A stretch of DNA of 64,000 nucleotides from Propioniciclava sp. MC1595 (GTDB taxonomy: Bacteria; Actinomycetota; Actinomycetes; Propionibacteriales; Propionibacteriaceae). The notes under the pieces were generated by a model. It was not told the DNA's origin and did no database searches. It was given only the letters and a program-made list of their open reading frames with translations. The stretch lies in assembly GCF_017569205.1 (NCBI RefSeq), contig NZ_CP071870.1:496001-560000 (forward strand), in the 5' to 3' direction. The position numbers and the translations under genes are program-made. Positions 1 through 64,000 of the stretch are shown piece after piece (positions within the stretch are counted from its first letter, which is position 1; the number at the start of each line of letters is the position of its first letter).

Positions 1-70
1 AGCGCGGGTACACCTGGTACACCACGGCGTGGCGCCACCAGTCGGGGTCGAGGAAGTGCGGGTTGCTCAT
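1..70 (-). CDS. GH13 alpha-glucosidase, N-terminal fragment cut by the window edge
   Basis: Reading leftward from an ATG at 68-70 gives MSNPHFLDPDWWRHAVVYQV, continuing to the window edge. The W-W-R-x-A-V-x-Y-Q-x-Y-P-R block is the first beta-strand of GH13 alpha-glucosidases, oligo-1,6-glucosidases and trehalose-synthase-like enzymes, which act on alpha-1,4 or alpha-1,6 glucosides in the cytoplasm. Only about 23 residues are visible, so substrate and integrity cannot be judged. It lies 78 bp downstream of the GH2 gene on the same strand and may be co-transcribed with it. Confidence 0.75.
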   Translation of the reverse strand, partial: MSNPHFLDPDWWRHAVVYQVYPR

Positions 71-120
71 GGGTCAAGCCAACCGCCGCCGAGTGAGCCG
101 GGTCAAGCGATTCCGCGATC

Positions 121-141
121 TTTTCTCCGACTCAAAGAAAA
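121..141. promoter_or_regulatory. AT-rich inverted repeat between GH2 and GH13 genes
   Basis: TTTTCT (121-126) is mirrored by AGAAAA (136-141) across a 9-nt gap, in an AT-rich island unlike its surroundings. It lies between two glycosidase genes on the minus strand and could be an operator or part of a weak promoter or terminator. Only the symmetry is seen; the function is inferred. Confidence 0.25.
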
Positions 142-148
142 ACGCCGG

Positions 149-1915
149 TCACTCCTCGCGGATCGCCGCCCGCAGCTCTGCGATCGGGGCCTTGGGCGTC
201 CGGTCGGGCCAGGCCAGGCCGTTCTGTTCCTGCAGGCAGTCGGTGAGCTGGGTCCAGCAGAAGCCCACCAGCCCGGACGCCGTCCCGACCCGGGCGACCA
301 GGGCCCGGACCCGCTCGACCAGGGCCTCGGCGTCCGCAACCTCGCCGTAGCCCCACGAGTCGTCGCCGTCGCGCAGGGTCACCCCGCCGAACTCGCTCAG
401 CACGACCGGCGTCCCCGCGACAGGGGCGTCGACCAGCAGGACCTTGCCGCCCGGCCGGTCGCCGGTCAGGGTGGCCGCGACCGCCTCCGCCGAGCCGTAG
501 CGGCGTCCCAACACCTCGGGGTCGTGGCTGTAGTCGTGCACGCCGACGAGGTCGCCGGCGACGTTCTCCCAGCCGTCGTTGCCGATCGCGAGGCGCGACG
601 GGTCGAGGGCCTTGGCCAGCCAGTACCCCGCGCGCACGGCCGCCTGCTGCCACGGCGAGTCGGCCACGCCGGGGACGCCCCAGCTCTCGTTGTAGGGCAC
701 CCACGCGACCACGCACGGGTGGTTCCGGTCGCGGGCGACCAGCTCGGTGAGCGTGCGGGCCACCAGATCGGTGGAGCGTTGCGTGTACACGTACGCGGCA
801 GGAACGTCGGCCCAGACCATGAGCCCGACCTCGTCGCACGCCCGCAGGAACCGGGGGTCGGCGCTGGCCTGGTGCATCCGCAGCCCGTTGAACCCGAGCC
901 CCTTGATCAGCTCGGCCTCGGCGCGCAACGCCTCGAGGGAGGGCGCGGTGAAGTGGGTCTCGGGCCAGTAGGCCTGCTCCAGCACCAGCCGCGAGAAGAC
1001 GGCGACCCCGTTGAGCTCGACCACCCCGTCCCGCACCCGCACGTGGCGCAGGCCGGTGTAGGAGGCGATCTCGTCCAGCACCTCGTCGCCGCGCAGCAGC
1101 CGCACCCGGATGTCGATCAGCAGGGGCAGGTCGGGGCTCCAGTAGAGGAAGGGGGTGTCGGCGTGCGCCGCCTTGCCCAGCCGTGCGTGCACCTCGACGG
1201 CGGCAGCGGTGGCGGTGGTTGTCACCGTGGCCAGCGGCTGCCCCATGCAGGCGTAGGACGCCTCGACGGCCAGGTCTTCGTCCTCGGCCCAGCCCTCGAT
1301 GCGGATGTCGCCGCGGAGGCGGCCGAACGTGTCCAGCGTCGTCCAGGCCACGGACGCCAGCCGGGTCGCGGGCACGACCTCGAGCCACACCGAGCGCCAG
1401 ATCCCCGACGATCGGCCGTACCAGATGGCGTGCGGCTGGTCGTGCCAGTCCTGCTTGCCGCGGGGCTGTTCGAGTTCGCGGGCCAGGTCGGTCGCGGCGA
1501 TGACGACCTCGTGGCCGGGGCCCTCGCCCAGGGCGTCCGTGATGTCGAGCGTGAACGGGGTGTAGCCGCCCTCGTGCCTGCCGACGAACTGCCCGTCGAC
1601 CCACACGCGGGCCTCGTGGTCAACGCCCTCGCAGTGCAGCAGCAGCCGCTCGCCGGGCCCGGGCGCCTCGATGTCCGAGCCCAGCGTGAACGTGCGCCGG
1701 TAGCGCGGGTGGTCGCAGCGCTCCAGCCCCAGTCCCGAGGCGGGCGACTCGGGCGGGAAGGGCACCTCGATCGTGCGGTCCCACGCCCAGTCGGCAGGTG
1801 TGTCGTTCGGGTGGCCCTCGCAGAAGTCCCACGCGCCGTCGAGCAGGGCCCAGCGGGGCCGCGCGAAGGTGGGGCAGGGGTGGTCGGGGGCGGGCCGGGT
1901 GGGAACGTCGACCAT
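149..1915 (-). CDS. Glycoside hydrolase family 2 (beta-galactosidase/beta-glucuronidase type)
   Basis: A 588-residue retaining GH2 glycosidase, predicted to cleave terminal beta-galactosides, beta-glucuronides or related substrates. Seen in order: an N-terminal sugar-binding jelly-roll (about residues 15-185), an Ig-like domain (about 190-290) and a TIM barrel. The likely acid/base is E410 in VPYNESWG and the nucleophile E508 in VLSEFGG. There is no signal peptide, so it is probably cytoplasmic. I chose ATG 1915 over an in-frame upstream ATG because a GGGAGG ribosome-binding site lies just before it, overlapping the stop of the upstream EamA gene. With the GH13 start downstream this looks like a sugar-utilisation operon. 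Exact substrate is unknown. Confidence 0.88.
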   Translation of the reverse strand: MVDVPTRPAPDHPCPTFARPRWALLDGAWDFCEGHPNDTPADWAWDRTIEVPFPPESPASGLGLERCDHPRYRRTFTLGSDIEAPGPGERLLLHCEGVDHEARVWVDGQFVGRHEGGYTPFTLDITDALGEGPGHEVVIAATDLARELEQPRGKQDWHDQPHAIWYGRSSGIWRSVWLEVVPATRLASVAWTTLDTFGRLRGDIRIEGWAEDEDLAVEASYACMGQPLATVTTTATAAAVEVHARLGKAAHADTPFLYWSPDLPLLIDIRVRLLRGDEVLDEIASYTGLRHVRVRDGVVELNGVAVFSRLVLEQAYWPETHFTAPSLEALRAEAELIKGLGFNGLRMHQASADPRFLRACDEVGLMVWADVPAAYVYTQRSTDLVARTLTELVARDRNHPCVVAWVPYNESWGVPGVADSPWQQAAVRAGYWLAKALDPSRLAIGNDGWENVAGDLVGVHDYSHDPEVLGRRYGSAEAVAATLTGDRPGGKVLLVDAPVAGTPVVLSEFGGVTLRDGDDSWGYGEVADAEALVERVRALVARVGTASGLVGFCWTQLTDCLQEQNGLAWPDRTPKAPIAELRAAIREE

Positions 1916-1925
1916 GGGAACCTCC

Positions 1926-2861
1926 CTAGGGATGCAGCTCGGGCTCCATCGTGTCACGCGGCACCGCGGAGCGGGGGCCGAGCGTGGTGAGCACGACGGC
2001 GGACAGCAGCAGTGCGGCGCCGAGGGCCGCCGGCGGCGTGAGCCACTCGCGGAACACCAGGGCGGCGAGCGTGGTCGCGGTCACCGGTTCGAGCAGGGCG
2101 ACCAGCGAGCCGATCGTGCCCGACTGCGTGCGCAGCCCGCGCAGGTAGGACAGGTAGGACACGGCCGTCGGGACCAGCCCCAGGGCGACGACCAGCACCA
2201 GCGACAGCGGGGTGATGGTGAAGCCGATGGGTCCGAAGAGGGTGGCGACCGCCAGCACCGCGGCCCCGCCGCCGAGAAACGCCAGACCCGTGCCCGTGGC
2301 GTCGTCGAAGTCCGGGTCGGGGTTGGCGCCCAGCAGCGAGATGCCCGCGAAGGACGCCCCGGCCACCAGCGACAGTCCCGCCCCGATCAGGGCGTCGCCG
2401 AACGCGATCCCCTCCGGCGGCGAGCCTGCCAGCAGGAGCAGCCCGACCAGGGCCGCGCCCAGGGCTAGCGCGAGGCGTCCCGTGAGGCGGACCCGACCGG
2501 TGAGCGCCTCGATCGTGAGCACCATCAGCGGGGTCGACCCGATCGTGATGAGCGTCGCGACGGCGATGCCCACGAAGCCGATCGCCGAGAAGAACGTCAC
2601 CTGGTACAGCCCCGAGGCGAAGCCCAGCGCGGCCACCCGGCCCCACGCGGACGCCGTGCTCGGCAGCCGCAGCCGCCCGGTGAGCAGCACGAAGCCCAGG
2701 ATCAGCAGGCCGCCGACGAGGATGCGGTACCCGCCCGCCGGCAACAGGGCCAGCCCCGACTCACCGCGCAGCAGGACGCCGAGCGTGCCCGAGGTGCCCC
2801 AGGTCACGCCGGCGAGCACGAGCCAGCCGAGGCCCGTCCGGTGGTGCGTCACGCGGGGCAT
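1926..2861 (-). CDS. EamA/DMT-family transporter
   Basis: A 311-residue integral membrane protein with about ten hydrophobic segments in two EamA repeats. The first begins near WLVLAGVTWGTSGTLGVLL and the second near residue 150. Members export metabolites such as amino acids or sugar derivatives. Its TAG stop lies 10 bp before the GH2 start, so the two are probably translated from one transcript. Substrate cannot be told from sequence. Length is normal for the family. Confidence 0.85.
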   Translation of the reverse strand: MPRVTHHRTGLGWLVLAGVTWGTSGTLGVLLRGESGLALLPAGGYRILVGGLLILGFVLLTGRLRLPSTASAWGRVAALGFASGLYQVTFFSAIGFVGIAVATLITIGSTPLMVLTIEALTGRVRLTGRLALALGAALVGLLLLAGSPPEGIAFGDALIGAGLSLVAGASFAGISLLGANPDPDFDDATGTGLAFLGGGAAVLAVATLFGPIGFTITPLSLVLVVALGLVPTAVSYLSYLRGLRTQSGTIGSLVALLEPVTATTLAALVFREWLTPPAALGAALLLSAVVLTTLGPRSAVPRDTMEPELHP

Positions 2862-2897
2862 CCTCGCACGGCGCGCGTGGGCGCCCCCCGTGTGACG

Positions 2898-3308
2898 CTA
2901 CTGCGAGATCTCCTCCACGACCTCGCCCGTGGTGCCCTCGTCGAGCTCGCGGGCGACGTCGGCTTGGGCCACCACACCGACGACCTTGCCGCCGTCGACA
3001 ACCGGGAGGCGGCGCACCTGGTGCTCGGCCATCAGGGCGGCCACCTCCTCGGCGGGGGCGGACGCCTCGATCGTGACCACGTTCGTGCTCGCGATGGCAC
3101 TGACCGGGGTGTCCTTGGGGTCGAGCCCCTTGGCGATGGCCTCGACCACGATGTCGCGGTCGGTGACGACGCCGACGAGCGTGTCGCCGTCCAGGATGGG
3201 CATCGAACCCACGTCGTACTTGCTGAGCATGCGTGCTGCGGTGACGAGCGTCTCGTCGGGGGCCAGGCACTCGGCCGGCGAGGTCATCAGGTCCTTCGCG
3301 GTCTTCAT
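2898..3308 (-). CDS. CBS-domain pair protein
   Basis: A 136-residue protein made of two CBS domains (about residues 8-60 and 75-130), with repeated GDTLVGVVTDRDIV and GGKVVGVVAQADVA blocks. Such stand-alone Bateman modules bind adenosyl ligands and act as cytoplasmic energy or redox sensors. Two in-frame ATGs lie 6 bp apart; the downstream one (3308) is preferred because GGAAGGG sits at proper spacing from it and directly abuts the upstream one. The partner is not encoded nearby. The acidic tail ends in VVEEISQ. Confidence 0.85.
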   Translation of the reverse strand: MKTAKDLMTSPAECLAPDETLVTAARMLSKYDVGSMPILDGDTLVGVVTDRDIVVEAIAKGLDPKDTPVSAIASTNVVTIEASAPAEEVAALMAEHQVRRLPVVDGGKVVGVVAQADVARELDEGTTGEVVEEISQ

Positions 3309-3400
3309 GGTCATCCCTTCCGTTGCATTTGTGCTTGCCAAGCCACACTTGCACACCTCGGCCGCGGAGGGAACCCCTTCTGGTGGGCCAATCGGCGGGG

Positions 3401-3406
3401 TAGCTT
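3401..3406 (+). promoter_or_regulatory. -10 element for leaderless DUF2218 gene
   Basis: TAGCTT ends 6 nt before the GTG at 3413 and there is no Shine-Dalgarno sequence. The spacing places the transcription start at or next to the first base of the start codon. Confidence 0.5.
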
Positions 3407-3412
3407 TGCCCC

Positions 3413-3748
3413 GTGACGCAGATGACCAGCACCGCTTCGGTCGCCACCGACCGGCCGGGCCGCTACGCCAAGCAGCTCGCCTCGCACCTGGGCCGCAAGG
3501 TCGCCGCCGAGTGGGACGAGCAGGCCCAGGAGGGTTGGGTCGACTTCGGCTCGGGCCGGGTGACGCTGGCCGCGGGCGACGGCGTCCTGCTGATGGGCCT
3601 GGAGGCCGACGACGCCGAGGCGCGCGACCGGCTCGAGGGCGTGGTGGGGCGCCACCTGGTCACGTTCGGCGCCAAGGACGAACTGGTCTGCGCGTGGGCG
3701 CGCACCGACGGCACGCCGGGCTCCGAGCACCGGCACGAGGGGGAGTGA
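3413..3748 (+). CDS. DUF2218 domain protein
   Basis: A 111-residue soluble protein matching DUF2218 over residues 10-95 (RYAKQLASHLGRK, then DFGSGRVTL and HLVTFGAKDELVCAW). The family is widespread in actinobacteria and has no established biochemical role; some members lie beside siderophore or iron-uptake genes, but none is seen here. The GTG start at 3413 fits the leaderless pattern of this window; an ATG three codons later is the alternative. The VOC gene follows after 1 bp and is probably co-expressed. Confidence 0.8.
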   Translation: MTQMTSTASVATDRPGRYAKQLASHLGRKVAAEWDEQAQEGWVDFGSGRVTLAAGDGVLLMGLEADDAEARDRLEGVVGRHLVTFGAKDELVCAWARTDGTPGSEHRHEGE

Positions 3749-3749
3749 C

Positions 3750-4157
3750 ATGGCCCTGAAGTGGTACACCGTCGTGGTCGACTGCCACGACCCGCAGGCC
3801 CAGGTGCACTGGTGGGCGCAGGCCCTCGACTGGGACGTCGTCTACGACACCCCCGACGAGGCCGTCGCGATCCCGAAGGGGATGAGCGAGGACCCGGTCG
3901 ACGACGTCGAGGAGTGGATGGCGCGCGGCCAGGGCCTCGTCTTCGTGCCGGTGCCCGAGGGCAAGACGGTGAAGAACCGGCTGCACATCGACCTCGCGCC
4001 CCACACGTCGCAGGACCGGGACGCCGAGATCGCCCGCCTGCTGGACCTCGGGGCGTCCCGGGTCGACGTGGGCCAGGACGACGCCGCCGTGACGTGGACC
4101 GTGCTGGCCGACCCCGAGGGCAACGAATTCTGCGTGCTGAGCACCCGCAACCGCTGA
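3750..4157 (+). CDS. VOC-superfamily (glyoxalase-like) protein
   Basis: A 135-residue protein with the glyoxalase_6-type fold: an N-terminal YTVVVDCHDPQAQVHWWAQA strand-helix, central KNRLHIDLAP carrying a candidate metal-ligand His, and terminal DPEGNEFCVL. This clade is common in actinobacteria and usually uncharacterised. A strong GAGGGGGAG ribosome-binding site precedes the ATG and overlaps the end of the DUF2218 gene. The reaction is unknown; a role in small-molecule binding or modification is inferred from the fold only. Confidence 0.8.
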   Translation: MALKWYTVVVDCHDPQAQVHWWAQALDWDVVYDTPDEAVAIPKGMSEDPVDDVEEWMARGQGLVFVPVPEGKTVKNRLHIDLAPHTSQDRDAEIARLLDLGASRVDVGQDDAAVTWTVLADPEGNEFCVLSTRNR

Positions 4158-4187
4158 CGAACTGCCCCGCAGAGGTTTGGCAACCCC

Positions 4188-4216
4188 TTGCTGTGTGAAG
4201 TTTTGTGATCTATCGT
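4188..4216 (+). promoter_or_regulatory. Promoter of the otnK operon, with direct repeats
   Basis: TTGCTG (4188-4193) and TATCGT (4211-4216) are separated by 17 nt, a good sigma70-type arrangement. The spacer holds two TGTGA words exactly 10 bp apart (4194 and 4204), so a protein could bind them on one face of the helix. The adjacent DeoR-type repressor is the obvious candidate. The promoter is 55 bp upstream of the otnK ATG. Confidence 0.55.
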
Positions 4217-4270
4217 TAGGAAAAGTTTAGCCTGGCGGGAGCCTGGGCGCGTTCTCAACGAGGAGTTCAC

Positions 4271-5515
4271 ATGACGATTCGGCTCGGCGTCATCGCCGAC
4301 GACTTCACCGGCGCCACCGACATCGCCGGCTTCCTGGTGTCCAACGGGCTGTCGGCCGTGCAGGTCAACGGTGTGCCCGAGGGCCCGCTGCCGCAGGCCG
4401 ACGCCATCGTGGTCAGCCTCAAGAGCCGCTCGATCCCCGCCGACGAGGCCGTCAGCATGAGCCTGGCCGCCCTCGACGCGCTGCGCGCTGCCGGCGCCGA
4501 GCGCATCCTGTTCAAGTACTGCTCGACCTTCGACAGCACGCCGGCCGGCAACATCGGCCCGGTCACCGACGCCCTCATGGCGGCCCTCGGCGCCGACCTC
4601 ACCGTCATCTGCCCCTCGCTGCCGGTCAACGGCCGCACCGTCTACCAGGGCCACCTGTTCGTCGGCGACGTGCTGCTCAGCGAATCCGGCATGCGCAACC
4701 ACCCGGTCACCCCGATGACCGACCCCAACCTCGTGCGCGTCATGGAGGCCCAGAGCTCCGGCCGGGCGGGCGTCGTCCCGTTCGCCGTCATCCAGCAGGG
4801 GCCGGACGCCACGCGCGCGGCCCTCGCGCGCCTGGCGGAGGACGGCGTCCGGTACGCCGTGCTCGACACGCTCACCGACGTCGACCTGACCACCATCGGA
4901 GCCGCGACCGTTGACCTGCCGCTGACCACGGGCGGGTCCGGCCTGGGCGCCGGCGTCGCGCGCGCGCTGGCGACCGGGACCGACGGCGTCCAGTCGGCGC
5001 CGTGGCAGCCGGTCGAGGGCCGGACGGTCGTGCTGTCGGGCTCCTGCTCGGTGATGACCAACGCGCAGGTCGCCGCCTACCGCGCCGATGCCCCGGCCCT
5101 GTCGGTCGACGTCGACCGCCTCGTCGCCGACCCCGACGCGTACCGCGCCGAGGTGCTCGCCTGGGTGCTCGCCCAGCCCGCCGAGCCCGCGCCGCTGGTG
5201 TACGCCACCGCCGGGCCCGACGAGGTCCGCCGCCTGCAGGAGGCCCACGGGGCCGCCGAGGTGTCCGAGGCCGTCGAGGCGCTGTTCGGCTGGCTCGCCC
5301 GCGAGCTGTCGGCCGCCGGCGTCCGCCGCTTCGTCGTGGCCGGGGGCGAGACGTCCGGGTCGGTGACCACCGCCCTGGGTGTCGACGGCTTCCACGTCGG
5401 CCCGCAGATCGCGCCGGGCGTGCCGTGGGTGCGCTCGCTCGACGACCGCACCGAGCTCGCGCTGAAGTCCGGCAACTTCGGCGACGTCGACTTCTTCACC
5501 CGCGCCCAGGCCTGA
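4271..5515 (+). CDS. otnK: 3-oxo-tetronate kinase (DUF1537 four-carbon acid sugar kinase)
   Basis: A 414-residue OtnK-type kinase, predicted to phosphorylate 3-oxo-tetronate to the 4-phosphate using ATP in the cytoplasm. The N-terminal substrate domain begins with IADDFTGATDIA and carries FKYCSTFDSTPAGNIGP; the C-terminal nucleotide domain holds VVAGGETSGSV near residue 358. Length matches the family. An AACGAGGAG ribosome-binding site precedes the ATG. It is first in an operon with otnI and a DeoR-type regulator, and the other enzymes of the route lie 1.7 kb downstream. The context makes the assignment firm; the stereochemistry of the starting acid (D-erythronate or L-threonate) rests on the dehydrogenase. 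Confidence 0.93.
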   Translation: MTIRLGVIADDFTGATDIAGFLVSNGLSAVQVNGVPEGPLPQADAIVVSLKSRSIPADEAVSMSLAALDALRAAGAERILFKYCSTFDSTPAGNIGPVTDALMAALGADLTVICPSLPVNGRTVYQGHLFVGDVLLSESGMRNHPVTPMTDPNLVRVMEAQSSGRAGVVPFAVIQQGPDATRAALARLAEDGVRYAVLDTLTDVDLTTIGAATVDLPLTTGGSGLGAGVARALATGTDGVQSAPWQPVEGRTVVLSGSCSVMTNAQVAAYRADAPALSVDVDRLVADPDAYRAEVLAWVLAQPAEPAPLVYATAGPDEVRRLQEAHGAAEVSEAVEALFGWLARELSAAGVRRFVVAGGETSGSVTTALGVDGFHVGPQIAPGVPWVRSLDDRTELALKSGNFGDVDFFTRAQA

Positions 5516-5542
5516 CCCGCCCGAGAAACCAGGAGAGCCACC

Positions 5543-6322
5543 ATGCCCCGCTTCGCCGCCAACCTGTCCATGATGTTCACCGAGGTCGACTTCCTCGACC
5601 GCTTCGGCGCCGCCGCCCGTGCCGGCTTCAAGGCCGTCGAGTTCCTGTTCCCGTACGCCCACCCCGCCGGCGAGATCAAGGCGCGGCTCGACGAGCACGG
5701 CCTGGAGATCGCCCTGTTCAACTTCTACCCCGGCGACTGGGACGCCGGCGAGAAGGGCCTGGCCGCCATGCCGGGCCGCGAGGAGGAGTTCCTGGCCTCG
5801 GTCGACCAGGCGCTGGAGTACGCGCGAGCCCTCGGCGTGCCCAAGCTGCACCTGATGGCCGGCCTGGCCGACCCCGACTCGGCCGACCACCGCGCCCGCT
5901 ACGTCAAGCACGTCCGGTACGCCGCCGAGCGGGCCGCAGCCGACGGCGTCCTGATCACGCTGGAGCCGCTGAACCCGTACAACGTGCCCGGCTACTTCCT
6001 GCCCAGCGTCGCGCACGTGCTCGACGTGCTGGCCGAGATCGACCGCCCCAACGTGAAGCTGCAGTACGACCTGTACCACGCCCAGCTCACCGACGGCGAC
6101 ATCACCCACCTCACCGAGGCGGTCGCCGACCGGATCGGCCACGTGCAGCTGGCCTCGGTGCCCGAGCGGCACGAGCCCGACCGCGGCGAGCTGTACTACC
6201 CGTACGTGCTGGCCACGCTCGACCGGGTCGGCTACGACGGCTGGGTCGGCTGCGAGTACAACCCGGCCGGCGAGACCACCGCGGGCCTGGGCTGGCTGGA
6301 CGCCTACCGGGGCCAGTCGTGA
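5543..6322 (+). CDS. otnI: 2-oxo-tetronate isomerase (hydroxypyruvate isomerase family)
   Basis: A 259-residue TIM-barrel isomerase of the hydroxypyruvate isomerase family. Seen: PRFAANLSMMFTEVDFLDRF at the start, LEPLNPYNVPGYFL with a metal-ligand Glu, and QYDLYHAQ carrying the Asp/His pair. In the tetronate pathway it converts 2-oxo-tetronate to 3-oxo-tetronate, the substrate of the kinase encoded just upstream. A CAGGAG ribosome-binding site precedes the ATG, 27 bp after otnK. Its TGA overlaps the GTG of the regulator gene. A hydroxypyruvate-isomerase role is possible on sequence but less likely in this neighbourhood. Confidence 0.9.
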   Translation: MPRFAANLSMMFTEVDFLDRFGAAARAGFKAVEFLFPYAHPAGEIKARLDEHGLEIALFNFYPGDWDAGEKGLAAMPGREEEFLASVDQALEYARALGVPKLHLMAGLADPDSADHRARYVKHVRYAAERAAADGVLITLEPLNPYNVPGYFLPSVAHVLDVLAEIDRPNVKLQYDLYHAQLTDGDITHLTEAVADRIGHVQLASVPERHEPDRGELYYPYVLATLDRVGYDGWVGCEYNPAGETTAGLGWLDAYRGQS

Positions 6323-7089
6323 TCCCCGTCGAGCGCCAGCGGACCATCCTGCGCGTCCTGGCCGAGCAGGGGACGGCGAGCATCGCCGACCTCGTCACGC
6401 TGCTCGACGTGTCGCACATGACGGTCCGCCGCGACATCGCCACCCTCGAGGCGCAGGGCCGGGTCAGCTCCGTCTCCGGTGGGGTGGCGTTGCCGTCCCG
6501 CCTGGCGCTCGACGACAGCCACGCCACCAAGGCCGAACTGCGGCCCGGCGAGAAGCGGGCCATCGCCCGGCGAGCCGCCGAGTTCGTCGGCCCCGGCAAC
6601 CTCGTCTTCCTGGACGCCGGCACCACCACGCTGGCCATCGCCGAGGAAATCGCCGACCGGGCCGACCTCGTGGTCGTCACCAACGACCTCGTGATCGCCC
6701 GCCTGCTGGCCGAACGGTCCACCAGCGAGCTGTACCTGGCCGCCGGCCAGGTCGACCGGGCCAACCTGTCCACCGAGGGCGAGTTGGTCGCCGACGCGAT
6801 CGGGCGGTTCAACATCGACGTCGCGTTCCTGTCCACCCCCGCCTTCGACGCCCGCGGCACCTCGATCGCGAGCGCCGCCAAGCGCACGGTCAAGGACGCG
6901 ATCGTCGACCACGCCACCACCACCTATCTGGTCACCGACAGCTCCAAGTACGGCCGCGTGATGGCGCACCGATCGGTCAAGCTCGGCCGGTTCGAGGCGC
7001 TGATCACCGACAGCGGCCTGTCCGAGGCGGCGCGGGACTCCCTCCGCGAGGCCGGCCTGAAAGTGGTCCTCGTGGACCCCGCGGACTGA
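6319..7089 (+). CDS. DeoR-family transcriptional regulator
   Basis: A 256-residue DeoR/GlpR-type repressor. The N-terminal winged helix-turn-helix (about residues 4-57) contains VSHMTVRRDIATLEAQGRV; the C-terminal sugar-phosphate-sensing domain has the DAGTTTLAIA signature. GTG 6319 is chosen because it overlaps the otnI stop by 4 bp, which implies coupling. Located inside the operon it likely controls, it probably senses a phosphorylated intermediate such as 3-oxo-tetronate 4-phosphate. Its operator may be the TGTGA repeats in the otnK promoter; that link is inferred. Confidence 0.9.
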   Translation: MIPVERQRTILRVLAEQGTASIADLVTLLDVSHMTVRRDIATLEAQGRVSSVSGGVALPSRLALDDSHATKAELRPGEKRAIARRAAEFVGPGNLVFLDAGTTTLAIAEEIADRADLVVVTNDLVIARLLAERSTSELYLAAGQVDRANLSTEGELVADAIGRFNIDVAFLSTPAFDARGTSIASAAKRTVKDAIVDHATTTYLVTDSSKYGRVMAHRSVKLGRFEALITDSGLSEAARDSLREAGLKVVLVDPAD

Positions 7090-7215
7090 ACCCGGCCCGC
7101 TGAGCGCGGCCCGCCGGGCCCGGCTCCCTGACCCGCCCCCAACCCCCAGTTCCCACCCCCCATCAGACCCCGGCGCGCCCTCGTGCCGGTCAACCCACCG
7201 AAAGGATGGTGCTCG

Positions 7216-8181
7216 ATGAAGGTCATCGTCACCGGCGGCGCCGGATTCCTCGGCAGCCGCGTCATCCGGCAGCTCCTGGCTGCCCAGGACCGGGGTTCGC
7301 TCCCGGTCGCCTTCGACGAGGTCGTCTCCCTCGACCTCGCCCCCTGCCCCGTCGAGGACCCGCGCGTGGTCTCCCGCGTGGGCGACATCGCCGACCCCGA
7401 GCTGTTGCGCGAGGTCGTCGGCGACGACACCGTCGGCGTCTACCACCTGGCGGCCGTGCTCAGCGGCGGCTCCGAGGTGGACTTCGACCTGTCCATGCAG
7501 GTCAACGTCGACGGCACCCGCACGCTCCTCGAGGCCTGCCGCGCCGGCGGGACGAAGCCGCGCTTCGTCTTCACCAGCTCGCTGGCCGTCTTCGGGGGCA
7601 CGATGCCCGACGTCGTCCCCGAGACGCTCGCCACCCGGCCCGAGTCGACCTACGGCGCGCTCAAGGCCATCGGCGAGCTGCTCGTCAACGAGTACTCCCG
7701 CAAGGGCTTCGTCGACGGTCGCGTCCTGCGCCTGCCGACGATCTCGGTGCGCCCCGGCCAGCCCAACTCCGCGGCGTCCTCGTTCGCCAGCGGCATCATT
7801 CGCGAGCCGCTGAACGGCGAGCCGTCCACCTGCCCGGTGCCGCTCGACACCCGCATGTGGCTGTCGTCGCCGGACGCCGCGGTCGCCAACCTGGTGCACG
7901 CCTTCGTCGTCGACGGCGACGACCTGGGTCAGTGGCGCACCATCAACGTGCCCGGCGTCACCGTCACCGTCGGTGCGATGCTGGACGCCCTCACCGAGGT
8001 CGGCGGCGCTGAGGCCCGCGCCCTGGTCAGCCACGAGGAGGACGCCCGGATCATGGACATCGTCTGCTCCTGGCCCGGTGACTTCGACGTCGAGCGCCCG
8101 CTGGCCCTCGGCTTCGTCCGGGACGCCTCGTTCACCGACGCCGTCCGCCAGTACCGCGACGAGTTCGCACCGCAGGCCTGA
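7216..8181 (+). CDS. denD: D-erythronate dehydrogenase (NAD-dependent epimerase/dehydratase family)
   Basis: A 321-residue extended short-chain dehydrogenase. The NAD-binding GGAGFLG sits at residues 7-13 and the catalytic motif is STYGALKAIGE (Y-x-x-x-K). In C4 acid-sugar loci this protein (DenD) oxidises D-erythronate to 2-oxo-tetronate, the first step before OtnI, OtnK and OtnC. The ATG at 7216 is preferred to an earlier in-frame ATG because AAAGGA lies 9 nt upstream. It opens the second block of the locus (dehydrogenase, permease, aldolase), 126 bp after the regulator. No separate L-threonate dehydrogenase is visible. Confidence 0.85.
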   Translation: MKVIVTGGAGFLGSRVIRQLLAAQDRGSLPVAFDEVVSLDLAPCPVEDPRVVSRVGDIADPELLREVVGDDTVGVYHLAAVLSGGSEVDFDLSMQVNVDGTRTLLEACRAGGTKPRFVFTSSLAVFGGTMPDVVPETLATRPESTYGALKAIGELLVNEYSRKGFVDGRVLRLPTISVRPGQPNSAASSFASGIIREPLNGEPSTCPVPLDTRMWLSSPDAAVANLVHAFVVDGDDLGQWRTINVPGVTVTVGAMLDALTEVGGAEARALVSHEEDARIMDIVCSWPGDFDVERPLALGFVRDASFTDAVRQYRDEFAPQA

Positions 8182-8192
8182 GGGGAGTCGTC

Positions 8193-9602
8193 ATGCTGAC
8201 CCTGTTGGAGACCCCCGTGGTCGGACCGACCGCCATCATCGGCCTGGTCATCGCGATCGCGGTCCTGATCTTCCTGGTGCTGCGCACGAAGGTGCACGCG
8301 CTCATCGCGCTCGTCGTCGCGGCGTCCATCGCCGCGCTGAGCGCCGGCATGGCCCCTGATGCGGCCATCAAGTCCATCACGACGGGCTTCGGCTCGACGC
8401 TGTCGACGATCGGCCTGGTGGTCGGCTTCGGCGTGATGATGGGCGCGATCCTCGAGGTGTCGGGCGCCGCCGAGCGCCTGGCCCTGTCGATGATCCGCTG
8501 GCTGGGCAAGCGCAAGGAGGAGTGGGCGCTGGCGGGTGCGGGCTACATCATCTCGATCCCGATCTTCGTCGACAGCGCCTTCGTCATCCTCAACCCGCTG
8601 GTCAAGGCGCTGGCCCGCAGCGCGAACCGCTCGGTGCTCACCCTGGGCATCGCGCTGGCCGGCGGCATGGTGCTGACCCACCACGCGGTTCCGCCGACCC
8701 CCGGCCCGCTGGGTGCCGCGGGCATCTACGGCGTGCCGGTCGGCGACATGATCCTGTGGGGCGTGATCCTGACCATCCCCGCCCTGATCACCGTCACCCT
8801 GTACGCCCGGGTGATGGGCCCCCGCATCGAGAAGATGATCGAGGTCGACACCGGCGAGCCGCTGGTCTCGGCGTCCGAGGCGCTGGCGGAGTTCAACGAG
8901 CTGGCGGCCGAGCGCGAGAAGGAACTGCCCTCGCTGTTCCTCTCGATGCTGCCGATCGTCGCGCCGATCCTGCTCATCTTCCTCAACACCGGTGTGGCCG
9001 CCTGGGCCGGCGTCAACGAGGGTGCGCTGCCGGACTGGGTCGTCGCGACGACGTCCTTCATCGGCAACCCGGTCATCGCGGTCGGGCTCGGTGTGATCAT
9101 CGCCATCTACGGCCTCACCCGGGGCACGAACCGGCACGACACGGTCGAGACCATGGAGAAGGGCATCGAGACCGCGGGCATCATCCTGCTCGTCACCGGT
9201 GCCGGTGGCGCGCTCGGGGCCGTGCTCCGCGACAGCGGCGTGGGCCAGTACATCGGCGAGTGGGTCGCGGGCCTGCCGCTGCCGTCGATCCTGATCCCGT
9301 TCTTCATCGCCACCATGGTGCGCCTGGTGCAGGGGTCGGGCACGGTTGCCATCATCACGTCCGCGTCGCTGTCCGCGCCGATCCTGGCGCAGATCCCCGA
9401 CGTGAACATGGTGCTGGCCGCGCAGGCCGCCACCCTGGGTGCCATGATCTTCAGCTACTTCAACGACTCGCTGTTCTGGGTCGTGAACCGCATGCTGGGG
9501 GTCAAGGAGGTCAAGCACCAGCTGCTGACCTGGTCGATGCCGACGACGGTGGCTTGGGCCACTTCGCTCGTGGCCATCCTCGTGGCCGATATCTTCATGT
9601 GA
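8193..9602 (+). CDS. GntP-family sugar-acid permease
   Basis: A 469-residue transporter with about 12-14 hydrophobic segments, typical of gluconate:H+ symporters. Seen: HALIALVVAASIAALSAGM near the start, the GFGVMMGAILEVSGAAERLA block and the conserved VRLVQGSGTVAIIT segment near residue 375. Between denD and otnC it is predicted to import tetronate or erythronate. A GAGGGGAG ribosome-binding site precedes the ATG and the gene starts 11 bp after denD. Confidence 0.9.
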   Translation: MLTLLETPVVGPTAIIGLVIAIAVLIFLVLRTKVHALIALVVAASIAALSAGMAPDAAIKSITTGFGSTLSTIGLVVGFGVMMGAILEVSGAAERLALSMIRWLGKRKEEWALAGAGYIISIPIFVDSAFVILNPLVKALARSANRSVLTLGIALAGGMVLTHHAVPPTPGPLGAAGIYGVPVGDMILWGVILTIPALITVTLYARVMGPRIEKMIEVDTGEPLVSASEALAEFNELAAEREKELPSLFLSMLPIVAPILLIFLNTGVAAWAGVNEGALPDWVVATTSFIGNPVIAVGLGVIIAIYGLTRGTNRHDTVETMEKGIETAGIILLVTGAGGALGAVLRDSGVGQYIGEWVAGLPLPSILIPFFIATMVRLVQGSGTVAIITSASLSAPILAQIPDVNMVLAAQAATLGAMIFSYFNDSLFWVVNRMLGVKEVKHQLLTWSMPTTVAWATSLVAILVADIFM

Positions 9603-9618
9603 GTGGTGTGGAGGACCT

Positions 9619-10236
9619 ATGGACAACATGGACACCCGTGACCAGGTCGTGGCGCTGGCCGGGAGCCTGTTCGACCGGGGGTACTCGGTGGGCAGCGCCG
9701 GCAACATCAGCGTGCGCATCCCCGGCGGGTACCTGATGACCCCGACGAACTCGTCGCTCGGACGCCTCGACCCGGCCCGCCTGTCGGTGCTGGACGAGGA
9801 CTTCGTCCACACGGCGGGGGATCCCCCCTCCAAGGAGATCCCGATGCACAAGGCGGTGTACGAGGCGCGTCCCGACACCGGCGCGCTGGTCCACCTCCAC
9901 TCCACCCACGTGACGGCGCTGAGCTGCCTGTGGGTGCCGGGTGAGCCCCTGATCCCGCCGTTGACGCCCTACTTCGTCATGCGGGTGGGGGCCGACGTCC
10001 CGGTCGTGCCGTACTTCCGCCCGGGCAGCGCCGACGTCGTCGACGAGATCCGGGACGCCGCACGGCGCGGCCCGGCGGTCATCCTCGCCCACCACGGGAG
10101 CCTGGTCGCCGGGTCGTCGCTGGTGGCGGCGGTCAACGCGGCCGAGGAGCTCGAGGTGACCGCGCAGTTGGCCCTGCTGTTGCGGGGCAGTCAACCGCGC
10201 ACGCTGGACGCCGAGCAGGTCGCTGAACTGCTCTGA
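9619..10236 (+). CDS. otnC: 3-oxo-tetronate 4-phosphate decarboxylase (class II aldolase)
   Basis: A 205-residue class II aldolase/adducin-domain protein. Seen: GSAGNISVRI, the Glu of PSKEIPMH, the metal-binding HLHSTH pair and the third His in ILAHHGSL. OtnC decarboxylates 3-oxo-tetronate 4-phosphate to dihydroxyacetone phosphate, feeding glycolysis. A GTGGAGGA ribosome-binding site precedes the ATG, 16 bp after the permease. A strong hairpin follows, so it is the last gene of the locus. An aldolase for a related sugar phosphate is the alternative, but the neighbours argue for OtnC. Confidence 0.88.
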   Translation: MDNMDTRDQVVALAGSLFDRGYSVGSAGNISVRIPGGYLMTPTNSSLGRLDPARLSVLDEDFVHTAGDPPSKEIPMHKAVYEARPDTGALVHLHSTHVTALSCLWVPGEPLIPPLTPYFVMRVGADVPVVPYFRPGSADVVDEIRDAARRGPAVILAHHGSLVAGSSLVAAVNAAEELEVTAQLALLLRGSQPRTLDAEQVAELL

Positions 10237-10267
10237 GCGTGCAGGTGTTCCTGCGACAGTCGAGCCG

Positions 10268-10297
10268 AGGGGCCCGGGGCATCGGCCCCGGGCCCCT
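10268..10297 (+). terminator. Strong hairpin terminator after otnC
   Basis: AGGGGCCCGGGGC (10268-10280) pairs perfectly with GCCCCGGGCCCCT (10285-10297) across a 4-nt loop. There is no T-tract, as is common in high-G+C actinobacteria. Confidence 0.8.
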
Positions 10298-10330
10298 TGG
10301 CCAAACCGCCCCGGCGACGGATGATGAGGC

Positions 10331-10657
10331 ATGAAGGATTCCATCACCGCTGACGAGTTCACCGCGCAGGAGGGTGTCGCCGACTGGCGGGTGGCCGATG
10401 ACGTGGCCAGCGCCCGCTTCCACACCGGGTCGTTCGCCACCGGCGTCGAGTTCGTGGTCGCGATCGGTCGGGACGCCGACGCCGCCGACCACCACCCCGA
10501 CGTCGACCTGCGCTACGACCACGTGGACGTACGGTTGACCTCGCACGACGTCGGCGGGCTGAGCCGCCGCGACGTCGAGCTGGCCCGCAAGATCATCGAG
10601 GCTGCCCGCACGCTGGGCGCCCAACCCGACCCCGACTTCGAGGAGGACGAGTCATGA
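10331..10657 (+). CDS. 4a-hydroxytetrahydrobiopterin dehydratase (pterin-4a-carbinolamine dehydratase)
   Basis: A 108-residue PCD-family protein carrying the [16 protein letters not shown] block and the L-T-S-H-D-V-G-G-L segment typical of the fold. The family dehydrates 4a-hydroxytetrahydropterins to recycle the cofactor of aromatic amino acid hydroxylases; in bacteria without such a hydroxylase the role is unclear. No hydroxylase is seen here. Its TGA overlaps the ATG of fumC by 4 bp, suggesting translational coupling, an unexpected pairing. The weak upstream AAGG makes ATG 10331 reasonable. Confidence 0.88.
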
Positions 10658-12048
10658 GGACCGAGAAGGACAGCATGGGCACCATCGAGGTGCCCGACGA
10701 CGCCTATTGGGGCGCACAGACGCAGCGCTCGATCGGCAACTTCGACATCGGCCGCGACACCTTCGTGTGGGGCCGGGCCATGGTGCGGGCGCTCGGCGTG
10801 CTCAAGAAGGCCGCCGCCCAGGCCAACGGCGAGCTCGGCGAGCTGCCCGGCGACGTCGCCGACCTGATCGTGCGCGCGGCCGACGAGGTGATCGCCGGCG
10901 ACCTCGACGAGCACTTTCCACTGGTGGTGTTCCAGACGGGGTCGGGCACGCAGTCGAACATGAACGTCAACGAGGTGGTCAGCAACCGCGCCATCGAACT
11001 GGCCGGCGGCGAGCGCGGCTCCAAGGACCCGGTGCACCCCAACGACCACGTCAACCGCGGGCAGTCGAGCAACGACACGTTCCCGACGGCGATGCACATC
11101 GCGGTCGTCTCCGAGCTCAACGGGCGGCTCTACGCCCCGGTCGAGGCGTTGCGCGCCACGCTGGCGGCCAAGGCGTCCGAGTACGCCGACGTGGTGATGG
11201 TCGGCCGCACCCACCTGCAGGACGCCACCCCCGTGACGCTCGGCCAGGTGATCGGCGGGTGGGTCGCCCAGCTCGACTTCGCGCTCGAGGGGGTGCGTAC
11301 GGCGGACGCCCGGGCCCGGGACCTGGCCATCGGCGGCACCGCGGTCGGCACCGGCCTCAACGCCCACCCCGAGTTCGGACGCCGCGCCGCCGAGAAGATC
11401 TCGGCGGAGACCGGGCTGGAATTCCGGCAGGCCGACAACCTGTTCGCCGCCCTCTCGGCCCACGACTCGCTGGTCGAGGTGTCGGCGTCGCTGCGGACGC
11501 TGGCGGGCGCGCTGATGAAGATCGCCAACGACGTGCGCTGGTACGCCTCGGGGCCGCGCAACGGCATCGGCGAGCTGCGGATCCCCGAGAATGAGCCGGG
11601 GTCCTCGATCATGCCGGGCAAGGTGAACCCCACCCAGTCCGAGGCGGTGACGATGGTGGTGGCACGCGTGTTCGGCAACGACGCCACCGTCGCCTTCGCG
11701 GGTTCGCAGGGCAACTTCCAGCTCAACGTGTTCAAGCCGGTGATGGCGCACGCGGTGCTGGAGTCGATCCGGCTGATCGCCGACGCGTCCGCGTCGTTCG
11801 ACGAGCACTGCGTGTCGGGCCTGGAGCCCAACACCGAGCGGATCGAGGCCAACCTCGCCTCGAACCTCATGCTGGTCACGGCGCTGAACCGCCACATCGG
11901 CTACGACGCCGCCGCAGCCATCGCCAAGGACGCCAACGCCACCGGCTCGACCCTCCGCGAGGCCGCGCTGCGGTCGGGCAAGCTCACCGAGGAGCAGTTC
12001 GACGCCTGGGTGGTCCCCATGGACATGACGCACCCGTCGGAGGGCTGA
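10654..12048 (+). CDS. fumC: Fumarate hydratase class II
   Basis: A 464-residue fumarase that interconverts fumarate and malate in the citric acid cycle, iron-independent and homotetrameric. Seen: the N-terminal [33 protein letters not shown], the catalytic TFPTAMH region and the family signature [11 protein letters not shown] near residue 311, which carries the catalytic serine loop. Length is normal. The ATG overlaps the stop of the pterin dehydratase gene. The stop lies in the loop of a perfect terminator hairpin. Confidence 0.96.
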
Positions 12049-12063
12049 GCCTCCGACGGGTGC
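12030..12063 (+). terminator. Perfect hairpin overlapping the fumC stop
   Basis: GCACCCGTCGGAGG (12030-12043) and CCTCCGACGGGTGC (12050-12063) form a perfect 14-bp stem whose 6-nt loop contains the fumC TGA. It would stop transcription from fumC and, on the other strand, from the small ORF ending at 12083. Confidence 0.85.
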
Positions 12064-12082
12064 GGTGGGGGTGGTGCGGCCG

Positions 12083-12208
12083 CTAGCGGTTGCGCAGCAG
12101 CCACAGGGCCTCGGGGTGGACGCGCTCGAGCATCCCGTGGGCCGGGACGTCCCGCGCGCCGGCGAAGAGGTGGTGCAGCGCGCTGAACACGATGGCGAAC
12201 CAGTGCAT
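12083..12208 (-). CDS. Tiny hypothetical ORF, 41 residues
   Basis: A 41-residue reading frame beginning MHWFAIVFSALHHLFAG and ending EALWLLRNR. Its support is a very strong ribosome-binding site, GGAGGGAGG, 7 nt before the ATG, in a region with no other gene. Residues 1-15 are hydrophobic and aromatic and could contact a membrane. It matches no family I recognise. It faces fumC and shares its bidirectional hairpin. A second tiny ORF with its own promoter lies 250 bp upstream on the same strand. The frame is open for 61 further codons upstream, but the ribosome-binding site fixes this start. Confidence 0.45.
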   Translation of the reverse strand: MHWFAIVFSALHHLFAGARDVPAHGMLERVHPEALWLLRNR

Positions 12209-12460
12209 GGTGGAACCTCCCTCCAAGGGGTCGCCGAATACAGGTGAAGAAATGGCGAAAAGGCGCACGAAGAATGGCATGCGAATGCGTCTGTTCGCGG
12301 GGCAATGAATGGGATTCCATCGGGACGCGGAGACCGTGTGGTCGCCGCGAAGCGCTGAGGGCGGCCCTGTAGCGAGTGGCACGTCAGCCACGCACCCCCT
12401 GAGCCTGAACGGTCAGGAGGCAGGCCCCACCGGGGGGCCGTTGTCAGGCGTGGTGTGCGC

Positions 12461-12550
12461 TCAACCTCGGGGGAGCAGCCGAACCGAGGAGGCGGTCGCG
12501 GCGAGGGCGAACGTCGTGTCGGCGCCGAGGGCCTTGATGCGGATCATCAT
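12461..12550 (-). CDS. Tiny hypothetical ORF, 29 residues, with its own promoter
   Basis: A 29-residue frame starting MMIRIKALGADTTFALAATA and ending LLPRG. AAAGGTGG lies about 9 nt upstream of the first ATG, and a promoter with a perfect TTGACA lies at 12604-12633, giving a leader of about 45 nt. The peptide is basic at its N-terminus and hydrophobic in the middle. No family is recognised. It may be a true small protein, a leader peptide for the ORF at 12083-12208, or the coding part of a small RNA. The promoter and ribosome-binding site are seen; expression is inferred. Confidence 0.42.
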   Translation of the reverse strand: MMIRIKALGADTTFALAATASSVRLLPRG

Positions 12551-12603
12551 CGGTGACCACCACCTTTCATGGTTCGAGAATCGGCGAGAAATGCCGTGGC
12601 AGA

Positions 12604-12633
12604 AATGTAATCCCGTGGCGCGGGGAGTGTCAA
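12604..12633 (-). promoter_or_regulatory. Sigma70-type promoter for the tiny-ORF region
   Basis: On the minus strand TTGACA (12628-12633) is followed after 18 nt by TACATT (12604-12609). A consensus -35 is rare in this G+C-rich window. It points at the 29-residue ORF starting at 12550. Confidence 0.6.
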
Positions 12634-12645
12634 CCCGGCTGCTGA

Positions 12646-12661
12646 AATGGGTTGGCCCATT
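12646..12661. repeat. Inverted repeat just upstream of the TTGACA promoter
   Basis: AATGGG (12646-12651) and CCCATT (12656-12661) flank a 4-nt centre, 13 bp upstream of the -35 element. The position suits an activator or repressor site, also usable by the plus-strand gene starting at 12746. Only the symmetry is seen. Confidence 0.4.
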
Positions 12662-12745
12662 CCGTTCGGGGCGGGTGCCCGCTAGCGTGGGCCACCTCCA
12701 CCGGCCACGGTGGGGATGACCTGAAGTCCAGGGAAGGACCATCGG

Positions 12746-13060
12746 ATGACCGACCAACCCCAGCAGTTCGGCAACGCCGGCGAGTACGTCGACAAGGCGA
12801 TGGACTACGCCCAGCAGAACCCGGACCAGGCCCGCAGCTTCATCGACAAGGTCGAGGACTTCGTCGACCAGAAGACCGGCGGCAAGTACTCCGCGCAGGT
12901 CGACCAGGCCGGCGACTGGGTCGAGGGCCAGCTCGGCCTGCCCAACAACACCAACAACCCGCTGCCGCAGGACCCGGCCGCACCGGCCGACCCCGAGATG
13001 CAGATCCCGCCGGAGCAGACCCCGCCGCCGGCCGACCCGCAGGCGCCGCCGGCGTCCTGA
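12746..13060 (+). CDS. MT0933/Rv0909-like antitoxin-family protein, orphan
   Basis: A 104-residue protein. Residues 10-70 match the MT0933-like family: repeated short helices with DKVEDFVDQKTGGKYSAQVD, as in the Rv0909 antitoxin of mycobacteria. Residues 71-104 form a proline-rich acidic tail (PQDPAAPADPE to PPADPQAPPAS). In mycobacteria the family is paired with a toxin; no toxin gene lies next to this one, and orphan copies are common in actinobacteria, where the role may be different. GGAAGG precedes the ATG. A perfect terminator follows directly. Confidence 0.7.
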   Translation: MTDQPQQFGNAGEYVDKAMDYAQQNPDQARSFIDKVEDFVDQKTGGKYSAQVDQAGDWVEGQLGLPNNTNNPLPQDPAAPADPEMQIPPEQTPPPADPQAPPAS

Positions 13061-13073
13061 CCGGACAGGTGCG

Positions 13074-13107
13074 ACAGCCCGCGTGACCCCTCGGTCACGC
13101 GGGCTGT
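13074..13107. terminator. Perfect bidirectional hairpin
   Basis: ACAGCCCGCGTGACC (13074-13088) pairs with GGTCACGCGGGCTGT (13093-13107) across a 4-nt loop, between two convergent genes. It serves both the MT0933-like and the DUF2237 gene. Confidence 0.88.
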
Positions 13108-13512
13108 TCACATCAAGGAGCTGGGGTCGTCGGGGACGTCGACCGCCCAGCGCTGCAGGAATGCCAGGTCGACGACCTCGAGCGTGCGCAGGTGCGTGGA
13201 CGCCAGCACCACCGGCGCCGCCCGGTCGACCGCCGCGGACTGCAGCCACCGGAACGCCACGACGCACCACCGGTCGCCCGGCCGCAGCCCGGGGAAGCCG
13301 TACTCCGGCCTCGGGGTGACCAGGTCGTTGCCCAGTTCGCGCTGGTGGGCGAGGAAGTCGGCGGTCATCACCGCGCAGATGGTGTGGCTGCCGAGGTCCT
13401 CGGGCGAGGTGTGGCAGGCGCCGTCGCGGAAGAACCCGGTGACGGGGTCGAAGCCGCACGCCTCGAGGGGCTCGCCGAGCACGTTCGCGGCCAGCGACGG
13501 GGTGAACGCCAT
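13108..13512 (-). CDS. DUF2237 family protein
   Basis: A 134-residue DUF2237 protein. Family hallmarks seen are NVLGEPLEACGFDPVTGFFR, DGACHTSPEDLGSHTICAVM and PGDRWCVVAFRW. The conserved Cys and His residues hint at metal or ligand binding, but no function is established. ATG 13512 is chosen because GGAGGAGG precedes it at good spacing; the frame stays open for 12 more codons. It is followed by the bidirectional hairpin. Confidence 0.85.
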   Translation of the reverse strand: MAFTPSLAANVLGEPLEACGFDPVTGFFRDGACHTSPEDLGSHTICAVMTADFLAHQRELGNDLVTPRPEYGFPGLRPGDRWCVVAFRWLQSAAVDRAAPVVLASTHLRTLEVVDLAFLQRWAVDVPDDPSSLM

Positions 13513-13558
13513 GGATCCTCCTCCGGTGGGGGCTCCATCATCGCCCACCCCGCCCGGA

Positions 13559-13900
13559 TCAGGCGCCGGTGTACTCGTCGAACGCCTCGAGCACCTTCGT
13601 GGAGTACGCGACCGACGGGCCGCCGCCCATCAGGATGGCCACCGCGATGACGTCGGCGACCTCCTCGCGCGAGACGCCGGCCTCGATGGCGTCGTGGACG
13701 TGGCAGTCGATGCAGATGTCGCAGTGCACCGCGATCGCGATGGCCAGGGCGATCAGCTCCTTGGTCTTCGTGTCGAGTGACTTGGGCGCCATGGTGGCCT
13801 GGTGCAGGCCCATGAAGGCCTGGACGGCCTCGGGCGCGATCCCCGCCATCGATTCGAGGTTCCTGTAGAAGCAGGCGCGACTCTCGGCGTGGCTGGACAT
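13559..13900 (-). CDS. Carboxymuconolactone decarboxylase/AhpD-like protein
   Basis: A 113-residue AhpD-like protein. The active-site region HCDICIDCHVHDAIEAG keeps two cysteines and a histidine separated as in peroxidase-type alkylhydroperoxidase D relatives. It probably reduces a peroxide or transfers electrons in oxidative stress; a decarboxylase role is unlikely given the cysteines. A GAGAGGAG ribosome-binding site precedes the ATG. It is divergent from xthA, a DNA-repair gene, which fits a stress theme. Confidence 0.85.
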   Translation of the reverse strand: MSSHAESRACFYRNLESMAGIAPEAVQAFMGLHQATMAPKSLDTKTKELIALAIAIAVHCDICIDCHVHDAIEAGVSREEVADVIAVAILMGGGPSVAYSTKVLEAFDEYTGA

Positions 13901-13983
13901 GGAAGAACTCCTCTCGTAGGACGGCGTTGTCGCCGCCGTGGTTCCAGCCTCTCATGCTTCTGACGAGAACATTCGCACACGGG

Positions 13984-13989
13984 TAACCT
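13984..13989 (+). promoter_or_regulatory. -10 element for leaderless xthA
   Basis: TAACCT ends exactly 6 nt before the GTG at 13996 and there is no ribosome-binding site between them. Confidence 0.5.
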
Positions 13990-13995
13990 CGCTGC

Positions 13996-14862
13996 GTGAG
14001 GATCGCCACGTGGAACGTCAACTCCGTCAAGCAACGCGTGCCCCGGCTCCTGCCGTGGCTGGAACAGCGGCGTCCGGACGTGGTCTGCCTGCAGGAGACC
14101 AAGCTGACCGACGAGGCGTTCGCCACCCTGCTGGCCGACCCCCTCGCCGAGCGCGGCTACACCTTCGCCCACCACGGCCAGGGGCAGTGGAACGGCGTCG
14201 CCCTGCTCTCCCGGGTCGGGCTCGACGACGTCGAGCGCGGCTTCCCCGGCCAGCCCGACTACGACGGCCGCGCCGAGGCGCGGGCGATCAGCGCGACCTG
14301 CGGGGGCGTCCGGGTGCACTCGCTGTACGTGCCGAACGGGCGCGAGGTGGCGTCCGACCACTACGCCTACAAGCTCACCTGGCTGGACGCCCTCCGCGCC
14401 GCCGTCGCCGCCGGGCCCGACGACGTGGCGCTGTGCGGCGACATCAACATCGCTCCCGCGGACGCCGACGTCTTCGACCCCGCCGCCTACGTCGGGCACA
14501 CGCACGTGACCCCGCCCGAGCGGGACGCCGTGGCCGCGTTCGGCCTCGTAGACGTCCTGCGCGAACGCTGGCCCGACGAGCGGGTGTTCTCCTACTGGGA
14601 CTACCGCGCCGGCATGTTCCACCAGGACCTCGGCATGCGCATCGACCTCATCCTGGCCTCGGCCCCCGTCGCCGCCCGGGCCAAGGCGGCCTGGGTCGAC
14701 CGCGAGGCGCGCAAGGGCAAGCTGCCCTCCGACCACGCCCCGGTCATCGTCGACCTCGACCTGGCCCCCGACGGCGACATCGGCCCCGTCGTGCCGCCAC
14801 CGTCGCGCCCGGCCCGGCCGCGGGCCCGCGTCACGCTCCCGCAGGGGTCACGGGACGCCTGA
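13996..14862 (+). CDS. xthA: Exodeoxyribonuclease III
   Basis: A 288-residue AP endonuclease/3'-5' exonuclease of the base-excision repair pathway. Seen: MRIATWNVNSVKQRV with catalytic Asn, CLQETKLTDEAF with the metal-binding Glu, GDINIAPADADVFDP, RIDLILAS and SDHAPV with the catalytic Asp-His. The last 20 residues are a Pro/Arg-rich tail beyond the usual end. GTG 13996 follows the leaderless pattern. The protein is complete. Confidence 0.93.
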   Translation: MRIATWNVNSVKQRVPRLLPWLEQRRPDVVCLQETKLTDEAFATLLADPLAERGYTFAHHGQGQWNGVALLSRVGLDDVERGFPGQPDYDGRAEARAISATCGGVRVHSLYVPNGREVASDHYAYKLTWLDALRAAVAAGPDDVALCGDINIAPADADVFDPAAYVGHTHVTPPERDAVAAFGLVDVLRERWPDERVFSYWDYRAGMFHQDLGMRIDLILASAPVAARAKAAWVDREARKGKLPSDHAPVIVDLDLAPDGDIGPVVPPPSRPARPRARVTLPQGSRDA

Positions 14863-14955
14863 ACCGCGGCCCCAGCCCGGCCGCGGCGGTCGGGGCGGGA
14901 GGAGTCGAGGGCCACGCGGGCAGCCTAAGGTGGCGGGGAAACCGAGAGGAACACC

Positions 14956-16116
14956 ATGACCTTCCTGCCCGACGACCTCCTCACCGCGATCCACGCGCGT
15001 GCCGCCGAGGTCGACGCCGCCAACACCTTCCCGGACGCTGACCTGGCCGACCTGCGCGCCGCCGGCTACCTCGCCGCGTTCGTCCCGACCGACTTCGGCG
15101 GGGCCGGCCTCACGCTGGAGGAGGTCTGCGCCGAGCAGACCCGGCTCGCCAAGGCGTCCCCCGCGACGGCGCTGGGCATCAACATGCACCAGATCATCGT
15201 GGGTGTCGGCCGCCACCTCGCGGCCCACGCGACCGAGCCGGCGAGCCGCACGGCGGGGGAGACCATCCTCCGTGAGGCCGCCGCCGGCGAGGTGTTCGGG
15301 TTCGCGATCAGCGAGCCGGGCAACGACCTGGTCCTGTTCGGGTCGATCACCGAGGCCCGCCCCGACGGCGCCGGCGGCTACACGTTCCACGGCCAGAAGG
15401 TCTTCACCTCCCTCGCCCCGGTCTGGACGCGCCTGCTCACCTTCGGCGCCGACCGCACCGACCCGGACGCCGCGCGCAACGTCTTCGCGATCCTCACCCG
15501 GGACGCCGGCGGCTTCGAGGTCGCCGACGACTGGGACACCCTCGGCATGCGCGGCACCCAGTCGAACTCGACGAAGCTGACGGGCGCCCCGGCCCCGGCC
15601 GACCGCGTCCTGCAGGTCGTCGCGCCCGGCCCGAGCCTGGAGCCGATCGTCTTCGGCATCTTCAGCCACTTCGAGGCGCTGCTGGCCGCCACCTACCTGG
15701 GCCTGGGCGACCGCGCCATCGAGGTCGCCGCGGCGCACGTGAAGAAGCGCCGCTCGGTGAAGAACGACGACGTCTACGCCAACGACCCCGACATCCGCTG
15801 GCGTCTGGCCGATGCGGCGATCCGCATGAATTCCGCGCACGCCGAGGTCACCCTCGTTGCGCGCGAGCTCGACGAGGGCCGCGACCACGGCATGCTGTGG
15901 CTGCCGAGGCTCAGCGGGTGCAAGAACGCCGCGGCCGAGGCGTCCCGGCACGCCGTCGACCAGGCGATCCGGGCGTGCGGCGGGTCGTCGTACTCGAACT
16001 CCCACGAGCTGTCGCGCCTGTACCGCGACGTGCTGGCCGGGCTGTTCCAGCCGTCCGACCAGGAGTCGCTCCACGGCGCCTGGGCGAACGTCGTGCTGGG
16101 CCCGGTCTCCCGCTGA
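14956..16116 (+). CDS. Acyl-CoA dehydrogenase family protein
   Basis: A 386-residue flavoprotein with the acyl-CoA dehydrogenase fold. The N-terminal helical domain runs to about residue 110; the FAD-contact loop is FGFAISEPGNDLVLFG, the middle beta-domain holds LGMRGTQSNSTKLTG, and the C-terminal helices end in GGSSYSNSHELSRLYRDVLAG. The last motif is typical of ACAD relatives acting on sulphur or aromatic compounds as well as acyl-CoAs, so the substrate is open. A GAGAGGAA ribosome-binding site precedes the ATG. No electron-transfer flavoprotein gene is nearby. Confidence 0.85.
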   Translation: MTFLPDDLLTAIHARAAEVDAANTFPDADLADLRAAGYLAAFVPTDFGGAGLTLEEVCAEQTRLAKASPATALGINMHQIIVGVGRHLAAHATEPASRTAGETILREAAAGEVFGFAISEPGNDLVLFGSITEARPDGAGGYTFHGQKVFTSLAPVWTRLLTFGADRTDPDAARNVFAILTRDAGGFEVADDWDTLGMRGTQSNSTKLTGAPAPADRVLQVVAPGPSLEPIVFGIFSHFEALLAATYLGLGDRAIEVAAAHVKKRRSVKNDDVYANDPDIRWRLADAAIRMNSAHAEVTLVARELDEGRDHGMLWLPRLSGCKNAAAEASRHAVDQAIRACGGSSYSNSHELSRLYRDVLAGLFQPSDQESLHGAWANVVLGPVSR

Positions 16117-16121
16117 GCCCC

Positions 16122-16137
16122 GACCCGCGTCCGGGTC
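16122..16137. terminator. Short hairpin between convergent genes
   Basis: GACCCG (16122-16127) and CGGGTC (16132-16137) flank a 4-nt loop and overlap the stop of the GNAT gene. The stem is short, so termination is uncertain. Confidence 0.4.
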
Positions 16138-16486
16138 AGACGACCGCGTCGTCGGCCGTCCCCGGGCTGGCCGGCGGGGCGGCGGCGTGCGGTGGGTGGT
16201 AGACGAGGTCGGCGTAGTCGGGGTGCCGTTCGATCCAGCCCCGCACGAAGGGGCATATCGGAAGCACCTGCACGCCGATGCGGCGGGCGTGGTCGAGGGT
16301 GGTGCGCACCAGCAGGCTGCCGATGCCGTGGTGCTCCCAGCGCGGCTGGACCTCGGTGTGGGTGAAGACGAGCAGCTCGGCGGTCTGCTCGTAGGCGGCC
16401 CAGCCCAGGACACGGCGACCCCTCCGCACCTCGAAGCGGCGGCGTTCGGGGTTGTCCACCACGGAGTGGCCGTCGAACGTGTCCAT
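16136..16486 (-). CDS. GNAT-family N-acetyltransferase-like protein
   Basis: A 116-residue protein with a small GNAT fold: LLVFTHTEVQPRWEHHGIGS contains the acetyl-CoA pyrophosphate-binding R-x-x-x-x-G-x-G-like loop, followed by LLVRTTLDHARRIGVQVLPICPF and a terminal RHPDYADLVYHPP. This is the YidJ/Gcn5-like short family, substrate unknown. The ATG at 16486 follows a TAGGCT by 5 nt and has no ribosome-binding site, suggesting a leaderless mRNA. The Ala/Pro-rich tail is variable. Confidence 0.78.
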   Translation of the reverse strand: MDTFDGHSVVDNPERRRFEVRRGRRVLGWAAYEQTAELLVFTHTEVQPRWEHHGIGSLLVRTTLDHARRIGVQVLPICPFVRGWIERHPDYADLVYHPPHAAAPPASPGTADDAVV

Positions 16487-16541
16487 GACCCAGCCTAACC
16501 CGGCACCCCCGTCCCCGACCACGTCCTGACGGCCGGGGACG

Positions 16542-17207
16542 CTACCGTGTCGCCCGGAACCGCGCGTGCACGACGGCCTCGCCGCGCACGTCCTCGGGAG
16601 CCACGCCCCCGCCCGCAGACTCGTCCTTGAACGCCATGCTGCGCAGCGCGCCGGCCGCCATCGGGGCCGGGCCGACGCCCGGCGGGGCGACCAGCAGGCC
16701 CGGGTCGGCGACCTCCTCCAGCTCGACGTCCGACCAGCCCGCCGCCTGCGCGATCGCCAGCGCGCGGGCCCGGGCCTCCTCGACCGCGCGGGTGAGCGCG
16801 GCCGCCTCGGTGGCGGTGCGGGTGGCGTCGGTGAGCGCCCACTCGACCTGCGTGAGCTGGACGCCCTCGCGCTCGGCCCAGCGGCCGGTCACCTCGGACA
16901 GGGCGGTGAAGTCGCGGAACTTCGCCTTCAGGGTCGCCGACGCCCCGTACCGCGGCGCGAGCGGCTGGCCCTCCGGCCCCCACGGGCGCCACGACCGCGT
17001 GACCAGCGGCCCCACGGCGTACCAGGTCAGCGGCGCGTCATGGCCCTGGCGGAGGCGGTGCAGGTCGCGGCCGAGGGCGTCCACCACCTCGGCGGCGGCG
17101 CGGGAGGTGGCCGCGCGGTCCTCGCCCTCGAGGTCGACGTGGAGGTGCACGGTGCCCCGCTCGGGGGCCAGGGACCAGGCGTGGCTCCCCACGACGGTGA
17201 TCTGCAT
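16542..17207 (-). CDS. SIMPL-domain (DUF541) protein
   Basis: A 221-residue SIMPL/DUF541 protein: ITVVGSHAWSLAPERGTVHL at the start, a central SEVTGRWAEREGVQLTQVEW block and EEARARALAIAQAAG near residue 150, the characteristic family segment. Many homologues are exported, but no signal peptide is seen here. Function is poorly known; related proteins have been linked to membrane or oxidative stress. ATG 17207 is chosen as the first residue of the conserved domain; an upstream extension in the same frame shows no family similarity. Confidence 0.78.
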   Translation of the reverse strand: MQITVVGSHAWSLAPERGTVHLHVDLEGEDRAATSRAAAEVVDALGRDLHRLRQGHDAPLTWYAVGPLVTRSWRPWGPEGQPLAPRYGASATLKAKFRDFTALSEVTGRWAEREGVQLTQVEWALTDATRTATEAAALTRAVEEARARALAIAQAAGWSDVELEEVADPGLLVAPPGVGPAPMAAGALRSMAFKDESAGGGVAPEDVRGEAVVHARFRATR

Positions 17208-17332
17208 GGCGAGGCCTTTCGATCGGTGAGGCGGAAACAGCCCGATTCGTTGAATTTTTGCGGTTCCCCCACGGCGGGGCCGGACCGGGTTTAGCGTGCA
17301 GATTAGCCTCACGAAGGGAACCCCAGAGGGCC

Positions 17333-18133
17333 ACGACGCAGAAGGGCACTCTCAGCAACGGTCGCGTGGTCTCCTACGCGCTGGGCGATGTCGCCAACAA
17401 CCTCGCGTTCCAGATGACGTCGATGTTCCTCATGGTCTACATGACCGACATCGTGGGGCTGTCCGCCGCAGCGGCGGGCACCATCTACGCCGTCACCAAG
17501 GTGTGGGCCGGTGTGGCCGACCTGGTCGCCGGCAGCACGGTCGACAAGGCCAACACCAAGTGGGGGCGCCTGCGGCCGTGGATCCTGTGGGGCTCCACCC
17601 CACTGGCCATCACGCTGGTGCTGTTGTTCAGCACCCCCGCCGGCCTGACCCCGACCCAGGCGTTCGTCTGGGTGCTCCTGCTCGACGCGGCCTTCCTGCT
17701 CGCGCACTCCTTCGTGAACATTCCCTACGGCTCGCTGTCGGCGGCGATGACGCAGAACTCGCTCGACCGCTCGCGCCTGTCGGGTGCCCGGTCGATCGCC
17801 TCGGCCGTCACCGGCGTGGCCCTGTCGGCGGTCATCTCGCCCCAGTTCAAGGGCATCGCCGACCAGCCGATGGAAGAGGTCCGGCGAGTGGGAGACGGGC
17901 ACCCGCTCCGAGGGCGGCTCGTACTCGATCCTGTCGTTCGTCCGCAAGTGCGGCCAGGGCCTCGGCGGCGCGCTCGGCGGCCCGATCATCGCGGCGTTCG
18001 GCTACTCGGCGGCCATCCAGGCCGGCGACCCCGGCTTCGACCGCATGGTCACCGGCCTGCGCATCGCGACCGGCTGGGTGCCGGCCGCCCTGGGCGTCAT
18101 CGCCAGCCTGATCATCTTCTTCTACCCGCTGAC
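17333..18133 (+). pseudogene. GPH-type sugar:cation symporter, start codon lost and middle deleted
   Basis: Residues from SNGRVVSYALGDVANN to FKGIADQPMEE match helices 1-6 of glycoside-pentoside-hexuronide symporters. The frame then breaks at about 17880 and continues one base over with GEWETGTRSEGGSYSILSF, RKCGQGLGGALGG and ASLIIFFYPLT, which match helices 9-12. Roughly 150 codons between the two blocks are missing. The expected start after a GAGGG ribosome-binding site reads ACG (17333-17335), not ATG. Before the break the gene would have imported a sugar or glycoside. It cannot give a working 12-helix carrier as read here; decay and assembly collapse are both possible. Confidence 0.8.
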
Positions 18134-18697
18134 GAGGCCATCGGCCGCAAGGTCGCCGAGCGCCTGGGCGTGCCCTACATCGGGCAGCGGCTCAGCTCGA
18201 CCGACATCGAGGCCGTCGAGACCTCCGGCCTCGAGCTCGAGTCCGGCTGGGACCGCTTCGTCCGGTCCCTCGCCAACCGCGGCGTCTCCGACGCCGACCT
18301 CAACCTCGGCTCCGACCAGGCCGCCGACCGGCACCTGGCCGCCCAGAACACCATCGAGGTGCTGGACGCCGTGGGCTCCGGTGGCGTCATCCTCGGCCGC
18401 AACGCCACGGTGATCCTCGGGCAGCACCCGGGCGCCCTGCACGTGCGGCTCAACGCGCCCGCCCACGTCCGTGTCGGCCGGGCCGTCGAGCTGGACGGCA
18501 TCACCGCCGAGGTGGCCGAGGAACGTCGCGAGCAGGAGGACCTGATCCGCGCCGAGCTGTCCCAGCGGCTCTACGGCTGGAACCCCAACGACGACGAGAA
18601 CTACGACGTCGTGGTCAACACCGGCCGCTACAGCCTGGACGAGGCGGCGGACATGATCATCCGCGCCTACGAGACGAGGTTCGGCACCAACCGCTGA
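18134..18697 (+). pseudogene. Cytidylate-kinase-like protein lacking its P-loop
   Basis: From 18134 the frame reads EAIGRKVAERLGVPYIGQRL, then DRFVRSLANRGV, GGVILGRNATVILGQHPGALHVRL and DAADMIIRAYETRFG-like C-terminal text. This matches the cytidylate-kinase-like (AAA_26) family from about residue 20 onward. The normal N-terminus, which carries the Walker A loop, is absent: the sequence runs directly from the last transporter helix into this domain. About 187 residues remain. Without the P-loop ATP binding is unlikely. A separate start codon is not evident. It lies 4 bp from the converging response-regulator gene. Confidence 0.75.
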
Positions 18698-18701
18698 GGC
18701 G

Positions 18702-19364
18702 TCACGCCAGCCCGTTGCGGTGGGCGATGACGACGAGCTGGGCGCGGTCGCGCGCGCCCAGCTTGAGCAGGATGTGGCTGACGTGCGTGCGCGCCGTCGC
18801 CTTCGAGATGAACAGCCGCTCGGCGAGCTCGTCGTTGTTGAACCCCTCCGCCACCAGCTCGAGCACCTCGCGCTCGCGCTCGGTGAGGTCGTCCAGGCCC
18901 GGGTGACGGGGGGACGCCGTGGGTGTGCGTCGCTGCCCCGCGAACGTGCTGATCACCCGGCGCGTCACCGTGGGGGAGAGCAGCCCCTCGCCGGACGCAG
19001 CCGCTCGGATGGCGCGCACGATGTCGTCGGGGTCGGCGTCCTTGACGAGGAACCCGGACGCCCCCGCCTCCAGGGCCGCGAACACGTACTCGTCGAGCTC
19101 GAACGTCGTCAGCATGACCACGTGGGTGCCGGCCAGGTAGGGGTCGGCGGCGATGGTGCGCAGGGCGGTGAGCCCGTCGGTGCCGGGCATCCGGATGTCC
19201 ATGAGCACCACGTCGGGCCGGTGCGCGCGTGCGGCCGCCACCGCTTCGTCGCCGTCGGCGGCCTCGCCCACCACGGTGAGGCCGGGCTCGGCCGCGACGA
19301 GGGCGCGCAGCCCCATCCGGACCAGGGCCTGGTCGTCGGTGATCAGCACGGTGATGTCGGTCAC
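18702..19364 (-). CDS. NarL/LuxR-family response regulator
   Basis: A 220-residue two-component regulator. The receiver domain holds ITDD (residues 8-11), the phospho-acceptor D56 in VVLMDIRMPG and FLVKDADPDD. The C-terminal LuxR helix-turn-helix is LTEREREVLELVAEG to ISKATARTHVSHIL. GTG 19364 overlaps the stop of the sensor kinase by 4 bp, so the pair is translated together. It likely regulates its own region; three GTACG words lie in the divergent promoter beyond the kinase. Confidence 0.92.
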   Translation of the reverse strand: MTDITVLITDDQALVRMGLRALVAAEPGLTVVGEAADGDEAVAAARAHRPDVVLMDIRMPGTDGLTALRTIAADPYLAGTHVVMLTTFELDEYVFAALEAGASGFLVKDADPDDIVRAIRAAASGEGLLSPTVTRRVISTFAGQRRTPTASPRHPGLDDLTEREREVLELVAEGFNNDELAERLFISKATARTHVSHILLKLGARDRAQLVVIAHRNGLA

Positions 19365-20533
19365 GGTCGCTCCCGGGTGGGCAGGTGGGCACGGACGAGG
19401 AAGTGGTCGCCCTCGGGCCCCGCGACGAGGGTGCCGCCGAGCGCCCCGACCCGCTCGCGCATGCCGCGCAGGCCGCCGCCCTCCGGTCCGGGGTGGGCCT
19501 GCGCGGGCAGCGGGTTGGTGACGATGATGTCCAGGCCCCGGGGCGTCCGCTCGGCGGCGACGGACGCGGGCGCGCCCGGCGCGTGCCGGATCGCGTTCGT
19601 GAGCGCCTCCTGCACCACGCGGTAGGCGGCGGCCTGGGTGGCGGCGCCGATGCCCGCGGCGTCCGGCAGCGGGGCCAGGTCGACCCGGACGCCCCCGGCC
19701 CGGACCTCGGCGACCAGCGCCGGGACCGCGGCGAGGCTGGGCGTGGGCGCCAGGGGGCCGGCGTCGTCGCCGCGGAAGGCGCCGAGGGTGTGGCGGAGTT
19801 CGGCGAGGGCGTCCTTCGACGACGTGCGGATCGCCTCGAGCGAGGTGCGCGCCTGGCCCGGGTCGGCGTCCAGCACGCGCAGGGCGACGCCGGACTGCAG
19901 GGAGATCATCGACAGCGAGTGGCCGACGACGTCGTGGATCTCGCGGGCCAGCCGCAGCCGCTCCTCGGACGCCGCGCGCTCGACCGCCTCGGCCTGCTCG
20001 CGGGCCCGGGTCTGGCGCCGGCCGATGGCGAGCGCCACGAGCAGCGTGGGGATGAGCACCCACGCGAACTGGGTGCCGATCGAGGACCACATCCGCCAGT
20101 CGGTCAGGCCGAGGCCGGGGGCGTCCCACCACGTGGCCCACAGGGCCACCAGCAGCAGGGGCAGCCAGGGCGCGGCGCGGTTGAGCCCGCGGGCGCGCAC
20201 GAGACCCAACGAGAGCACGAGCGCCGGCACGAACCCGCCGAAGGAGGGGCCGCCGAGCGCGCCGTAGGCGACGAGGCCGGCCACGCCGAGGAGGAAGCCG
20301 GGCAGCGGGCGGCGGTGCAGGAGCAGGATGCCCGCCACGACGGCGGCGATCGTCGCGATCGCCGGACCGGTGAAGGCCGCGTACGCCTCGGGTGGGGGCG
20401 GCTCCATGGGCATCGGGTCGGTGCGCCACGATGACTCGCCGTAGTGCTGGGCGAAGGGGGCCACGCGCCAGGCGAACGCGAGCGCGACCGCCGAGCCGAC
20501 GGCCCCGGCCACGGTGCGCACGCGTCGGTCCAT
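19361..20533 (-). CDS. Sensor histidine kinase (HisKA_3 type)
   Basis: A 390-residue membrane kinase partner of the NarL-type regulator. Five to six hydrophobic segments fill residues 8-172. The dimerisation motif ERLRLAREIHDVVGHSLSMI places the phosphorylated His at H200. The ATPase domain has EALTNAIRHAPG (N box) and GGLRGMRERVGALGG. No large extracytoplasmic domain exists, so the signal is probably sensed in the membrane. ATG 20533 lies 7 nt after TAGCCT (20541-20546 on the minus strand), a leaderless arrangement; an upstream in-frame ATG has no support. Confidence 0.9.
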   Translation of the reverse strand: MDRRVRTVAGAVGSAVALAFAWRVAPFAQHYGESSWRTDPMPMEPPPPEAYAAFTGPAIATIAAVVAGILLLHRRPLPGFLLGVAGLVAYGALGGPSFGGFVPALVLSLGLVRARGLNRAAPWLPLLLVALWATWWDAPGLGLTDWRMWSSIGTQFAWVLIPTLLVALAIGRRQTRAREQAEAVERAASEERLRLAREIHDVVGHSLSMISLQSGVALRVLDADPGQARTSLEAIRTSSKDALAELRHTLGAFRGDDAGPLAPTPSLAAVPALVAEVRAGGVRVDLAPLPDAAGIGAATQAAAYRVVQEALTNAIRHAPGAPASVAAERTPRGLDIIVTNPLPAQAHPGPEGGGLRGMRERVGALGGTLVAGPEGDHFLVRAHLPTRERP

Positions 20534-20574
20534 GCGTCGAAGGCTACGACCTCGAGGGGCCGCCGGCATCGGTC

Positions 20575-20610
20575 TGCGTACGTATCGCGGGGTACGTCGG
20601 GATGCGTACG
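20575..20610. promoter_or_regulatory. Repeated TGCGTACG words in the divergent promoter of kinase and SHOCT gene
   Basis: TGCGTACG occurs at 20575-20582 and 20603-20610, 28 bp apart, with GGTACGTC between them. They lie between the divergent sensor-kinase and SHOCT genes, where the cognate NarL-type regulator could bind. The repeats are seen; the binding is inferred. Confidence 0.4.
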
Positions 20611-20676
20611 CGGGGCTCGTCGAGGTTCATCGCCGGGGCCGATGGACGCGACGCGCCGCCGGCGTTCGATGGAGCC

Positions 20677-21030
20677 ATGAACGAAGCACTGCTCCCCCTG
20701 CACGTGACCGTCGTCGGCGGCCACTTCCTGCCCGGCCTCCTGGCCCTGATCCTCTGGATCGTCCTGTTCAAGGTGTTCTTCCGTTGCGGTGGCCTCGGGC
20801 CCGTCCGCTGGGACCCTCGCCGGGGTGCCGGCGAGGAGGGGTCGGCGGGCCGCCCCCGCCACGGCTTCGGCCCCGGTGCCGCCGGGCACCGCCCCCCGTG
20901 GGCGCAGCAGTCGCCCGAGGAGGCGGCGCTGGCGACGCTGGCCGAGCGGCTGGCGTCCGGTGACATCACGCCCGACGAGTACCTCGAGCGCTCCAGCGCT
21001 CTGCGCGAGGCCCGGGACCGGGGGGAGTGA
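20677..21030 (+). CDS. Small membrane protein with C-terminal SHOCT domain
   Basis: A 117-residue protein: one membrane helix (HFLPGLLALILWIVLFKVFF, about residues 16-35), a Gly/Pro/Arg-rich linker and a C-terminal SHOCT motif, ATLAERLASGDITPDEYLER. SHOCT domains are short helical modules often at the ends of membrane proteins and thought to aid oligomerisation. It is divergent from the sensor kinase and overlaps or abuts a second SHOCT gene. Both may be targets or accessory parts of the two-component system; that is inference from position. Confidence 0.72.
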   Translation: MNEALLPLHVTVVGGHFLPGLLALILWIVLFKVFFRCGGLGPVRWDPRRGAGEEGSAGRPRHGFGPGAAGHRPPWAQQSPEEAALATLAERLASGDITPDEYLERSSALREARDRGE

Positions 21031-21035
21031 GCGCC

Positions 21036-21257
21036 ATGTGGATCATCGCCCTGGTGGCGTTCGTGGTGGCGCTCTCCCGCGTCGGGCGCATCGGCCCCTT
21101 CGCCTGGGACCCGGCCTGGCGCACCCGTCGTGCGGCCCTGTGCGCGCCGGCGTCCCCGTCGGACCAGGCCGAACGCATCCTGGCCCGCCGCCTCGCCGAC
21201 GGTGACCTCACCGTCGACGACTACTACGAGCGGCTGAGCCTGCTCCAGTCCCGCTGA
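21036..21257 (+). CDS. Second small SHOCT-domain membrane protein
   Basis: A 73-residue protein with one hydrophobic segment (MWIIALVAFVVALSRVG) and a C-terminal SHOCT motif, AERILARRLADGDLTVDDYYERLS. It resembles a shortened paralogue of the gene just upstream: both share GRIGPFAWDPAWR-like or GLGPVRWDPRR text after the helix. The ATG at 21036 has GGGGGAG 8 nt upstream; a GTG at 21027 overlapping the previous stop is the alternative. A strong hairpin follows. Confidence 0.7.
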   Translation: MWIIALVAFVVALSRVGRIGPFAWDPAWRTRRAALCAPASPSDQAERILARRLADGDLTVDDYYERLSLLQSR

Positions 21258-21267
21258 CCCCGTCGAA

Positions 21268-21308
21268 ACCGTTCGCCCGGCGCCGCATCCCGGCACCGGG
21301 CGGACGGT
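21268..21308. terminator. Long imperfect hairpin between convergent genes
   Basis: ACCGTTCGCCCGGCGCCG pairs with CGGCACCGGGCGGACGGT with one G-T pair and one mismatch, forming an 18-position stem between the SHOCT gene and the convergent lipoprotein gene. Confidence 0.75.
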
Positions 21309-21329
21309 GGCGTGTGCGGCCGACCGGGA

Positions 21330-21728
21330 TCACGCGAGCGAAGTCGCGAGGGGATTGCCCGCGGCGTCGGTGCCCGGGTCGCGGGTCAGGAGGGCGACCA
21401 CCTGGGTCAACGAGCGACCGCGCCGGGAACCCGCCACCGTGTAGAAGTCGAGCGCCCCGGTGTAGGCGATCCGGACCCGGTTGCCCGCCAGCCAGACCTC
21501 GACGCTGCCGGTGATCGCGCCCACCTCGGTGGTCATGACCCCGCCCGGTGGGGTGTCGAACCGGGCGCGGGTGAGGCGGCGCTGGACCGACGGCTTCTCC
21601 CGGGCGGCGCGTGCGGTGGGCGACGCGAGGCCGGCCACAGGTACCGGGGGCGCGGGGGCCGCCGGGGCCACCATGGGCGTACAGGCGACCAGGGCGACGA
21701 GGACGTGGAACAGGACAGGGGAGCGCAT
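21330..21728 (-). CDS. Putative small lipoprotein
   Basis: A 132-residue protein with an N-terminal export signal. LVAC at residues 13-16 fits a lipobox with Cys16 as the lipidation site, though the n-region has a single Arg. The mature part contains GSVEVWLAGNRVRIAYTGALDFYTV and SLTQVVALLTRD. I recognise no family. AGGAGG sits 6 nt before the ATG. It may be an envelope-bound binding or structural protein; no neighbour indicates its role. Confidence 0.62.
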   Translation of the reverse strand: MRSPVLFHVLVALVACTPMVAPAAPAPPVPVAGLASPTARAAREKPSVQRRLTRARFDTPPGGVMTTEVGAITGSVEVWLAGNRVRIAYTGALDFYTVAGSRRGRSLTQVVALLTRDPGTDAAGNPLATSLA

Positions 21729-21834
21729 GGCGTACCTCCTGGGGGTGGGTGGTGGACGTGTCCTCGACGCTAGGGGCACGCCCGACCCGGACGCACGAGA
21801 TCCGCACGCCACCCTGTGGAAAACCGCCCGAGGG

Positions 21835-22359
21835 CTACCGGATCGGGTCGGGGCACAGCTCGCGCCGGCCGCAGCCGTCGCAGTGCTCGCCCATCCAGAA
21901 CCGGTCGAACTCCTCCTCCAGACGCGCCACGAACGCCGGGTCGTCGCCGACCGCGCCGAACTCGAGGTTGCGCCGGGCCTCCGACTTCGCACCCAGCCCG
22001 GCGCCGGTGAAGTTCGCCGACCCGGTGTAGCCCAGCCGCCCGTCGACGATCACCATCTTCCAATGGCTGCGCGGGCAGATCTGCAGCTCCAGCCCGCCCT
22101 CGACCAGGCCGGGCAGCGCGTCGAAGCTCTCCCGGAACGCCCGCGACGGCACCTCAGCGTGGATCACCCGGAACTGCACCCCGCGCGCGGCCATGCGGGC
22201 GAACTCCTCCAGCACCGGCCGGTAACGGCGGCGCGGCCCGGCCACGTACATGTCCTTGAGGTTCGCCGTCGCGATCCACACCGACCGCTCGGCGCGCAGC
22301 ACCCCCTCGGTGATCACGCGCCGGTGCAGTTCCTCACCCGACAACCAGTCGACCCCCAC
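21835..22359 (-). CDS. Phospholipase D-like domain protein
   Basis: A 174-residue protein with one HKD motif: SHWKMVIVDGRLGYTGSANF, followed by GLGAKSEARRNLEFG. Single-HKD proteins of this size act as dimers, as endonucleases (Nuc type) or phosphodiesterases. The C-terminus has HCDGCGRRELCPDP, whose Cys/His pattern may bind zinc. There is no signal peptide. GTG 22359 is the first start of the frame and lies 20 bp after the stop of the aldo/keto reductase gene, in the same direction. A nucleic-acid substrate is plausible but unproven. Confidence 0.72.
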   Translation of the reverse strand: MGVDWLSGEELHRRVITEGVLRAERSVWIATANLKDMYVAGPRRRYRPVLEEFARMAARGVQFRVIHAEVPSRAFRESFDALPGLVEGGLELQICPRSHWKMVIVDGRLGYTGSANFTGAGLGAKSEARRNLEFGAVGDDPAFVARLEEEFDRFWMGEHCDGCGRRELCPDPIR

Positions 22360-22378
22360 GAACCCGGACGCCCCGCCC

Positions 22379-23410
22379 TCAGTCCCTGCTCTGCCGCGCG
22401 CCGCGCCACAGGTCGATGCCGCCGTCGACGGCGTGCTCGTCGATCGCCTCGAGCTCGGAGTCGGTGAACGTCAGGTTGTCGAGCGCGCCCAGGTTGTCGA
22501 GCAGCTGCTCGGGCCGCGAGGCGCCGATCAGCACCGAGGTGACCCGCTCGTCACGCAGCCCCCACGCCAGCGCCATCTGGGCCAGCGACTGCCCGCGCCC
22601 GGCGGCGATGTCGTTCAGCGCACGGATGTGGCCGAGGGCCTCCTCCGACAGCAGGTTCTCGCCCAGCGACTTGCCCTGGGTGGCCCGCGAGCCCTCGGGC
22701 ACGCCGTCGAGGTAGCGCGAGGTGAGCATGCCCTGGGCCAGCGGCGAGAAGGCGATGCAGCCGGCGCCGACCGACTCCAGGGTGTCGAGCAGCCCGTCCT
22801 CGACCCAGCGGTTGAGCATCGAGTAGGAGGGCTGGTGGATCAACAGGGGCGTCCCGAGGTCGGCCAGGATGCGCGCCGCTTCGGCGGTCAGCTCGGGAGA
22901 GTACGACGAGATGCCGACGTATAGGGCGCGGCCGGTCCGGACGATGTGGTCGAGCGCCCCCATCGTCTCCTCGAGCGGGGTGTCGGGGTCGGGGCGGTGG
23001 TGGTAGAAGATGTCGACGTAGTCGAGCCCCATCCGCTTCAGCGACTGGTCGCAGGAGGCGATGAGGTACTTCCGGGTGCCGCCGATGCCGCCGTAGGGGC
23101 CGGGCCACATGTCCCACCCGGCCTTGGACGAGATCACCAGCTCGTCCCGCAACCCCGCGAAGGAGCCGCGCAGGTGGTGTCCGAAGTTCGTCTCGGCCGA
23201 GCCGTACGGCGGGCCGTAGTTGTTGGCCAGGTCGAAGTGGGTGACGCCGCGGTCGAACGCGGTCTCGAGGATCGCCTTCTGCCGCTCGAACGGCACGTCG
23301 TCGCCGAAGTTGTGCCACAGGCCCAGGCTGATCGCGGGCAGCTTCAGGCCCGACCGCCCGATGGGGCGGTACTGCATGGTGTCGTAGCGGTCGTCGGCCG
23401 GTCGGTACAT
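22379..23410 (-). CDS. Aldo/keto reductase (YghZ/Kv-beta-like group)
   Basis: A 343-residue NADPH-dependent aldo/keto reductase. The catalytic tetrad is visible: Asp in HFDLANNYG, Tyr in ANNYGPPYGSAE, Lys in VISSKAGW and His in VDIFYHHRPDPDTP. The loop GPPYGSAETNFG and the text GYDMWPGPYGG-like WDMWPGPYGGIGG are typical of YghZ-type L-glyceraldehyde 3-phosphate reductases. GGGGGACC precedes the chosen ATG at 23410; an earlier in-frame ATG is not supported. The PLD-like gene follows 20 bp later. Confidence 0.9.
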   Translation of the reverse strand: MYRPADDRYDTMQYRPIGRSGLKLPAISLGLWHNFGDDVPFERQKAILETAFDRGVTHFDLANNYGPPYGSAETNFGHHLRGSFAGLRDELVISSKAGWDMWPGPYGGIGGTRKYLIASCDQSLKRMGLDYVDIFYHHRPDPDTPLEETMGALDHIVRTGRALYVGISSYSPELTAEAARILADLGTPLLIHQPSYSMLNRWVEDGLLDTLESVGAGCIAFSPLAQGMLTSRYLDGVPEGSRATQGKSLGENLLSEEALGHIRALNDIAAGRGQSLAQMALAWGLRDERVTSVLIGASRPEQLLDNLGALDNLTFTDSELEAIDEHAVDGGIDLWRGARQSRD

Positions 23411-23467
23411 GGTGGTCCCCCAAGTCGTTGAGGGTTCCATCCTGTCACCCGGACGCCGCGGGCGTGG

Positions 23468-23893
23468 TCAGTCCTCGCGCGCCTCGCGGGTGGCCTTCTC
23501 GTTGGCCTTCTGGAGCGCCTCGACGAGTTCGGCCTTGGTCATCCGCGAGCGGCCCTTCACGTCGAGCCGGCGGGCCAGGCCGAGCAGGTGCTCCTTGGTC
23601 GCGTTGGCGTCGACCCCGCCGGCGCTCTGGCCGCCGGACGGCCCACCGCGCTCGGCCCGCTCGTCCGAGGGGCCCGGCTCGTCCTTGGCCTCCCAGCGGT
23701 CGCCCACCTTCTCGTGCGTGTGCTTGACCGCCGCCCAAGCGGTGCGCTGGGCACGTTCCTCGTCGCCGTCGTAGGACTCGATCGCCGCGTCGTAGGTGTG
23801 CGCGTAGGTCCGTTGCGCCTGGTCCGACGAGCGCTCGAGGGTGGACGGCAGCTCCGACTTCTTCGCGGAGCCGTCCTTGTTGGTCTTCGGCAT
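23468..23893 (-). CDS. ChaB-like protein with Rho N-terminal-type domain
   Basis: A 141-residue basic and acidic protein. Residues 12-70 form a ChaB domain (LPSTLERSSDQAQRTYAHTY, DEERAQRTAWAAVKHTHEKVG). Residues 95-140 form a SAP/Rho_N-like helix-extended-helix module (TKEHLLGLARRLDVKGRSRM, TKAELVEAL), usually nucleic-acid binding. The two are joined by a hydrophilic linker. The combination is frequent in actinobacteria and of unknown role; ChaB itself was named as a cation-transport regulator without solid proof. GGAGGAGGGG precedes the ATG. It is divergent from the DUF4287 gene. Confidence 0.8.
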   Translation of the reverse strand: MPKTNKDGSAKKSELPSTLERSSDQAQRTYAHTYDAAIESYDGDEERAQRTAWAAVKHTHEKVGDRWEAKDEPGPSDERAERGGPSGGQSAGGVDANATKEHLLGLARRLDVKGRSRMTKAELVEALQKANEKATREARED

Positions 23894-23956
23894 GGCCCCT
23901 CCTCCGCCTGTGACCCTACGCTGGGCCCACCGATCTGACGAGGGCTGAGGAGCACG

Positions 23957-24496
23957 ATGGCCAGGCCGCTGGAGCAGAACATGGGTCCCGAGGCGATGCA
24001 GCGCGCCACGGGCCGCACGCACGAGGAATGGCGGGTCGCGCTCACCGAGGCCGGCGCGATGGCGTGGGACCACCCCACGATCGCCAGGCACCTCGTCGAG
24101 CAGCACGGCGTCGACGGTTGGTGGGCCCAGGCCATCACGGTCGACTTCGAGCAGGCCTGCAAGGGACGCCTCCCCGGCCAGCGCGCCGACGGCACGTACT
24201 CCACGCAGAAGACCATGACGATCCCGGGCGAGCCGCTGGACGCCCTCGCCGCCGTCGCCTCCGGCGTCACCGCCCGCCACGGCGAGGCGCACGGGCAGAA
24301 CCTCACCGCGGCCATGCCGAACGTGCGCTGGCGTCTCCCCGACGGCACCCGCCTCTCGGCGTCGGTGCAGGGCCGCAACACGACCGGCATCCCCGTGAAC
24401 CTGACCTGGGAGAGGCTGCCCACCGCCGAGGCCGCGCTGCTGGCCAAGGCCGAGCTCGAGGACATCCTCACCGAGGCGCGCCATGGGCATGGCTGA
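23957..24496 (+). CDS. DUF4287 domain protein with SRPBCC-like C-terminus
   Basis: A 179-residue protein. The N-terminal half matches DUF4287: MQRATGRTHEEWRVALTEAG, HPTIARHLVEQHGVDGWWAQ. The C-terminal half (about residues 80-170) resembles the beta-rich SRPBCC/AHSA1 fold, with VRWRLPDGTRLSASVQG and NTTGIPVNLTWERLP. Function is unknown. GAGGAG precedes the ATG. Its last 14 bp overlap the start of the methyltransferase gene, so the two are probably coupled. Confidence 0.78.
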   Translation: MARPLEQNMGPEAMQRATGRTHEEWRVALTEAGAMAWDHPTIARHLVEQHGVDGWWAQAITVDFEQACKGRLPGQRADGTYSTQKTMTIPGEPLDALAAVASGVTARHGEAHGQNLTAAMPNVRWRLPDGTRLSASVQGRNTTGIPVNLTWERLPTAEAALLAKAELEDILTEARHGHG

Positions 24497-25118
24497 GCGC
24501 GCCCGCGCCTCCTGGGAACGCGTCGCGCCCGACTACGACACCGCCACCGCCGGCCTCGAACGCCGCTTCCTCGCGCCCAGCCGGCCGTGGGTGTGCGGCC
24601 GTGCGTCGGGCGAGGTGCTCGAGGTCGCGATCGGCACGGGCGCCAACCTGCCGTACTACGCCGACGGCGTCCGGCTGACCGGCCTGGACGCCGACCCGAC
24701 GATGCTGGACGCCGCCCGCCGCAAGGTGCACGAGGGCGGGTACGACGTCACCCTGGTCGAGGGGGACGCGCTGGCCCTCCCGTTCGCCGACGCCTCCTTC
24801 GACGCGGTCGTGTGCACCTTCGCGCTGTGTGGGGTGCCCGACGAGCGGGCCGCCCTGCTCGAGATGGTGCGGGTGCTCCGCCCCGGCGGCGACCTGCTGC
24901 TGGCCGACCACGTCGCGGCGTCCAACCCCGTCGTGCTCGCGCTCGAGCACGCGGTGACCGCCGTCACCGCCCGCAGCCACGGCGAGTACTTCACCCGCCG
25001 CCCCCGGCTGGTCGTGGACGCCCTCGGCCTGCCCGTCGTCGCCAGCCGCCGGCGGACCTTCGGCGCCCTGGAGGAGGTCCACGCCCGGACCCCCGCCCGT
25101 GGCGCGGCCGCGGCCTGA
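24483..25118 (+). CDS. Class I SAM-dependent methyltransferase
   Basis: A 211-residue methyltransferase of the UbiE/Methyltransf_11 type. The SAM-binding motif I is EVLEVAIGTGANLPYY (residues 43-58), the acidic residue that contacts the ribose is in TGLDADPTML, motif post-II is FDAVVCTFALCGVPD and motif III is VLRPGGDLLLADH. The substrate is unknown. Two in-frame ATGs (24483, 24489) are both possible; the first is used. It overlaps the DUF4287 gene, and the nitronate monooxygenase gene follows 18 bp later. Confidence 0.87.
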   Translation: MGMAERARASWERVAPDYDTATAGLERRFLAPSRPWVCGRASGEVLEVAIGTGANLPYYADGVRLTGLDADPTMLDAARRKVHEGGYDVTLVEGDALALPFADASFDAVVCTFALCGVPDERAALLEMVRVLRPGGDLLLADHVAASNPVVLALEHAVTAVTARSHGEYFTRRPRLVVDALGLPVVASRRRTFGALEEVHARTPARGAAAA

Positions 25119-25136
25119 CTGCCACAATCGCGTCCC

Positions 25137-26093
25137 ATGGCCGAACCGCGCACGCTGCCGTCCCCGCTCGACCGACTCCGGCTGCCCGTCGTGGCCGCCC
25201 CGATGTTCCTCGTCTCCAACCCCGACCTCGTGGTCGCCTGCTGCAAGGCCGGCGTGGTGGGGTCGTTCCCCGCGCTCAACCTGCGCACCACCGAGGACCT
25301 CGACGGTTGGCTCTCCACCATCGAGGAGCGCCTCGAGCCCGACGACGCCCCGTACGCGGTGAACCTGATCGTGCACGGGTCCAACGCCCGGGTGCGCGAC
25401 GACCTGGCGATCCTGGGCAGGCACCGGGTCCCGATCGTGATCACCTCCCTCGGCGCGGTGACCGAGGTGGTCGAGGCCGTGCACTCCTGGGGCGGCATCG
25501 TGCTGCACGACGTCACCAACGAACGCCATGCGCGCAAGGCCGCCGCGGCCGGCGTCGACGGGCTGATCCTCGTCTCGGCCGGGGCCGGCGGCCACGCGGG
25601 CACCATCTCGCCGTTCGCCCTGATGGCCGAGGTGCGCGACTGGTTCGACGGGCTGATCCTGCTCGCGGGCGCGCTCTCGACCGGCGCCGACGTGCTGGCC
25701 GCCCGCGCGATGGGCGCCGACCTGGCCTACCTGGGTACCCGCTTCATCGCGACCGCCGAGGCGGGCGCCTCGGAGGGCTACAAGGACATGCTCGTCGAGG
25801 CCGGCTCGGGCGACATCGTGCACACCCCCTCGGTCAGCACCATCCCCGCCAACTTCCTGCGGGCGTCGCTGGAGGCGGCCGGCTACGACCTCTCGGCCGT
25901 CCCGGGTAGCGTCGACCTCGCCCACCTCACCGACCCGACCGAGGCGCACGCGAAGGCGTGGCGCGACGTCTGGTCCGCGGGACACGGGGTGGCCGCGATC
26001 ACCGACGTGCCGCCGGTCGCCGACCTCGTCGACCGGCTCGAGGCCGAGTACGACGCGGCCCTGGCCCGCCTGGTCGCGCCCGTGGCGGAGTGA
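25137..26093 (+). CDS. Nitronate monooxygenase family protein
   Basis: A 318-residue FMN TIM-barrel enzyme of the nitronate monooxygenase/2-nitropropane dioxygenase family. Seen: LPVVAAPMFLVSNPDLVVAC at the start, GIVLHDVTNERHARKAAAAG, the phosphate-loop motif SAGAGGHAGTISPFAL with the family His, and AMGADLAYLGTRFIATAEAG. It would oxidise alkyl nitronates such as propionate 3-nitronate or a related substrate. Length and motifs are complete. No ribosome-binding site is obvious before the ATG. Confidence 0.85.
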   Translation: MAEPRTLPSPLDRLRLPVVAAPMFLVSNPDLVVACCKAGVVGSFPALNLRTTEDLDGWLSTIEERLEPDDAPYAVNLIVHGSNARVRDDLAILGRHRVPIVITSLGAVTEVVEAVHSWGGIVLHDVTNERHARKAAAAGVDGLILVSAGAGGHAGTISPFALMAEVRDWFDGLILLAGALSTGADVLAARAMGADLAYLGTRFIATAEAGASEGYKDMLVEAGSGDIVHTPSVSTIPANFLRASLEAAGYDLSAVPGSVDLAHLTDPTEAHAKAWRDVWSAGHGVAAITDVPPVADLVDRLEAEYDAALARLVAPVAE

Positions 26094-26219
26094 TCCGGCC
26101 CTAGGTGGTTCCACCTTGACCGGACCCCACGCACACCGACGCTTGGTGCCCCGGGCCGACTGGTCGGACGCGCCTCCCCCTGGTCGCGAGGCATTGCCCC
26201 CCGTCGGACCCCACCGACA
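26094..26219. other. Segment without recognisable gene, at the break of the Fpg/Nei fragment
   Basis: No coding sequence or RNA is recognised in these 126 bp. GGTGGTTCCACC near 26104 is a short palindrome. The segment directly precedes the point at which homology to the Fpg/Nei protein starts, so it may hold the scar of the rearrangement that removed the first half of that gene. Confidence 0.4.
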
Positions 26220-26579
26220 GGATCGGTCGTGTCCGGCATCGGCAACGTGTACCGCGCCGAACTGCTCTGGCGCGCAGGGATCGACCCGCACACCCCCGGA
26301 TCGTCCATCGACGCCGAGACGCTGGCCGCCCTCTGGGACGACGCCGGCGACCTGCTGGCCGTCGGGCTCGGGGCCGGCTGGATAGTCGCGCACCCCGATC
26401 AGGTCGCCGAGGCGAAGCGCCTGCTCGCCCGCGGCGAAGACGTCCCCCGGTGGGCGAAGCGCTACGCGGTCTACCGGCGACGCGGCCTCCCCTGCCCGCG
26501 CTGCGGGACGCCCGTGGCGTCCGAACGGCTGGGGCTCCAGACGATGTACTGGTGCCCCGGCTGGCAGGAGTACCCGTAG
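26220..26579 (+). pseudogene. Fpg/Nei DNA glycosylase, C-terminal half only
   Basis: The frame reads GSVVSGIGNVYRAELLWRAG, which is the helix-two-turn-helix of formamidopyrimidine/endonuclease VIII-type glycosylases, and ends with the zinc finger PCPRCGTPVASERLGLQ to YWCPGW (the final Cys/Gly pattern is partly atypical). The catalytic N-terminal Pro and beta-sandwich domain, about 150 residues, are missing and nothing upstream encodes them. A GTG at 26229 could start a 116-residue fragment, but it would have no catalytic residue. It is best read as a remnant of a base-excision repair gene. Confidence 0.82.
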
Positions 26580-26614
26580 CCTGAACCGCCCGCCCCGTAG
26601 GGCATGATCGGACC

Positions 26615-26698
26615 ATGCAGAGCAGCCAGCACCACCCCAGCGAAGGCGTCCGCGCGCCGTTCGACGCCACGATGGCACGCGTGGGGAGGCTGCCATGA
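26615..26698 (+). CDS. Possible 27-residue ORF coupled to the FAD oxidoreductase
   Basis: MQSSQHHPSEGVRAPF to VGRLP, 27 residues, whose TGA overlaps the ATG of the downstream gene by 4 bp. CATGAT ends 6 nt upstream of its ATG, which would fit a leaderless start. It could be a short leader that couples translation, or the tail of a lost gene. No family is recognised. Confidence 0.28.
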   Translation: MQSSQHHPSEGVRAPFDATMARVGRLP

Positions 26699-27882
26699 CC
26701 GAGTTCACCGAGTGCGATGTCCTCGTCGTCGGCGCCGGACTGGCCGGCCTGGCCTGCGCGCAGCGCCTCGTGGACCGCGGCCGCGACGTGATCGTGCTGG
26801 AGTCCGCGGACCGCGTCGGCGGGCGGGTGACCAGCGACGACGTCGACGGCTTCATCGTCGACCGAGGCTTCCAGGTGCTCAATCCGGCGTACCCCAGCCT
26901 CGCCGAGGTCGTGCCGGTCGGACGCCTCGGGCTTCGGCCCTTCCCCCGCGCGATCGCCGTCCGCCGCACCGACGGCCTGTCCACGCTGAAGGACCCGACC
27001 CGCGATCCGTTCGCCCTGGCCGGTGACCTGAGCAGCGGCCTGGTCACGCTCGGCTCCGCCGGGTTGGGGGCATTCTTCGCCCGCGCCGCCGCGGTCGATG
27101 AGCCCTACCGTCGGGCGTTCGACGTCGCTCGCTTCACCGGTCCCCTTCGCGACGAGGTGGTCGAGCCCTTCCTCGCCGGCGTGATCTGCGAGGACCAGGG
27201 CGCCACCTCGTCCCGGTTCGTCTCGTGGCTCCTGCGCCTGTTCGCCCAGGGAACACCCGGCGTCCCCGCCCGCGGTATGAGGGCGCTGCCCGAACTGCTC
27301 GCCCGGGGCCTCGACGTGCGGCTGAACACGCCGGTGACCGAGGTCGCCAGCGGCACGGTGCGGACGGACGGCGGAGCCTTCGCCGCCCGCAGCGTGGTGC
27401 TCGCGGCCGGCCCCGGGTGTGCGCACCTCGCGCCCAGCGCGTCGGTCGAGTGGCACGGCACGCGGACATTCTGGTTCGCGTGCGACGCAGCTCCGGCGTC
27501 CGATGCCCGCATCCACGTGGACGGACGCCGCACCGGTCCGGTCACCACCACCTGCGTCACCTCGCTCGCCGCGCCCTCCTACGCCCCGGACGGGCGTCAC
27601 CTCGTTCCCGCGCTCACGCTCACCGAGCGGGGCGTGGCCTCCGAGCAGGACGTCCGCAGCCACCTGGCCGAGATCTACGGGGTGCCGACCGACGGCTGGG
27701 AGGTGGTCGCCGTGCACGACCTCCCGCACACCGTTCCCGCGGTCCGCCCGCCCTACGACACGGGCCGCCGCGTGGAACGCCGCGACGACCGGACCCTCAT
27801 CTGTGGCGACCTGATGGGGAACGCGTCCACCGAGGGAGCGCTGGCGTCCGGCCTGGCGTCCGCCGACGCGATCCTCGCCTGA
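26695..27882 (+). CDS. FAD-dependent oxidoreductase (amine oxidase/phytoene desaturase-like)
   Basis: A 395-residue flavoprotein with an N-terminal Rossmann motif, VVGAGLAGLACAQRLVDRG (GxGxxG, residues 12-17), then the second motif RVGGRVTSDDVDGFIVDRGF. The C-terminus has the FAD-contact block LICGDLMGNASTEGALASG. The overall layout is that of protoporphyrinogen-oxidase/phytoene-desaturase relatives common in actinobacteria, with unknown substrate. GGGGAGG lies 6 nt before the ATG. The 27-codon ORF overlaps its start. A large inverted repeat follows. Confidence 0.85.
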   Translation: MTEFTECDVLVVGAGLAGLACAQRLVDRGRDVIVLESADRVGGRVTSDDVDGFIVDRGFQVLNPAYPSLAEVVPVGRLGLRPFPRAIAVRRTDGLSTLKDPTRDPFALAGDLSSGLVTLGSAGLGAFFARAAAVDEPYRRAFDVARFTGPLRDEVVEPFLAGVICEDQGATSSRFVSWLLRLFAQGTPGVPARGMRALPELLARGLDVRLNTPVTEVASGTVRTDGGAFAARSVVLAAGPGCAHLAPSASVEWHGTRTFWFACDAAPASDARIHVDGRRTGPVTTTCVTSLAAPSYAPDGRHLVPALTLTERGVASEQDVRSHLAEIYGVPTDGWEVVAVHDLPHTVPAVRPPYDTGRRVERRDDRTLICGDLMGNASTEGALASGLASADAILA

Positions 27883-27938
27883 GGCGCCGAGTCTGCGGCG
27901 GCTACGGCAGGGCCCGTTCCGAGGCGGTTTGGGCCCCA

Positions 27939-28011
27939 CCCGGTGTGCACTTCGAGCTCACGGAACTATCGCCACAGCGATGGGATCGCCGCCTCGAAGT
28001 GCACACCCGGG
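27939..28011. repeat. Long inverted repeat between convergent genes
   Basis: CCCGGTGTGCACTTCGAG (27939-27956) is the near-perfect complement of CTCGAAGTGCACACCCGGG (27993-28011), with one bulged G. The 36-nt loop carries a smaller stem, ATCGC with GCGAT. It can act as a bidirectional terminator for the FAD oxidoreductase and FMN reductase genes; its size and nested structure also resemble multicopy palindromic elements. Confidence 0.7.
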
Positions 28012-28038
28012 GGGTCGGGCGTGGATACCGACCGAAAG

Positions 28039-28641
28039 TCAGCCGTTCAGCAGCGTGCTGAAGTCGGGGACGTTGGCGAACTCGTCAGCGTAGTCGGCGG
28101 CCGGGTTCTTCGCGATGAGCTCGGCGAACTGCGTGCCGGCGCGCCGGACGCGACGCATGAGGCCGGACTCGGTCGAACCCCAGTCCTCGGTCGTGGCGAA
28201 CACGCCGGTCGGCGCGACGGCGGCCTTGAGGTAGAAGAACATCGGCAGCATGGTCTGGTCGATCGCCAGGCTGTGCCGGGCCGTGCCGCCGGTGGCGGCC
28301 ATGAGCACCGGACGCCCCTTGAGCACGCCCTCGTCCAGCAGGTCGAAGAACAGCTTGAACAGGCCGTTCACGCCCGCGTTCAGCACGGGGCTGACCGCGA
28401 TGACGCCGGACGCCGTGCCGACCAGGTCGAACGCCGCCTGCAGCGTCTTGGTCGGGACGTGCGAGGAGTAGTAGGTGGCCAGGTCGACGGCGAGGTCGCG
28501 CAGCTCGAGGACCTTGACCTCGGTCGCCGGGGTGCCGCCGGCGGTCATGGCCTTGACGGTGGCCTCGGCGAGGCGGTCGCCGAGCATGCGGGAGCTGGAC
28601 GGCGTCCCCATGCCGGCGCTGATGACGAGGAGGTGGGACAT
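28039..28641 (-). CDS. NADPH-dependent FMN reductase, CE1759-like, partner of the LLM enzyme
   Basis: A 200-residue flavodoxin-fold reductase. Seen: LLVISAGMGTPSSSRMLGDR with the flavin phosphate loop, GVIAVSPVLNAGVNGLFKLFFD and VLMAATGGTARHSLAID. This is the CE1759-type family that is nearly always encoded beside a CE1758-type luciferase-like monooxygenase, to which it would supply reduced flavin. The partner lies 1 bp upstream on the same strand, but has lost its 5' end. GAAGGGAG within the end of the partner gene acts as ribosome-binding site. This gene itself is complete. Confidence 0.88.
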   Translation of the reverse strand: MSHLLVISAGMGTPSSSRMLGDRLAEATVKAMTAGGTPATEVKVLELRDLAVDLATYYSSHVPTKTLQAAFDLVGTASGVIAVSPVLNAGVNGLFKLFFDLLDEGVLKGRPVLMAATGGTARHSLAIDQTMLPMFFYLKAAVAPTGVFATTEDWGSTESGLMRRVRRAGTQFAELIAKNPAADYADEFANVPDFSTLLNG

Positions 28642-28642
28642 G

Positions 28643-29686
28643 TCAGTTGGCTCCCTTCAGGGCGGCCTCGTAGGGCGACTGGCCCGTGACGTCGTCGACG
28701 CCCACGGTGCGGTGCTCGGTCAGCGTGCCGGCGACGCGGGCCTTCTCGACCAGCGACGCGTGGGTCGGCGCCTCCGGGATGTGCGCGGGGCGGCCCTCGG
28801 CGTAGCCCTTGCGCATCTCGGGCAGGATCTCGCCGAGCAGGTCGAGCTGCTCGAGGACGGTCTTGAGCGGCAGCCCGGCGTGGTCGATGAGGAAGCCCTG
28901 GCGCTGGTAGTGGCCGACGTGCTCGACCATGCCGAGGTAACGCTCCAGCACCTGCTGCGGCGAGCCCACGGTCAGCGGGGTCACCTCGGTGAAGTCCTCC
29001 ATCGACGGGCCGTGGCCGTAGACCGGGGCGACGTCGAAGTAGGGGCGGAACTCGTTCACGGCGTCCTGGCTGTTCTTGCGCATGAAGAACTGGCCACCGA
29101 GGCCGACGATCGCCTGGTCCGCCTGGCCGTGGCCGTAGTGCTCGTAGCGGCGGCGGTACAGGTTGACCATCTGGGCGGTGTGCTCGATGTTCCAGAAGAT
29201 GTTGTTGTGGAAGAAGCCGTCGCCGTAGTAGGCGGCCTGCTCGGCGATCTCGGGGGTGCGGATCGAGCCGTGCCACACGAACGGCGCGACGCCGTCGAGC
29301 GGGCGCGGGGTCGAGGTGAAGCCCTGCAGCGGCGTGCGGTGCTTGCCCTGCCAGTCGACGACGTCCTCGGTCCACAGCCGACGCAGCAGCGCGTAGTTCT
29401 CGACGGCCAGCGCGACACCGGCGCGGATGTCCTTGCCGAACCAGGGGTAGACCGGGCCGGTGTTGCCGCGGCCGAGCATGATGTCGACGCGACCGTCGGC
29501 GAGGTGCTGGAGCATCGCGAAGTCCTCGGCGATCTTGACCGGGTCGTTGGTCGTGATCAGCGTGGTCGCGGTCGACAGCAGGATCTTGTCGGTCTGCGCG
29601 GCGATGTAGCCCAGCGTCGTCGTGGGCGAGCTGCTGAAGAACGGCTCGTTGTGGTGCTCACCGATGGCGTAGAAGTCGAGACCCAC
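28643..29686 (-). pseudogene. LLM-class flavin-dependent oxidoreductase, CE1758-like, 5' end lost at an IS
   Basis: 347 codons remain. They begin at GLDFYAIGEHHNEPF, which in full-length relatives lies about 40 residues into the protein, and continue with TTTLGYIAAQTDKILLSTA, LADGRVDIMLGRGNTGPVY and a complete C-terminus. The insertion sequence starts directly before this point, with an in-frame TAG two bases away. The missing N-terminus and promoter are not found on the far side of the element, where thymidine phosphorylase ends. The first beta-strand of the barrel is lost, so activity is doubtful. The coupled reductase gene downstream may have lost its promoter too. Confidence 0.85.
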
Positions 29687-29689
29687 CTA

Positions 29690-30436
29690 GGGCGTGTCGC
29701 GTAACTGATTTGGGTGGTGGGGGTCAGGGTTGTCTTTGTGACCAGGAGTCCTCAGTTCAGTGACGAGATGTGGGCGCGGATTGAGCCGTTGATGCCGCGT
29801 GGGGGCGCGAAGGGCGGCCGTCCGTGGAATGACCACCGGCGGACGGTGGAGGGCATCTGTTGGCGGTTGCGGACGGCACGATCGTGCGGGCCCACAAGCA
29901 CGCTGCCGGCGCCCGAAAAGGGGGATCCACCGAACTACAAGAATCCTCGGGCCGAACCAGCTGATCACGCCTTGGGGCACTCCCGTGGCGGGTGGACGAC
30001 GAAGTCCCACGCCCTGGTCGACGCCTCCGGTCACCTGTGCTCGCTGGTGGTCACCCCGGGTCAGGCCGGTGAGAACCCCCGCCTGTTGGATGTGATCGAT
30101 CTTGCCCCTCACCGGGTTGTCCGGGTGGTCGCGGACAAGGCCTACTCCCATCCCTCGACCCGAACCGAGCTCCGGCGGCGAAGGATCAAGGTGACCATCC
30201 CCGAACGCTCCGACCAGATCGCCCGTCGCAAGGCCAAGGGCAGCCGCGGCGGTCGCCCACCTGCCTTCGATCCCACCATCTACAAGGGCAGGAACGTGGT
30301 GGAACGCTTCTTCAACCGGATCAAGGAGTTCCGCGCCATCGCCACCCGCTACGACAAACTCGCTCGCAACTACCGCGCCGGCCTCGTCCTGGCCAGCACC
30401 ATCATCTGCCTACGAGACCAGTTACGCGACACGCCC
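29690..30436. mobile_element. IS5-family insertion sequence (IS427-like), internally deleted
   Basis: About 747 bp bounded by 17-bp perfect terminal inverted repeats, GGGCGTGTCGCGTAACT (29690-29706) and AGTTACGCGACACGCCC (30420-30436). CTAG lies at both outer borders (29687-29690 and 30436-30439), giving a TA or CTAG target duplication, as in IS5-family groups with CTAG targets. The single transposase gene inside is disrupted, so it is not autonomous. Its left end cuts the LLM oxidoreductase gene; its right end meets the stop of thymidine phosphorylase. Confidence 0.92.
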
Positions 30437-30439
30437 TAG
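29738..30439 (+). pseudogene. DDE transposase of the IS5-family element, internally deleted
   Basis: The N-terminal part VTRSPQFSDEMWARIEPLMP to DHRRTVEGICWRLRT and the C-terminal part DHALGHSRGGWTTKSHALVD to VVERFFNRIKEFRAIATRYD match IS5-type transposases. Between them DGTIVRAHKHAAGARKGGST is present but in another frame (about 29873-29963) and ends at a TGA, the normal orfA/orfB frameshift point. About 120 bp before it are missing, so the frame is broken relative to the first DDE Asp. Second Asp (VVADKAYSH) and Glu (NVVERFF) remain. The TAG stop lies in the target duplication. Confidence 0.85.
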
Positions 30440-31725
30440 GCGATCCGGTCGATCACGATCGGACGCCGCGGGCTCGGCGCGGTGCCCTCCGGGGCCCAGG
30501 TGATCCCGCCCTCGAGCGCCTCGTGGGCGCGCTCGAACTTGGCGGGCTCGGAGGTGTGCAGCGTCAGGACCGGCTGGCCGGCCTTCACGGCGTCCCCGGG
30601 CTTGGCGTGCAGCTCGATGCCAGCGGCGAAGTCGACCGGGTCCTCCTTGCGGGCGCGGCCCGCACCGAGGCGCCAGGCGGCGACGGCGATGCCCATGGCG
30701 TCCATCGACTCCATGACGCCGTCGCGCTCGGCGGTGACGACCTCGGTGTGCTCGGCGACCGGCAGCGGGGCGTCGGGGTCGCCCCCCTGGGCGGCGACCA
30801 TGCGGCGCCAGACGTCCATCGCGCGGCCGTCGGCCAGGGCGGCCTCGACGTCGGCGTCCGGCTGCCCGGCGGCGGCGAGCATCTCGCGGGCCAGCGCGAC
30901 GGTGAGCTCGATGATGTCGGCGGGGCCGCCGCCGGCGAGCACCTCGACCGACTCGCGCACCTCGAGGGCGTTGCCGACCGTCAGCCCCAAGGGCGTCGAC
31001 ATGTCGGTGAGCAGGGCGACCGTGGTGAGCCCCGCGTCGGTGCCGAGGTCGACCATCGTGCGGGCCAGCTCGCGGGCCTGGGCCTCGTCGCGCATGAACG
31101 CGCCGGCGCCGGTCTTCACGTCGAGCACGAGCGCCCCGGTGCCCTCGGCGATCTTCTTGCTCATGATCGAGCTCGCGATCAGGGGGATCGCCTCGACCGT
31201 CGCCGTCGTGTCGCGCAGCGCGTAGAGCTTCTTGTCGGCCGGCGCCAGGCCCGAGCCCGCCGCGCAGATCACGCCGCCGACGTCGCGCAGGATCGTCATC
31301 ATCTCGTCGTTGGACAGCGACGCCCGCCAGCCGGGGATCGACTCCATCTTGTCGAGCGTCCCGCCCGTGTGGCCCAGTCCGCGGCCCGACAACTGCGGCA
31401 CGCGTACCCCGAACGCGGCGACCAGCGGCACCAGCGGCAGGGTGATCTTGTCACCGACCCCGCCCGTGGAGTGCTTGTCGGCGGTGGCGCCGAGCACGCT
31501 GAAGTCGAGGCGCTCGCCGGAGTTGATCATCGCGTCGGTCCAGCGTACGATCTCGCCGCGCTGCATCCCGTTGAGGAAGATCGCCATCGCCAAGGCCGAC
31601 ATCTGCTCGTCGGCGACGACCCCGCGGGTGTAGGCGTCCACCACCCAGTCGATCTGCTCGTCGGACAGCACGCCGCCGTCCCGCTTGGTCCGGATGACAT
31701 CAACCGCATCGAAGCGCTCAACCAT
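30436..31725 (-). CDS. deoA: Thymidine phosphorylase
   Basis: A 429-residue pyrimidine-nucleoside phosphorylase that splits thymidine or uridine to base and (deoxy)ribose 1-phosphate in salvage. Seen: DKHSTGGVGDKITLPLVPL (phosphate-binding loop), GRGLGHTGGTLDKMESIPG (family signature), and the C-terminal barrel-sandwich domain with LHAKPGDAVKAGQPVLTLHTS. The start follows TAGGCT by 7 nt without a ribosome-binding site. Its TAG stop shares bases with the right end of the insertion sequence; the last residues could therefore differ slightly from the ancestral protein. A pirin gene is divergent. Confidence 0.92.
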   Translation of the reverse strand: MVERFDAVDVIRTKRDGGVLSDEQIDWVVDAYTRGVVADEQMSALAMAIFLNGMQRGEIVRWTDAMINSGERLDFSVLGATADKHSTGGVGDKITLPLVPLVAAFGVRVPQLSGRGLGHTGGTLDKMESIPGWRASLSNDEMMTILRDVGGVICAAGSGLAPADKKLYALRDTTATVEAIPLIASSIMSKKIAEGTGALVLDVKTGAGAFMRDEAQARELARTMVDLGTDAGLTTVALLTDMSTPLGLTVGNALEVRESVEVLAGGGPADIIELTVALAREMLAAAGQPDADVEAALADGRAMDVWRRMVAAQGGDPDAPLPVAEHTEVVTAERDGVMESMDAMGIAVAAWRLGAGRARKEDPVDFAAGIELHAKPGDAVKAGQPVLTLHTSEPAKFERAHEALEGGITWAPEGTAPSPRRPIVIDRIA

Positions 31726-31732
31726 GCGGGCC

Positions 31733-31765
31733 AGCCTAGGGGGCGGCGGCGTTGCGGCCTAGGCT
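31733..31765. promoter_or_regulatory. Divergent -10 elements of thymidine phosphorylase and pirin genes
   Basis: On the minus strand TAGGCT (31733-31738) lies 7 nt from the deoA ATG. On the plus strand TAGGCT (31760-31765) lies 23 nt before the pirin ATG, which has its own GAGGAGGGG. Confidence 0.5.
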
Positions 31766-31788
31766 GAGCGGACGAGCGAGGAGGGGCC

Positions 31789-32775
31789 ATGAGCAACACC
31801 GAGACCGCCCCGGACGTCCGCGTCTGCGAGCACGGCGACCGGCAGCCGCCCACGCAGGTCGACACCTACCCGCCCAAGGACGTGCCCCTCGGCGGCGAGG
31901 ACGCCCTCCGCGTGCGCCGCACCCTTCCGAACATGAGCCGGTCGTTCGTCGGCGCGTGGTGCTTCATCGACCACTACGGCCCCGAGGAGGGGGCGTGCAT
32001 GGACGTGCCCCCGCACCCGCACACATCGCTGCAGACGGTGTCGTGGCTGTTCAGCGGCGAGATCGAGCACCGCGACTCCGGCGGCGTGCACGCGATGGTG
32101 CGCCCGGGCGAGGTCAACCTGATGACGTCCGGCTACGGCATCGCCCACTCCGAGGTCTCGACCCACAGCCGGGCCGCGCTGCACGGCGTCCAGCTCTGGG
32201 TCGTGCTGCCCGAGGAGTCGGCCGACCTCACGCGCGAGTTCCAGCACTTCGTGCCCGACGTGGACGCCCCGGCCCCCGGAGTCCGCGCGCGCACCTTCAT
32301 CGGACGCCTCGGCGACCAGCCGTCGCCCATCCACACCGAGACGCCCCTGCTCGGCTCGGAGATCGTCCTCGAGCCCGGCGCCACGTGGGAGACCGCCGTC
32401 GACCCCGGCTTCGAGCACGGCATCCTGATCGACACCGGGTATGTCGACTTCGACGGGGTCCGGCTCGACAACGCGGTGCTCGGCGTCCGCGACGCGGGCC
32501 TCGACCACCTGCGCCTGCACAACCCGACGGACGCCCCCGCGCGCCTCATGTTGTTGGGCGGGGAGCCGTTCGACGAGGGCATCGTCATGTGGTGGAACTT
32601 CATCGGCCGCAGCCACGACGACATCCTGCGCCTGCGCACGGAGTGGAACGACGCCCCCGAGGACCGCTTCGGCCGCGTCGCCGGCTACCGGGGCCCGACC
32701 GACCGGCTCAAGGCCCCGACGCTGCCGGCCGACCTACGGCTCAAGCGGCGGTTCCGGCGGGGCCGCGAAAACTGA
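31789..32775 (+). CDS. Pirin family protein
   Basis: A 328-residue pirin, a bicupin iron protein. The N-terminal cupin has the metal motif PPHPHTSLQTVSWLFSGEIE (two His, later Glu) and HSEVS; the second cupin covers residues 180-290 without full metal ligands. Bacterial pirins can act as quercetinases or modulate metabolic enzymes; the role here is open. GAGGAGGGG precedes the ATG. A second pirin-like gene lies at 52424. Confidence 0.85.
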   Translation: MSNTETAPDVRVCEHGDRQPPTQVDTYPPKDVPLGGEDALRVRRTLPNMSRSFVGAWCFIDHYGPEEGACMDVPPHPHTSLQTVSWLFSGEIEHRDSGGVHAMVRPGEVNLMTSGYGIAHSEVSTHSRAALHGVQLWVVLPEESADLTREFQHFVPDVDAPAPGVRARTFIGRLGDQPSPIHTETPLLGSEIVLEPGATWETAVDPGFEHGILIDTGYVDFDGVRLDNAVLGVRDAGLDHLRLHNPTDAPARLMLLGGEPFDEGIVMWWNFIGRSHDDILRLRTEWNDAPEDRFGRVAGYRGPTDRLKAPTLPADLRLKRRFRRGREN

Positions 32776-33057
32776 GCGCTCGCAGGGTGGGCAGGGGTTG
32801 TAACGACCTCATACCAAGTGTCCAGGGCATTCCGCGCGCCCGGCGGAGACCCCCGCCCCATCGACCGTTGTCACAGCGACTTCTGGTCCCGGTGGAGCGA
32901 CGAAGGTGGCACTTTCGTCTGGTCCTTTCGGAGGGGAGGAGCCGTCCACGGGGCTGCCCAGCCCCGTTCGGGGACCCCTGCGACGGTGGGAAGATGGGTC
33001 CGTCGCAACACCCCCGGCGACCGTGACCCTCCACCCCCAGGAGCGACACAACAGCAT
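32776..33057. other. Non-coding stretch with several hairpins
   Basis: No convincing gene is seen in these 282 bp. GACGAAGGT and ACTTTCGTC (32899-32919) form a 9-position stem with a 3-nt loop, and ACGGGGCT/AGCCCCGT near 32949-32968 form another. The density of stable stems is higher than in other gaps, so a small RNA or a degraded palindromic repeat is possible. A strong terminator follows at 33058. Confidence 0.45.
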
Positions 33058-33086
33058 CGTGCGGCCCGCCCCAGGCGGGCCGCACG
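33058..33086. terminator. Perfect hairpin downstream of the DNA ligase gene
   Basis: CGTGCGGCCCGCC (33058-33070) pairs perfectly with GGCGGGCCGCACG (33074-33086) across a 3-nt loop, 17 bp past the ligase stop on the minus strand. It could also end transcripts from the pirin side. Confidence 0.85.
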
Positions 33087-33102
33087 AGCCTTGTCCGGGC
33101 CG

Positions 33103-34596
33103 TCAGCCACGGGCCAGTGCCCGCACCGTCTCGAGCGTGTCCGCCTCGGCGGCGGTCTTGTCGTCGCGGTAGCCGACCACCCGCGCGAACCGCAGGGCCA
33201 GGCCGCCCGGGTACCGGGTGGAGCGCTGCAGCCCGTCGAAGGCGATCTCGACCACCTGCTCGGGGCGCACGTGCACGACGTGACCCTCGCGGTGGGTCTC
33301 GAGGGCGAGGAACCGCTCGGTCTGCCAGCGCAGCATCTCGTCGGTCATCCCCTTGAAGGTCTTGCCCAGCATCGTGAAGGTGCCGTCGGCGTTGCGCGCG
33401 CCCAGGTGGATGTTCGACAGCCACCCGCGGCGGCGTCCGGACCCCCACTCGACGGCCAGGACGACCAGGTCGAGCGTGTGGACCGGCTTGACCTTCACCC
33501 ACCCGGACCCGCGGCGTCCGGCCTCGTAGGGGGCGTCGAGCGACTTCACCACGACGCCCTCCTGGCCCTGCGCGAGCACGTGCTCGGTGAACGCCTCGGC
33601 GACCTGCGGGAACGGCGTGATCGTGCGCTGCACCATCAGTTCGACCGGGGCCACCTCGCCGAGCCGGTCGATGCGGTCGACCAGCGGCAGGTCGAGCAAC
33701 GGCTCGCCGTCGATGAACAGGACGTCGAAGAAGAACGGCACCAGGCCGCCCGCCGCGGAGGCCGTGTCCTGGAACAGCCGTGGCCGCCCGGACGCGTCGA
33801 GCGCGAGGGCCTCGCCGTCGACGATGAGGGTCTCGGCGTCGATCCGGCGCACGGCCCGGGCGACCTCGGGCAGCCGGTCGGTGACCTCGTCGAGCGAGCG
33901 CGTGTACAGCCGCACCTCGTCGCCGCGCTTGTGGGCCTGGATCCGGATCCCGTCGAGCTTGGCCTCGATGGCGACCGGACGCCCCGGGCCCGCCTTGTCC
34001 AGCGCCTCGGCCACCGACGGCGCGGACGCCGCCAGCATCGGTTGCACCGGTGTGAAGACCCGGACCGTCACCGCGGAAAGCCCCGCCGCACCCTCGGTGA
34101 GGGCGGTGCCGGCGATCGCCGGTGCGGAGCCCGCCAGCATCGCGGCGCGGCGCACCACGGTCGACGAGACCCCGGCCGCCGCGGCGACGGCGTCGACCAG
34201 CAGGCCGGCCAGCGCGCCCTGGCGGATCTCGCCGGTCAGCAACCCCGCCAGGTACTGCTGCTCGCGGGCGGTCGCCCGGCCGAGCAGCGCGTCGAGGGCG
34301 GTCTGGCGGGCGCCCTGCGACCCCGGCCCGGACAGGGTGGTGAGGTGCTCCAGCGCGGCGTCGACCTCGGGCAGGGTCAGCGTCGGCGCGGACGCCGGGG
34401 CGGGCAGGGTGCCCAGCGACCGCCAGCCCACGCCGGTGCGGCGCTGGCGGATCGAGCCGCCGAGGTACGTCGCGGCGACCTCGGCCTCGTCGGCCCCGGC
34501 CCGGCGCAGCGCGTCGGCCAGGAGGGCGACCTTCTCCCTGCGCGAGCGGGTGGCCGCGACCTGCTCAGATGTCGCGGCCAGTTCGTCGAGGAGCAC
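33103..34596 (-). CDS. ATP-dependent DNA ligase
   Basis: A 497-residue ATP-dependent ligase of the bacterial LigB/archaeal-like type. Order of domains: N-terminal DNA-binding domain (about 1-180), adenylation domain with the nucleotidylated K213 in EAKLDGIR, motif III IVDGEALALD, motif IV QEGVVVKSLDAPYEAG, motif V VKVKPVHTLDLVV, then an OB fold. It seals nicks in repair rather than replication, for which bacteria use the NAD-type enzyme. GTG is the start; the preceding acidic small protein ends 3 bp upstream. No Ku gene is in the window. Confidence 0.92.
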   Translation of the reverse strand: MLLDELAATSEQVAATRSRREKVALLADALRRAGADEAEVAATYLGGSIRQRRTGVGWRSLGTLPAPASAPTLTLPEVDAALEHLTTLSGPGSQGARQTALDALLGRATAREQQYLAGLLTGEIRQGALAGLLVDAVAAAAGVSSTVVRRAAMLAGSAPAIAGTALTEGAAGLSAVTVRVFTPVQPMLAASAPSVAEALDKAGPGRPVAIEAKLDGIRIQAHKRGDEVRLYTRSLDEVTDRLPEVARAVRRIDAETLIVDGEALALDASGRPRLFQDTASAAGGLVPFFFDVLFIDGEPLLDLPLVDRIDRLGEVAPVELMVQRTITPFPQVAEAFTEHVLAQGQEGVVVKSLDAPYEAGRRGSGWVKVKPVHTLDLVVLAVEWGSGRRRGWLSNIHLGARNADGTFTMLGKTFKGMTDEMLRWQTERFLALETHREGHVVHVRPEQVVEIAFDGLQRSTRYPGGLALRFARVVGYRDDKTAAEADTLETVRALARG

Positions 34597-34599
34597 GCC

Positions 34600-34830
34600 T
34601 CAGAGCTCGGGGGCGCCGTCGGCGTCCTCGGGGCGGTCGACCACGGGCGGCTCGTCGTCGTCGGACTCGTCGTCGCCGCGGCGGCCCAGCGGGTCGGCGG
34701 TGCGGCCGGTGGGACCCTGGGTGTCGGCGATGTCGGTGAGGTCCTCACCCGGGTGGGTGCCGTAGCGGCCGGCGGCGGCCCCGGTCAGGTTCTCGGCGAG
34801 CTCGCCCAGGGGGCCGGGTTCGTGCGTCAT
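34600..34830 (-). CDS. Small acidic hypothetical protein
   Basis: A 76-residue hydrophilic protein with a strongly acidic C-terminus (RRGDDESDDDEPPVVDRPED). A very good ribosome-binding site (AAGGAGG) precedes the ATG, so translation is likely. It ends 3 bp before the ligase GTG and is probably co-transcribed. No family is recognised. Its composition suggests a disordered protein, perhaps a partner of the ligase; that is speculation from position only. Confidence 0.6.
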   Translation of the reverse strand: MTHEPGPLGELAENLTGAAAGRYGTHPGEDLTDIADTQGPTGRTADPLGRRGDDESDDDEPPVVDRPEDADGAPEL

Positions 34831-34965
34831 GGTGGGTTCCTCCTTGTCGACGGCGTGTGGCCCAGTGTGCCCGGAATGGGCAACACGCGGAACGCCCAAC
34901 GCCACACACACAGGAACGGGCCCTAGCCTCGGCATCACGCAACCGATCCGAAAGTGGGACCGCAC

Positions 34966-36327
34966 GTGCGACAGGTGACTTCCCCCGCCTGCTCGACGGC
35001 CCGCCGGGGACGCGCAACGACTGCGCTCGCCGCCGGGGCCCTCAGCATCGCCCTCCTCCTGGGCATCGCGCCGTCGGCGCCGGCCGACACCCTGACCGAT
35101 CGGCAGGCCCAGCTGGCCGGCCAGATCGACCAGAAGCGCCAGGAGATCCACGAGCACACCGGTGAGCTCGCCGAGGCCACCGCCGCGCTGGAGGCGTCCC
35201 AGCAGCGGCTCGCCGACGCCCGTGCGGCGCTTGAGGCGACCCGCGCGGAGCTGGCCGGGGCCCGCGCGCTGGACGCCCAGCTGGCCGCCGACCTCGACCG
35301 TGAGCGCACGGCCCTGCGCCGGGCGAAGGCCGCCACCGCGCAGGCCCGCACCCGCGTGCGCGAGCAGCAGCGCCGGATCAGCGACGCCGCCCGCGAGGCG
35401 TACCAGAAGCAGGGCAACCTCACCGGCATCGCCGTGGTCCTCGGTGGGCGCAACCCCGCCGAGATCGGCCAGCGGCTGCAGTGGGACACCACCATCTTCG
35501 ACACCAGCGCCCAGCGCATGGCCGAACTGCGCGTCCTCGAGGACCGACTCGCCGAGGCCGAGGCCACACAGTCCGAGATCGAGGCCCGCGTCGCCGCCGA
35601 CAAGCGCAGCAGTGAGGCCAACGTCGCCCGGATCGCGGAGCTCGAGGCGGACGCCGTCCGGCAGGAGGCCGCCGTCGCCGCGCTCGTCGTGCAGGACGAG
35701 CAGGCCCGCGCCGCCGCCCAGCAGGCGCTGGACGCCGACAACGCCGAGTACCAGGCGCTGCTGGACGAGGAGAAGAAGGTCCAGGGCGAGATCGCGGCCC
35801 GGGTGGCCGACCAGCTGTCGCGCGGGGCGTCCCGTGGGGACATCGCCAAGCTCGTCGCGATGGGCGTGGTCTCGCACGACCCGAAGACCTACCCGCTGGC
35901 CAACTCCGGGCCGCAGATGATCCTCAGCCCACAGGGCTTCATCCGCCCGCTGCTGGCCCGACCGGGCTCGCCGTTCGGCCCGCGGTTCCACCCGATCCTG
36001 AAGTACTGGCGCCCGCACAACGGCAACGACTGGGGCGCCGCCTGCGGCGTGCCGCTGTACGCGGCGCAGTCGGGCACCGTGGTGAAGGCCGGCTGGCAGG
36101 GCGGCTTCGGCAACTACGTGATCATCGACCACGGCGTCATCGGCGGGAAGTCGGTCATGACCGGTTATGCCCACCAGCAGAAGATGGTCGTGCGCGCCGG
36201 CCAGCGCGTCGAGATGGGCCAGCAGATCGGCTACGTCGGCACGACCGGCCTCTCCACCGGCTGCCACCTGCACCTGCAGGTCTACGAGAACGGCACGCCG
36301 GTCGACCCGATGCGCTACATCCCCTGA
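34966..36327 (+). CDS. M23-family peptidase with coiled-coil (EnvC/NlpD-like)
   Basis: A 453-residue secreted protein. A signal peptide (about residues 1-27, hydrophobic ALSIALLLGIAPSAPA) is followed by long coiled coils (about 30-270, Ala/Glu/Arg rich), then an M23 lysostaphin-like domain with HNGNDWG (His and Asp ligands) and HLHLQVYENG (HxH). It probably cleaves, or activates cleavage of, peptidoglycan cross-bridges in cell division or wall growth. GTG 34966 is chosen as giving a typical signal peptide; GTGs at 34954 and 34975 are alternatives. TAGCCT at 34924 may be its -10. Confidence 0.86.
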   Translation: MRQVTSPACSTARRGRATTALAAGALSIALLLGIAPSAPADTLTDRQAQLAGQIDQKRQEIHEHTGELAEATAALEASQQRLADARAALEATRAELAGARALDAQLAADLDRERTALRRAKAATAQARTRVREQQRRISDAAREAYQKQGNLTGIAVVLGGRNPAEIGQRLQWDTTIFDTSAQRMAELRVLEDRLAEAEATQSEIEARVAADKRSSEANVARIAELEADAVRQEAAVAALVVQDEQARAAAQQALDADNAEYQALLDEEKKVQGEIAARVADQLSRGASRGDIAKLVAMGVVSHDPKTYPLANSGPQMILSPQGFIRPLLARPGSPFGPRFHPILKYWRPHNGNDWGAACGVPLYAAQSGTVVKAGWQGGFGNYVIIDHGVIGGKSVMTGYAHQQKMVVRAGQRVEMGQQIGYVGTTGLSTGCHLHLQVYENGTPVDPMRYIP

Positions 36328-36331
36328 CGGG

Positions 36332-38506
36332 TCAGCCGACGCTGGCCAGCGCCAGCGGGAGGACGGAGTCCGCCCCCGCCTGCCGCAGGAGCCGCCCGGC
36401 CACCGTCATGGTCCAGCGCGAGTCGACGAGGTCGTCGACCAGCAGCACCGGCCCCTCGAGCGAGGCGAGGCGTTCGGCCATCGTCGGCGGCACGCTGAAC
36501 CGGCCCCAGAGGTCGCGCACCCGGTAGGCGGAGTTCGTCGAGCCCCGCAGCGGTTCGGCCGTGGGGGAGAGTTCCAGCGGACCGAGCAACTCGAGCCGCC
36601 CGGCCGACGCGACGCCGGTGGCCAGCGTGTCCACCAGCCGCGGACGCCCCAGGCTCGGCACCCACGCCACCGCCACCGGGCGCTGCTCCCACTCCCAGCC
36701 GGCCAGCACGCGCAGCACCGCGCGCCCCAGCTCGGGCGGCACCTCGGCGTCGACCGGGTTGCCCTCGGCGTCGGACGCGAACAGCTCGCGCAGCCGGCCA
36801 CCCCAGCCCAGGTCGGTGAGGCGGGCCACCACCCGGCCCTCGGCGACCTGCTCGCCGGGCGGGATCTTGCCCTTGAGCGGCTCGCCGTCGGCCAGCACCC
36901 CGAGCGTGTCGAGCCCCGTCGGCCACAGCGCCCGCGGTGCGACCGGGACGCCGACGTGCTCGAGCGTCTCGCGCGCGCTCTCCAGCACCGGCACCGTCAC
37001 GTCGGTGGGGTACCAGGGCCCGGCGCAGGTGTCGCAGCGCCCGCACGGGGCGGCGTGCGGGTCGTCGAGCTCGGCGGTGAGGAACGCCATCCGGCACTGC
37101 TCGCCCGGTGCGGCACGGTCCGTCCCCAGTCGCTGGTAGGCGAGCATCGCCTCCTGCTCGGCGACCCGCGCGGCGGCGACGCGCTCGTAGCGCTCGGCGT
37201 CGTACGTCCACGGTCGCCCCGTGCCGACCCAGCCGCCCTGCACGGCCTCGACGGCGCCGTCGACCGCGAGCACCTTGAGCAGCAGCTCCAGCGGCCCCCG
37301 GCGGATGTCGACGCGGGCCTCGAGGGCGGCGAGCGACAACGGCCGGTCGGCCTCGGCCAGCGCGCCGAGCACGGCGTCGGCCTTGGCTTGGGTCGGCATG
37401 GCGTTGGTGGCGAACCAGTGCCAGATGTCGCGATCCTCCACCCCGGGCAGCAACAGGACGTCGGCGCTCGGCGTCGCTCGGCCCGCGCGGCCGACCTGCT
37501 GGTAGTAGGCGACCGGCGAGCTGGGGGCGCCCAGGTGGACCACGAAGCCGAGGTCGGGCTTGTCGAAGCCCATGCCGAGGGCTGAGGTGGCCACCAGCGC
37601 CTTCACCTCGTTGCGCTTGAGCGCCTCCTCGGCCGCCTCGCGTTCGGCGGCGTCGGTGCGGCCCGTGTAGGGCAGCACCCGGTGGCCCGCCTTCGCGAGC
37701 AGGGCGGCCGCGTCCTCGGCGGCCGAGACCGTCAGGCAGTAGACGATGCCGCTGCCCGGCAGCGCGTCGAGGTGCTCGGCCAGCCACGCCAGCCGGCGGG
37801 CGGGGGTGCCGAGCTCGAGCACGCCCAGGCGCAGCGACTCCCGCGCCAGCGCGCCGCGCAGCGTGAGCACCTCGTGGCCGCCGGCGGCCATCTGCTCGGC
37901 CACGTCGGCCACCACCCGCTCGTTCGCGGTCGCGGTGGTGGCCAGCACCGGGACGCCGGCCGGCAGCTCGGTGATCAGGTCGCGGATGCGCCGGTAGTCG
38001 GGCCGGAAGTCGTGGCCCCAGTCGCTGATGCAGTGGGCCTCGTCGATGACCAGCAGCCCGCACCGCTCGACCAGCGTCGGCAGCTGCTCGGCGCGGAAGC
38101 GCGGGTTGACCAGTCGCTCGGGGGAGACGAACAGGACGTCGACGTCGTCGTCGGCCAGGTGCTGCTCGATCGCCCTCCACTCGGTGACGTTGGCCGAGTT
38201 GATCGCCGCTGCCCGGACGCCGGCCCGCTCGGCCGCAGCCACCTGGTCGCGCATCAGGGCCAGCAGGGGGGACACGATCAGCGCCGGCCCGGACCCCGCC
38301 CGGCGCTGCAGCAGCGCCGCGATGAAGTAGACCGCCGACTTGCCCCACCCGGTGCGCTGCACCACCAGCGCGCGCTCGTGCCGGGCGACGAGGGCCTCGA
38401 TGGCCTCGAACTGGCCCGGGTGGAAGGTGGCGTCGGGACGCCCGGTCAGGTCGCGCAGCACCGCCAGCGCGTCGTCGGCGAGGGCGGGCGTCGTGGAGTG
38501 GGCCAT
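36332..38506 (-). CDS. RecQ-family DNA helicase fused to a phosphoribosyltransferase-like domain
   Basis: A 724-residue helicase. Walker A RTGWGKS is at 51-57, DEAH at 155-158, ATTATANERVV is motif III, and PYTGRTDAAER, TSALGMGFDKPDL and QQVGRAGRA are motifs IV-VI. The RQC-type zinc cluster is CRMAFLTAELDD to CGRCDTC near 460. The C-terminal ~170 residues are not the usual RecQ tail; near 690 VLLVDDLVDSRWTMTVAGRL matches the PRPP-binding loop of type I phosphoribosyltransferases. Helicases with this tail occur in actinobacteria. ATG 38506 is chosen over a longer frame since homology begins there. The role of the tail is unknown. Confidence 0.88.
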   Translation of the reverse strand: MAHSTTPALADDALAVLRDLTGRPDATFHPGQFEAIEALVARHERALVVQRTGWGKSAVYFIAALLQRRAGSGPALIVSPLLALMRDQVAAAERAGVRAAAINSANVTEWRAIEQHLADDDVDVLFVSPERLVNPRFRAEQLPTLVERCGLLVIDEAHCISDWGHDFRPDYRRIRDLITELPAGVPVLATTATANERVVADVAEQMAAGGHEVLTLRGALARESLRLGVLELGTPARRLAWLAEHLDALPGSGIVYCLTVSAAEDAAALLAKAGHRVLPYTGRTDAAEREAAEEALKRNEVKALVATSALGMGFDKPDLGFVVHLGAPSSPVAYYQQVGRAGRATPSADVLLLPGVEDRDIWHWFATNAMPTQAKADAVLGALAEADRPLSLAALEARVDIRRGPLELLLKVLAVDGAVEAVQGGWVGTGRPWTYDAERYERVAAARVAEQEAMLAYQRLGTDRAAPGEQCRMAFLTAELDDPHAAPCGRCDTCAGPWYPTDVTVPVLESARETLEHVGVPVAPRALWPTGLDTLGVLADGEPLKGKIPPGEQVAEGRVVARLTDLGWGGRLRELFASDAEGNPVDAEVPPELGRAVLRVLAGWEWEQRPVAVAWVPSLGRPRLVDTLATGVASAGRLELLGPLELSPTAEPLRGSTNSAYRVRDLWGRFSVPPTMAERLASLEGPVLLVDDLVDSRWTMTVAGRLLRQAGADSVLPLALASVG

Positions 38507-38594
38507 GCCCGCCACTGTGTCACGGCCGCCCGACAGTTTCTGCACGCGTTCCCCTGTCGGGGCGTCGATCGCTCCCCTGGATTGCGGGTGGGCG

Positions 38595-39065
38595 ACCCTC
38601 GAGTTCTTCGAGATCGGCATCGCCGATCTCCCGCTCTACAACCGCGACCTCGACGCGAACTACCCGCCCGAGGCCATCGCGCTGAAGGACGCCATCCACA
38701 GCGCGCACGCGATCCTCTTCGTGACCCCCGAGTACAACCGCTCCATCCCGGGTGCACTGAAGAACGCCATCGACTGGGCGTCGCGCCCGTGGGGCCAGAA
38801 CGCCTTCGTGAACCTGCCGGCCGCCGTCATCGGCGCGTCCCCGGGCAACCTGGGCACCGCCCTGGCCCAGCACAGCCTCCGCGCGGTGCTGAGCTTCCTC
38901 AACACCCGCCAGATGACCTCGCCGGAGGCCTATGTCACCTTCGACCCGGCCGACTTCGGGCCCGACGGGCAGGTGAGCGACCGCACCCGCGACTTCCTGA
39001 CCGGCTTCGTCACCGAGTTCCGCGACCACATCGAGCGCGTGCTGACGGTCCTGCCGCGGCTCTGA
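38595..39065 (+). pseudogene. NAD(P)H-dependent FMN reductase-like, N-terminus missing
   Basis: Homology to flavodoxin-like NADPH:FMN reductases begins abruptly at TLEFFEIGIADLPLYNRDLD and continues through LFVTPEYNRSIPGALKNAID and SPGNLGTALAQHSLRAVLS to a normal end. The first ~35 residues, containing the FMN phosphate loop (GSLRKGS-like), are absent, and the 88 bp between here and the divergent recQ start contain no suitable start codon or ribosome-binding site. The remainder is about 156 codons. It looks like a 5'-deleted gene rather than an alternative start. Confidence 0.78.
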
Positions 39066-39077
39066 GATCCCGCCTCC

Positions 39078-39113
39078 CGACGGGCCCCGACGCACGGCGT
39101 CCGGGGCCCGTCG
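39078..39113 (+). terminator. Hairpin after the truncated reductase
   Basis: CGACGGGCCCCGACG pairs with CGTCCGGGGCCCGTCG, with a single bulge and a 5-nt loop, shortly after the stop at 39065. Confidence 0.75.
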
Positions 39114-39307
39114 CCGTGGGGCGGACGACCTTCGATGACATCGGCCCGGCGCCCCACCCCTAGCCGGGATGCCATCCATGACCCGCGATGACGGGATTGT
39201 TACAACTTTCGGTGAGTTCGGTTCCATGCCTGTCGCGAGCCCCGCCGAGGCGTTACGGTGCGTCTGGCCCGCAGGGTGCGGGCCCACGACCAACGGAGGT
39301 AGTGCCC

Positions 39308-40603
39308 GTGACCGAACCCATCGACGACGGCCGGAAGGCCGGCCACCACGAACGCGTCGACGACGACGGCGGCCAGGTCGCCAAGTGGAAGATCATCGGC
39401 CCCGGCATCGTCGTGGCCGGCACGGGCGTGGGCGCGGCCGACATGGTCGCGACGCTGGTCGCCGGCTCCCGCTACGGCTACATGCTGCTCTGGGCCGTGC
39501 TCTTCGGCGTCATCATGAAGATCATCCTGGTCGAGGGTGCGGGTCGGTACTCGCTGGCCACCGGCTACACGATGTTCGAGGGCTGGCGCCGCCTCGGCAA
39601 GTGGACGACGTTCTACTTCGCGCCCTACATCGTCATCTGGGGCTTCGTCTACGGCGCGAGCGCGATGTCGTCGACCGCCCTGCCGCTGGCCGCGCTGTTC
39701 CCGCAGGTGCCGCTGATCGCGTTCGCCATCGCGACGGGAATCATCGGCTTCCTGCTGGTGTGGTTCAACCACTACGCGATCGTCGAGAAGGTGTCGGCCG
39801 TCCTGGTCGGCCTGATGTTCCTCACCATCGTGACCCTGGCGATCATCGCCCTGCCGAACGTCCCCGAGATGCTGGGCGGACTCCTCCCGCGCCTGCCCGA
39901 CGACCCGAACGGCATCATGTACACCCTCGCGCTCGCCGGCGGCGTCGGCGGCACCATCACCCTGGCGGCCTACGGCTACTGGCTGCGTGAGAAGGGCTGG
40001 TACACGCCCAAGTGGATGCAGGTCATGCGCATCGACAACACGATGGCCTACGTCATCACCGGCATCTTCGTGGTCTCGATGCTCATCGTCGGCGCCGAGG
40101 TCGTCCGCGCGGCCGGCGTCACGCTGAGCGCCGGTGACAAGGGCCTGCTCGACCTCGAGCGCGTGCTCGAGGAGCGCTACGGCCTGTTCGTCGGCAAGGC
40201 CTTCCTCGTCGGCTTCTTCGCCGCCGCGTTGTCGTCGGTCATCGGCGTGTGGAACGGCGTCTCGCTGATGTTCGCCGACTTCATGGGTCGCATGCGCGGC
40301 CTGCCCGACGGGCACCCCGACACACGCGTGGGTGGCAAGTACTTCAAGTGGTACCTGATCTGGCTGACCTTCCCGCCGATGATCCTGCTGTTCCTCGACC
40401 AGCCGTTCGGCCTGATCATCGCCTACGGCGTGCTCGGCGCCCTGTTCATGCCCTTCATGGCCGTGGCCAACCTGGGCCTGCTCAACGGCAAGCACATCCC
40501 CGCCGAGTGGCGGAACAACTGGTGGCAGAACATCGCCCTGGGCATCACCGCGGTGCTGTTCATCATCCTCGGCGTCTACCAACTCTGGAACGCCATCACC
40601 TGA
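39308..40603 (+). CDS. Divergent Nramp-family transporter
   Basis: A 431-residue protein with 11 predicted helices and the Nramp fold. Helix 1 reads IVVAGTGVGAADMVATL (about 34-50) where classical Mn/Fe Nramps have a DPGN motif; helix 6 (about 205-222) is LALAGGVGGTITLAAYG where they have MPH. The canonical metal-contact residues are therefore absent, as in diverged Nramp-related clades, so the substrate cannot be assumed to be Mn or Fe. GTG 39308 is used because GGAGG lies 8 nt upstream; the open frame extends 40 codons farther. A strong terminator follows. Confidence 0.8.
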   Translation: MTEPIDDGRKAGHHERVDDDGGQVAKWKIIGPGIVVAGTGVGAADMVATLVAGSRYGYMLLWAVLFGVIMKIILVEGAGRYSLATGYTMFEGWRRLGKWTTFYFAPYIVIWGFVYGASAMSSTALPLAALFPQVPLIAFAIATGIIGFLLVWFNHYAIVEKVSAVLVGLMFLTIVTLAIIALPNVPEMLGGLLPRLPDDPNGIMYTLALAGGVGGTITLAAYGYWLREKGWYTPKWMQVMRIDNTMAYVITGIFVVSMLIVGAEVVRAAGVTLSAGDKGLLDLERVLEERYGLFVGKAFLVGFFAAALSSVIGVWNGVSLMFADFMGRMRGLPDGHPDTRVGGKYFKWYLIWLTFPPMILLFLDQPFGLIIAYGVLGALFMPFMAVANLGLLNGKHIPAEWRNNWWQNIALGITAVLFIILGVYQLWNAIT

Positions 40604-40628
40604 CGACCGCTAGGCTCGCAGGCACGTC

Positions 40629-40665
40629 GACGCCGCGGGGTCCCGCTGACGGGCCCCGCGGCGTC
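40629..40665 (+). terminator. Perfect hairpin after the Nramp-like gene
   Basis: GACGCCGCGGGG (40629-40640) pairs with CCCCGCGGCGTC (40654-40665); inside, CCCG pairs with CGGG around CTGA. It is followed by TTCCTT. Confidence 0.88.
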
Positions 40666-40685
40666 TTCCTTGGGGAGGGGAACGC

Positions 40686-41342
40686 ATGGCGAGGGAATCC
40701 ACGGGGGCGTCCCGCGCCCTGTACCCGTTCAGCCTGCTGCGCTGGGTGATCCTGGTCACCGCGGGCACGTTCCTGGGCCTGCTCCCGCCCATCGCCGCCT
40801 ACGTCGCCGCCACCCGCATCGACCTGCCCGCGTGGGCGGTCTACCCGACGGTCGCCATGGCGGGCGGCTTCCAGGGGCTGCTCATGGGGCTCGGCCAGGC
40901 CCTCGCCCTGTACTGGACGCGCGCCGCCGTGCCCCGCGCGGGGTGGACCCTGATCACCATGGCGGGCGCCCTCGTCGCCTGGTCCCTCGGCCTGTTGCCC
41001 GCGACCATGCGGGCCCTCGACGAACCCCTCGACCTCGACTCGCGCCCGGTGCTGTGGGCGACCGTCGGCGGGGCCGTCCTGCTGGTGCTCGTGGTGCCGC
41101 TGGCCCACTGGCTGGTCCTCCGCCGCGTCATGCCCGGCGCTGGCATGTGGGTCGTGGTCGAGTCGGTGGCCATCGTGGTCGCGCTGGCCGCCGTGTGGGG
41201 CTTCGGCCAGTCCGTCGACCCCACCCGCCCGCTCGACGACCTCCTCCCGCAGCTCGCCCTCGCCGGCGGCGCGGTCGCCCTCGCGTTCACGCTCGTCACC
41301 GGCCTCGGCATGCTCATGCTCGCGCCGCGCCGCGGGGAGTGA
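40686..41342 (+). CDS. Hypothetical membrane protein, about six helices
   Basis: A 218-residue integral membrane protein with hydrophobic segments near residues 18-42, 52-76, 86-103, 118-140, 153-172 and 190-212. GGGGAGGGG precedes the ATG. It resembles no family I can name; its lone conserved-looking feature is repeated Gly-rich helices. It stands between a terminator and a promoter with a palindrome, so it may be a single-gene unit. The two-component genes that follow could respond to it, but there is no direct evidence. Confidence 0.6.
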   Translation: MARESTGASRALYPFSLLRWVILVTAGTFLGLLPPIAAYVAATRIDLPAWAVYPTVAMAGGFQGLLMGLGQALALYWTRAAVPRAGWTLITMAGALVAWSLGLLPATMRALDEPLDLDSRPVLWATVGGAVLLVLVVPLAHWLVLRRVMPGAGMWVVVESVAIVVALAAVWGFGQSVDPTRPLDDLLPQLALAGGAVALAFTLVTGLGMLMLAPRRGE

Positions 41343-41371
41343 ACGCGACCGGTCCCTGACTCCACGATCGC

Positions 41372-41385
41372 GTCCGGATCCGGAC
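41372..41385. promoter_or_regulatory. Perfect 14-bp palindrome upstream of the two-component operon
   Basis: GTCCGGATCCGGAC reads the same on both strands, 60 bp before the response-regulator start. Its position suits an operator, perhaps for autoregulation. Confidence 0.4.
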
Positions 41386-41444
41386 ACCGTTCGCACGGAA
41401 TCGCAACATTCCTCTGCCAGTGTTGGGCCCATGAGGAGCACGCG

Positions 41445-42125
41445 ATGAGCCACCTGCTGCTGGTCGAGGACGACGCCGGCGTGGCCAAGCTGCTGGCCCT
41501 GGCGATGCGGTCGTTGGGACACACCGTCACGGTCGCGCCCGACGGGTACGCCGGGCTGGATGCCCTGGACCGGGAGACCGTCGACGTCGTCCTGCTCGAC
41601 GTGATGATGCCCGGCATCGACGGCTTCGAGACCGCCCGCCGGATGCGCGCCCGCTCCCAGGTCCCGATCGTGATGCTGACCGCGCGCTCCGACCCGGTCG
41701 ACATCGTCGCCGGCCTCGAGTGCGGCGCCGACGACTACGTCACCAAGCCCGCGGAGCCGCGGGTGCTGGACGCCCGAGTGAAGGCCATCCTGCGCCGGGC
41801 CACCCCCGCCCCAGAGGACGTCGTCGTCCACCGCATCGGCGACCTCGTCCTCGACCCGGGCGCCCGCAAGCTCTCGCGCGGGGCGTCCGAGGTGCCGCTG
41901 ACCCCCACCGAGTTCGACGTCCTGGCCGAGCTGGCGGACCACCGCGGCCAGGCCCTCAGCCGCCACCAGCTGCTGCAGCGCGTCTGGGGCTACGGCTACG
42001 CCGGCGACTCCCGGCTCGTCGACGCCGTCATCCAGCGCCTGCGCACCAAGGTCGAGCCCGCCCCCGCCCGGCCGACCCACATCCAGACCGTGCGCGGCGT
42101 CGGCTACCGGTTGGAGCGGCCATGA
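41445..42125 (+). CDS. OmpR/PhoB-family response regulator
   Basis: A 226-residue regulator. Receiver: VEDD (residues 7-10), phospho-acceptor D52 in VVLLDVMMPG, K101 in VTKPAEPRVL. The C-terminal winged helix (about 125-225) has LTPTEFDVLAELADHRGQA and the closing HIQTVRGVGYRLE. GAGGAG lies before the ATG at the right spacing. Its TGA overlaps the ATG of the kinase gene. The signal is unknown; a divergently placed or adjacent membrane protein gene precedes it. Confidence 0.94.
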   Translation: MSHLLLVEDDAGVAKLLALAMRSLGHTVTVAPDGYAGLDALDRETVDVVLLDVMMPGIDGFETARRMRARSQVPIVMLTARSDPVDIVAGLECGADDYVTKPAEPRVLDARVKAILRRATPAPEDVVVHRIGDLVLDPGARKLSRGASEVPLTPTEFDVLAELADHRGQALSRHQLLQRVWGYGYAGDSRLVDAVIQRLRTKVEPAPARPTHIQTVRGVGYRLERP

Positions 42126-43582
42126 CCACCCCCACCCCCACCGGACGCCGCGGGCTCAGCCTCGCCTGGCGCATCCGCCTCGCCCTGGTCGCCCTCGTGG
42201 CGCTCACCTGCGCGGTCCTGACCGGGGTCGCCACCACCACGCTGCAGCAGTCGAACGAGGGCCGGCTGCAGTCCATGGTCACGAGCGACCTCCTGGCCGA
42301 CACCGACGCGGTCGGGAAGACCGCGATGGCCCACCCCGAGATCCGGGACACCGTCGCGCTGGTGGTGGCCGTGGAGTGGCCCAACACGACCGTCAGCACC
42401 CACCGCCTGCTCCTGTGGGTCGACCGGAACACCGAGGACTTCGGCACCGCCGTCGAGTACGCGGTCGTGAACGAGGGTGGCTTCACCGCGAAGGCGGCGC
42501 GCTGTGCCGGCCCGGGCGTGTTCGAGCAGTTCACGACGACGACGTACTCCGCCGGCAGCAGCACGCACTGGACGATCGCCTGTGACGACCAGGTGCTCGG
42601 CTTCTCCTACTACTCCACCGGCGAGCAGGCCGGCGGGTGGCTGCTCGTGCACGGGCTCGACCGCGCGCTGGCCGGGGACCCGGTGCCCGACCTCGCCCGC
42701 ACCCTGCTGCTCGCCTCCGCGGTCGCCCTGGTGGCCACGCTGCTCGTGGCCGGCTGGCTCACCGAGCTGATCAGCCGGCCGCTCGCCCGGGCGCGGGAGA
42801 TGGCCGACGAGGTGGCGTCCGGTGACCTGGGGGTGCGCCTGCCGGTCGAGGGCGCCGACGAGGTGGCCGGCATGTCGGCCGCGGTCAACACCATGGCCGA
42901 CCGCCTGACCGCCCAGATCGACGACCTCGCGCGCGCCAACCAGGTGCAGCGCCGCTTCGTCGCCGACGTCGCCCACGAGCTCCGCACCCCGACCGCGGCG
43001 CTGCTCGCCTCGGCCGAGTCGCTGGCCCACCCGGAGACCCGCGACGAGGCGTCCGGGCTGGTCATCCCGCAACTGCGGCGCCTGGCCGGCCTCACCGAGG
43101 ACCTCCTCGAGATCTCCCGCATGGACGCCGGCCGCGCGGCCGTGGTGCCCAGCCAGGTCGACCTCGTCGACCTGGTCCGCGAGGTGGTCGACGAGACCGG
43201 ACGCCCCGTTGACGTCGCGCTCTCGGCCCCGGCCGAGCTGCCGGTCGAGCTGGACCCCGCCCGCACCCGCGTGGTCGTGCGCAACCTCGTGGCCAACGCC
43301 CTGCAGCACGGCGCCCCGCCGGTCACCGTGCGGGTGGGCGAGGCCGTGGGGGAGGCGGTCGTGTCCGTCACCGACGCCGGCCCGGGGGTGCCGCCCGACC
43401 TGCGCGAGCGCGTGTTCGACCGGTTCACCCGCGGCGACGAGGCCCGGCACGGCGCCTCGACCGGCCTGGGGCTGGCCATCGCCCGCGAGAACGCCCGCCT
43501 GCTCGGCGGCACGCTCGACCTGGGCGCCGACGGGACCACCTTCACCCTGAGGCTGCCCGCCACAAGGGGCCACGCCACGTAG
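42122..43582 (+). CDS. HAMP-domain sensor histidine kinase
   Basis: A 486-residue kinase, partner of the OmpR-type regulator. Membrane helices at about 18-40 and 193-213 enclose an extracytoplasmic sensor domain of some 150 residues that contains two cysteines (CAGPG, IACDD). HAMP covers about 214-267; the phosphorylated His is H285 in VAHELRTP; N-box NLVANALQHG and G-boxes VTDAGPGVPPD and TGLGLAIAREN follow. The ATG overlaps the regulator stop by 4 bp. What it senses is not evident. Confidence 0.93.
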   Translation: MTTPTPTGRRGLSLAWRIRLALVALVALTCAVLTGVATTTLQQSNEGRLQSMVTSDLLADTDAVGKTAMAHPEIRDTVALVVAVEWPNTTVSTHRLLLWVDRNTEDFGTAVEYAVVNEGGFTAKAARCAGPGVFEQFTTTTYSAGSSTHWTIACDDQVLGFSYYSTGEQAGGWLLVHGLDRALAGDPVPDLARTLLLASAVALVATLLVAGWLTELISRPLARAREMADEVASGDLGVRLPVEGADEVAGMSAAVNTMADRLTAQIDDLARANQVQRRFVADVAHELRTPTAALLASAESLAHPETRDEASGLVIPQLRRLAGLTEDLLEISRMDAGRAAVVPSQVDLVDLVREVVDETGRPVDVALSAPAELPVELDPARTRVVVRNLVANALQHGAPPVTVRVGEAVGEAVVSVTDAGPGVPPDLRERVFDRFTRGDEARHGASTGLGLAIARENARLLGGTLDLGADGTTFTLRLPATRGHAT

Positions 43583-43604
43583 CAACCGTGGGACGGACCT
43601 GCAA

Positions 43605-43616
43605 GAAAGCGCTTAC
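43605..43616. promoter_or_regulatory. LacI-operator-like palindrome before the MATE gene
   Basis: GAAAGCGCTTAC contains the AAGCGCTT core common to LacI-family operators in actinobacteria. It lies 17 bp before the MATE start, where binding would block transcription. No LacI gene is in the window. Confidence 0.4.
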
Positions 43617-43633
43617 CACGGCAGGATGGGGGT

Positions 43634-45046
43634 GTGTTCCCCCTCCGCACCCGCCTCGACTCGGCGCTGACCCGTTGGTTCGCGACGAGCACCCTGTCGT
43701 ACCGGCAGGTGGGCGCACTGGTGGGGCCGCTCGTGCTCAGCCAGGCGTGGATCGTCGGGCAGGGCGTGCTGAACCCGGTGCTGGTCGCCCCGGTGGGCCA
43801 GTCCGCCATCAACGCGGTGAGCACGGTGGAGTACCTCAACATGCTGTGCGCCAGCGTCCTGATGGCGGTCGCCGCCGCGGGCTCGGTGCTGGCGGCGCAG
43901 CACGTGGGCGCCTCGTCGCTGCGGTCAGGTGGCGCCGACCACGGCGAGGGCGTCCGGAGGGCCGCCGTGGGCACGGTCTGGACCGCCACCCTGGTGGGGC
44001 TGGCGATCGCGGTCCCGCTGGCGCTCGCGCACGGCGCGGTGCTCGACGTTCTGCTGGGCCCGCTCGGCCGCGACGCCGTGGCCCTGGGCCGCGTCTACCT
44101 GCTCGCGGCCGCGCTGTCGTACCCGGCGTTCGGGGCCGTGGAGGGTGCGGCGGCCGTCCTGCGCGGCACCGCGCGCACGCGCGCCGCCCTGAACCTCACC
44201 CTGGTGATGCACGGCGGCTACGTCGTCCTGGCGCTCCTGCTCGTCGTCGGCGCAGGCCAAGGTGTGGCCGGGCTGGCGTGGGCCATCGTCGCCTCCCGCT
44301 GGGTCGCGGTGGTGGTCGCCCTCGCCGAGCTGCGCCGTCACGGGCTGGTCGGGGGCGGGGCGTCCGCCTGGCTGCCGCGCCTCGACCTGCTGACCCGCAT
44401 CGCCGTGCTCAGCGTGCCGTTCGTGATCGAGATGGCCTTCTTCAACGGCGGCAAGCTGCTCGCCCAGTGGTTCGTGGTCGGCATGGGCCCGGGGCACGTG
44501 ACCGTCAACGCGATCATGGTGTCGCTGACGATGTTCGCCGAGATCGTCGCGTTCTCGATGAGCCTCGCGCTGGTCCCGCTCGTGGGCCAGGCCGTCGGCG
44601 CCGGGCGCTTCGACGAGGCGCGCCGGCTCGTCCGCTCGTTCGTGCTCGCCTCGGTGGCGGTGCTGGTGGTCACCTGCCTGCTCATGTTGGCGGTGTTCGA
44701 CCCGCTGCTGGACCTCTACCGCACGCCCGATGACCTCCGCGGCACCGTGACGCTGGTCTTCCTGATCACCCTCGTGGGCCGGATCATCGGCGCCTGGTCG
44801 CTGTCGTTCCTCGTGCCCGCCGCCCTGCGCGCGGCCGGGGACGCCTCCTTCGCCACCCTCGTCACCAGCGTCTCGATGGTGCTGCGCGTGCTGGGCATCT
44901 GGGTGTTCGGCGTCCTCCTGGGCGGCGGGGTCGTGGCCGTCTGGACGGTGATGGTCTCGGAGTGGACGCTGCGCGGGATCATCTTCGGGTGGCGCTTCCG
45001 CACCGGCGCGTGGGAGCGCAAGCGCTGGGTCGACGTGGCGGGCTGA
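43634..45046 (+). CDS. MATE-family efflux transporter
   Basis: A 470-residue multidrug and toxin exporter type protein with twelve helices in two similar halves. The first half starts with VGALVGPLVLSQAWIVGQG, the second with TRIAVLSVPFVIEMAFFNGG. Members exchange cations for drugs or metabolites. GTG 43634 is the first start in the frame and follows GGATGGGG closely. No neighbour hints at the substrate. A LacI-type operator candidate overlaps its leader. Confidence 0.87.
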   Translation: MFPLRTRLDSALTRWFATSTLSYRQVGALVGPLVLSQAWIVGQGVLNPVLVAPVGQSAINAVSTVEYLNMLCASVLMAVAAAGSVLAAQHVGASSLRSGGADHGEGVRRAAVGTVWTATLVGLAIAVPLALAHGAVLDVLLGPLGRDAVALGRVYLLAAALSYPAFGAVEGAAAVLRGTARTRAALNLTLVMHGGYVVLALLLVVGAGQGVAGLAWAIVASRWVAVVVALAELRRHGLVGGGASAWLPRLDLLTRIAVLSVPFVIEMAFFNGGKLLAQWFVVGMGPGHVTVNAIMVSLTMFAEIVAFSMSLALVPLVGQAVGAGRFDEARRLVRSFVLASVAVLVVTCLLMLAVFDPLLDLYRTPDDLRGTVTLVFLITLVGRIIGAWSLSFLVPAALRAAGDASFATLVTSVSMVLRVLGIWVFGVLLGGGVVAVWTVMVSEWTLRGIIFGWRFRTGAWERKRWVDVAG

Positions 45047-45104
45047 GGCCCGGAGCCCCGTCGACTAGGATTGTCACCCACCACGCGAGGCGAGGGGAGC
45101 GGCC

Positions 45105-45590
45105 ATGGTCGAGGTGAACGTCGCGATGATCGCGGTCGACGCCGAGGGCAGCCCGGTGCTGCTGCTCCGGCCGGTCGACGGGGCCGAGGCCGGTGTGATG
45201 CTGCCGATCTGGATCGGCCCGATGGAGACCGCGGCCATCATGGTGACCTCCGGCATGACGGACGCCCCCGAGCGCCCGCTCACCTACGACCTGATGGTGC
45301 GGCTGCTGGACGCCCTGGGCGGCAGCGTCCGGCGCGTCGAGGTGACGGCGCTGGTGGAGGGCACGTTCCACGCGACCCTCACCCTGCTGACGCCCGAGGG
45401 CGAGCGGCCCATCGACGCGCGCCCCTCCGACTCGATCGCCCTGGCCCTGCGCGTGGGCGCGCCCATCTTCGTGGCCGACGAGGTCATGGCCGAGGCCGCG
45501 ATCCCCGACGTCACCCACGACGCTGGCCAGACGCTCGCCGAGTTCACCGACTTCATCGAGCAGGTCGAGCCCGACGACTTCCGCAACTGA
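45105..45590 (+). CDS. Bifunctional nuclease family (DUF151) protein
   Basis: A 161-residue BFN/DUF151 protein. Residues 1-130 hold the domain: LLLRPVDGAEAGVMLPIWIG, ETAAIM, RPLTYDLMVRLLDALGG and RPSDSIALALRVGAPIFVAD. Actinobacterial homologues are small acidic proteins sometimes linked to stress, with nuclease activity shown only for some relatives. GAGGGGAG precedes the ATG, and TAGGAT at 45065 may be its -10. The protein is complete. Confidence 0.86.
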   Translation: MVEVNVAMIAVDAEGSPVLLLRPVDGAEAGVMLPIWIGPMETAAIMVTSGMTDAPERPLTYDLMVRLLDALGGSVRRVEVTALVEGTFHATLTLLTPEGERPIDARPSDSIALALRVGAPIFVADEVMAEAAIPDVTHDAGQTLAEFTDFIEQVEPDDFRN

Positions 45591-45600
45591 GGCGGCTTCC

Positions 45601-45983
45601 TCAGCCGGTCGCCTTCGTGATCAGCTCGACCATCTTCTTCCGCACCGCCGGGGTCACCTTCGTCACCGCGAACCCGGTGGCCCACAGGTCACCGTCGTCG
45701 AGCGCGGCGTTGTCGTTGAACCCGAGCGTGGAGTAGCGCGTCCCGAACTTGCCGGCCGGCTGCACGAACACGAGCACGGCCCCGTCCCGCTCCCACGCGG
45801 GCATGCCGTACCAGGTGTCGCGGCGATCTCCTGGTCGGGACCCTCCAGCTCGGCGACCTTGTCCAGGAGCGCCTGCAGGTTGTCGGCCTTCTTCTTGCCG
45901 CCCTTCTCGGCGCGCAGCTCGGCCGCGCGTTCCTTCATCGCCTCGCGTTCGGCCTCGGAGAAGCCGCCGTCCTTCTTCGCCAT
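45601..45983 (-). pseudogene. DUF1801-like protein, internal deletion and frameshift
   Basis: The start AKKDGGFSEAEREAMKERAA to LLDKVAELEGPDQEIAA matches the N-terminus of an actinobacterial DUF1801-type protein. The end, in a different frame, DTWYGMPAWERDGAVLVFVQ to MVELITKATG, matches its C-terminus. The two are joined at about 45825 with about 25 codons missing. Neither frame alone gives a normal protein. A ribosome-binding site is unclear. Homologues are small stand-alone proteins of unknown role. Confidence 0.78.
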
Positions 45984-46009
45984 CCGCCGATGGTGTCACC
46001 GGCGCGGGG

Positions 46010-46774
46010 TCAGCACCAGCCCCGGTCCGCGAGCCAGCGTTCGGCCAGATCGGTCCACTGGGCGACCTCGGGCTCCTCGTCGGCCAGGCCGAGCCCGTGG
46101 CGTCCGGACCGGAACACATGCCCCTCGAACGGCACCCCGGCCACGGCCAGCGAGGTCATCAGCGACAGCGCGTGCAGGGCCGGGACTGTCGCGTCGTCGC
46201 TGGTGGTCCAGATGAAGAGGTCGGGGAGCTCCTCCTCCTCGGGCGGGGTCACCCGGGTGGCGACCGACAGGGCGGCGCGCACCTCCTCGGGGGCGTCCTC
46301 GCCGAGCAGGTTGTCAGCCGAGTCGGTGTGCAGGTTCGGCAGCCGGCCGAGCATCGTCTCGCGCAGGTCGGTGACCGGGTAGGCCAGCAGCGCGGCGTCC
46401 GGACGCCCCGCGAACGTCAGCGGGTCGGCCCCGGGCACGTCGGGGGAGTCGGTCGCCAGCAGCGCGGCCAGGTGCCCCCCGGCCGAGAAGCCGAGGACGC
46501 CGACGCGGCGACGGTCCACGGGCAGGGGCGTGCCGCCCGTCCGGAGCGCCCGCAGGGCCGCGCGTGCGTCGTGCAGCGGACGCGGCCACACGTGGTACCC
46601 GACCGCGTAGTGCAGCACGGCGGCGTGCAGGCCGAGTTCGTTCAGCCACGCCGCGACCGGCGCCCCCTCGTGGGCGGCGAGGTGGTGGTACCCGCCGCCC
46701 GGGACCACGAGGACCGTGGGTGCCGTCGCGTCCCCGGCGGGGTGGAACGTCCAGTCGAGAGCCATGGCAGTCAT
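46010..46774 (-). CDS. Alpha/beta hydrolase (acetyl esterase-like)
   Basis: A 254-residue hydrolase. The oxyanion motif is VLVVPGGGYHHLA, the nucleophile elbow GFSAGGHLAAL, the acid D in TTSDDATVP and the His in SGRHGLGLADE. The layout is that of bacterial feruloyl/acetyl esterases (Aes/BD-FAE). No signal peptide. The ATG at 46774 overlaps the stop of the monooxygenase gene upstream by 4 bp, so it was part of that operon; a second ATG three codons later is possible. The gene looks intact. Confidence 0.84.
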   Translation of the reverse strand: MTAMALDWTFHPAGDATAPTVLVVPGGGYHHLAAHEGAPVAAWLNELGLHAAVLHYAVGYHVWPRPLHDARAALRALRTGGTPLPVDRRRVGVLGFSAGGHLAALLATDSPDVPGADPLTFAGRPDAALLAYPVTDLRETMLGRLPNLHTDSADNLLGEDAPEEVRAALSVATRVTPPEEEELPDLFIWTTSDDATVPALHALSLMTSLAVAGVPFEGHVFRSGRHGLGLADEEPEVAQWTDLAERWLADRGWC

Positions 46775-48030
46775 CCTGCCGTAGGGCTACCCTCCCCGGC
46801 GTTCGTCAGGCGGCGCACGGCCACGGCAAAGTCGTCCAGGGCCTCGACCGAGTCCGCGGCGGCGGCCACGTAGCGGTCGGGCCGGACGAGGACGGCCTCG
46901 GCTGCGAGGCGTCCGAGCCAGTCGCGCCCGGACTCGGAGTCGACCGCGACGACCCGGGGGGCGACGGTCCCGGCGAGGCGCGCCGCGGCGTCCGGGGTCG
47001 CGATGACCGCCCAGTCGTAGCCCACGAGGTCGTCGGCGCGGGTGCCGTCGGCCATGAAGGGCTGCTCGCCGATGTGCCCGGCGCGCTCGTCGTCGGCGTC
47101 CCACGCGCCGGCGCCCAGGCGCGGGGCCGGGGTTGTGAAGCCCTCGGGGTTGGCGCGCATGCGCAGGTCGCGCTCGCGGGCCACGTCGACGCGGTGGTCG
47201 AGATCACCGAGCCGAGGCGGACCGCGGTCTCGATGAAGGTGCGCACGTGGGGCGAGCGCTCGGACTCGTAGGTGTCGAGCAGCTCGGCGTCCGCGCGGCC
47301 CTCGACGACCTCGACGAGCTTCCACGCCAGGTTGGCCGCGTCGCGCACGCCGGCGCACATGCCCTGGCCCATGAAGGGCGGGGTCTGGTGGCAGGCGTCC
47401 CCGGCGAGGAACACCCGGCCCTTCGCCCAGCCGCGCGCCACCACCGAGTGGAAGGTGTAGACGGCCGGCCGCTCGATCGTGGCCTCGGCCGGCGTCAGCC
47501 AGGGCTCCAGCATCTCCCAGACGCGCTCGGGGGCCACCATCTCGGCGGCGTCCTCGTGCTCGTGCAGCATGAGCTCCCAGCGGCGACGGTTGTGCGGGCC
47601 GGGCACGTACGTGGCCGGACGCCGCGGGTCGCAGTACTGCACGGACTCCTCGTCGAGGTCGGGGTCGGCCCCGTCCTTCAGCAGGCAGTCGACGACCAGC
47701 CAGCGCTCGTGGGACTTCAGGTCGTCCAGCGTGGTGCCCATGATGCGGCGCACGAGCGAGCGGGCGCCACCAGTCGATGAGGGTGTGGCCCTCGGCGTTG
47801 ATGAAGTGCATGCGGGCGGCGACCCGGAGGTCGGGCTCGAGTTCCTCGGCGATGCCGCCCGTCTGGAACAGGCGCATGGCCTCCCCGTCGAACTGGATCG
47901 CGCGGGGGAGCGGGTAGATCTCGGTCTCCTGCTCCACCACGACGACCCGCAGGCCGCGCAGCGCGAGCAGGTTCGCCAGGGTCGCGCCCACGGGGCCGTA
48001 GCCGATGACGGCCACGTCGTAGCTGGTCAC
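46771..48030 (-). pseudogene. MhpA-type FAD-dependent aromatic hydroxylase, two frame breaks
   Basis: Three blocks match 3-(3-hydroxyphenyl)propionate-type hydroxylases. VTSYDVAVIGYGPVGATLAN to GHTLIDWW is the N-terminus with GxGxxG. The second, in another frame, runs from MGTTLDDLKSHERWLVVDCL through GDACHQTPPFMGQGMCAGVR (GD motif) to RLGSVIST. The third returns to the first frame with RVDVARERDLRMRANPEGF to the end. About 90 codons are missing at the first break (near 47760) and a small indel sits at the second (near 47195). GTG 48030 follows AGGAGG. It would have hydroxylated a phenolic substrate. Confidence 0.85.
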
Positions 48031-48059
48031 CTCGCCCACCTCCTGGTCCGCCGCCCGGG

Positions 48060-48863
48060 TCACTTCTCGTCGACGACGGTGTTGCGCAGGATGCCGAGGT
48101 TGGTGACCTCGACCTCCACCACGTCACCCTCGTCGAGCAGGCCCTGGGGCTCCATGAAGAAGCCGACGCCACCGGGGGTGCCGGTCACGACCACGTCGCC
48201 GGCGTTGAGGCGGGTGAACGCCGTCACGTGCGCGAGGAGCTGGGGGATCGAGAAGTACAGGTCGGCGAGCGTGGCGGCCTGGCGCAGCTCGCCGTTGACG
48301 CGGGTCTCGAGCTTCATCGAGTCGAGGTCGTCGATGTCGGCGGCCGGCACGAAGTAGGGACCGAAGGCGCCGCTGTCGGGGAAGTTCTTGCCCGGGATCC
48401 ACTGCGTGGTGGCGCGCTGCCAGTCGCGTGCGGTGAAGTCGTTGTAGATGCCGTAGCCGGCGACGAAGTCGAAGGCGTCGTCCTCGGAGACCTTGTAGGC
48501 GTCCTTGCCGATGACGAGGGCGACCTCGCCCTCGTAGTCGTAGTAGTGGGTGACGGACGGCTTCACGGCCGGGGCCAGGTGGCCCATCTGGGTGTCGGCG
48601 AAGCGGGTGAACACGGTGGGGACGACCTGGCCGGTGCGGCCGGTCTCGTTCTGGTGGGAGACGTAGTTCACGCCGATGCAGATGACCTTGCCCGGGTCGC
48701 CGATGACCGGCAGGTAGGTGATGTCGTCCTCGGACGCCGAGGGTGCACCCGCCCAGGCGCCGTCGGCGACCGGCACGACACCGTCGGCAACTGGTACAAC
48801 ATGTGGAGCCCGCGCCGCCCGCTCGACTTCCGCGAGTTCGGCATCGCGCCGGCCGAGAAGCAC
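48060..48863 (-). CDS. Fumarylacetoacetate hydrolase family protein, 5' end rearranged
   Basis: From about residue 35 on, this is a typical FAH-fold hydrolase: PGKVICIGVNYVSHQNETGR, YYDYEGEVALVIGKDA with metal-ligand Glu, YNDFTARDWQ, GKNFPDSGAFGPYFV and GDVVVTGTPGGVGFFMEP. Such enzymes hydrolyse or decarboxylate ring-cleavage products, consistent with the FAD hydroxylase next door. The first ~25 residues are antisense to the tail of a plus-strand gene (48786-48866) and match no FAH, so the true N-terminus has been replaced. The catalytic domain is complete, yet expression is uncertain. The GTG/TGA overlap with the hydroxylase suggests one operon. Confidence 0.72.
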   Translation of the reverse strand: MLLGRRDAELAEVERAARAPHVVPVADGVVPVADGAWAGAPSASEDDITYLPVIGDPGKVICIGVNYVSHQNETGRTGQVVPTVFTRFADTQMGHLAPAVKPSVTHYYDYEGEVALVIGKDAYKVSEDDAFDFVAGYGIYNDFTARDWQRATTQWIPGKNFPDSGAFGPYFVPAADIDDLDSMKLETRVNGELRQAATLADLYFSIPQLLAHVTAFTRLNAGDVVVTGTPGGVGFFMEPQGLLDEGDVVEVEVTNLGILRNTVVDEK

Positions 48864-48866
48864 TGA
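48786..48866 (+). pseudogene. C-terminal tail of an unidentified plus-strand gene
   Basis: Twenty-six codons and a stop, GNWYNMWSPRRPLDFREFGI and APAEKH, read as a typical protein C-terminus. Upstream of it on this strand there is only antisense of the FAH gene. The text resembles tails of aromatic-ring dioxygenases in my judgement, which would fit the cluster, but I cannot name the family. It shows that a deletion joined a plus-strand gene end to the FAH gene. Confidence 0.5.
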
Positions 48867-48872
48867 CGGGCG

Positions 48873-50006
48873 TCAGAGGCTTCCCAGCGCCTGCTCGAGG
48901 TCGGCCCAGAGGTCCTCGACGTCCTCGAGGCCGACCGACAGGCGCACCAGCGACTCGGGCACGGTGGCGGGTTCCGACGGGATCCGCCGCCGTCGCTCGA
49001 GCAGCGACTCCACGCCGCCGAGGCTGGTCCCGGGCGTCCACAACCGCACGGCGCGGGTGAGGGCGTCCGCCGCGTCGCGGTCGGCGAGCTCGATCGCGAG
49101 CATCGCGCCGAACCCGCGCATCGTACGCGCGGCCACGGCGTGGCCGGGGTCGTCGGGCAGGCCCGGGTAGCGCACCCGTACCACCGCCGGGTGGGACGCC
49201 AGCCGCCCGGCCAGCACCCCTGCCGTGGCCTGGGCGCGCTCGAGGCGCACCGGCAGGGTCCGGACGCCGCGCAGCGCCAGCCACGCCTCGAACGGCCCCG
49301 GGATCGCCCCGAGCACCTCCCGCTGGTGCCGGATGGCTGCCAGCAGCTCCTCGTCGCGGGCGACCAGCACGCCGAGCACCACGTCGGAGTGCCCGGAGAT
49401 GTACTTCGTCGCCGAGTGCATGACCACGTCGGCCCCGTCGGCGAGCGGGTTCTGCAGCAGCGGGGTGGCGAAGGTGTTGTCGACGCTCACGGGCACGCCC
49501 GCCCTCCGGGCGGCCGCGTACAGGGCCGGCAGGTCGGCCACCTCGATCAGGGGGTTCGTCGGCGACTCCACGTGCAGCCACGCCGCGCCGGGCAGGGCCG
49601 CCCGCACGGCGTCCGTGTCGGCCACGTCGACCTCGACCAGCTCGACGTCGCCCGCCCCCGCCCGCTCGCGGGCCAGCGCGAGCATCGTGTTGTAGCTCGT
49701 CGCCCCCATGACGAGGCGCCCGCCCCGCGGCACCAGCGAGAACAGCGCGGCGCCGGCCGCCATGCCCGACGCGAACGCGATCGCGCCCCCCGGCGCACCC
49801 TCGAGCCCGCCGACGACCTCCTCGAACGCGGCCCAGGTGGCGTTGGCGTAGCGCCCGTAGAGGGGCAGGTCGGGGTCGATGTCGCCGGGCTGCACGTAGG
49901 TGCTGGTCAGCTCGATGCCGGGGCTGACGGGGGAGCCCGGGGTCCGGCCGGTACGTCCGCCGACGACGGCGAACGTGCCGGGGGCGAGGTGCTGGGACGA
50001 GGCCAT
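48873..50006 (-). CDS. Cys/Met metabolism PLP-dependent trans-sulfuration enzyme
   Basis: A 377-residue fold-type I PLP enzyme of the cystathionine gamma-synthase/lyase group. Seen: YGRYANATWAAFEEVVGGLE, SGMAAGAALF, ESPTNPLIEVADLP, VSVDNTFATPLLQNPL, and the PLP lysine K201 in HSATKYISGHSDVV. It forms or breaks cystathionine, or acts on a related sulphur amino acid; the exact reaction cannot be told. ATG 50006 is the first residue of the conserved region. It is divergent from the MMPL gene. Confidence 0.87.
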   Translation of the reverse strand: MASSQHLAPGTFAVVGGRTGRTPGSPVSPGIELTSTYVQPGDIDPDLPLYGRYANATWAAFEEVVGGLEGAPGGAIAFASGMAAGAALFSLVPRGGRLVMGATSYNTMLALARERAGAGDVELVEVDVADTDAVRAALPGAAWLHVESPTNPLIEVADLPALYAAARRAGVPVSVDNTFATPLLQNPLADGADVVMHSATKYISGHSDVVLGVLVARDEELLAAIRHQREVLGAIPGPFEAWLALRGVRTLPVRLERAQATAGVLAGRLASHPAVVRVRYPGLPDDPGHAVAARTMRGFGAMLAIELADRDAADALTRAVRLWTPGTSLGGVESLLERRRRIPSEPATVPESLVRLSVGLEDVEDLWADLEQALGSL

Positions 50007-50086
50007 GGCCCATTCCACCACGCCGCCCCGGGGCTCCCGTCCGCCGTCTCCCTCAGTGACCGGGTCGGTACGATCCCGGCGCAAGC

Positions 50087-50116
50087 TTGTACAAACCTTC
50101 TACAACACGCTAGGCT
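50087..50116 (+). promoter_or_regulatory. Promoter of the MMPL gene with TTGTA/TACAA symmetry
   Basis: TTGTAC (50087-50092) and TAGGCT (50111-50116) are 18 nt apart. TTGTA and TACAA words surround the -35 and recur at 50101, a pattern suiting a TetR-type repressor. No regulator gene is adjacent. Confidence 0.5.
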
Positions 50117-50151
50117 GCGAATGCTTCAGTCGTCGAATGAAAAGTGGGCCC

Positions 50152-52407
50152 ATGCGCAGGATCGACACCACCCCGCGAACCACCCCCACCCGCACGCCGG
50201 GGTGGATCCGCGTCGTCGCCCTCCTCCTCGTCGCGGGCTGGCTCGCCGTGGCCGCGATCGGCGGCCCGAGGCTGGGCACGCTGTCGGGCCTGCAGGAGAA
50301 CGACTCGACCGCCTTCCTCGACGACTCGGCCGAGTCGAGCATCGCCCGCGACGAGGCGGCCGCGTTCTCCGAGGGGGACGGGATCCCGCTGTTCGTCGTG
50401 CTCAGCCACCCCGACGGCATCGAGCCGGCCGCCTTCGGCTCCGTGCAGGACTTCCTGGCCGACCTGCCCGAGCGCGAGCTGGGCGAGGGCGTCCGGTTCG
50501 GCGAGGTGCTGGCCGAGGACCCGGAGGTGCTCATCCCCGCCGAGGACGGCGACGCCGTGATGCTGCCGGTCTCCCTGGACGTCGATCGAGTGGGCGACAA
50601 GATCGGCGAGACCTCCGTGGCGCGCCTGGCCGTCGACGCGGCCCAGGCCGCCGCCGAGGAAGCCTTCGGAGCCGACGGGTACGCCGTGAACGTGACCGGC
50701 CCCGCCGCCTACGTCGCCGACTTCGGCAAGGCCTTCGCCGGCATCGACGGGCTGCTGCTCGTCGTCGCGCTGGTCGTGGTGTTCGCGATCCTCGTGCTGG
50801 TCTACCGCAGCCCCTTCCTGCCGCTGGCGGTGCTGATGTCGTCGGTGCTCGGCCTCGCCGCCGCCGGCTGGGCGGTCCACGAGCTGGCCTCGCGCGGCCT
50901 GCTGTCGATCTCGGGACAGAGCCAGGGCATCCTGTCGATCCTCGTCGTGGGCGCCGCCACCGACTACGCGCTGCTCGTCGTGGCCCGCTACCGCGAGGAG
51001 CTCACCCGCACCCCCTCCACCTGGCAGGCCATGAAGCGCACCTGGCGTGGCACCGTCGAGCCCATCGCCGCCAGCGCGGCCACGGTCATCGCAGGCCTGC
51101 TGTGCCTCCTGCTGTCCGACCTCGGCTCCACCCGCTCGCTCGGACCGATCTCGGCGCTCGGCATCGTGGCCGCCCTGCTCGGCGCGCTCACCTTCCTGCC
51201 CGCCGTCCTGCTGCTGTTCGGACGCCGCATCTTCTGGCCGCGCACCCCGCAGGTGCTCGACAACCCCGACGGGACGCCCGAGGAGGTCACCGGCCCCGGC
51301 CTCTGGGGTGCGGTCGCACGCTTCGTCGGCCGCCGCGCCCGCATCGTCTGGGTCGGCGCCACCCTCCTCCTCGTCGCGCTCGCCGCCTTCGCCGGCACCT
51401 TCCGCGCCGACGGCCTCGGCAACACCGAGGTGTTCCGCGTCCAGGTCGGCAGCGTCGAGGGCGAGCGCGTCCTCGCCGAGCACTTCCCGGCCGGCGCCGC
51501 GACCCCGCTCACGGTCGTCGTCCCCGAGGACCTCGCCGACGACGTGGTCGCCACCGCCGAGGACACTCCCGGCGTCGCGTCGGCGTCCATCACCACCGAG
51601 GCCCCCGCCGGCCCGCCCCCGGGCGTCACCGGCGGTCAGGGTCAGTCCGGTCCGCCCGCCGCGGCCCCCGAGCCGGAGCCCAAGGTCATCGACGGCCGCG
51701 TGCTGGTGTCGATCTCGCTCGCCGACGAGGGCCAGTCCCTGGCCGCCCAGGACGCGGCGGCCGGCGTCCGCGACGCCCTGCACGGCGTGGACCACGACCT
51801 GCACGTCGGCGGGCTGGCCGCCCAGGCGCTCGACACCCGGCTGGCCAACCAGCGCGACATGGTGACCGTGCTGCCCGCCATCGCGGGCGTGGTGTTCATC
51901 GTGCTGGTGCTGCTGCTCCGCTCGCTGGTCGCCCCGGTGGTGCTGATGGCGGCGAACATCCTGTCCTTCCTGGCCACGATCGGCCTGTCGGCCTTGGTGT
52001 TCAACCACGTGTTCGAGTTCCCGAACTCGGACCCGTCGACGCCGATCTACGCCTTCGTGTTCCTGATCGCGCTGGGCATCGACTACTCGATCTTCCTGAT
52101 GACCCGCGTGCGCGAGGAGGTGCCCCGCATGGGCGCCCGCCCCGCCGTCCTGCGCGGGCTCGGCTTGACCGGTGGCGTCATCACCAGCGCCGGCCTGGTG
52201 CTGGCGGCGACCTTCGCGGCGCTGGCGGTGATCCCGCTGGTGTTCATGGCGCAGATCGCGTTCATGGTGGCCGTGGGCGTCCTCATCGACACTTTCATCG
52301 TGCGTGCGCTGCTGGTCAGCGGGTTGGGGTACGACCTCGGTCGGGCGATGTGGCGGCCGAGCCGCCTGGGGGACCGCCTGCCCAAGCGCACCCGCATGGT
52401 GGGCTGA
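50152..52407 (+). CDS. MMPL/RND-family transporter
   Basis: A 751-residue membrane transporter of the MMPL type. One helix at the start (WIRVVALLLVAGWLAVAAIG), a soluble loop (about 55-190), a bundle of five to six helices (about 195-395) with DYALLVVARYREEL, a second loop, and a second bundle with DYSIFLMTRVREEVPRMG. In actinobacteria such proteins export lipids, siderophores or drugs. ATG 50152 is preferred to one at 50137 since AAGTGGG precedes it. The long promoter region suggests regulation. Confidence 0.9.
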   Translation: MRRIDTTPRTTPTRTPGWIRVVALLLVAGWLAVAAIGGPRLGTLSGLQENDSTAFLDDSAESSIARDEAAAFSEGDGIPLFVVLSHPDGIEPAAFGSVQDFLADLPERELGEGVRFGEVLAEDPEVLIPAEDGDAVMLPVSLDVDRVGDKIGETSVARLAVDAAQAAAEEAFGADGYAVNVTGPAAYVADFGKAFAGIDGLLLVVALVVVFAILVLVYRSPFLPLAVLMSSVLGLAAAGWAVHELASRGLLSISGQSQGILSILVVGAATDYALLVVARYREELTRTPSTWQAMKRTWRGTVEPIAASAATVIAGLLCLLLSDLGSTRSLGPISALGIVAALLGALTFLPAVLLLFGRRIFWPRTPQVLDNPDGTPEEVTGPGLWGAVARFVGRRARIVWVGATLLLVALAAFAGTFRADGLGNTEVFRVQVGSVEGERVLAEHFPAGAATPLTVVVPEDLADDVVATAEDTPGVASASITTEAPAGPPPGVTGGQGQSGPPAAAPEPEPKVIDGRVLVSISLADEGQSLAAQDAAAGVRDALHGVDHDLHVGGLAAQALDTRLANQRDMVTVLPAIAGVVFIVLVLLLRSLVAPVVLMAANILSFLATIGLSALVFNHVFEFPNSDPSTPIYAFVFLIALGIDYSIFLMTRVREEVPRMGARPAVLRGLGLTGGVITSAGLVLAATFAALAVIPLVFMAQIAFMVAVGVLIDTFIVRALLVSGLGYDLGRAMWRPSRLGDRLPKRTRMVG

Positions 52408-52423
52408 TGGGCGACAATGGGGC

Positions 52424-53164
52424 ATGCCCGTCGAGGTGAAGCGTGCCGGCAGCCGCGTGTACGAGCGGCTCGACTGGCTGCACGCGTGGCACTGCCTGAC
52501 CGGTCCCGAGTACCTGCGGGGCACTGACTCCCACTTCGGCGTGCTGGTCAACCACGACCACGGCATCGTCTCCGCGGGCACCGGGTTCGACACCCACTAC
52601 CACCGCAACATGGAGATCGTGACCTGGGTGCTCGACGGCTCCCTCGTCCACCAGGACACCCGCGGGCACTCCGGCCTCATCCACCCCGGCCTCGCCCAGC
52701 GCATGACCGCCGGCGCGGGGATCCTCCACTCCGAGCGCAACGACTCCTGGGTCCTCGACGGGCCGCGCCACGAGCGTGACGTCGAGATGGTGCAGATGTG
52801 GGTCGTCCCGGACGCCGCTGGTGTCACCCCGTCCTACGAGCAGCTCGACATCTCCGCCGAGCTGGACGCCGGCGGGCTCGTGCTCGTCGCCTCGGGGGTG
52901 CCCAAGCACGAGGACGACGCCGCGATCCGGATCCGGAACCGGTACGCCACCCTGTGGGCCGCGCGACTGCAGCCCGGGGCGTCCGTGCAACTGCCCGCCG
53001 CGCCGTGGGTTCACCTGTACGTCCCGCGTGGGTCGGTCGACGTCGAGGGCGTGGGCCTGCTGTCCACCGGTGACGCGGCCCGCTGCACCGACGAGCCGGG
53101 GCGCCGCGTGACCGCGCGCGAGGCGTCCGAGGTGCTGGTCTGGGAGATGCTCACCAGCCTCTGA
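52424..53164 (+). CDS. Pirin family protein (YhhW/quercetinase-like)
   Basis: A 246-residue pirin. The first cupin has the Fe ligands in FDTHYHRNMEIVTWVLDGSL and MTAGAGILHSERN; the second is shorter. Clear differences from the pirin at 31789 place it in the YhhW-like group with possible quercetin dioxygenase activity. ATG 52424 is the first residue of homology and follows GACAAT by 6 nt, a possible leaderless start. It is 16 bp after the MMPL stop. Confidence 0.84.
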   Translation: MPVEVKRAGSRVYERLDWLHAWHCLTGPEYLRGTDSHFGVLVNHDHGIVSAGTGFDTHYHRNMEIVTWVLDGSLVHQDTRGHSGLIHPGLAQRMTAGAGILHSERNDSWVLDGPRHERDVEMVQMWVVPDAAGVTPSYEQLDISAELDAGGLVLVASGVPKHEDDAAIRIRNRYATLWAARLQPGASVQLPAAPWVHLYVPRGSVDVEGVGLLSTGDAARCTDEPGRRVTAREASEVLVWEMLTSL

Positions 53165-53209
53165 GCACCGCCCGCGCACCGTTCCCGTGTTGCGTGATCG
53201 TTGCACGCC

Positions 53210-53247
53210 GTAACACGGCTGTCGCGTGACGTGCGTCCGCGTGAAAC
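53210..53247 (+). promoter_or_regulatory. Possible nitrogen-regulator half-sites before amt
   Basis: GTAAC (53210-53214), GTGAC (53226-53230) and GAAAC (53243-53247) resemble half-sites of GlnR boxes, but their spacing (16 and 17 bp) departs from the normal 11-bp period. The remainder of the 172-bp leader shows no other clear signal. Confidence 0.25.
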
Positions 53248-53336
53248 ACCGATGTCCTGTGATGTACCCGGCGCCCCACGAGGGGCGGAACAGACATGAG
53301 AACCGCTGCGGCGGTCCAGGAGAAAGGTCCGGGGAG

Positions 53337-54623
53337 ATGGAAACTGAAGCGATGTGGGGGGTGGCATCCCAGGTCTGGGTGATGGTCTCTGCGGCCCTCG
53401 TCCTACTGATGACGCCGGGACTGGCGTTCTTCTACGGCGGGCTGTCGCGAGCCCGTTCGGCGATCAACATGATGATGATGAGCTTCGCCGCCATGGGGCT
53501 CGTCGCGGTGGTGTGGGTCCTGTGGGGCTACTCGATGAGCGGCGGCGGCACCAGCATCGCCGGCATCGTGGCCGACCCGATCACCGCCTTCGGCCTGCAG
53601 GGCCTGTCCGGTGAGGACCTGGTCGGCGTCGGCTACGGCTCGACCTTCGCGATCATCACGGTCGCCCTCATCTCGGGGGCGGTCGCCGACCGAGCCCGCT
53701 TCAAGGCGTGGATGGTCTTCGTCCCGCTCTGGGTCACCCTCGTCTACGCCCCGCTGGCCTACATGGTCTGGGGTGGCGGCCTGCTCGGTGCCGACGGTGC
53801 GATCGGTTCGGTCGTCGGTGAGGCCCTCGACTTCGCCGGTGGCCTCGTGGTGCACATGGCGGCCGGTCTGGCCGCGCTCGTCCTGGCCATGATGATCGGA
53901 CGCCGCGCCGGCTTCGCGCCGTCGCTGCACAAGCCGCACAACGTCCCCTTCGTGATGCTGGGCGCCGCGCTGCTGTGGTTCGGGTGGTTCGGCTTCAACG
54001 GTGGCGCCGCGGGCTCCATCGCCGAGGGCGGCCTGATCTGGGTCAACACCCTCGTCGCACCGGGTGCCGCCCTGGTGGCCTGGCTGTTCACCGAGCAGCT
54101 GCGGGACGGTCGCATGACCTCCATCGGAGCCGCCTCTGGCATCGTGGCCGGCCTGGTCGCGATCACCCCGGCCTGTGCCTTCGTCACCCCGCTGGGTGCC
54201 CTCGCCATCGGCGCGGTCGCCGGCGCCATCTGCTGCTTCGCGGTCAACGTGAAGTTCAAGCTCGGCATCGACGACTCGCTCGACGTGGTCGGCCTGCACT
54301 TCGTCGCGGGCCTCTGGGGCACCCTCTCGATCGGCCTGCTGGCCGTGGCGCAGGAGGACGGCCGAGCCGGCCTCTTCAACGGCGGCGGCTTCTCGATCAT
54401 GACCTCGCAGCTCGTGGCCGTGCTGGTCACCACCGTCTACACCGTGGCCGTGACCGCGCTGATCGCCTTCGCGATCCACAAGACCATGGGCTTCCGCATC
54501 GCGCCGGAGGACGAGGTCGGCGGCATCGACCTGTCGGAGCACCGCGAGTCCGCCTACGACCTCGAGGTGGCGCTGGCCTACACCGGTGCGACCGACGAGG
54601 CCGGGGAGCTCGAGAAGCACTGA
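53337..54623 (+). CDS. amt: Ammonium transporter
   Basis: A 428-residue Amt/Rh-family channel with 11 helices. Seen: TPGLAFFYGGLSRARSAINM, DFAGGLVVHMAAGLAALVLA with the first pore His, the GRRAGF segment, FGWFGFNGGAAG and GLHFVAGLWGTLSIGLLA with the second pore His. It conducts ammonium or ammonia inward. GGGGAG precedes the ATG directly and AGGAG lies 15 bp farther up. Unlike most amt loci no P-II (glnK) gene follows; a terminator hairpin comes 20 bp after the stop. Confidence 0.95.
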   Translation: METEAMWGVASQVWVMVSAALVLLMTPGLAFFYGGLSRARSAINMMMMSFAAMGLVAVVWVLWGYSMSGGGTSIAGIVADPITAFGLQGLSGEDLVGVGYGSTFAIITVALISGAVADRARFKAWMVFVPLWVTLVYAPLAYMVWGGGLLGADGAIGSVVGEALDFAGGLVVHMAAGLAALVLAMMIGRRAGFAPSLHKPHNVPFVMLGAALLWFGWFGFNGGAAGSIAEGGLIWVNTLVAPGAALVAWLFTEQLRDGRMTSIGAASGIVAGLVAITPACAFVTPLGALAIGAVAGAICCFAVNVKFKLGIDDSLDVVGLHFVAGLWGTLSIGLLAVAQEDGRAGLFNGGGFSIMTSQLVAVLVTTVYTVAVTALIAFAIHKTMGFRIAPEDEVGGIDLSEHRESAYDLEVALAYTGATDEAGELEKH

Positions 54624-54642
54624 CCACCCACCCCAACCGACA

Positions 54643-54674
54643 CGGGCCCCGCCTCCTGCTGGAGGCGGGGCCCG
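54643..54674. terminator. Perfect hairpin after amt
   Basis: CGGGCCCCGCCTCC (54643-54656) pairs perfectly with GGAGGCGGGGCCCG (54661-54674) across TGCT, between convergent genes. Confidence 0.88.
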
Positions 54675-54685
54675 CATCGGTTCCG

Positions 54686-54898
54686 TCAGAGGTCCTCGGC
54701 GACGCGCCCGTCGTCGCTGACCCGCTCGACGTCATGGATGTCGGCGTGGCCCTCGTCGACGTTGCCGCGGCCGTAGTTCTTCGGCTCGCCGCCCGCGACC
54801 TGGTCGGCGGCATCGGCGGTGGGGGAGACGTCGCCCTGGACGTCCTCGGGCGTCTCCAGGTTCTGGACCTCGGACACCTCGCGCTCGGCATCGGACAT
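54686..54898 (-). CDS. Small acidic hypothetical protein
   Basis: A 70-residue hydrophilic, acidic protein starting MSDAEREVSEVQNLETPEDV and ending DDGRVAEDL. GAGAGGAG lies 6 nt before the ATG. It resembles other small disordered actinobacterial proteins but no named family. It faces amt and shares its terminator. Function unknown. Confidence 0.6.
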   Translation of the reverse strand: MSDAEREVSEVQNLETPEDVQGDVSPTADAADQVAGGEPKNYGRGNVDEGHADIHDVERVSDDGRVAEDL

Positions 54899-54987
54899 GG
54901 CAGCTCCTCTCGTCGCCCGAAGGGCCACGGTGGCCACCGGGACCCCCACAGTAGCCGCTGACTAGCGGCGATGGGGAGGGGGCGGGG

Positions 54988-55611
54988 TCAGCGAGGCACG
55001 AACACGAAGGTGCCGGTCAATCCCTCGTCGATCGCCTGCAGGATGCCGGCCGCGACGTCCTCGCGGGTGATGCGCCCGGTGGGGGCGCCCACCTCGGCCT
55101 CGGCGGTGGGGACGAGCCGCACGTCGTCGGCTCGGGGATCGTCACTCAGGCCGCCGGGCCGCACCGACGCCCAGCCCAGCCCCGCGTGCGCGACCAGCCC
55201 CTCCTGGGTCTCGTGGTCGGCCAGCGCGACGCCGAGCGCGACCTTGGCGATCGTCCGCACCGGCTCCTTCATCAGCCGCAGGGAGTCGCCCACCCCGAGC
55301 GAGGAGTGCACGACCACCCGCCGCAGGCCCACCCGGCGCATGGCCGCGACGACGGACGCCGTCACCCGGGTCCGCAGCCGGTTGCGGTCGAATCCGGGGG
55401 AGCCCACCGCGATGACCACGGCGTCCGCGCCCCTGAGGACCTCGTCGAGGTCGGCCGAGCGGGTGGCGTCCAGCTTCACGTCGGTCAGGCCGTCGACGGG
55501 CATGCCCCAGCCCCGACGCGAGATGCTGACCACCTCGTCGCCCCGGGCCAGTGCCTGCCGGACCACGCAGGCCCCCGTCCCGTCGTTCCCGCCGAACACC
55601 ACGATGCGCAT
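54988..55611 (-). CDS. NAD(P)-binding SDR/NmrA-like protein
   Basis: A 207-residue atypical short-chain dehydrogenase. The Rossmann motif VVFGGNDGTGACVVRQALA (residues 4-22) has GxxGxG-like spacing, VISISRRGWG-type text follows, then LDEVLRGADAVVIAVG and SSLGVG. It lacks a clear Y-x-x-x-K, like NmrA/BVR-B-type proteins that bind NAD(P) and act as reductases or sensors. ATG 55611 begins the fold; the frame extends further without homology. Confidence 0.8.
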   Translation of the reverse strand: MRIVVFGGNDGTGACVVRQALARGDEVVSISRRGWGMPVDGLTDVKLDATRSADLDEVLRGADAVVIAVGSPGFDRNRLRTRVTASVVAAMRRVGLRRVVVHSSLGVGDSLRLMKEPVRTIAKVALGVALADHETQEGLVAHAGLGWASVRPGGLSDDPRADDVRLVPTAEAEVGAPTGRITREDVAAGILQAIDEGLTGTFVFVPR

Positions 55612-55619
55612 GGAGCCAT

Positions 55620-56948
55620 TCAACCCGCGCGGGCGCGGGCAGGTGCCCTGACGAGAGGGCCACCCCGCGCGGGAGGCGTGAACTCCGGGTGTCCGTCGTC
55701 GTCGATGCGCACGGTCCAGCGGGTGGCAGGCGCGCCGCGGTCCTGGAACCGCAGCGGCTCGACCGTCCCGTGGTGGTAGGCGCACAGCAGCACGAGGTTC
55801 GAGAGCGCCGTTTCGCCGCCGGCCCACCAAGGGAGGATGTGGTGGGCCTCACAGCAGGTGGCCCGGACCCGGCAGCCGGGGAAGGCGCAGCCCTGGTCGC
55901 GCGCCTCCAGCGCGCGCCGGATGGCGGGCGTGACGAGGCGCTGCTCGCGGCCCACGTCCAGGGGCTGGCTGGCCGAGCCCAGGACGATCGGGAGGATGGC
56001 CGCGTCGCACGCGAGGCGGCGCAGCTCGCCTGCCGTGACCTGCTCGCCGCCGGCCAGGACGCCGCTCTGCTCGGCGTGCACGCGCAGTGAGTCGTAGGAC
56101 AGCGTCACCACGACCGTCGGTCTGCCCGGTGCCGTGCGCCCAGCCGGGGTCTGCGCCGTGCCGGCGACGAGCGCGATGAGTCCGTCGGCGGTGCGCTGGG
56201 CGGACGTGCGCACGCCGGCCTCGTCGTGGCGATCGGCGGCCTGTTCCTGCGCGCGCCGATTGCTGAGCGCGTGCGCGTCGATCAGGCGCTTGAAGGCCTC
56301 CCCCTCCAGCGTGGGCAACTGCCCACGGATCACGAGGCTGCCCCGGCCATCGGGGCTGAACACGAGCGAACGAGCTGCCCATGCCTGCTTGCGTTGGGTG
56401 TCGAGGCGGGACAGCTCGTCCTCAGCCGCGTCCACCTCGGGAGCCACCTGCTCGAGTACGGCGCGGGTCTGCCGGGCGAGGTCCTTGGCGTCGACGAGGT
56501 GGGCCTTGTCGAGGAGGATCTGCTCGGCCTGTGCCCGCTGGTCGCGGCTCAGGGTGGCCGGCAACTCGCCCAGCACCCGGTCGATCGACCGCGCCTGTGC
56601 CACCGACACGGTGCCCGAGAGCGCGGCGTCCGCCACCCGCGGATGGGCGGCGATCTCCTGCCCCGAGTAGACCCACGACGCGGCCTCGCCGGCGGTGACC
56701 TGCGACGACACCGCGAGGAGCGACCGGATGCTCGTCCCCCGCACGGTCTCGGCGGCCTTGGCTCGATCCGCCTCGGCGACGAGCACGGCCCGCAGCGCCT
56801 CCACCTGACGCCCCAGGGCCACCACGTCGGCCACCAGCGCCAGTCGCGCTTCCGCGCCCAGCCGCCGACGGGCGGGGTGGTCGATCGAGGCCAGCAGCGA
56901 CCGCGCCTGCGTCAAGGCCGCGGCGGTCGGGGTGCTGGTCTCGTCCAT
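55620..56948 (-). CDS. DUF222-HNH endonuclease-domain protein (13E12-repeat type)
   Basis: A 442-residue protein with an N-terminal DUF222 helical domain (about 30-330) and a C-terminal HNH nuclease motif: DQGCAFPGCRVRATCCEAHH, ILPWWAGGETALSNLVLLCAYHH. This family occurs in many copies per actinobacterial genome and includes the mycobacterial REP13E12 proteins, which are linked to mobile DNA. The ATG at 56948 lies 6 nt after TAGCGT with no ribosome-binding site. Immediately upstream lies an inverted repeat with DnaA boxes and a broken gene, which suggests that the unit arrived by insertion. Confidence 0.86.
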   Translation of the reverse strand: MDETSTPTAAALTQARSLLASIDHPARRRLGAEARLALVADVVALGRQVEALRAVLVAEADRAKAAETVRGTSIRSLLAVSSQVTAGEAASWVYSGQEIAAHPRVADAALSGTVSVAQARSIDRVLGELPATLSRDQRAQAEQILLDKAHLVDAKDLARQTRAVLEQVAPEVDAAEDELSRLDTQRKQAWAARSLVFSPDGRGSLVIRGQLPTLEGEAFKRLIDAHALSNRRAQEQAADRHDEAGVRTSAQRTADGLIALVAGTAQTPAGRTAPGRPTVVVTLSYDSLRVHAEQSGVLAGGEQVTAGELRRLACDAAILPIVLGSASQPLDVGREQRLVTPAIRRALEARDQGCAFPGCRVRATCCEAHHILPWWAGGETALSNLVLLCAYHHGTVEPLRFQDRGAPATRWTVRIDDDGHPEFTPPARGGPLVRAPARARAG

Positions 56949-56954
56949 GCCCCG

Positions 56955-56960
56955 ACGCTA
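56955..56960 (-). promoter_or_regulatory. -10 element for leaderless DUF222-HNH gene
   Basis: TAGCGT on the minus strand ends 6 nt before the ATG at 56948. No Shine-Dalgarno is present. Confidence 0.5.
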
Positions 56961-56980
56961 CGCTCCTGCGCGCCCTGAAT

Positions 56981-57070
56981 GGGACGTAGGGACGAATCTG
57001 TGGACAAGTGGAGGAACTTATCCACACCGACCTGAACCCCTTGACGTGCCCGACATGGACGCTACGTCCC
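56981..57070. repeat. Inverted-repeat-bounded segment with two DnaA boxes
   Basis: GGGACGTAG (56981-56989) and CTACGTCCC (57062-57070) are perfect 9-bp inverted repeats around a 72-bp core. In the core TGTGGACAA (56999-57007) and TTATCCACA (57018-57026) are two inward-facing DnaA-box sequences 10 bp apart. The outer right repeat coincides with the point where the isomerase-like gene loses homology. It could be an element end, a DnaA-controlled promoter or a titration site. Confidence 0.6.
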
Positions 57071-57219
57071 GGTGGACACTCGGTGCGCGCCCGCCAGTGC
57101 TCGGGGGTGAGCCGCTCGAGTTCTGCGAGAAGGGCGCGCCGCTGCGCAGCGCCGATCCGGACGCCGTCGGCCGCGGTGGGCATGGGGAGGTCCGCGGCGC
57201 GGGCGGGTGTGGTCTGCAT
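57067..57219 (-). pseudogene. Mycothiol-dependent maleylpyruvate isomerase-like gene, first 51 codons only
   Basis: MQTTPARAADLPMPTAADGV, RIGAAQRRALLAELERLTPE and HWRARTECPPG match the start of the MDMPI/DinB-like family of mycothiol-dependent proteins. After the PPG the match stops; the frame runs on through the inverted-repeat segment with unrelated text. GAGGGGG lies before the ATG, so this was a working start. The rest of the gene is not in the window. It lies 57 bp downstream of the TetR gene on the same strand, a frequent regulator-target pairing. Confidence 0.7.
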
Positions 57220-57276
57220 GGTGACCCCCTCGTGGGTCGGTGCCGGGGTCCCCGGAACGGGGAGGATGGGCTGCCC

Positions 57277-57918
57277 TCAGGGCAGGTAGGACCGGACGAC
57301 GGCCGTGATGAGCGCGGGCCAGTGCGGCGTGTGCCGCCCCTGGTCATAGGGGGTGCCGGGGTCGTTGCTGAGTTGGCGGGAGATGAGCCCCGTGGTTGCG
57401 TTCACGATGCACTCGTTGAGCTCGAAGATGTCGGTGTCGGCCCGGACGAGCCCGGCCTCGCGCCAGGACGTGAACTCCTCGAACGCGAGTTCGGCGAAGG
57501 CGACCGCGGGCGCGTAGGCGTCCGGGGTGGGTTCCCAGTCGGGGATGGGGCGGAACAGCATCAGCTGCGCGTACGCCGGCCGGGACAGGTGCCAGCGGAT
57601 GTTGGCGGTCGTGACCTCGAGTGCTCGCGCGACGAGGTCGGTGTCGGGACCCACCGGGCCGAGGCGTTCGACGAGGGCCCGGTGGTGGTCGAGGGTCTCC
57701 TGCCAGCCGCGGCGGAACAGCTCGTCGTAGACGGCGTTCTTGGAGTTGAAGTAGGTGTACAGCGACGGCGTCCGGACGCCGATGCGACGCGCCAGCTCAC
57801 CGAGGGTGAGGCCGACGACGCCCTGGGTGCTCATGATGTCGACGGCATGGGCGATGATCTCCTCGCGGGTGGCGGCATGCCGGGCCGAGCGCCGCTGGTC
57901 GGACTCCACGGCCGTCAT
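57277..57918 (-). CDS. TetR-family transcriptional regulator
   Basis: A 213-residue regulator. The N-terminal helix-turn-helix is IIAHAVDIMSTQGVVGLTLG and RRIGVRTPSLYTYFNSKNAV (residues 22-65). The C-terminal ligand domain (about 75-205) has hydrophobic segments and is typical of a TetR_C group. ATG 57918 is chosen because AAGGAGG lies 8 nt upstream; a GTG three codons earlier overlaps that site. CCTAA/TTAGG repeats lie in its promoter. The genes it controls may be the isomerase remnant and itself. Confidence 0.88.
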   Translation of the reverse strand: MTAVESDQRRSARHAATREEIIAHAVDIMSTQGVVGLTLGELARRIGVRTPSLYTYFNSKNAVYDELFRRGWQETLDHHRALVERLGPVGPDTDLVARALEVTTANIRWHLSRPAYAQLMLFRPIPDWEPTPDAYAPAVAFAELAFEEFTSWREAGLVRADTDIFELNECIVNATTGLISRQLSNDPGTPYDQGRHTPHWPALITAVVRSYLP

Positions 57919-57937
57919 GGTCACCACCTCCTTGCCA

Positions 57938-57963
57938 CCTAAGGTAAACCTAACGGTATTAGG
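57938..57963. promoter_or_regulatory. CCTAA/TTAGG operator candidate of the TetR gene
   Basis: CCTAA (57949-57953) and TTAGG (57959-57963) are separated by 5 nt, with another CCTAAGG at 57938-57944. They lie between TetR and the TPP enzyme gene end and cover the probable TetR promoter. Autoregulation is the simple inference; similarity to an iron box is superficial. Confidence 0.45.
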
Positions 57964-57984
57964 CGCGCAGGGGGTGGCAACGGA

Positions 57985-59682
57985 TCAGGGCACCTCGACC
58001 GGCGGAACCATCGCGGCGGGGGCGGGGTCCAGGGCGAGCACGTCCACCTCGATCACCGACGGGCGCGGCTTCTTCAACGCCTTCTTCAAGGCCTTGTCGA
58101 ACGCCTCGGGGTCACCCACGAGCGTGTGGCGCAGGCCGAACGCCCGGGCGAGCCGGCCGAAGTCGGGCGTGGCCAAGTCGACGCCGTGGCGCGGGTCGCC
58201 GGCCGCGGCCTGCATGTTGCGCAGCACCCCGTAGCCGCCGTCGTTGAACACCACGAGCACGACGTGCGGCTTCTCACCGGCCAGCACGGCCAGCTCGCCC
58301 AGGTGCACCGCGAGCCCGCCGTCGCCGACCATCGCGAGCACGGGAACCTCGGGGCGCGCGACCGCGGCGCCGACCGCCATCGCCAGCCCCTGCCCGATGC
58401 CGCCGCCCGCGGCGAACACGTTGTCGGTGGCGTCGTGCACGGCCAGCAGCCGGTTGCCCCACGAGCTGCCGGGGATCGTCACGTCCCGCACGATGGGCGA
58501 GTGCCGTGGCAGCCGCTTCCGCAGCGCGTCGCAGATCGGCGCGTACGCCCCGATCGCGCCCTTCAGGTTCTTCCGTGCGGATGCCGCGGCCTCGGCCACG
58601 CGGCCGGTCCAGTCCGGGTCGATGGCGATCTCGCCGAGCGCCTCGACCAGCGCCGGTACGGCGACAGTGGCGTCCGCCTGCACCCCCACCGTGACCGGGA
58701 AGTTCCGGCCCAGGGCGTCGGCGTCCAGATCGATCTGAACGTGCGTGGCCGGCAGCGGCAGGTCGCCGTTGCGGGTCTCGCTGGGGCGCAGGTGGCTGCC
58801 GATCGTGAGCAGGCAGTCGGCCTCGGCGATGAGCTCGGCGACCGCCTCGTCGGAGGCGAAGTTGCCGATGACGAGGGGGTGGTCCTCGGGGACGGAGCCG
58901 CGGCCGTTCGTCCCGGTCAGCACGCCGGCGCCCCACACCTCGGCGAGCACGGTCAGGGGAGGGCCGACGCGGCGGGCGCCGCCGCCGGCCCAGATCAGGG
59001 GCCGCTTCGCCTCGCGCAGCACCTTGGCCGCGCGCTCGACGTCGCGCTGGGCACCGGTGCGGACGGCCGGCTCGCGCTCGTCCACCTTGTTCTGGGCGTC
59101 GGGATCGGCGGTGTACTGCAGGTCGATCGGCCAGTCGACGCTGACCGGCCCGTGAGGTGCGGTGTCGAGCAGCCGCACGGCGTCGGTGAGTACCGCCCGC
59201 GCCTGGCGGGCGGTCTCGATCCGCATCGCGTGCTGGGAGACGGCCTGCAGCATCGCCAGCTGGCGCGGCACCTCGTGGTAGGCGCCGGTGTGTTCGCCGA
59301 TCAGGTTCGCGTTGACGTTGCCGGTGACGTGCAGCACCCGGCTGCCCGCGGTCAGCGCCTCGAGCATCGACCCGGCCGCGTTGCCCGCGCCGGTGCCAGT
59401 GGAGGTGAGGGCGACGCCGATGCGCCCGGTCGTGCGGGCGTAGGCGTCGGCGGCGTTGATCACGGCGGCCTCGTGGCGCATCGGGACGAACCGCAGCTCG
59501 CGGTCGACCGCCTGCACCAGCGGCAGGTTGTGGATGCTGATCACCCCGAACGCGACGTCGACGCCGGCGTCCTTCATCACCTGCACGAGGATGTCGCCCC
59601 CGTTCGGGCCCTCGCTGCCCAGGGACTCGGCGGGGACCTCGTGGCCCTCGGTGGACGTGTGCATGGCTGCCTTGTCGTTCAC
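57985..59682 (-). CDS. Thiamine pyrophosphate-dependent enzyme (acetolactate synthase-like)
   Basis: A 565-residue TPP enzyme of the benzoylformate decarboxylase/acetolactate synthase superfamily. The catalytic Glu is E71 in RHEAAVINAADAYAR; the PP domain has VGDGGLAVHLGELAVL and VVFNDGGYGVLRNM, which bind Mg-TPP; the linking GGGIGQGLAMAVGAAVA is near 430. The middle domain lacks clear FAD-binding residues. It may act on a 2-oxo acid; no pathway genes are adjacent. GTG 59682 is used because TAGGGT (59690-59695) lies 7 nt upstream; ATG 59664 is an alternative. Confidence 0.83.
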   Translation of the reverse strand: MNDKAAMHTSTEGHEVPAESLGSEGPNGGDILVQVMKDAGVDVAFGVISIHNLPLVQAVDRELRFVPMRHEAAVINAADAYARTTGRIGVALTSTGTGAGNAAGSMLEALTAGSRVLHVTGNVNANLIGEHTGAYHEVPRQLAMLQAVSQHAMRIETARQARAVLTDAVRLLDTAPHGPVSVDWPIDLQYTADPDAQNKVDEREPAVRTGAQRDVERAAKVLREAKRPLIWAGGGARRVGPPLTVLAEVWGAGVLTGTNGRGSVPEDHPLVIGNFASDEAVAELIAEADCLLTIGSHLRPSETRNGDLPLPATHVQIDLDADALGRNFPVTVGVQADATVAVPALVEALGEIAIDPDWTGRVAEAAASARKNLKGAIGAYAPICDALRKRLPRHSPIVRDVTIPGSSWGNRLLAVHDATDNVFAAGGGIGQGLAMAVGAAVARPEVPVLAMVGDGGLAVHLGELAVLAGEKPHVVLVVFNDGGYGVLRNMQAAAGDPRHGVDLATPDFGRLARAFGLRHTLVGDPEAFDKALKKALKKPRPSVIEVDVLALDPAPAAMVPPVEVP

Positions 59683-59689
59683 CCTCGCC

Positions 59690-59695
59690 ACCCTA
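59690..59695 (-). promoter_or_regulatory. -10 element for the TPP enzyme gene
   Basis: TAGGGT on the minus strand ends 7 nt before the GTG at 59682, again the leaderless spacing. Confidence 0.45.
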
Positions 59696-59745
59696 GGTGC
59701 CCCTGACAAGCGGGGTCATCACCCGAAAGGGCCCCAAGGAGGGGA

Positions 59746-60105
59746 TCAGCGGTCGCGCTGCTCCCGCAGGCGCTCCTGCTCGGCGACGACCTCGCGGTGG
59801 GTCTCCCGCTCGCGGACGAGCCACGCGGGCGGGTCGGCGAGCAGCGCGCCGACCTGGTCGGCGTCCAGCGGCTCGGTCATGCGGGCGCGCGCCAGGCCCG
59901 ACTTCGAGACGCCCAGCTTGGCGGCCACCACGTCGCGCGGGAACGGGCCGTTGCGGCGCAGGTCGACCAGCCACTGCGGCGGGTCCTCGCGCAGGGCGTC
60001 CAACTCGGCACGGGTGATCGGCGTCGTCCGGAACTCCTCGGGCGCCGCGCCCAGCAGGATGCCGAGCTTGCTGGCCGCCGTCGCGGGCTTCATGGTTTGG
60101 CTCAC
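59746..60105 (-). CDS. DUF5997 family protein
   Basis: A 119-residue protein with the DUF5997 pattern: MKPATAASKLGILLGAAPEE, FRTTPITRAELDALREDPPQ, WLVDLRRNGPFPRDVVAAKL. The family is restricted to actinobacteria, has a helix-turn-helix-like middle part (AAKLGVSKSGLARARM) and no assigned role. The GTG at 60105 lies 6 nt after TAGGCT. The LysR-like gene is divergent, only 34 bp away; the pairing of DUF5997 with that gene is seen in other actinobacteria to my knowledge. Confidence 0.83.
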   Translation of the reverse strand: MSQTMKPATAASKLGILLGAAPEEFRTTPITRAELDALREDPPQWLVDLRRNGPFPRDVVAAKLGVSKSGLARARMTEPLDADQVGALLADPPAWLVRERETHREVVAEQERLREQRDR

Positions 60106-60111
60106 GGGCGC

Positions 60112-60133
60112 AGCCTAACCGGCGCGGTAGCCT
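60112..60133. promoter_or_regulatory. Back-to-back -10 elements of two divergent leaderless genes
   Basis: TAGGCT on the minus strand (60112-60117) is 6 nt from the DUF5997 GTG; TAGCCT on the plus strand (60128-60133) is 6 nt from the LysR-like GTG. Only 10 bp separate the two hexamers. Confidence 0.6.
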
Positions 60134-60139
60134 GCCGGG

Positions 60140-60808
60140 GTGAGCGAGTCCCCAGCCACCCGGCCCACGAGCCCGGACGCCCTCCGCGTGGGCCACGTGC
60201 CCGGCGTCACCCTCACCAAGTGGCGCACCCGCTGGGACGAGCGCCTGGCCGCCCGGCTGGACGTCGTCGAGGTCACCGAGGCCGACCAGCGCCGCGTGCT
60301 CGTCGACGACGCGGTGGACCTGTGCTTCGTCCGGCTGCCCATCGACCGTGAGGGCCTGCACGCGATCCCGCTCTACGACGAGGTGACCGTGGCCTGGGTC
60401 TCCAAGGACCACCCGGTCGCGGCCTACGGCGAGGTCACCCTCGCCGACCTCGCCGACGAAACCCTCCTCACCGACTTGGACGCCGTGGCCATCGACCGCG
60501 TCAACGCGGGTGCGGTGCTGCTGGTGCCGATGTCCGTGGCCCGCTCGGCGAGCCGCCGCGACCTCGTGCACCGGCCCGTGACCGACGCCGAGCCGACCTC
60601 GATCTCCCTGGCCTGGCGCACCGACAACGAGCACCCGCTGATCGACGAGTTCATCGGTATCGTTCGCGGGCGCACCGCGAACTCCTCGCGCACGCAGGCC
60701 GAGCGAGCGGCGAGCACTCCCAAGCCCAAGCCCCAGCGCTTGTCGAGCCCGGGCAAGCGGCCCGGGAACGCCCCGCGGCCCCCGAAGGTCAGGAAGAAGC
60801 GCCGCTGA
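60140..60808 (+). CDS. LysR substrate-binding-domain protein without DNA-binding domain
   Basis: A 222-residue protein. Residues 14-165 resemble the effector-binding domain of LysR regulators (LRVGHVPGVTLTKWRTRW, VDLCFVRLPIDREGLHAIPL, YDEVTVAWVSKDHPVA). The usual N-terminal helix-turn-helix is missing and there is no room upstream for it. The C-terminal 50 residues are basic and low complexity (KPKPQRLSSPGKRPGN to KVRKKRR), possibly a nucleic-acid-binding tail. GTG 60140 follows the leaderless pattern. Its last 20 bp overlap the convergent PAP2-like gene. Confidence 0.8.
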   Translation: MSESPATRPTSPDALRVGHVPGVTLTKWRTRWDERLAARLDVVEVTEADQRRVLVDDAVDLCFVRLPIDREGLHAIPLYDEVTVAWVSKDHPVAAYGEVTLADLADETLLTDLDAVAIDRVNAGAVLLVPMSVARSASRRDLVHRPVTDAEPTSISLAWRTDNEHPLIDEFIGIVRGRTANSSRTQAERAASTPKPKPQRLSSPGKRPGNAPRPPKVRKKRR

Positions 60809-61640
60809 GTTCGCGGATGAACCGCTGCACGGTCGCGGGCCACGGCTCGTCGGCGCCCTGCTCCAGCAGCCGGGCGTAGGTGGCGGCGATGTGTGCGCGG
60901 ATCTCGGCGCCCGCCTCGAGGTCGGGGAACAGGCGGTCGGTGAAGGCCGCCACGTCGGCGGGGGAGACCTCGCTCGGCGTGATCCGGGTCATCGCGTACA
61001 GCGCGGCCGGCAGGCAGTTGACGCTGTGCTGCTTGATGAACAGCACCGACTCGGTGATGTCCACCGCGCCGTCGAACAGCTCGGTGGTGAGGGCCGAGCG
61101 GTCGGCGTCCGGAACGCCGAGTTCGGCGAACGCGCGCCGGTACTGCGTCCAGGCCAGCACCACGATCATCACGTGCAGGCTGGGCACGCACAGCAGGTGC
61201 GGGTCGAACAGGTGGATCGCCAGGAACCGCCCGCGGTAGTACCTCGGCCGCCGCGTCGTGGTCATGCCCGCGCGGTAGACCTCCGCGGCCTCGCGGTAGC
61301 AGCGGTCGATCAGGCCCAGGAACCGGACGCCGTGGGTGACGAACGCCCGCGGGCCGTGGTGGCGGGCGATCCAACCGAGGGGGCGGATCCAGAAGGAGAT
61401 GAAGTCGAGGTAGGTCGCGATCCGCTCCGGCGTGAACGGGATCCGCGCGTCCAGCGGGTGGTCGACGTCGACCACGGGCACGCGGCGCAGGCCCAGCTTC
61501 ACCGCGAACTGCAGGGCGAAGAAGTCCTTGAGCACCGTGCCGACGAACCGGGCCACGCCGAGGGCGGTCGCGGGGTGGCGCAGCGCGCGCAGGGCGATCG
61601 CGGGCACGGACTCGCGGCGGGTGGTGGCAAGGTCGGGCAC
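60789..61640 (-). CDS. Hypothetical protein with PAP2-like PSLH motif
   Basis: A 283-residue protein. HLLCVPSLHVMIVVLAWTQY contains a P-S-x-H block like the second motif of the PAP2 phosphatase superfamily, and LFIKQHSVNCLPAALYAMTR resembles its third motif with a catalytic His. The first motif (K-x6-R-P) is not clear. Some hydrophobic segments are present but no strong multi-pass pattern. A lipid- or phosphate-ester role is a guess. GTG 61640 is used as TAGGGT (61648-61653) lies 7 nt upstream; GTG 61649 is an alternative. Confidence 0.55.
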   Translation of the reverse strand: MPDLATTRRESVPAIALRALRHPATALGVARFVGTVLKDFFALQFAVKLGLRRVPVVDVDHPLDARIPFTPERIATYLDFISFWIRPLGWIARHHGPRAFVTHGVRFLGLIDRCYREAAEVYRAGMTTTRRPRYYRGRFLAIHLFDPHLLCVPSLHVMIVVLAWTQYRRAFAELGVPDADRSALTTELFDGAVDITESVLFIKQHSVNCLPAALYAMTRITPSEVSPADVAAFTDRLFPDLEAGAEIRAHIAATYARLLEQGADEPWPATVQRFIRELSGASS

Positions 61641-61697
61641 GGCGTCCACCCTACGGTCGCCCGCCGGTGGCGGGCGGGGGCGTCCGGATCGGCCGCG

Positions 61698-62162
61698 TCA
61701 CCCAGTGGTGCGCAGCACCCGCCAGCTGTAGAGGTGGTCGGCGCAGGTCTGCTCGAGGTGGGCGAGCGTGGGCCGCACCTCGACCCCGGACGCCTCGCGG
61801 GCCGGGTCGGCCAGCGCCCCGGCGACGTCGGTGATCGGGGCCGCCCGGTTGGCGTAGGCCAGCGACACGTGCGGGTGGAACGCGCCCTCGAACACGTCCT
61901 CGGCGACCGCGGCCGCGGCGTCCGGGTCGACCTCGTCGGTGAACCCGATCGGGGTGAGCGTGAGGTGCAGCCACGGCGGCGGGACGGCGTCCAGGGCCTC
62001 GACGCCGTCGATCGCGTGGCGCACCGGTGCGGTCGCGTGGGCCATCCCGGTGCCGTCGAACACGAGGTGGAAGGTGAGCTGGCGACGTCCGCCGGCCCAG
62101 TGGGAGCGGCGCGCCCAGTGGTCCTCGGTGTGGGTGACGCTGTCGCCGGTGACCAGGAACAT
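61698..62162 (-). CDS. 2'-5' RNA ligase-like protein, probably internally shortened
   Basis: A 154-residue protein with both histidine motifs of the 2H phosphoesterase fold: WLHLTLTPIGFTDEV and FHPHVSLAYANR. In full-length relatives about 55-60 residues separate VAEDVFE-type text from the second motif; here they are adjacent (EGAFHPHVSLAY). The frame is kept, so a shortened protein could be made, but part of the beta-sheet would be lost. ATG 62162 is preceded by GGGGCG. I call it a CDS with reservation. Confidence 0.65.
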   Translation of the reverse strand: MFLVTGDSVTHTEDHWARRSHWAGGRRQLTFHLVFDGTGMAHATAPVRHAIDGVEALDAVPPPWLHLTLTPIGFTDEVDPDAAAAVAEDVFEGAFHPHVSLAYANRAAPITDVAGALADPAREASGVEVRPTLAHLEQTCADHLYSWRVLRTTG

Positions 62163-62229
62163 CGCCCCAGTCTGGCACCGCAACCTTGCGTCTGCCCTTA
62201 TCGTCGGGGGAAAGACTCGAGGAGGAGCC

Positions 62230-63009
62230 GTGGAGAAGCCGTTGGCAGCAGAGGGTCAGAGCCGGGGGATCGTCGAGCTGGTGCTCGTCCGCCACGGCGA
62301 GAGCGTGGGCAACGTCGCCGACCGCGAGGCCATCGCCGCGAAGGCGCACCGCCTCGACCTGGAGGCGCGCGACGCCGACGTCGAGCTGTCGGAGGAGGGC
62401 CAGAAGCAGGCCGACGCCCTCGGCGAGCACCTGGCTTCACTGCCCAAGGACCAGCGCCCCACCATCGTGGTCAGCTCGCCCTACCAGCGGGCCCGGTCGA
62501 CCGCCGAGCGCGCGCTGGCCGCGCTCGACCTCGAGGTCGTCATCGACGAGCGCATCCGCGAGCGCGAGCTGGGCATCTTCGACGGCGTCACTTGGTACGG
62601 CATCGAGGCCACGCACCCCGAGGAGTCCGCGCGCCGGGCCCGGGTGGGCAAGTTCTACTACCGGCCCCCGGGCGGGGAGAGCTGGGCCGACGTGATCCTG
62701 CGGGTGCGGTCGATCCTGGTCGAGCTGCAGGAGCGGTTCCACGGGGAGCGCGTGTGGCTGTTCAGCCACGAGGCGGTGATCCTGGCGTTCCGCTACGTGG
62801 TCGAGGGGCTGGACGAGAAGCGCGTGGTGGCCCTGCAGAAGGAGGAACCGCTCGCGAACTGCTCGATGACCCGCTACCGGGCCGTCGACGGCGCGCTGCA
62901 GCTGGTGCGCGCCGACGACACGCGCCCGGTCGAGGAGTCCGACGAGGCGCACGTCACCCACGAGACCGACGACGCGGCGGAGGACGCCGGGGCGGGGCAG
63001 GACATATGA
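62230..63009 (+). CDS. Histidine phosphatase family protein
   Basis: A 259-residue phosphoglycerate-mutase-like phosphatase. The catalytic RHGESVGNVADRE has H22; a second Arg is in SSPYQRARSTAE, the acid E in ERIRERELGIFDG, and the second His in LFSHEAVILAFRY. The C-terminal 40 residues are acidic. GAGGAGGAG precedes the GTG. It overlaps the NAD(P)H-hydrate dehydratase start by 4 bp, so the pair is coupled. Substrate unknown: phosphorylated metabolite or nucleotide. Confidence 0.88.
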   Translation: MEKPLAAEGQSRGIVELVLVRHGESVGNVADREAIAAKAHRLDLEARDADVELSEEGQKQADALGEHLASLPKDQRPTIVVSSPYQRARSTAERALAALDLEVVIDERIRERELGIFDGVTWYGIEATHPEESARRARVGKFYYRPPGGESWADVILRVRSILVELQERFHGERVWLFSHEAVILAFRYVVEGLDEKRVVALQKEEPLANCSMTRYRAVDGALQLVRADDTRPVEESDEAHVTHETDDAAEDAGAGQDI

Positions 63010-63890
63010 CCCGGCCCGGCGGCACCGTCATCACACCGGCGGTCCTGCGCGAGTGGCCGCTGCCGGGGGTCGAGGGCGGCAAGGAGTCCCACGGACGGGC
63101 CTTGGTCGTGGGCGGGTCGGTCCAGAACCCGGGTGCGCTCATCCTGGCGGCCGAGGCGTCCCTGCGGGCCGGGGCGGGCAAGTCGCAGGTCGTCGCGCCT
63201 GACCCCGTGGCCGTCCCGATCGGGGTCGCCGTGCCCGAGGCGTTGGTGCAGGGCGGGCCGGTGGCGGGGTCCGGCGACCTGGCGCCCGGGGCGTCCGGGT
63301 TCGTCGCGGAGCTGTGCCCCGAGGCCGAGGCCGTGCTCATCGGCCCCGGCCTGCTCGACCCGGCCGGGGCCGCCGACCTCGTCGCCGCGTGCGTGCCGCA
63401 CGTCAGCTCGGTGCTCGTGCTGGACGCCCTCGGCCTGGCCTGGGTGACCCCCGACCCCTCCCGGGTGCGGGACTTCGCCGGGCGGTGCGTGCTGTCCCCG
63501 AACCTCGCCGAACTCGCCCTCGTCCTGGGCGAGGACGCCGACGCCGTCGAGGCTGACCAGGCCGGCGCCACCCTGCGCCTGGCCGCGGCCACGGGCGCCG
63601 TGGTCACGTCGGGCGGCACGACGACCTGGATCGCCACCCCCGAGGGCGCCCTCTGGCGCGCCGAGGACGGCGGCCCCGGCCTGGGCGTGAGCGGATCGGG
63701 CGACGTGAAGGCCGGCATCGTCCTCGGGTTGTGCGCCCGCGGCGCCGACCCCGCGCAGGCGGCGGTGTGGGGCGCGTACCTGCATGGCGCCATCGGCGGA
63801 CGCCTCGCGTCGCGGTACGGCCCCTACGGCTACCTGTCGCGGGAGCTCCCCGCCGAGATCCCGCAGGCGCTGCTCGAGGTCGCGCGCTGA
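63006..63890 (+). CDS. nnrD: ADP-dependent NAD(P)H-hydrate dehydratase
   Basis: A 294-residue ribokinase-fold enzyme that repairs hydrated NAD(P)H using ADP. Seen: KESHGRALVVGGSVQNPGAL, LIGPGLLDPAGAADLV, LVLDALGLAWV, SPNLAELALVLG (NPNxxE-type) and the catalytic GSGDVKAGIVLGLCARGADP. Only the dehydratase half is present; the epimerase (NnrE) domain found fused in many bacteria is absent. The ATG overlaps the phosphatase stop. It is complete. Confidence 0.88.
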   Translation: MTRPGGTVITPAVLREWPLPGVEGGKESHGRALVVGGSVQNPGALILAAEASLRAGAGKSQVVAPDPVAVPIGVAVPEALVQGGPVAGSGDLAPGASGFVAELCPEAEAVLIGPGLLDPAGAADLVAACVPHVSSVLVLDALGLAWVTPDPSRVRDFAGRCVLSPNLAELALVLGEDADAVEADQAGATLRLAAATGAVVTSGGTTTWIATPEGALWRAEDGGPGLGVSGSGDVKAGIVLGLCARGADPAQAAVWGAYLHGAIGGRLASRYGPYGYLSRELPAEIPQALLEVAR

Positions 63891-63959
63891 GGGCGCCCCG
63901 GGGGGGCGGTGGGTCCTCTCGCCTCCCGGCTCCGTGCCGCGACGGCCGGTGGCAGCGCA

Positions 63960-63996
63960 TAGGGTGGACTCCCTCAGTACGCCGATCGGGGAGGAG
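63960..63996 (+). promoter_or_regulatory. Promoter -10 and ribosome-binding site of a gene beyond the window
   Basis: TAGGGT (63960-63965) and GGGGAGGAG (63988-63996) point to a plus-strand start codon just past base 64000. Confidence 0.5.
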
Positions 63997-64000
63997 CACG

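Follow-up and report, generated by a model that had tools for sequence, protein, structure and literature searches.

Has this locus truly lost pieces of its genes, or were those pieces dropped when the genome was assembled? The window analysed here is a stretch of 64,000 nucleotides from Propioniciclava sp. MC1595, and an earlier note on this DNA had listed eleven names in it with clean missing blocks, leaving both frequent deletions and a collapsed assembly open. Comparison with relatives of the same genus favours real deletions in dispensable genes, and we describe below the damaged genes, their breakpoints and the frequency of such damage elsewhere.

Results

Damaged genes in the window

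Compared with orthologues from the same genus, with a sister copy of the IS or, for one gene, with a profile, nine of the listed genes were damaged. These nine account for ten of the eleven names, each supported in some form, and the eleventh, an isomerase-like call, found no support. We detected a tenth broken gene absent from the list, a dioxygenase tail of 25 codons fused to an FAH-family gene. Longer intact orthologues were present in close relatives for the symporter-kinase, LLM, FMN reductase, DUF1801-like, hydroxylase, FAH and 2H genes, and this test was replaced by profile coverage for Fpg, by the sister copy for the transposase and by similarity to distant proteins for the dioxygenase tail. 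The start, the frame or an essential part was removed in the broken genes, which is least certain for the in-frame 2H deletion. The description of the lesions as clean missing blocks held for most of them, but one lesion (47195) was a single base, the LLM gene was cut at an IS, and two of the names belonged to one gene. The features are collected in Table 1.

Table 1. Broken genes detected in the window, with the lesion or the evidence for it.
Feature	Position	Strand	Lesion or evidence
GPH symporter (MFS_2)–cytidylate-kinase-like fusion, broken	17330..18691	+	two deletions, 17882-17884 and 18133
Fpg/Nei remnant, reduced to its C-terminal H2TH end plus zinc finger	26223..26579	+	profile coverage
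LLM (Bac_luciferase) flavin monooxygenase without first 41 codons	28643..29686	-	382-aa copy in G009:C4
IS5-family element, transposase with internal loss	29691..30435	+	17-bp terminal inverted repeats, sister copy
FMN_red gene without start	38592..39065	+	comparison with G012:C132, G007:C453
DUF1801-like gene	45604..45983	-	46-bp deletion and frameshift at 45819
MhpA-like FAD hydroxylase	46774..48039	-	233-bp deletion 47761-47768 and one-base frameshift near 47191
FAH-family gene without first 40 codons	48063..48788	-	283-aa frame in G012:C104
Probable extradiol (VOC) dioxygenase, last 25 codons, joined to FAH	48789..48866	+	similarity to distant proteins
2H phosphoesterase (2_5_RNA_ligase2)	61710..62162	-	about 54 codons absent between H motifs, frame kept

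The sugar symporter (17880) and the cytidylate-kinase-like gene (18133) had been listed separately; both are damaged, but they form a single gene in relatives, where we found undivided fusion frames of 673 aa (G012), 680 aa (G006) and 684 aa (G008). The G012 copy, the only one run against Pfam, contains MFS_2 and Cytidylate_kin2 domains. At the first deletion 512 bp is absent (a 509-bp gap plus a 3-bp overlap), identically against G006, G007 and G012, and the comparison with G008 gives 540 bp there against 31 in the window. The second deletion measures 139 bp against G012 or 148 bp against G006, with G007 similar. The two losses sum to a multiple of three against both G012 and G006, leaving a 479-aa frame in which the segment between the deletions is read out of the ancestral frame.

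The Fpg/Nei gene (26220) is truncated as the earlier note had stated: the part kept covers positions 173-274 of the 276 of the NCBIfam fpg profile, and its final zinc-finger Cys is a Trp. A separate genome of the same genus carries a still shorter remnant of this gene, in a 97%-identical tract (G009:C4), and that copy retains the Cys.

Damage to the LLM gene (29686) was likewise found, but at an IS junction rather than as an internal block, with homology ending at 29688, where the IS begins. This element matches NCBIfam NF033580 (score 174.5 bits, cut-off 110) and carries perfect terminal inverted repeats flanked by CTAG on both sides, which places it in the IS5 family. Like that family, it has a DDE transposase between such repeats, and its 99%-identical sister copy in the same genome (at about L242:6579-7489) consists of two overlapping frames; unlike the family, the window copy lies at the end of the LLM homology and lacks an internal 154 bp present in the sister, a figure summed from the alignment coordinates of the two copies. 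The block loss proposed for the transposase (29873) was thus borne out.

The FMN reductase (38595) has lost its start and about 35 codons, with 128 bp in one relative (G012:C132) against 2 in the window, and a second relative (G007:C453) has a 185-aa frame. The gene called DUF1801 (45825) is damaged as listed, and its frame is lost; the family label is weak, the intact relative reaching 19.7 bits where the cut-off is 27.2. The loss between the two H motifs of the RNA-ligase-like gene was also recovered, in a comparison with one relative at 66-68% amino-acid identity. At the isomerase-like call (57067), the ORFs tried had no Pfam or NCBIfam match and the one ORF tried against PDB had no match there; DNA matches among the compared loci spanned just 22-27 bp, the coding signal across 53 codons was weak, and the call was left unsupported.

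Two missing blocks had been placed in the FAD hydroxylase. The one at 47760 is the 233-bp loss, but the other (47195) proved to be the one-base frameshift, and the gene lacks the middle of FAD_binding_3. Next to it, the FAH gene (about 48786) is truncated at 48788, as had been noted. The dioxygenase tail joined to it shares 58-74% identity across 19-24 residues with the C-termini of such proteins in actinobacterial loci. The hydroxylase, FAH and dioxygenase genes lie together in an Arthrobacter locus and are broken side by side in the window; they look like one aromatic-degradation cluster in early loss.

Breakpoints and age of the lesions

Exact direct repeats at those breakpoints that were resolved to the base were short: 8 bp at the 47761 deletion (in the relative's sequence), 3 bp at 17882, 4 bp in G006 or 0 in G012 at 18133, 0 bp at 45819, and about 6 bp by eye in the transposase, inside a roughly 20-bp imperfect repeat. 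Among random breakpoints, repeats of at least 8, 6 and 3 bp occurred in 0.05%, 0.4% and 7.7%, respectively. A Ku gene was detected in 12 of the 13 genus genomes searched, this one included. The repeats at 47761, at 17882 and in the transposase, and the Ku gene, would fit illegitimate recombination; the values at 45819 and 18133 speak against it.

Three broken genes of the G012:C104 tract, sampled as six fragments, gave pN/pS values of 0.07-0.23, each resting on 1 to 7 amino-acid-changing differences, and an intact neighbour gene had a pN/pS of 0.16. None of these six fragments showed the value near 1 that marks relaxed selection; therefore, inactivation appears recent relative to divergence and the pseudogenes young. 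Such low values are consistent with young pseudogenes but also with artefacts.

Damage outside the window and in relatives

The window had 6 broken genes among 47 with orthologues, and three control stretches elsewhere on the contig had 0 among 49 (Fisher p = 0.012); both were scored by one automatic rule, and the comparison is biased in that the window was chosen for its lesions and the controls may contain more conserved genes. Because of this difference, wholesale assembly damage is unlikely. All 49 control genes and 41 of the 47 scored window genes were intact, which does not support the warning that an artefact would affect every call. Genes that were intact against at least one relative and flagged against another (three control, two window) were scored as intact, and a fourth control stretch (L244) matched too sparsely to be scored and stayed out of the count. 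At one such control gene, at 0.60 Mb, the relatives' frames of 318-320 aa align without their first 38-41 residues; a deletion was rejected there, since the DNA match to G009 continues ungapped. A trial run on two control stretches flagged two rows away from stretch ends, and both genes were intact against other relatives.

A first control with scattered G009 sequence yielded too few pairs and was superseded by the directed searches of four stretches of the genome studied here. In it, 15 pairs came from G009 proteins searched against the sample of that genome, 4 of them flagged (two at stretch ends and two in L245, which match transposase families). A further 18 pairs, 1 flagged, came from G009 proteins searched against the window, and 36 pairs, 8 flagged (3 at stretch ends), from proteins of that genome and the window searched against the G009 sample. 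In the same region of the relatives, 11 of 139 genes were flagged against the 6 of 47 in the window, with no detectable difference (p = 0.38); the former count is probably too high, as several flags look like query faults (a frameshifted or broken gene, or an over-long start).

Discussion

We suggest, with a probability of roughly 85%, that the broken genes are young pseudogenes produced by real deletions in a dispensable region of this actinobacterial chromosome. In such a recombination-rich setting, non-essential genes would be inactivated singly, here by short deletions of 46 to 512 bp, an IS5-linked break and a one-base frameshift, while one larger deletion would connect FAH to the dioxygenase tail. 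The deletions probably stem from illegitimate recombination, which may have been slippage or Ku-dependent end-joining between short or no repeats, with loss of selection as the presumed cause, and each junction would exist in living cells.

Segments dropped or collapsed by the assembler could give a similar picture, and assembly errors are described as a known source of false pseudogenes (PMC11017572). The tested lesions look fresh, their fragments keep a signature of selection, and one deletion lies inside an IS with at least two copies in the genome, where reads could mislead. Against this, three other stretches of the contig are clean, the exact repeats of 0-8 bp at the breakpoints examined are too short for collapse (the imperfect repeat of the IS aside), and a truncated Fpg also occurs in G009. 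The lesions moreover cluster in adjacent genes of one likely pathway and recur within two genes, the symporter-kinase gene and the hydroxylase, with two each. We consider such an artefact unlikely as a general account, though an assembly error may lie at any single junction. That the short forms are functional proteins within normal length variation is very improbable: the 2H gene retains both H motifs around its in-frame loss and the symporter-kinase gene its long open frame, but that frame is shifted between the deletions, and most of the others lack a start (FMN reductase, FAH), a frame or a catalytic half, including Fpg, from which the N-terminal part and one zinc ligand are gone, and the hydroxylase, with its FAD domain interrupted.

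The young pseudogenes might also reflect a lineage-specific mutator, for instance through a changed repair system, that makes 50-500-bp deletions much faster than in sister species while selection keeps the core clean. This is a special case of the young-pseudogene explanation, so that their odds overlap, and we regard it as improbable. Several fresh deletions inside about 45 kb, a broken Fpg/Nei repair gene and a true rate in relatives that may be below the one counted would speak for it. However, the regional rate as counted in relatives is not detectably different, Ku is present and common to the genus, and selection alone can explain the clean core stretches. Fpg/Nei enzymes act on oxidised bases, not on deletions, and we rejected Fpg loss as the cause on this mechanism.

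The preferred reading, young pseudogenes from real deletions, has parallels in other bacteria. In a Salmonella survey, 346 of 378 pseudogenes carried one inactivating mutation each, most commonly a deletion spanning at most 20% of the frame (141 of 346) (PMC2916853). Short deletions dominate in the window also; by contrast, the window holds two genes with two lesions each and several deletions above 20% of the frame, and the scope here is 64 kb together with the three control stretches that were scored. Bacterial "microdiversity", small variable segments within species, is attributed to illegitimate recombination (PMC2884548). The window resembles it in its short presence/absence segments, mostly away from known mobile or repeated elements, and differs in that species of a genus were compared and cases were chosen for gene breakage.

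These results free most gene calls in the window from the suspicion of assembly damage, and ten genes would be better annotated as probable pseudogenes. If a mutator were at work, accessory pathways would die soon after recombination imports them. Apart from an aromatic-degradation cluster that appears to have been caught early in its loss, the window represents ordinary genome decay.

Probable gene decay in the window and relatives

Missing blocks were checked both by DNA alignment of the window with relatives and by searching relatives' proteins against the window, with 12 same-genus genomes (G001-G012) as the comparison set. Under one automatic rule, by which a gene counted as broken when flagged against every aligned relative, 6 of the 47 window genes with an orthologue were broken; the six exclude the LLM, Fpg and transposase genes, where a short relative frame scored intact or the loci compared included no full-length orthologue. 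By the same rule, other stretches of this genome at 0.60, 1.50 and 2.70 Mb had 0/15, 0/18 and 0/16 broken genes (window versus these three, Fisher p = 0.012). The controls come from a roughly evenly spaced sample, of which a fourth stretch (0.70 Mb) could not be scored, but the window itself was selected for its lesions. On the relatives' contigs used for the window, 11/139 genes were flagged, several of which look like query faults, and the difference from the window was undetectable (p = 0.38).

The earlier note had left open whether the lesions were deletions or collapsed assembly, and assembly error is indeed a recognised rival explanation for pseudogenes (PMC11017572). The genome is one 3.43-Mb contig (completeness 100, contamination 0.22), of which the window covers bases 496,001-560,000, and window GC is 72.7%. 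Conserved stretches are clean and lesions fall in accessory genes, as selection predicts and unlike what a random assembly fault would produce; most likely the lesions are real but ordinary gene decay. In published accounts, 346 of 378 Salmonella pseudogenes carry one inactivating mutation, with short deletions the commonest of these (141/346; PMC2916853), and a major part of within-species bacterial diversity lies in short segments that vary between genomes and are ascribed to illegitimate recombination (PMC2884548).

Identity to relatives is uneven along the window, at 92-97% in tracts like G012:C104, C132, G009:C4 and C40 (genome:contig) and roughly 70-91% elsewhere. These shifts suggest a mosaic, and the genus would therefore either recombine frequently between species or contain mixed metagenome-assembled genomes (MAGs). 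Two G012 contigs, C104 and C127, are related to the same window genes at ~96% versus ~78-83% identity, and the G012 MAG may be a mixture or carry paralogous tracts.

Coordinates of features in the window and in fetched loci
Feature	Location	Details
IS5 element	window 29691-30435	17-bp perfect inverted repeats; CTAG at each side
Sister IS5 copy, same genome	about L242:6579-7489 (about 406.6-407.5 kb)	99% identical; two overlapping transposase frames
ISL3-type and Mutator-type fragments, same genome	L245:2780-3722 (about 902.8-903.7 kb)	adjacent; match transposases of G009
LLM 3' end	window 28641-28736, versus G012:C118	~92 bp absent in G012, kept in window
C-terminal tail	window, 78 plus-strand bases after 48788	25 residues and stop
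Symporter-kinase gene	window 17330-18691, versus L057:8698-10719 (G012:C197)	one frame in G012
High-identity (92-97%) tracts to G009 or G012	window 18.7-21.3, 26.4-29.7, 36.7-41.4, 44.1-48.8, 53.2-54.7 kb	

IS5, LLM and Fpg lesions

The sister IS5 copy retains 154 bp missing from the window copy, a block bounded by two sites sharing an exact GGACGG that forms part of an imperfect ~20-bp repeat. Overlapping frames like those of the sister copy occur in IS elements that use programmed frameshifting. The LLM gene stops at the window element, and its 41 missing codons were not found beyond the element or in the other fetched stretches of this genome; IS-linked deletion, or recombination between IS copies, would account for the loss. 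The LLM gap in G012 would represent a reciprocal block loss in the relative.

Of Fpg, the window keeps the C-terminal part only, with the last zinc-finger cysteine changed to tryptophan. G009:C4, 97% identical and with the same 70-bp left flank, keeps this cysteine, but its Fpg remnant is shorter still. The first truncation may be common to both genomes, or two may have occurred; either way, Fpg is truncated in a second, separate genome.

A putative aromatic-degradation cluster

Blocks are gone from the FMN reductase, DUF1801-like, hydroxylase, FAH and 2H RNA-ligase-like genes; for most of these the full-length frame used for comparison came from a single relative, whereas FMN reductase had two at the DNA level. 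The hydroxylase deletion spans 233 bp, with CGGGCGCC at both ends of the block in the relative; what had been read as a second missing block in this gene is instead a one-base frameshift. Over 19-24 residues the C-terminal tail, absent from the earlier list, is 58-74% identical to protein ends from related loci, including those of Kocuria, Citricoccus and Arthrobacter. The match lies directly before an FAH gene in five fetched loci (L172, L174, L175, L180, L185) and several kilobases from FAH in others, the best-scoring included. In L180 the matching protein has 307 aa and belongs to the Glyoxalase/dioxygenase superfamily; its top NCBIfam hits are to HpaD and catechol 2,3-dioxygenase, neither of which reaches its cut-off. 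Gene order there is dioxygenase, FAH, FAD hydroxylase, with the latter two named from their sequence. The G012 hydroxylase orthologue passes the NCBIfam 3-(3-hydroxyphenyl)propionate hydroxylase subfamily model (580.6 bits, cut-off 390). We infer that the three adjacent broken genes were probably parts of one aromatic-degradation cluster. The dioxygenase tail was not found in G012:C104, where the gene facing FAH encodes a flavin monooxygenase-like protein. The FAH-dioxygenase junction probably reflects one larger deletion.

In the tract aligned to C104, pN/pS was 0.07-0.23 in six fragments of three broken genes and 0.16 in an intact neighbour, all from small counts. Such low values point to selection on these fragments through most of their divergence from the C104 relative, and thus to probably recent inactivation. 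Exact repeats at examined breakpoints ranged from 0 to 8 bp; random breakpoints gave at least 8 bp in 0.05% and at least 3 bp in 7.7% of cases. Ku is present in this genome and 11 of the 12 others, and partial in G007. The mix of repeat lengths fits slippage or end-joining alike.

A symporter-kinase gene

The symporter and cytidylate-kinase-like blocks had been listed as losses from two separate genes; the DNA is indeed missing, but both belong to a single frame in G012, G006 and G008 (673, 680 and 684 aa, respectively). Relative to G006, G007 and G012, 512 bp are absent from the window gene, counting a 509-bp gap together with the 3-bp overlap CGG, and a second loss of 139-148 bp lies further along. 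In G012, the only genome in which domains were checked, the frame joins a GPH-type sugar symporter to a cytidylate-kinase-like domain, an architecture that may interest work on sugar uptake.
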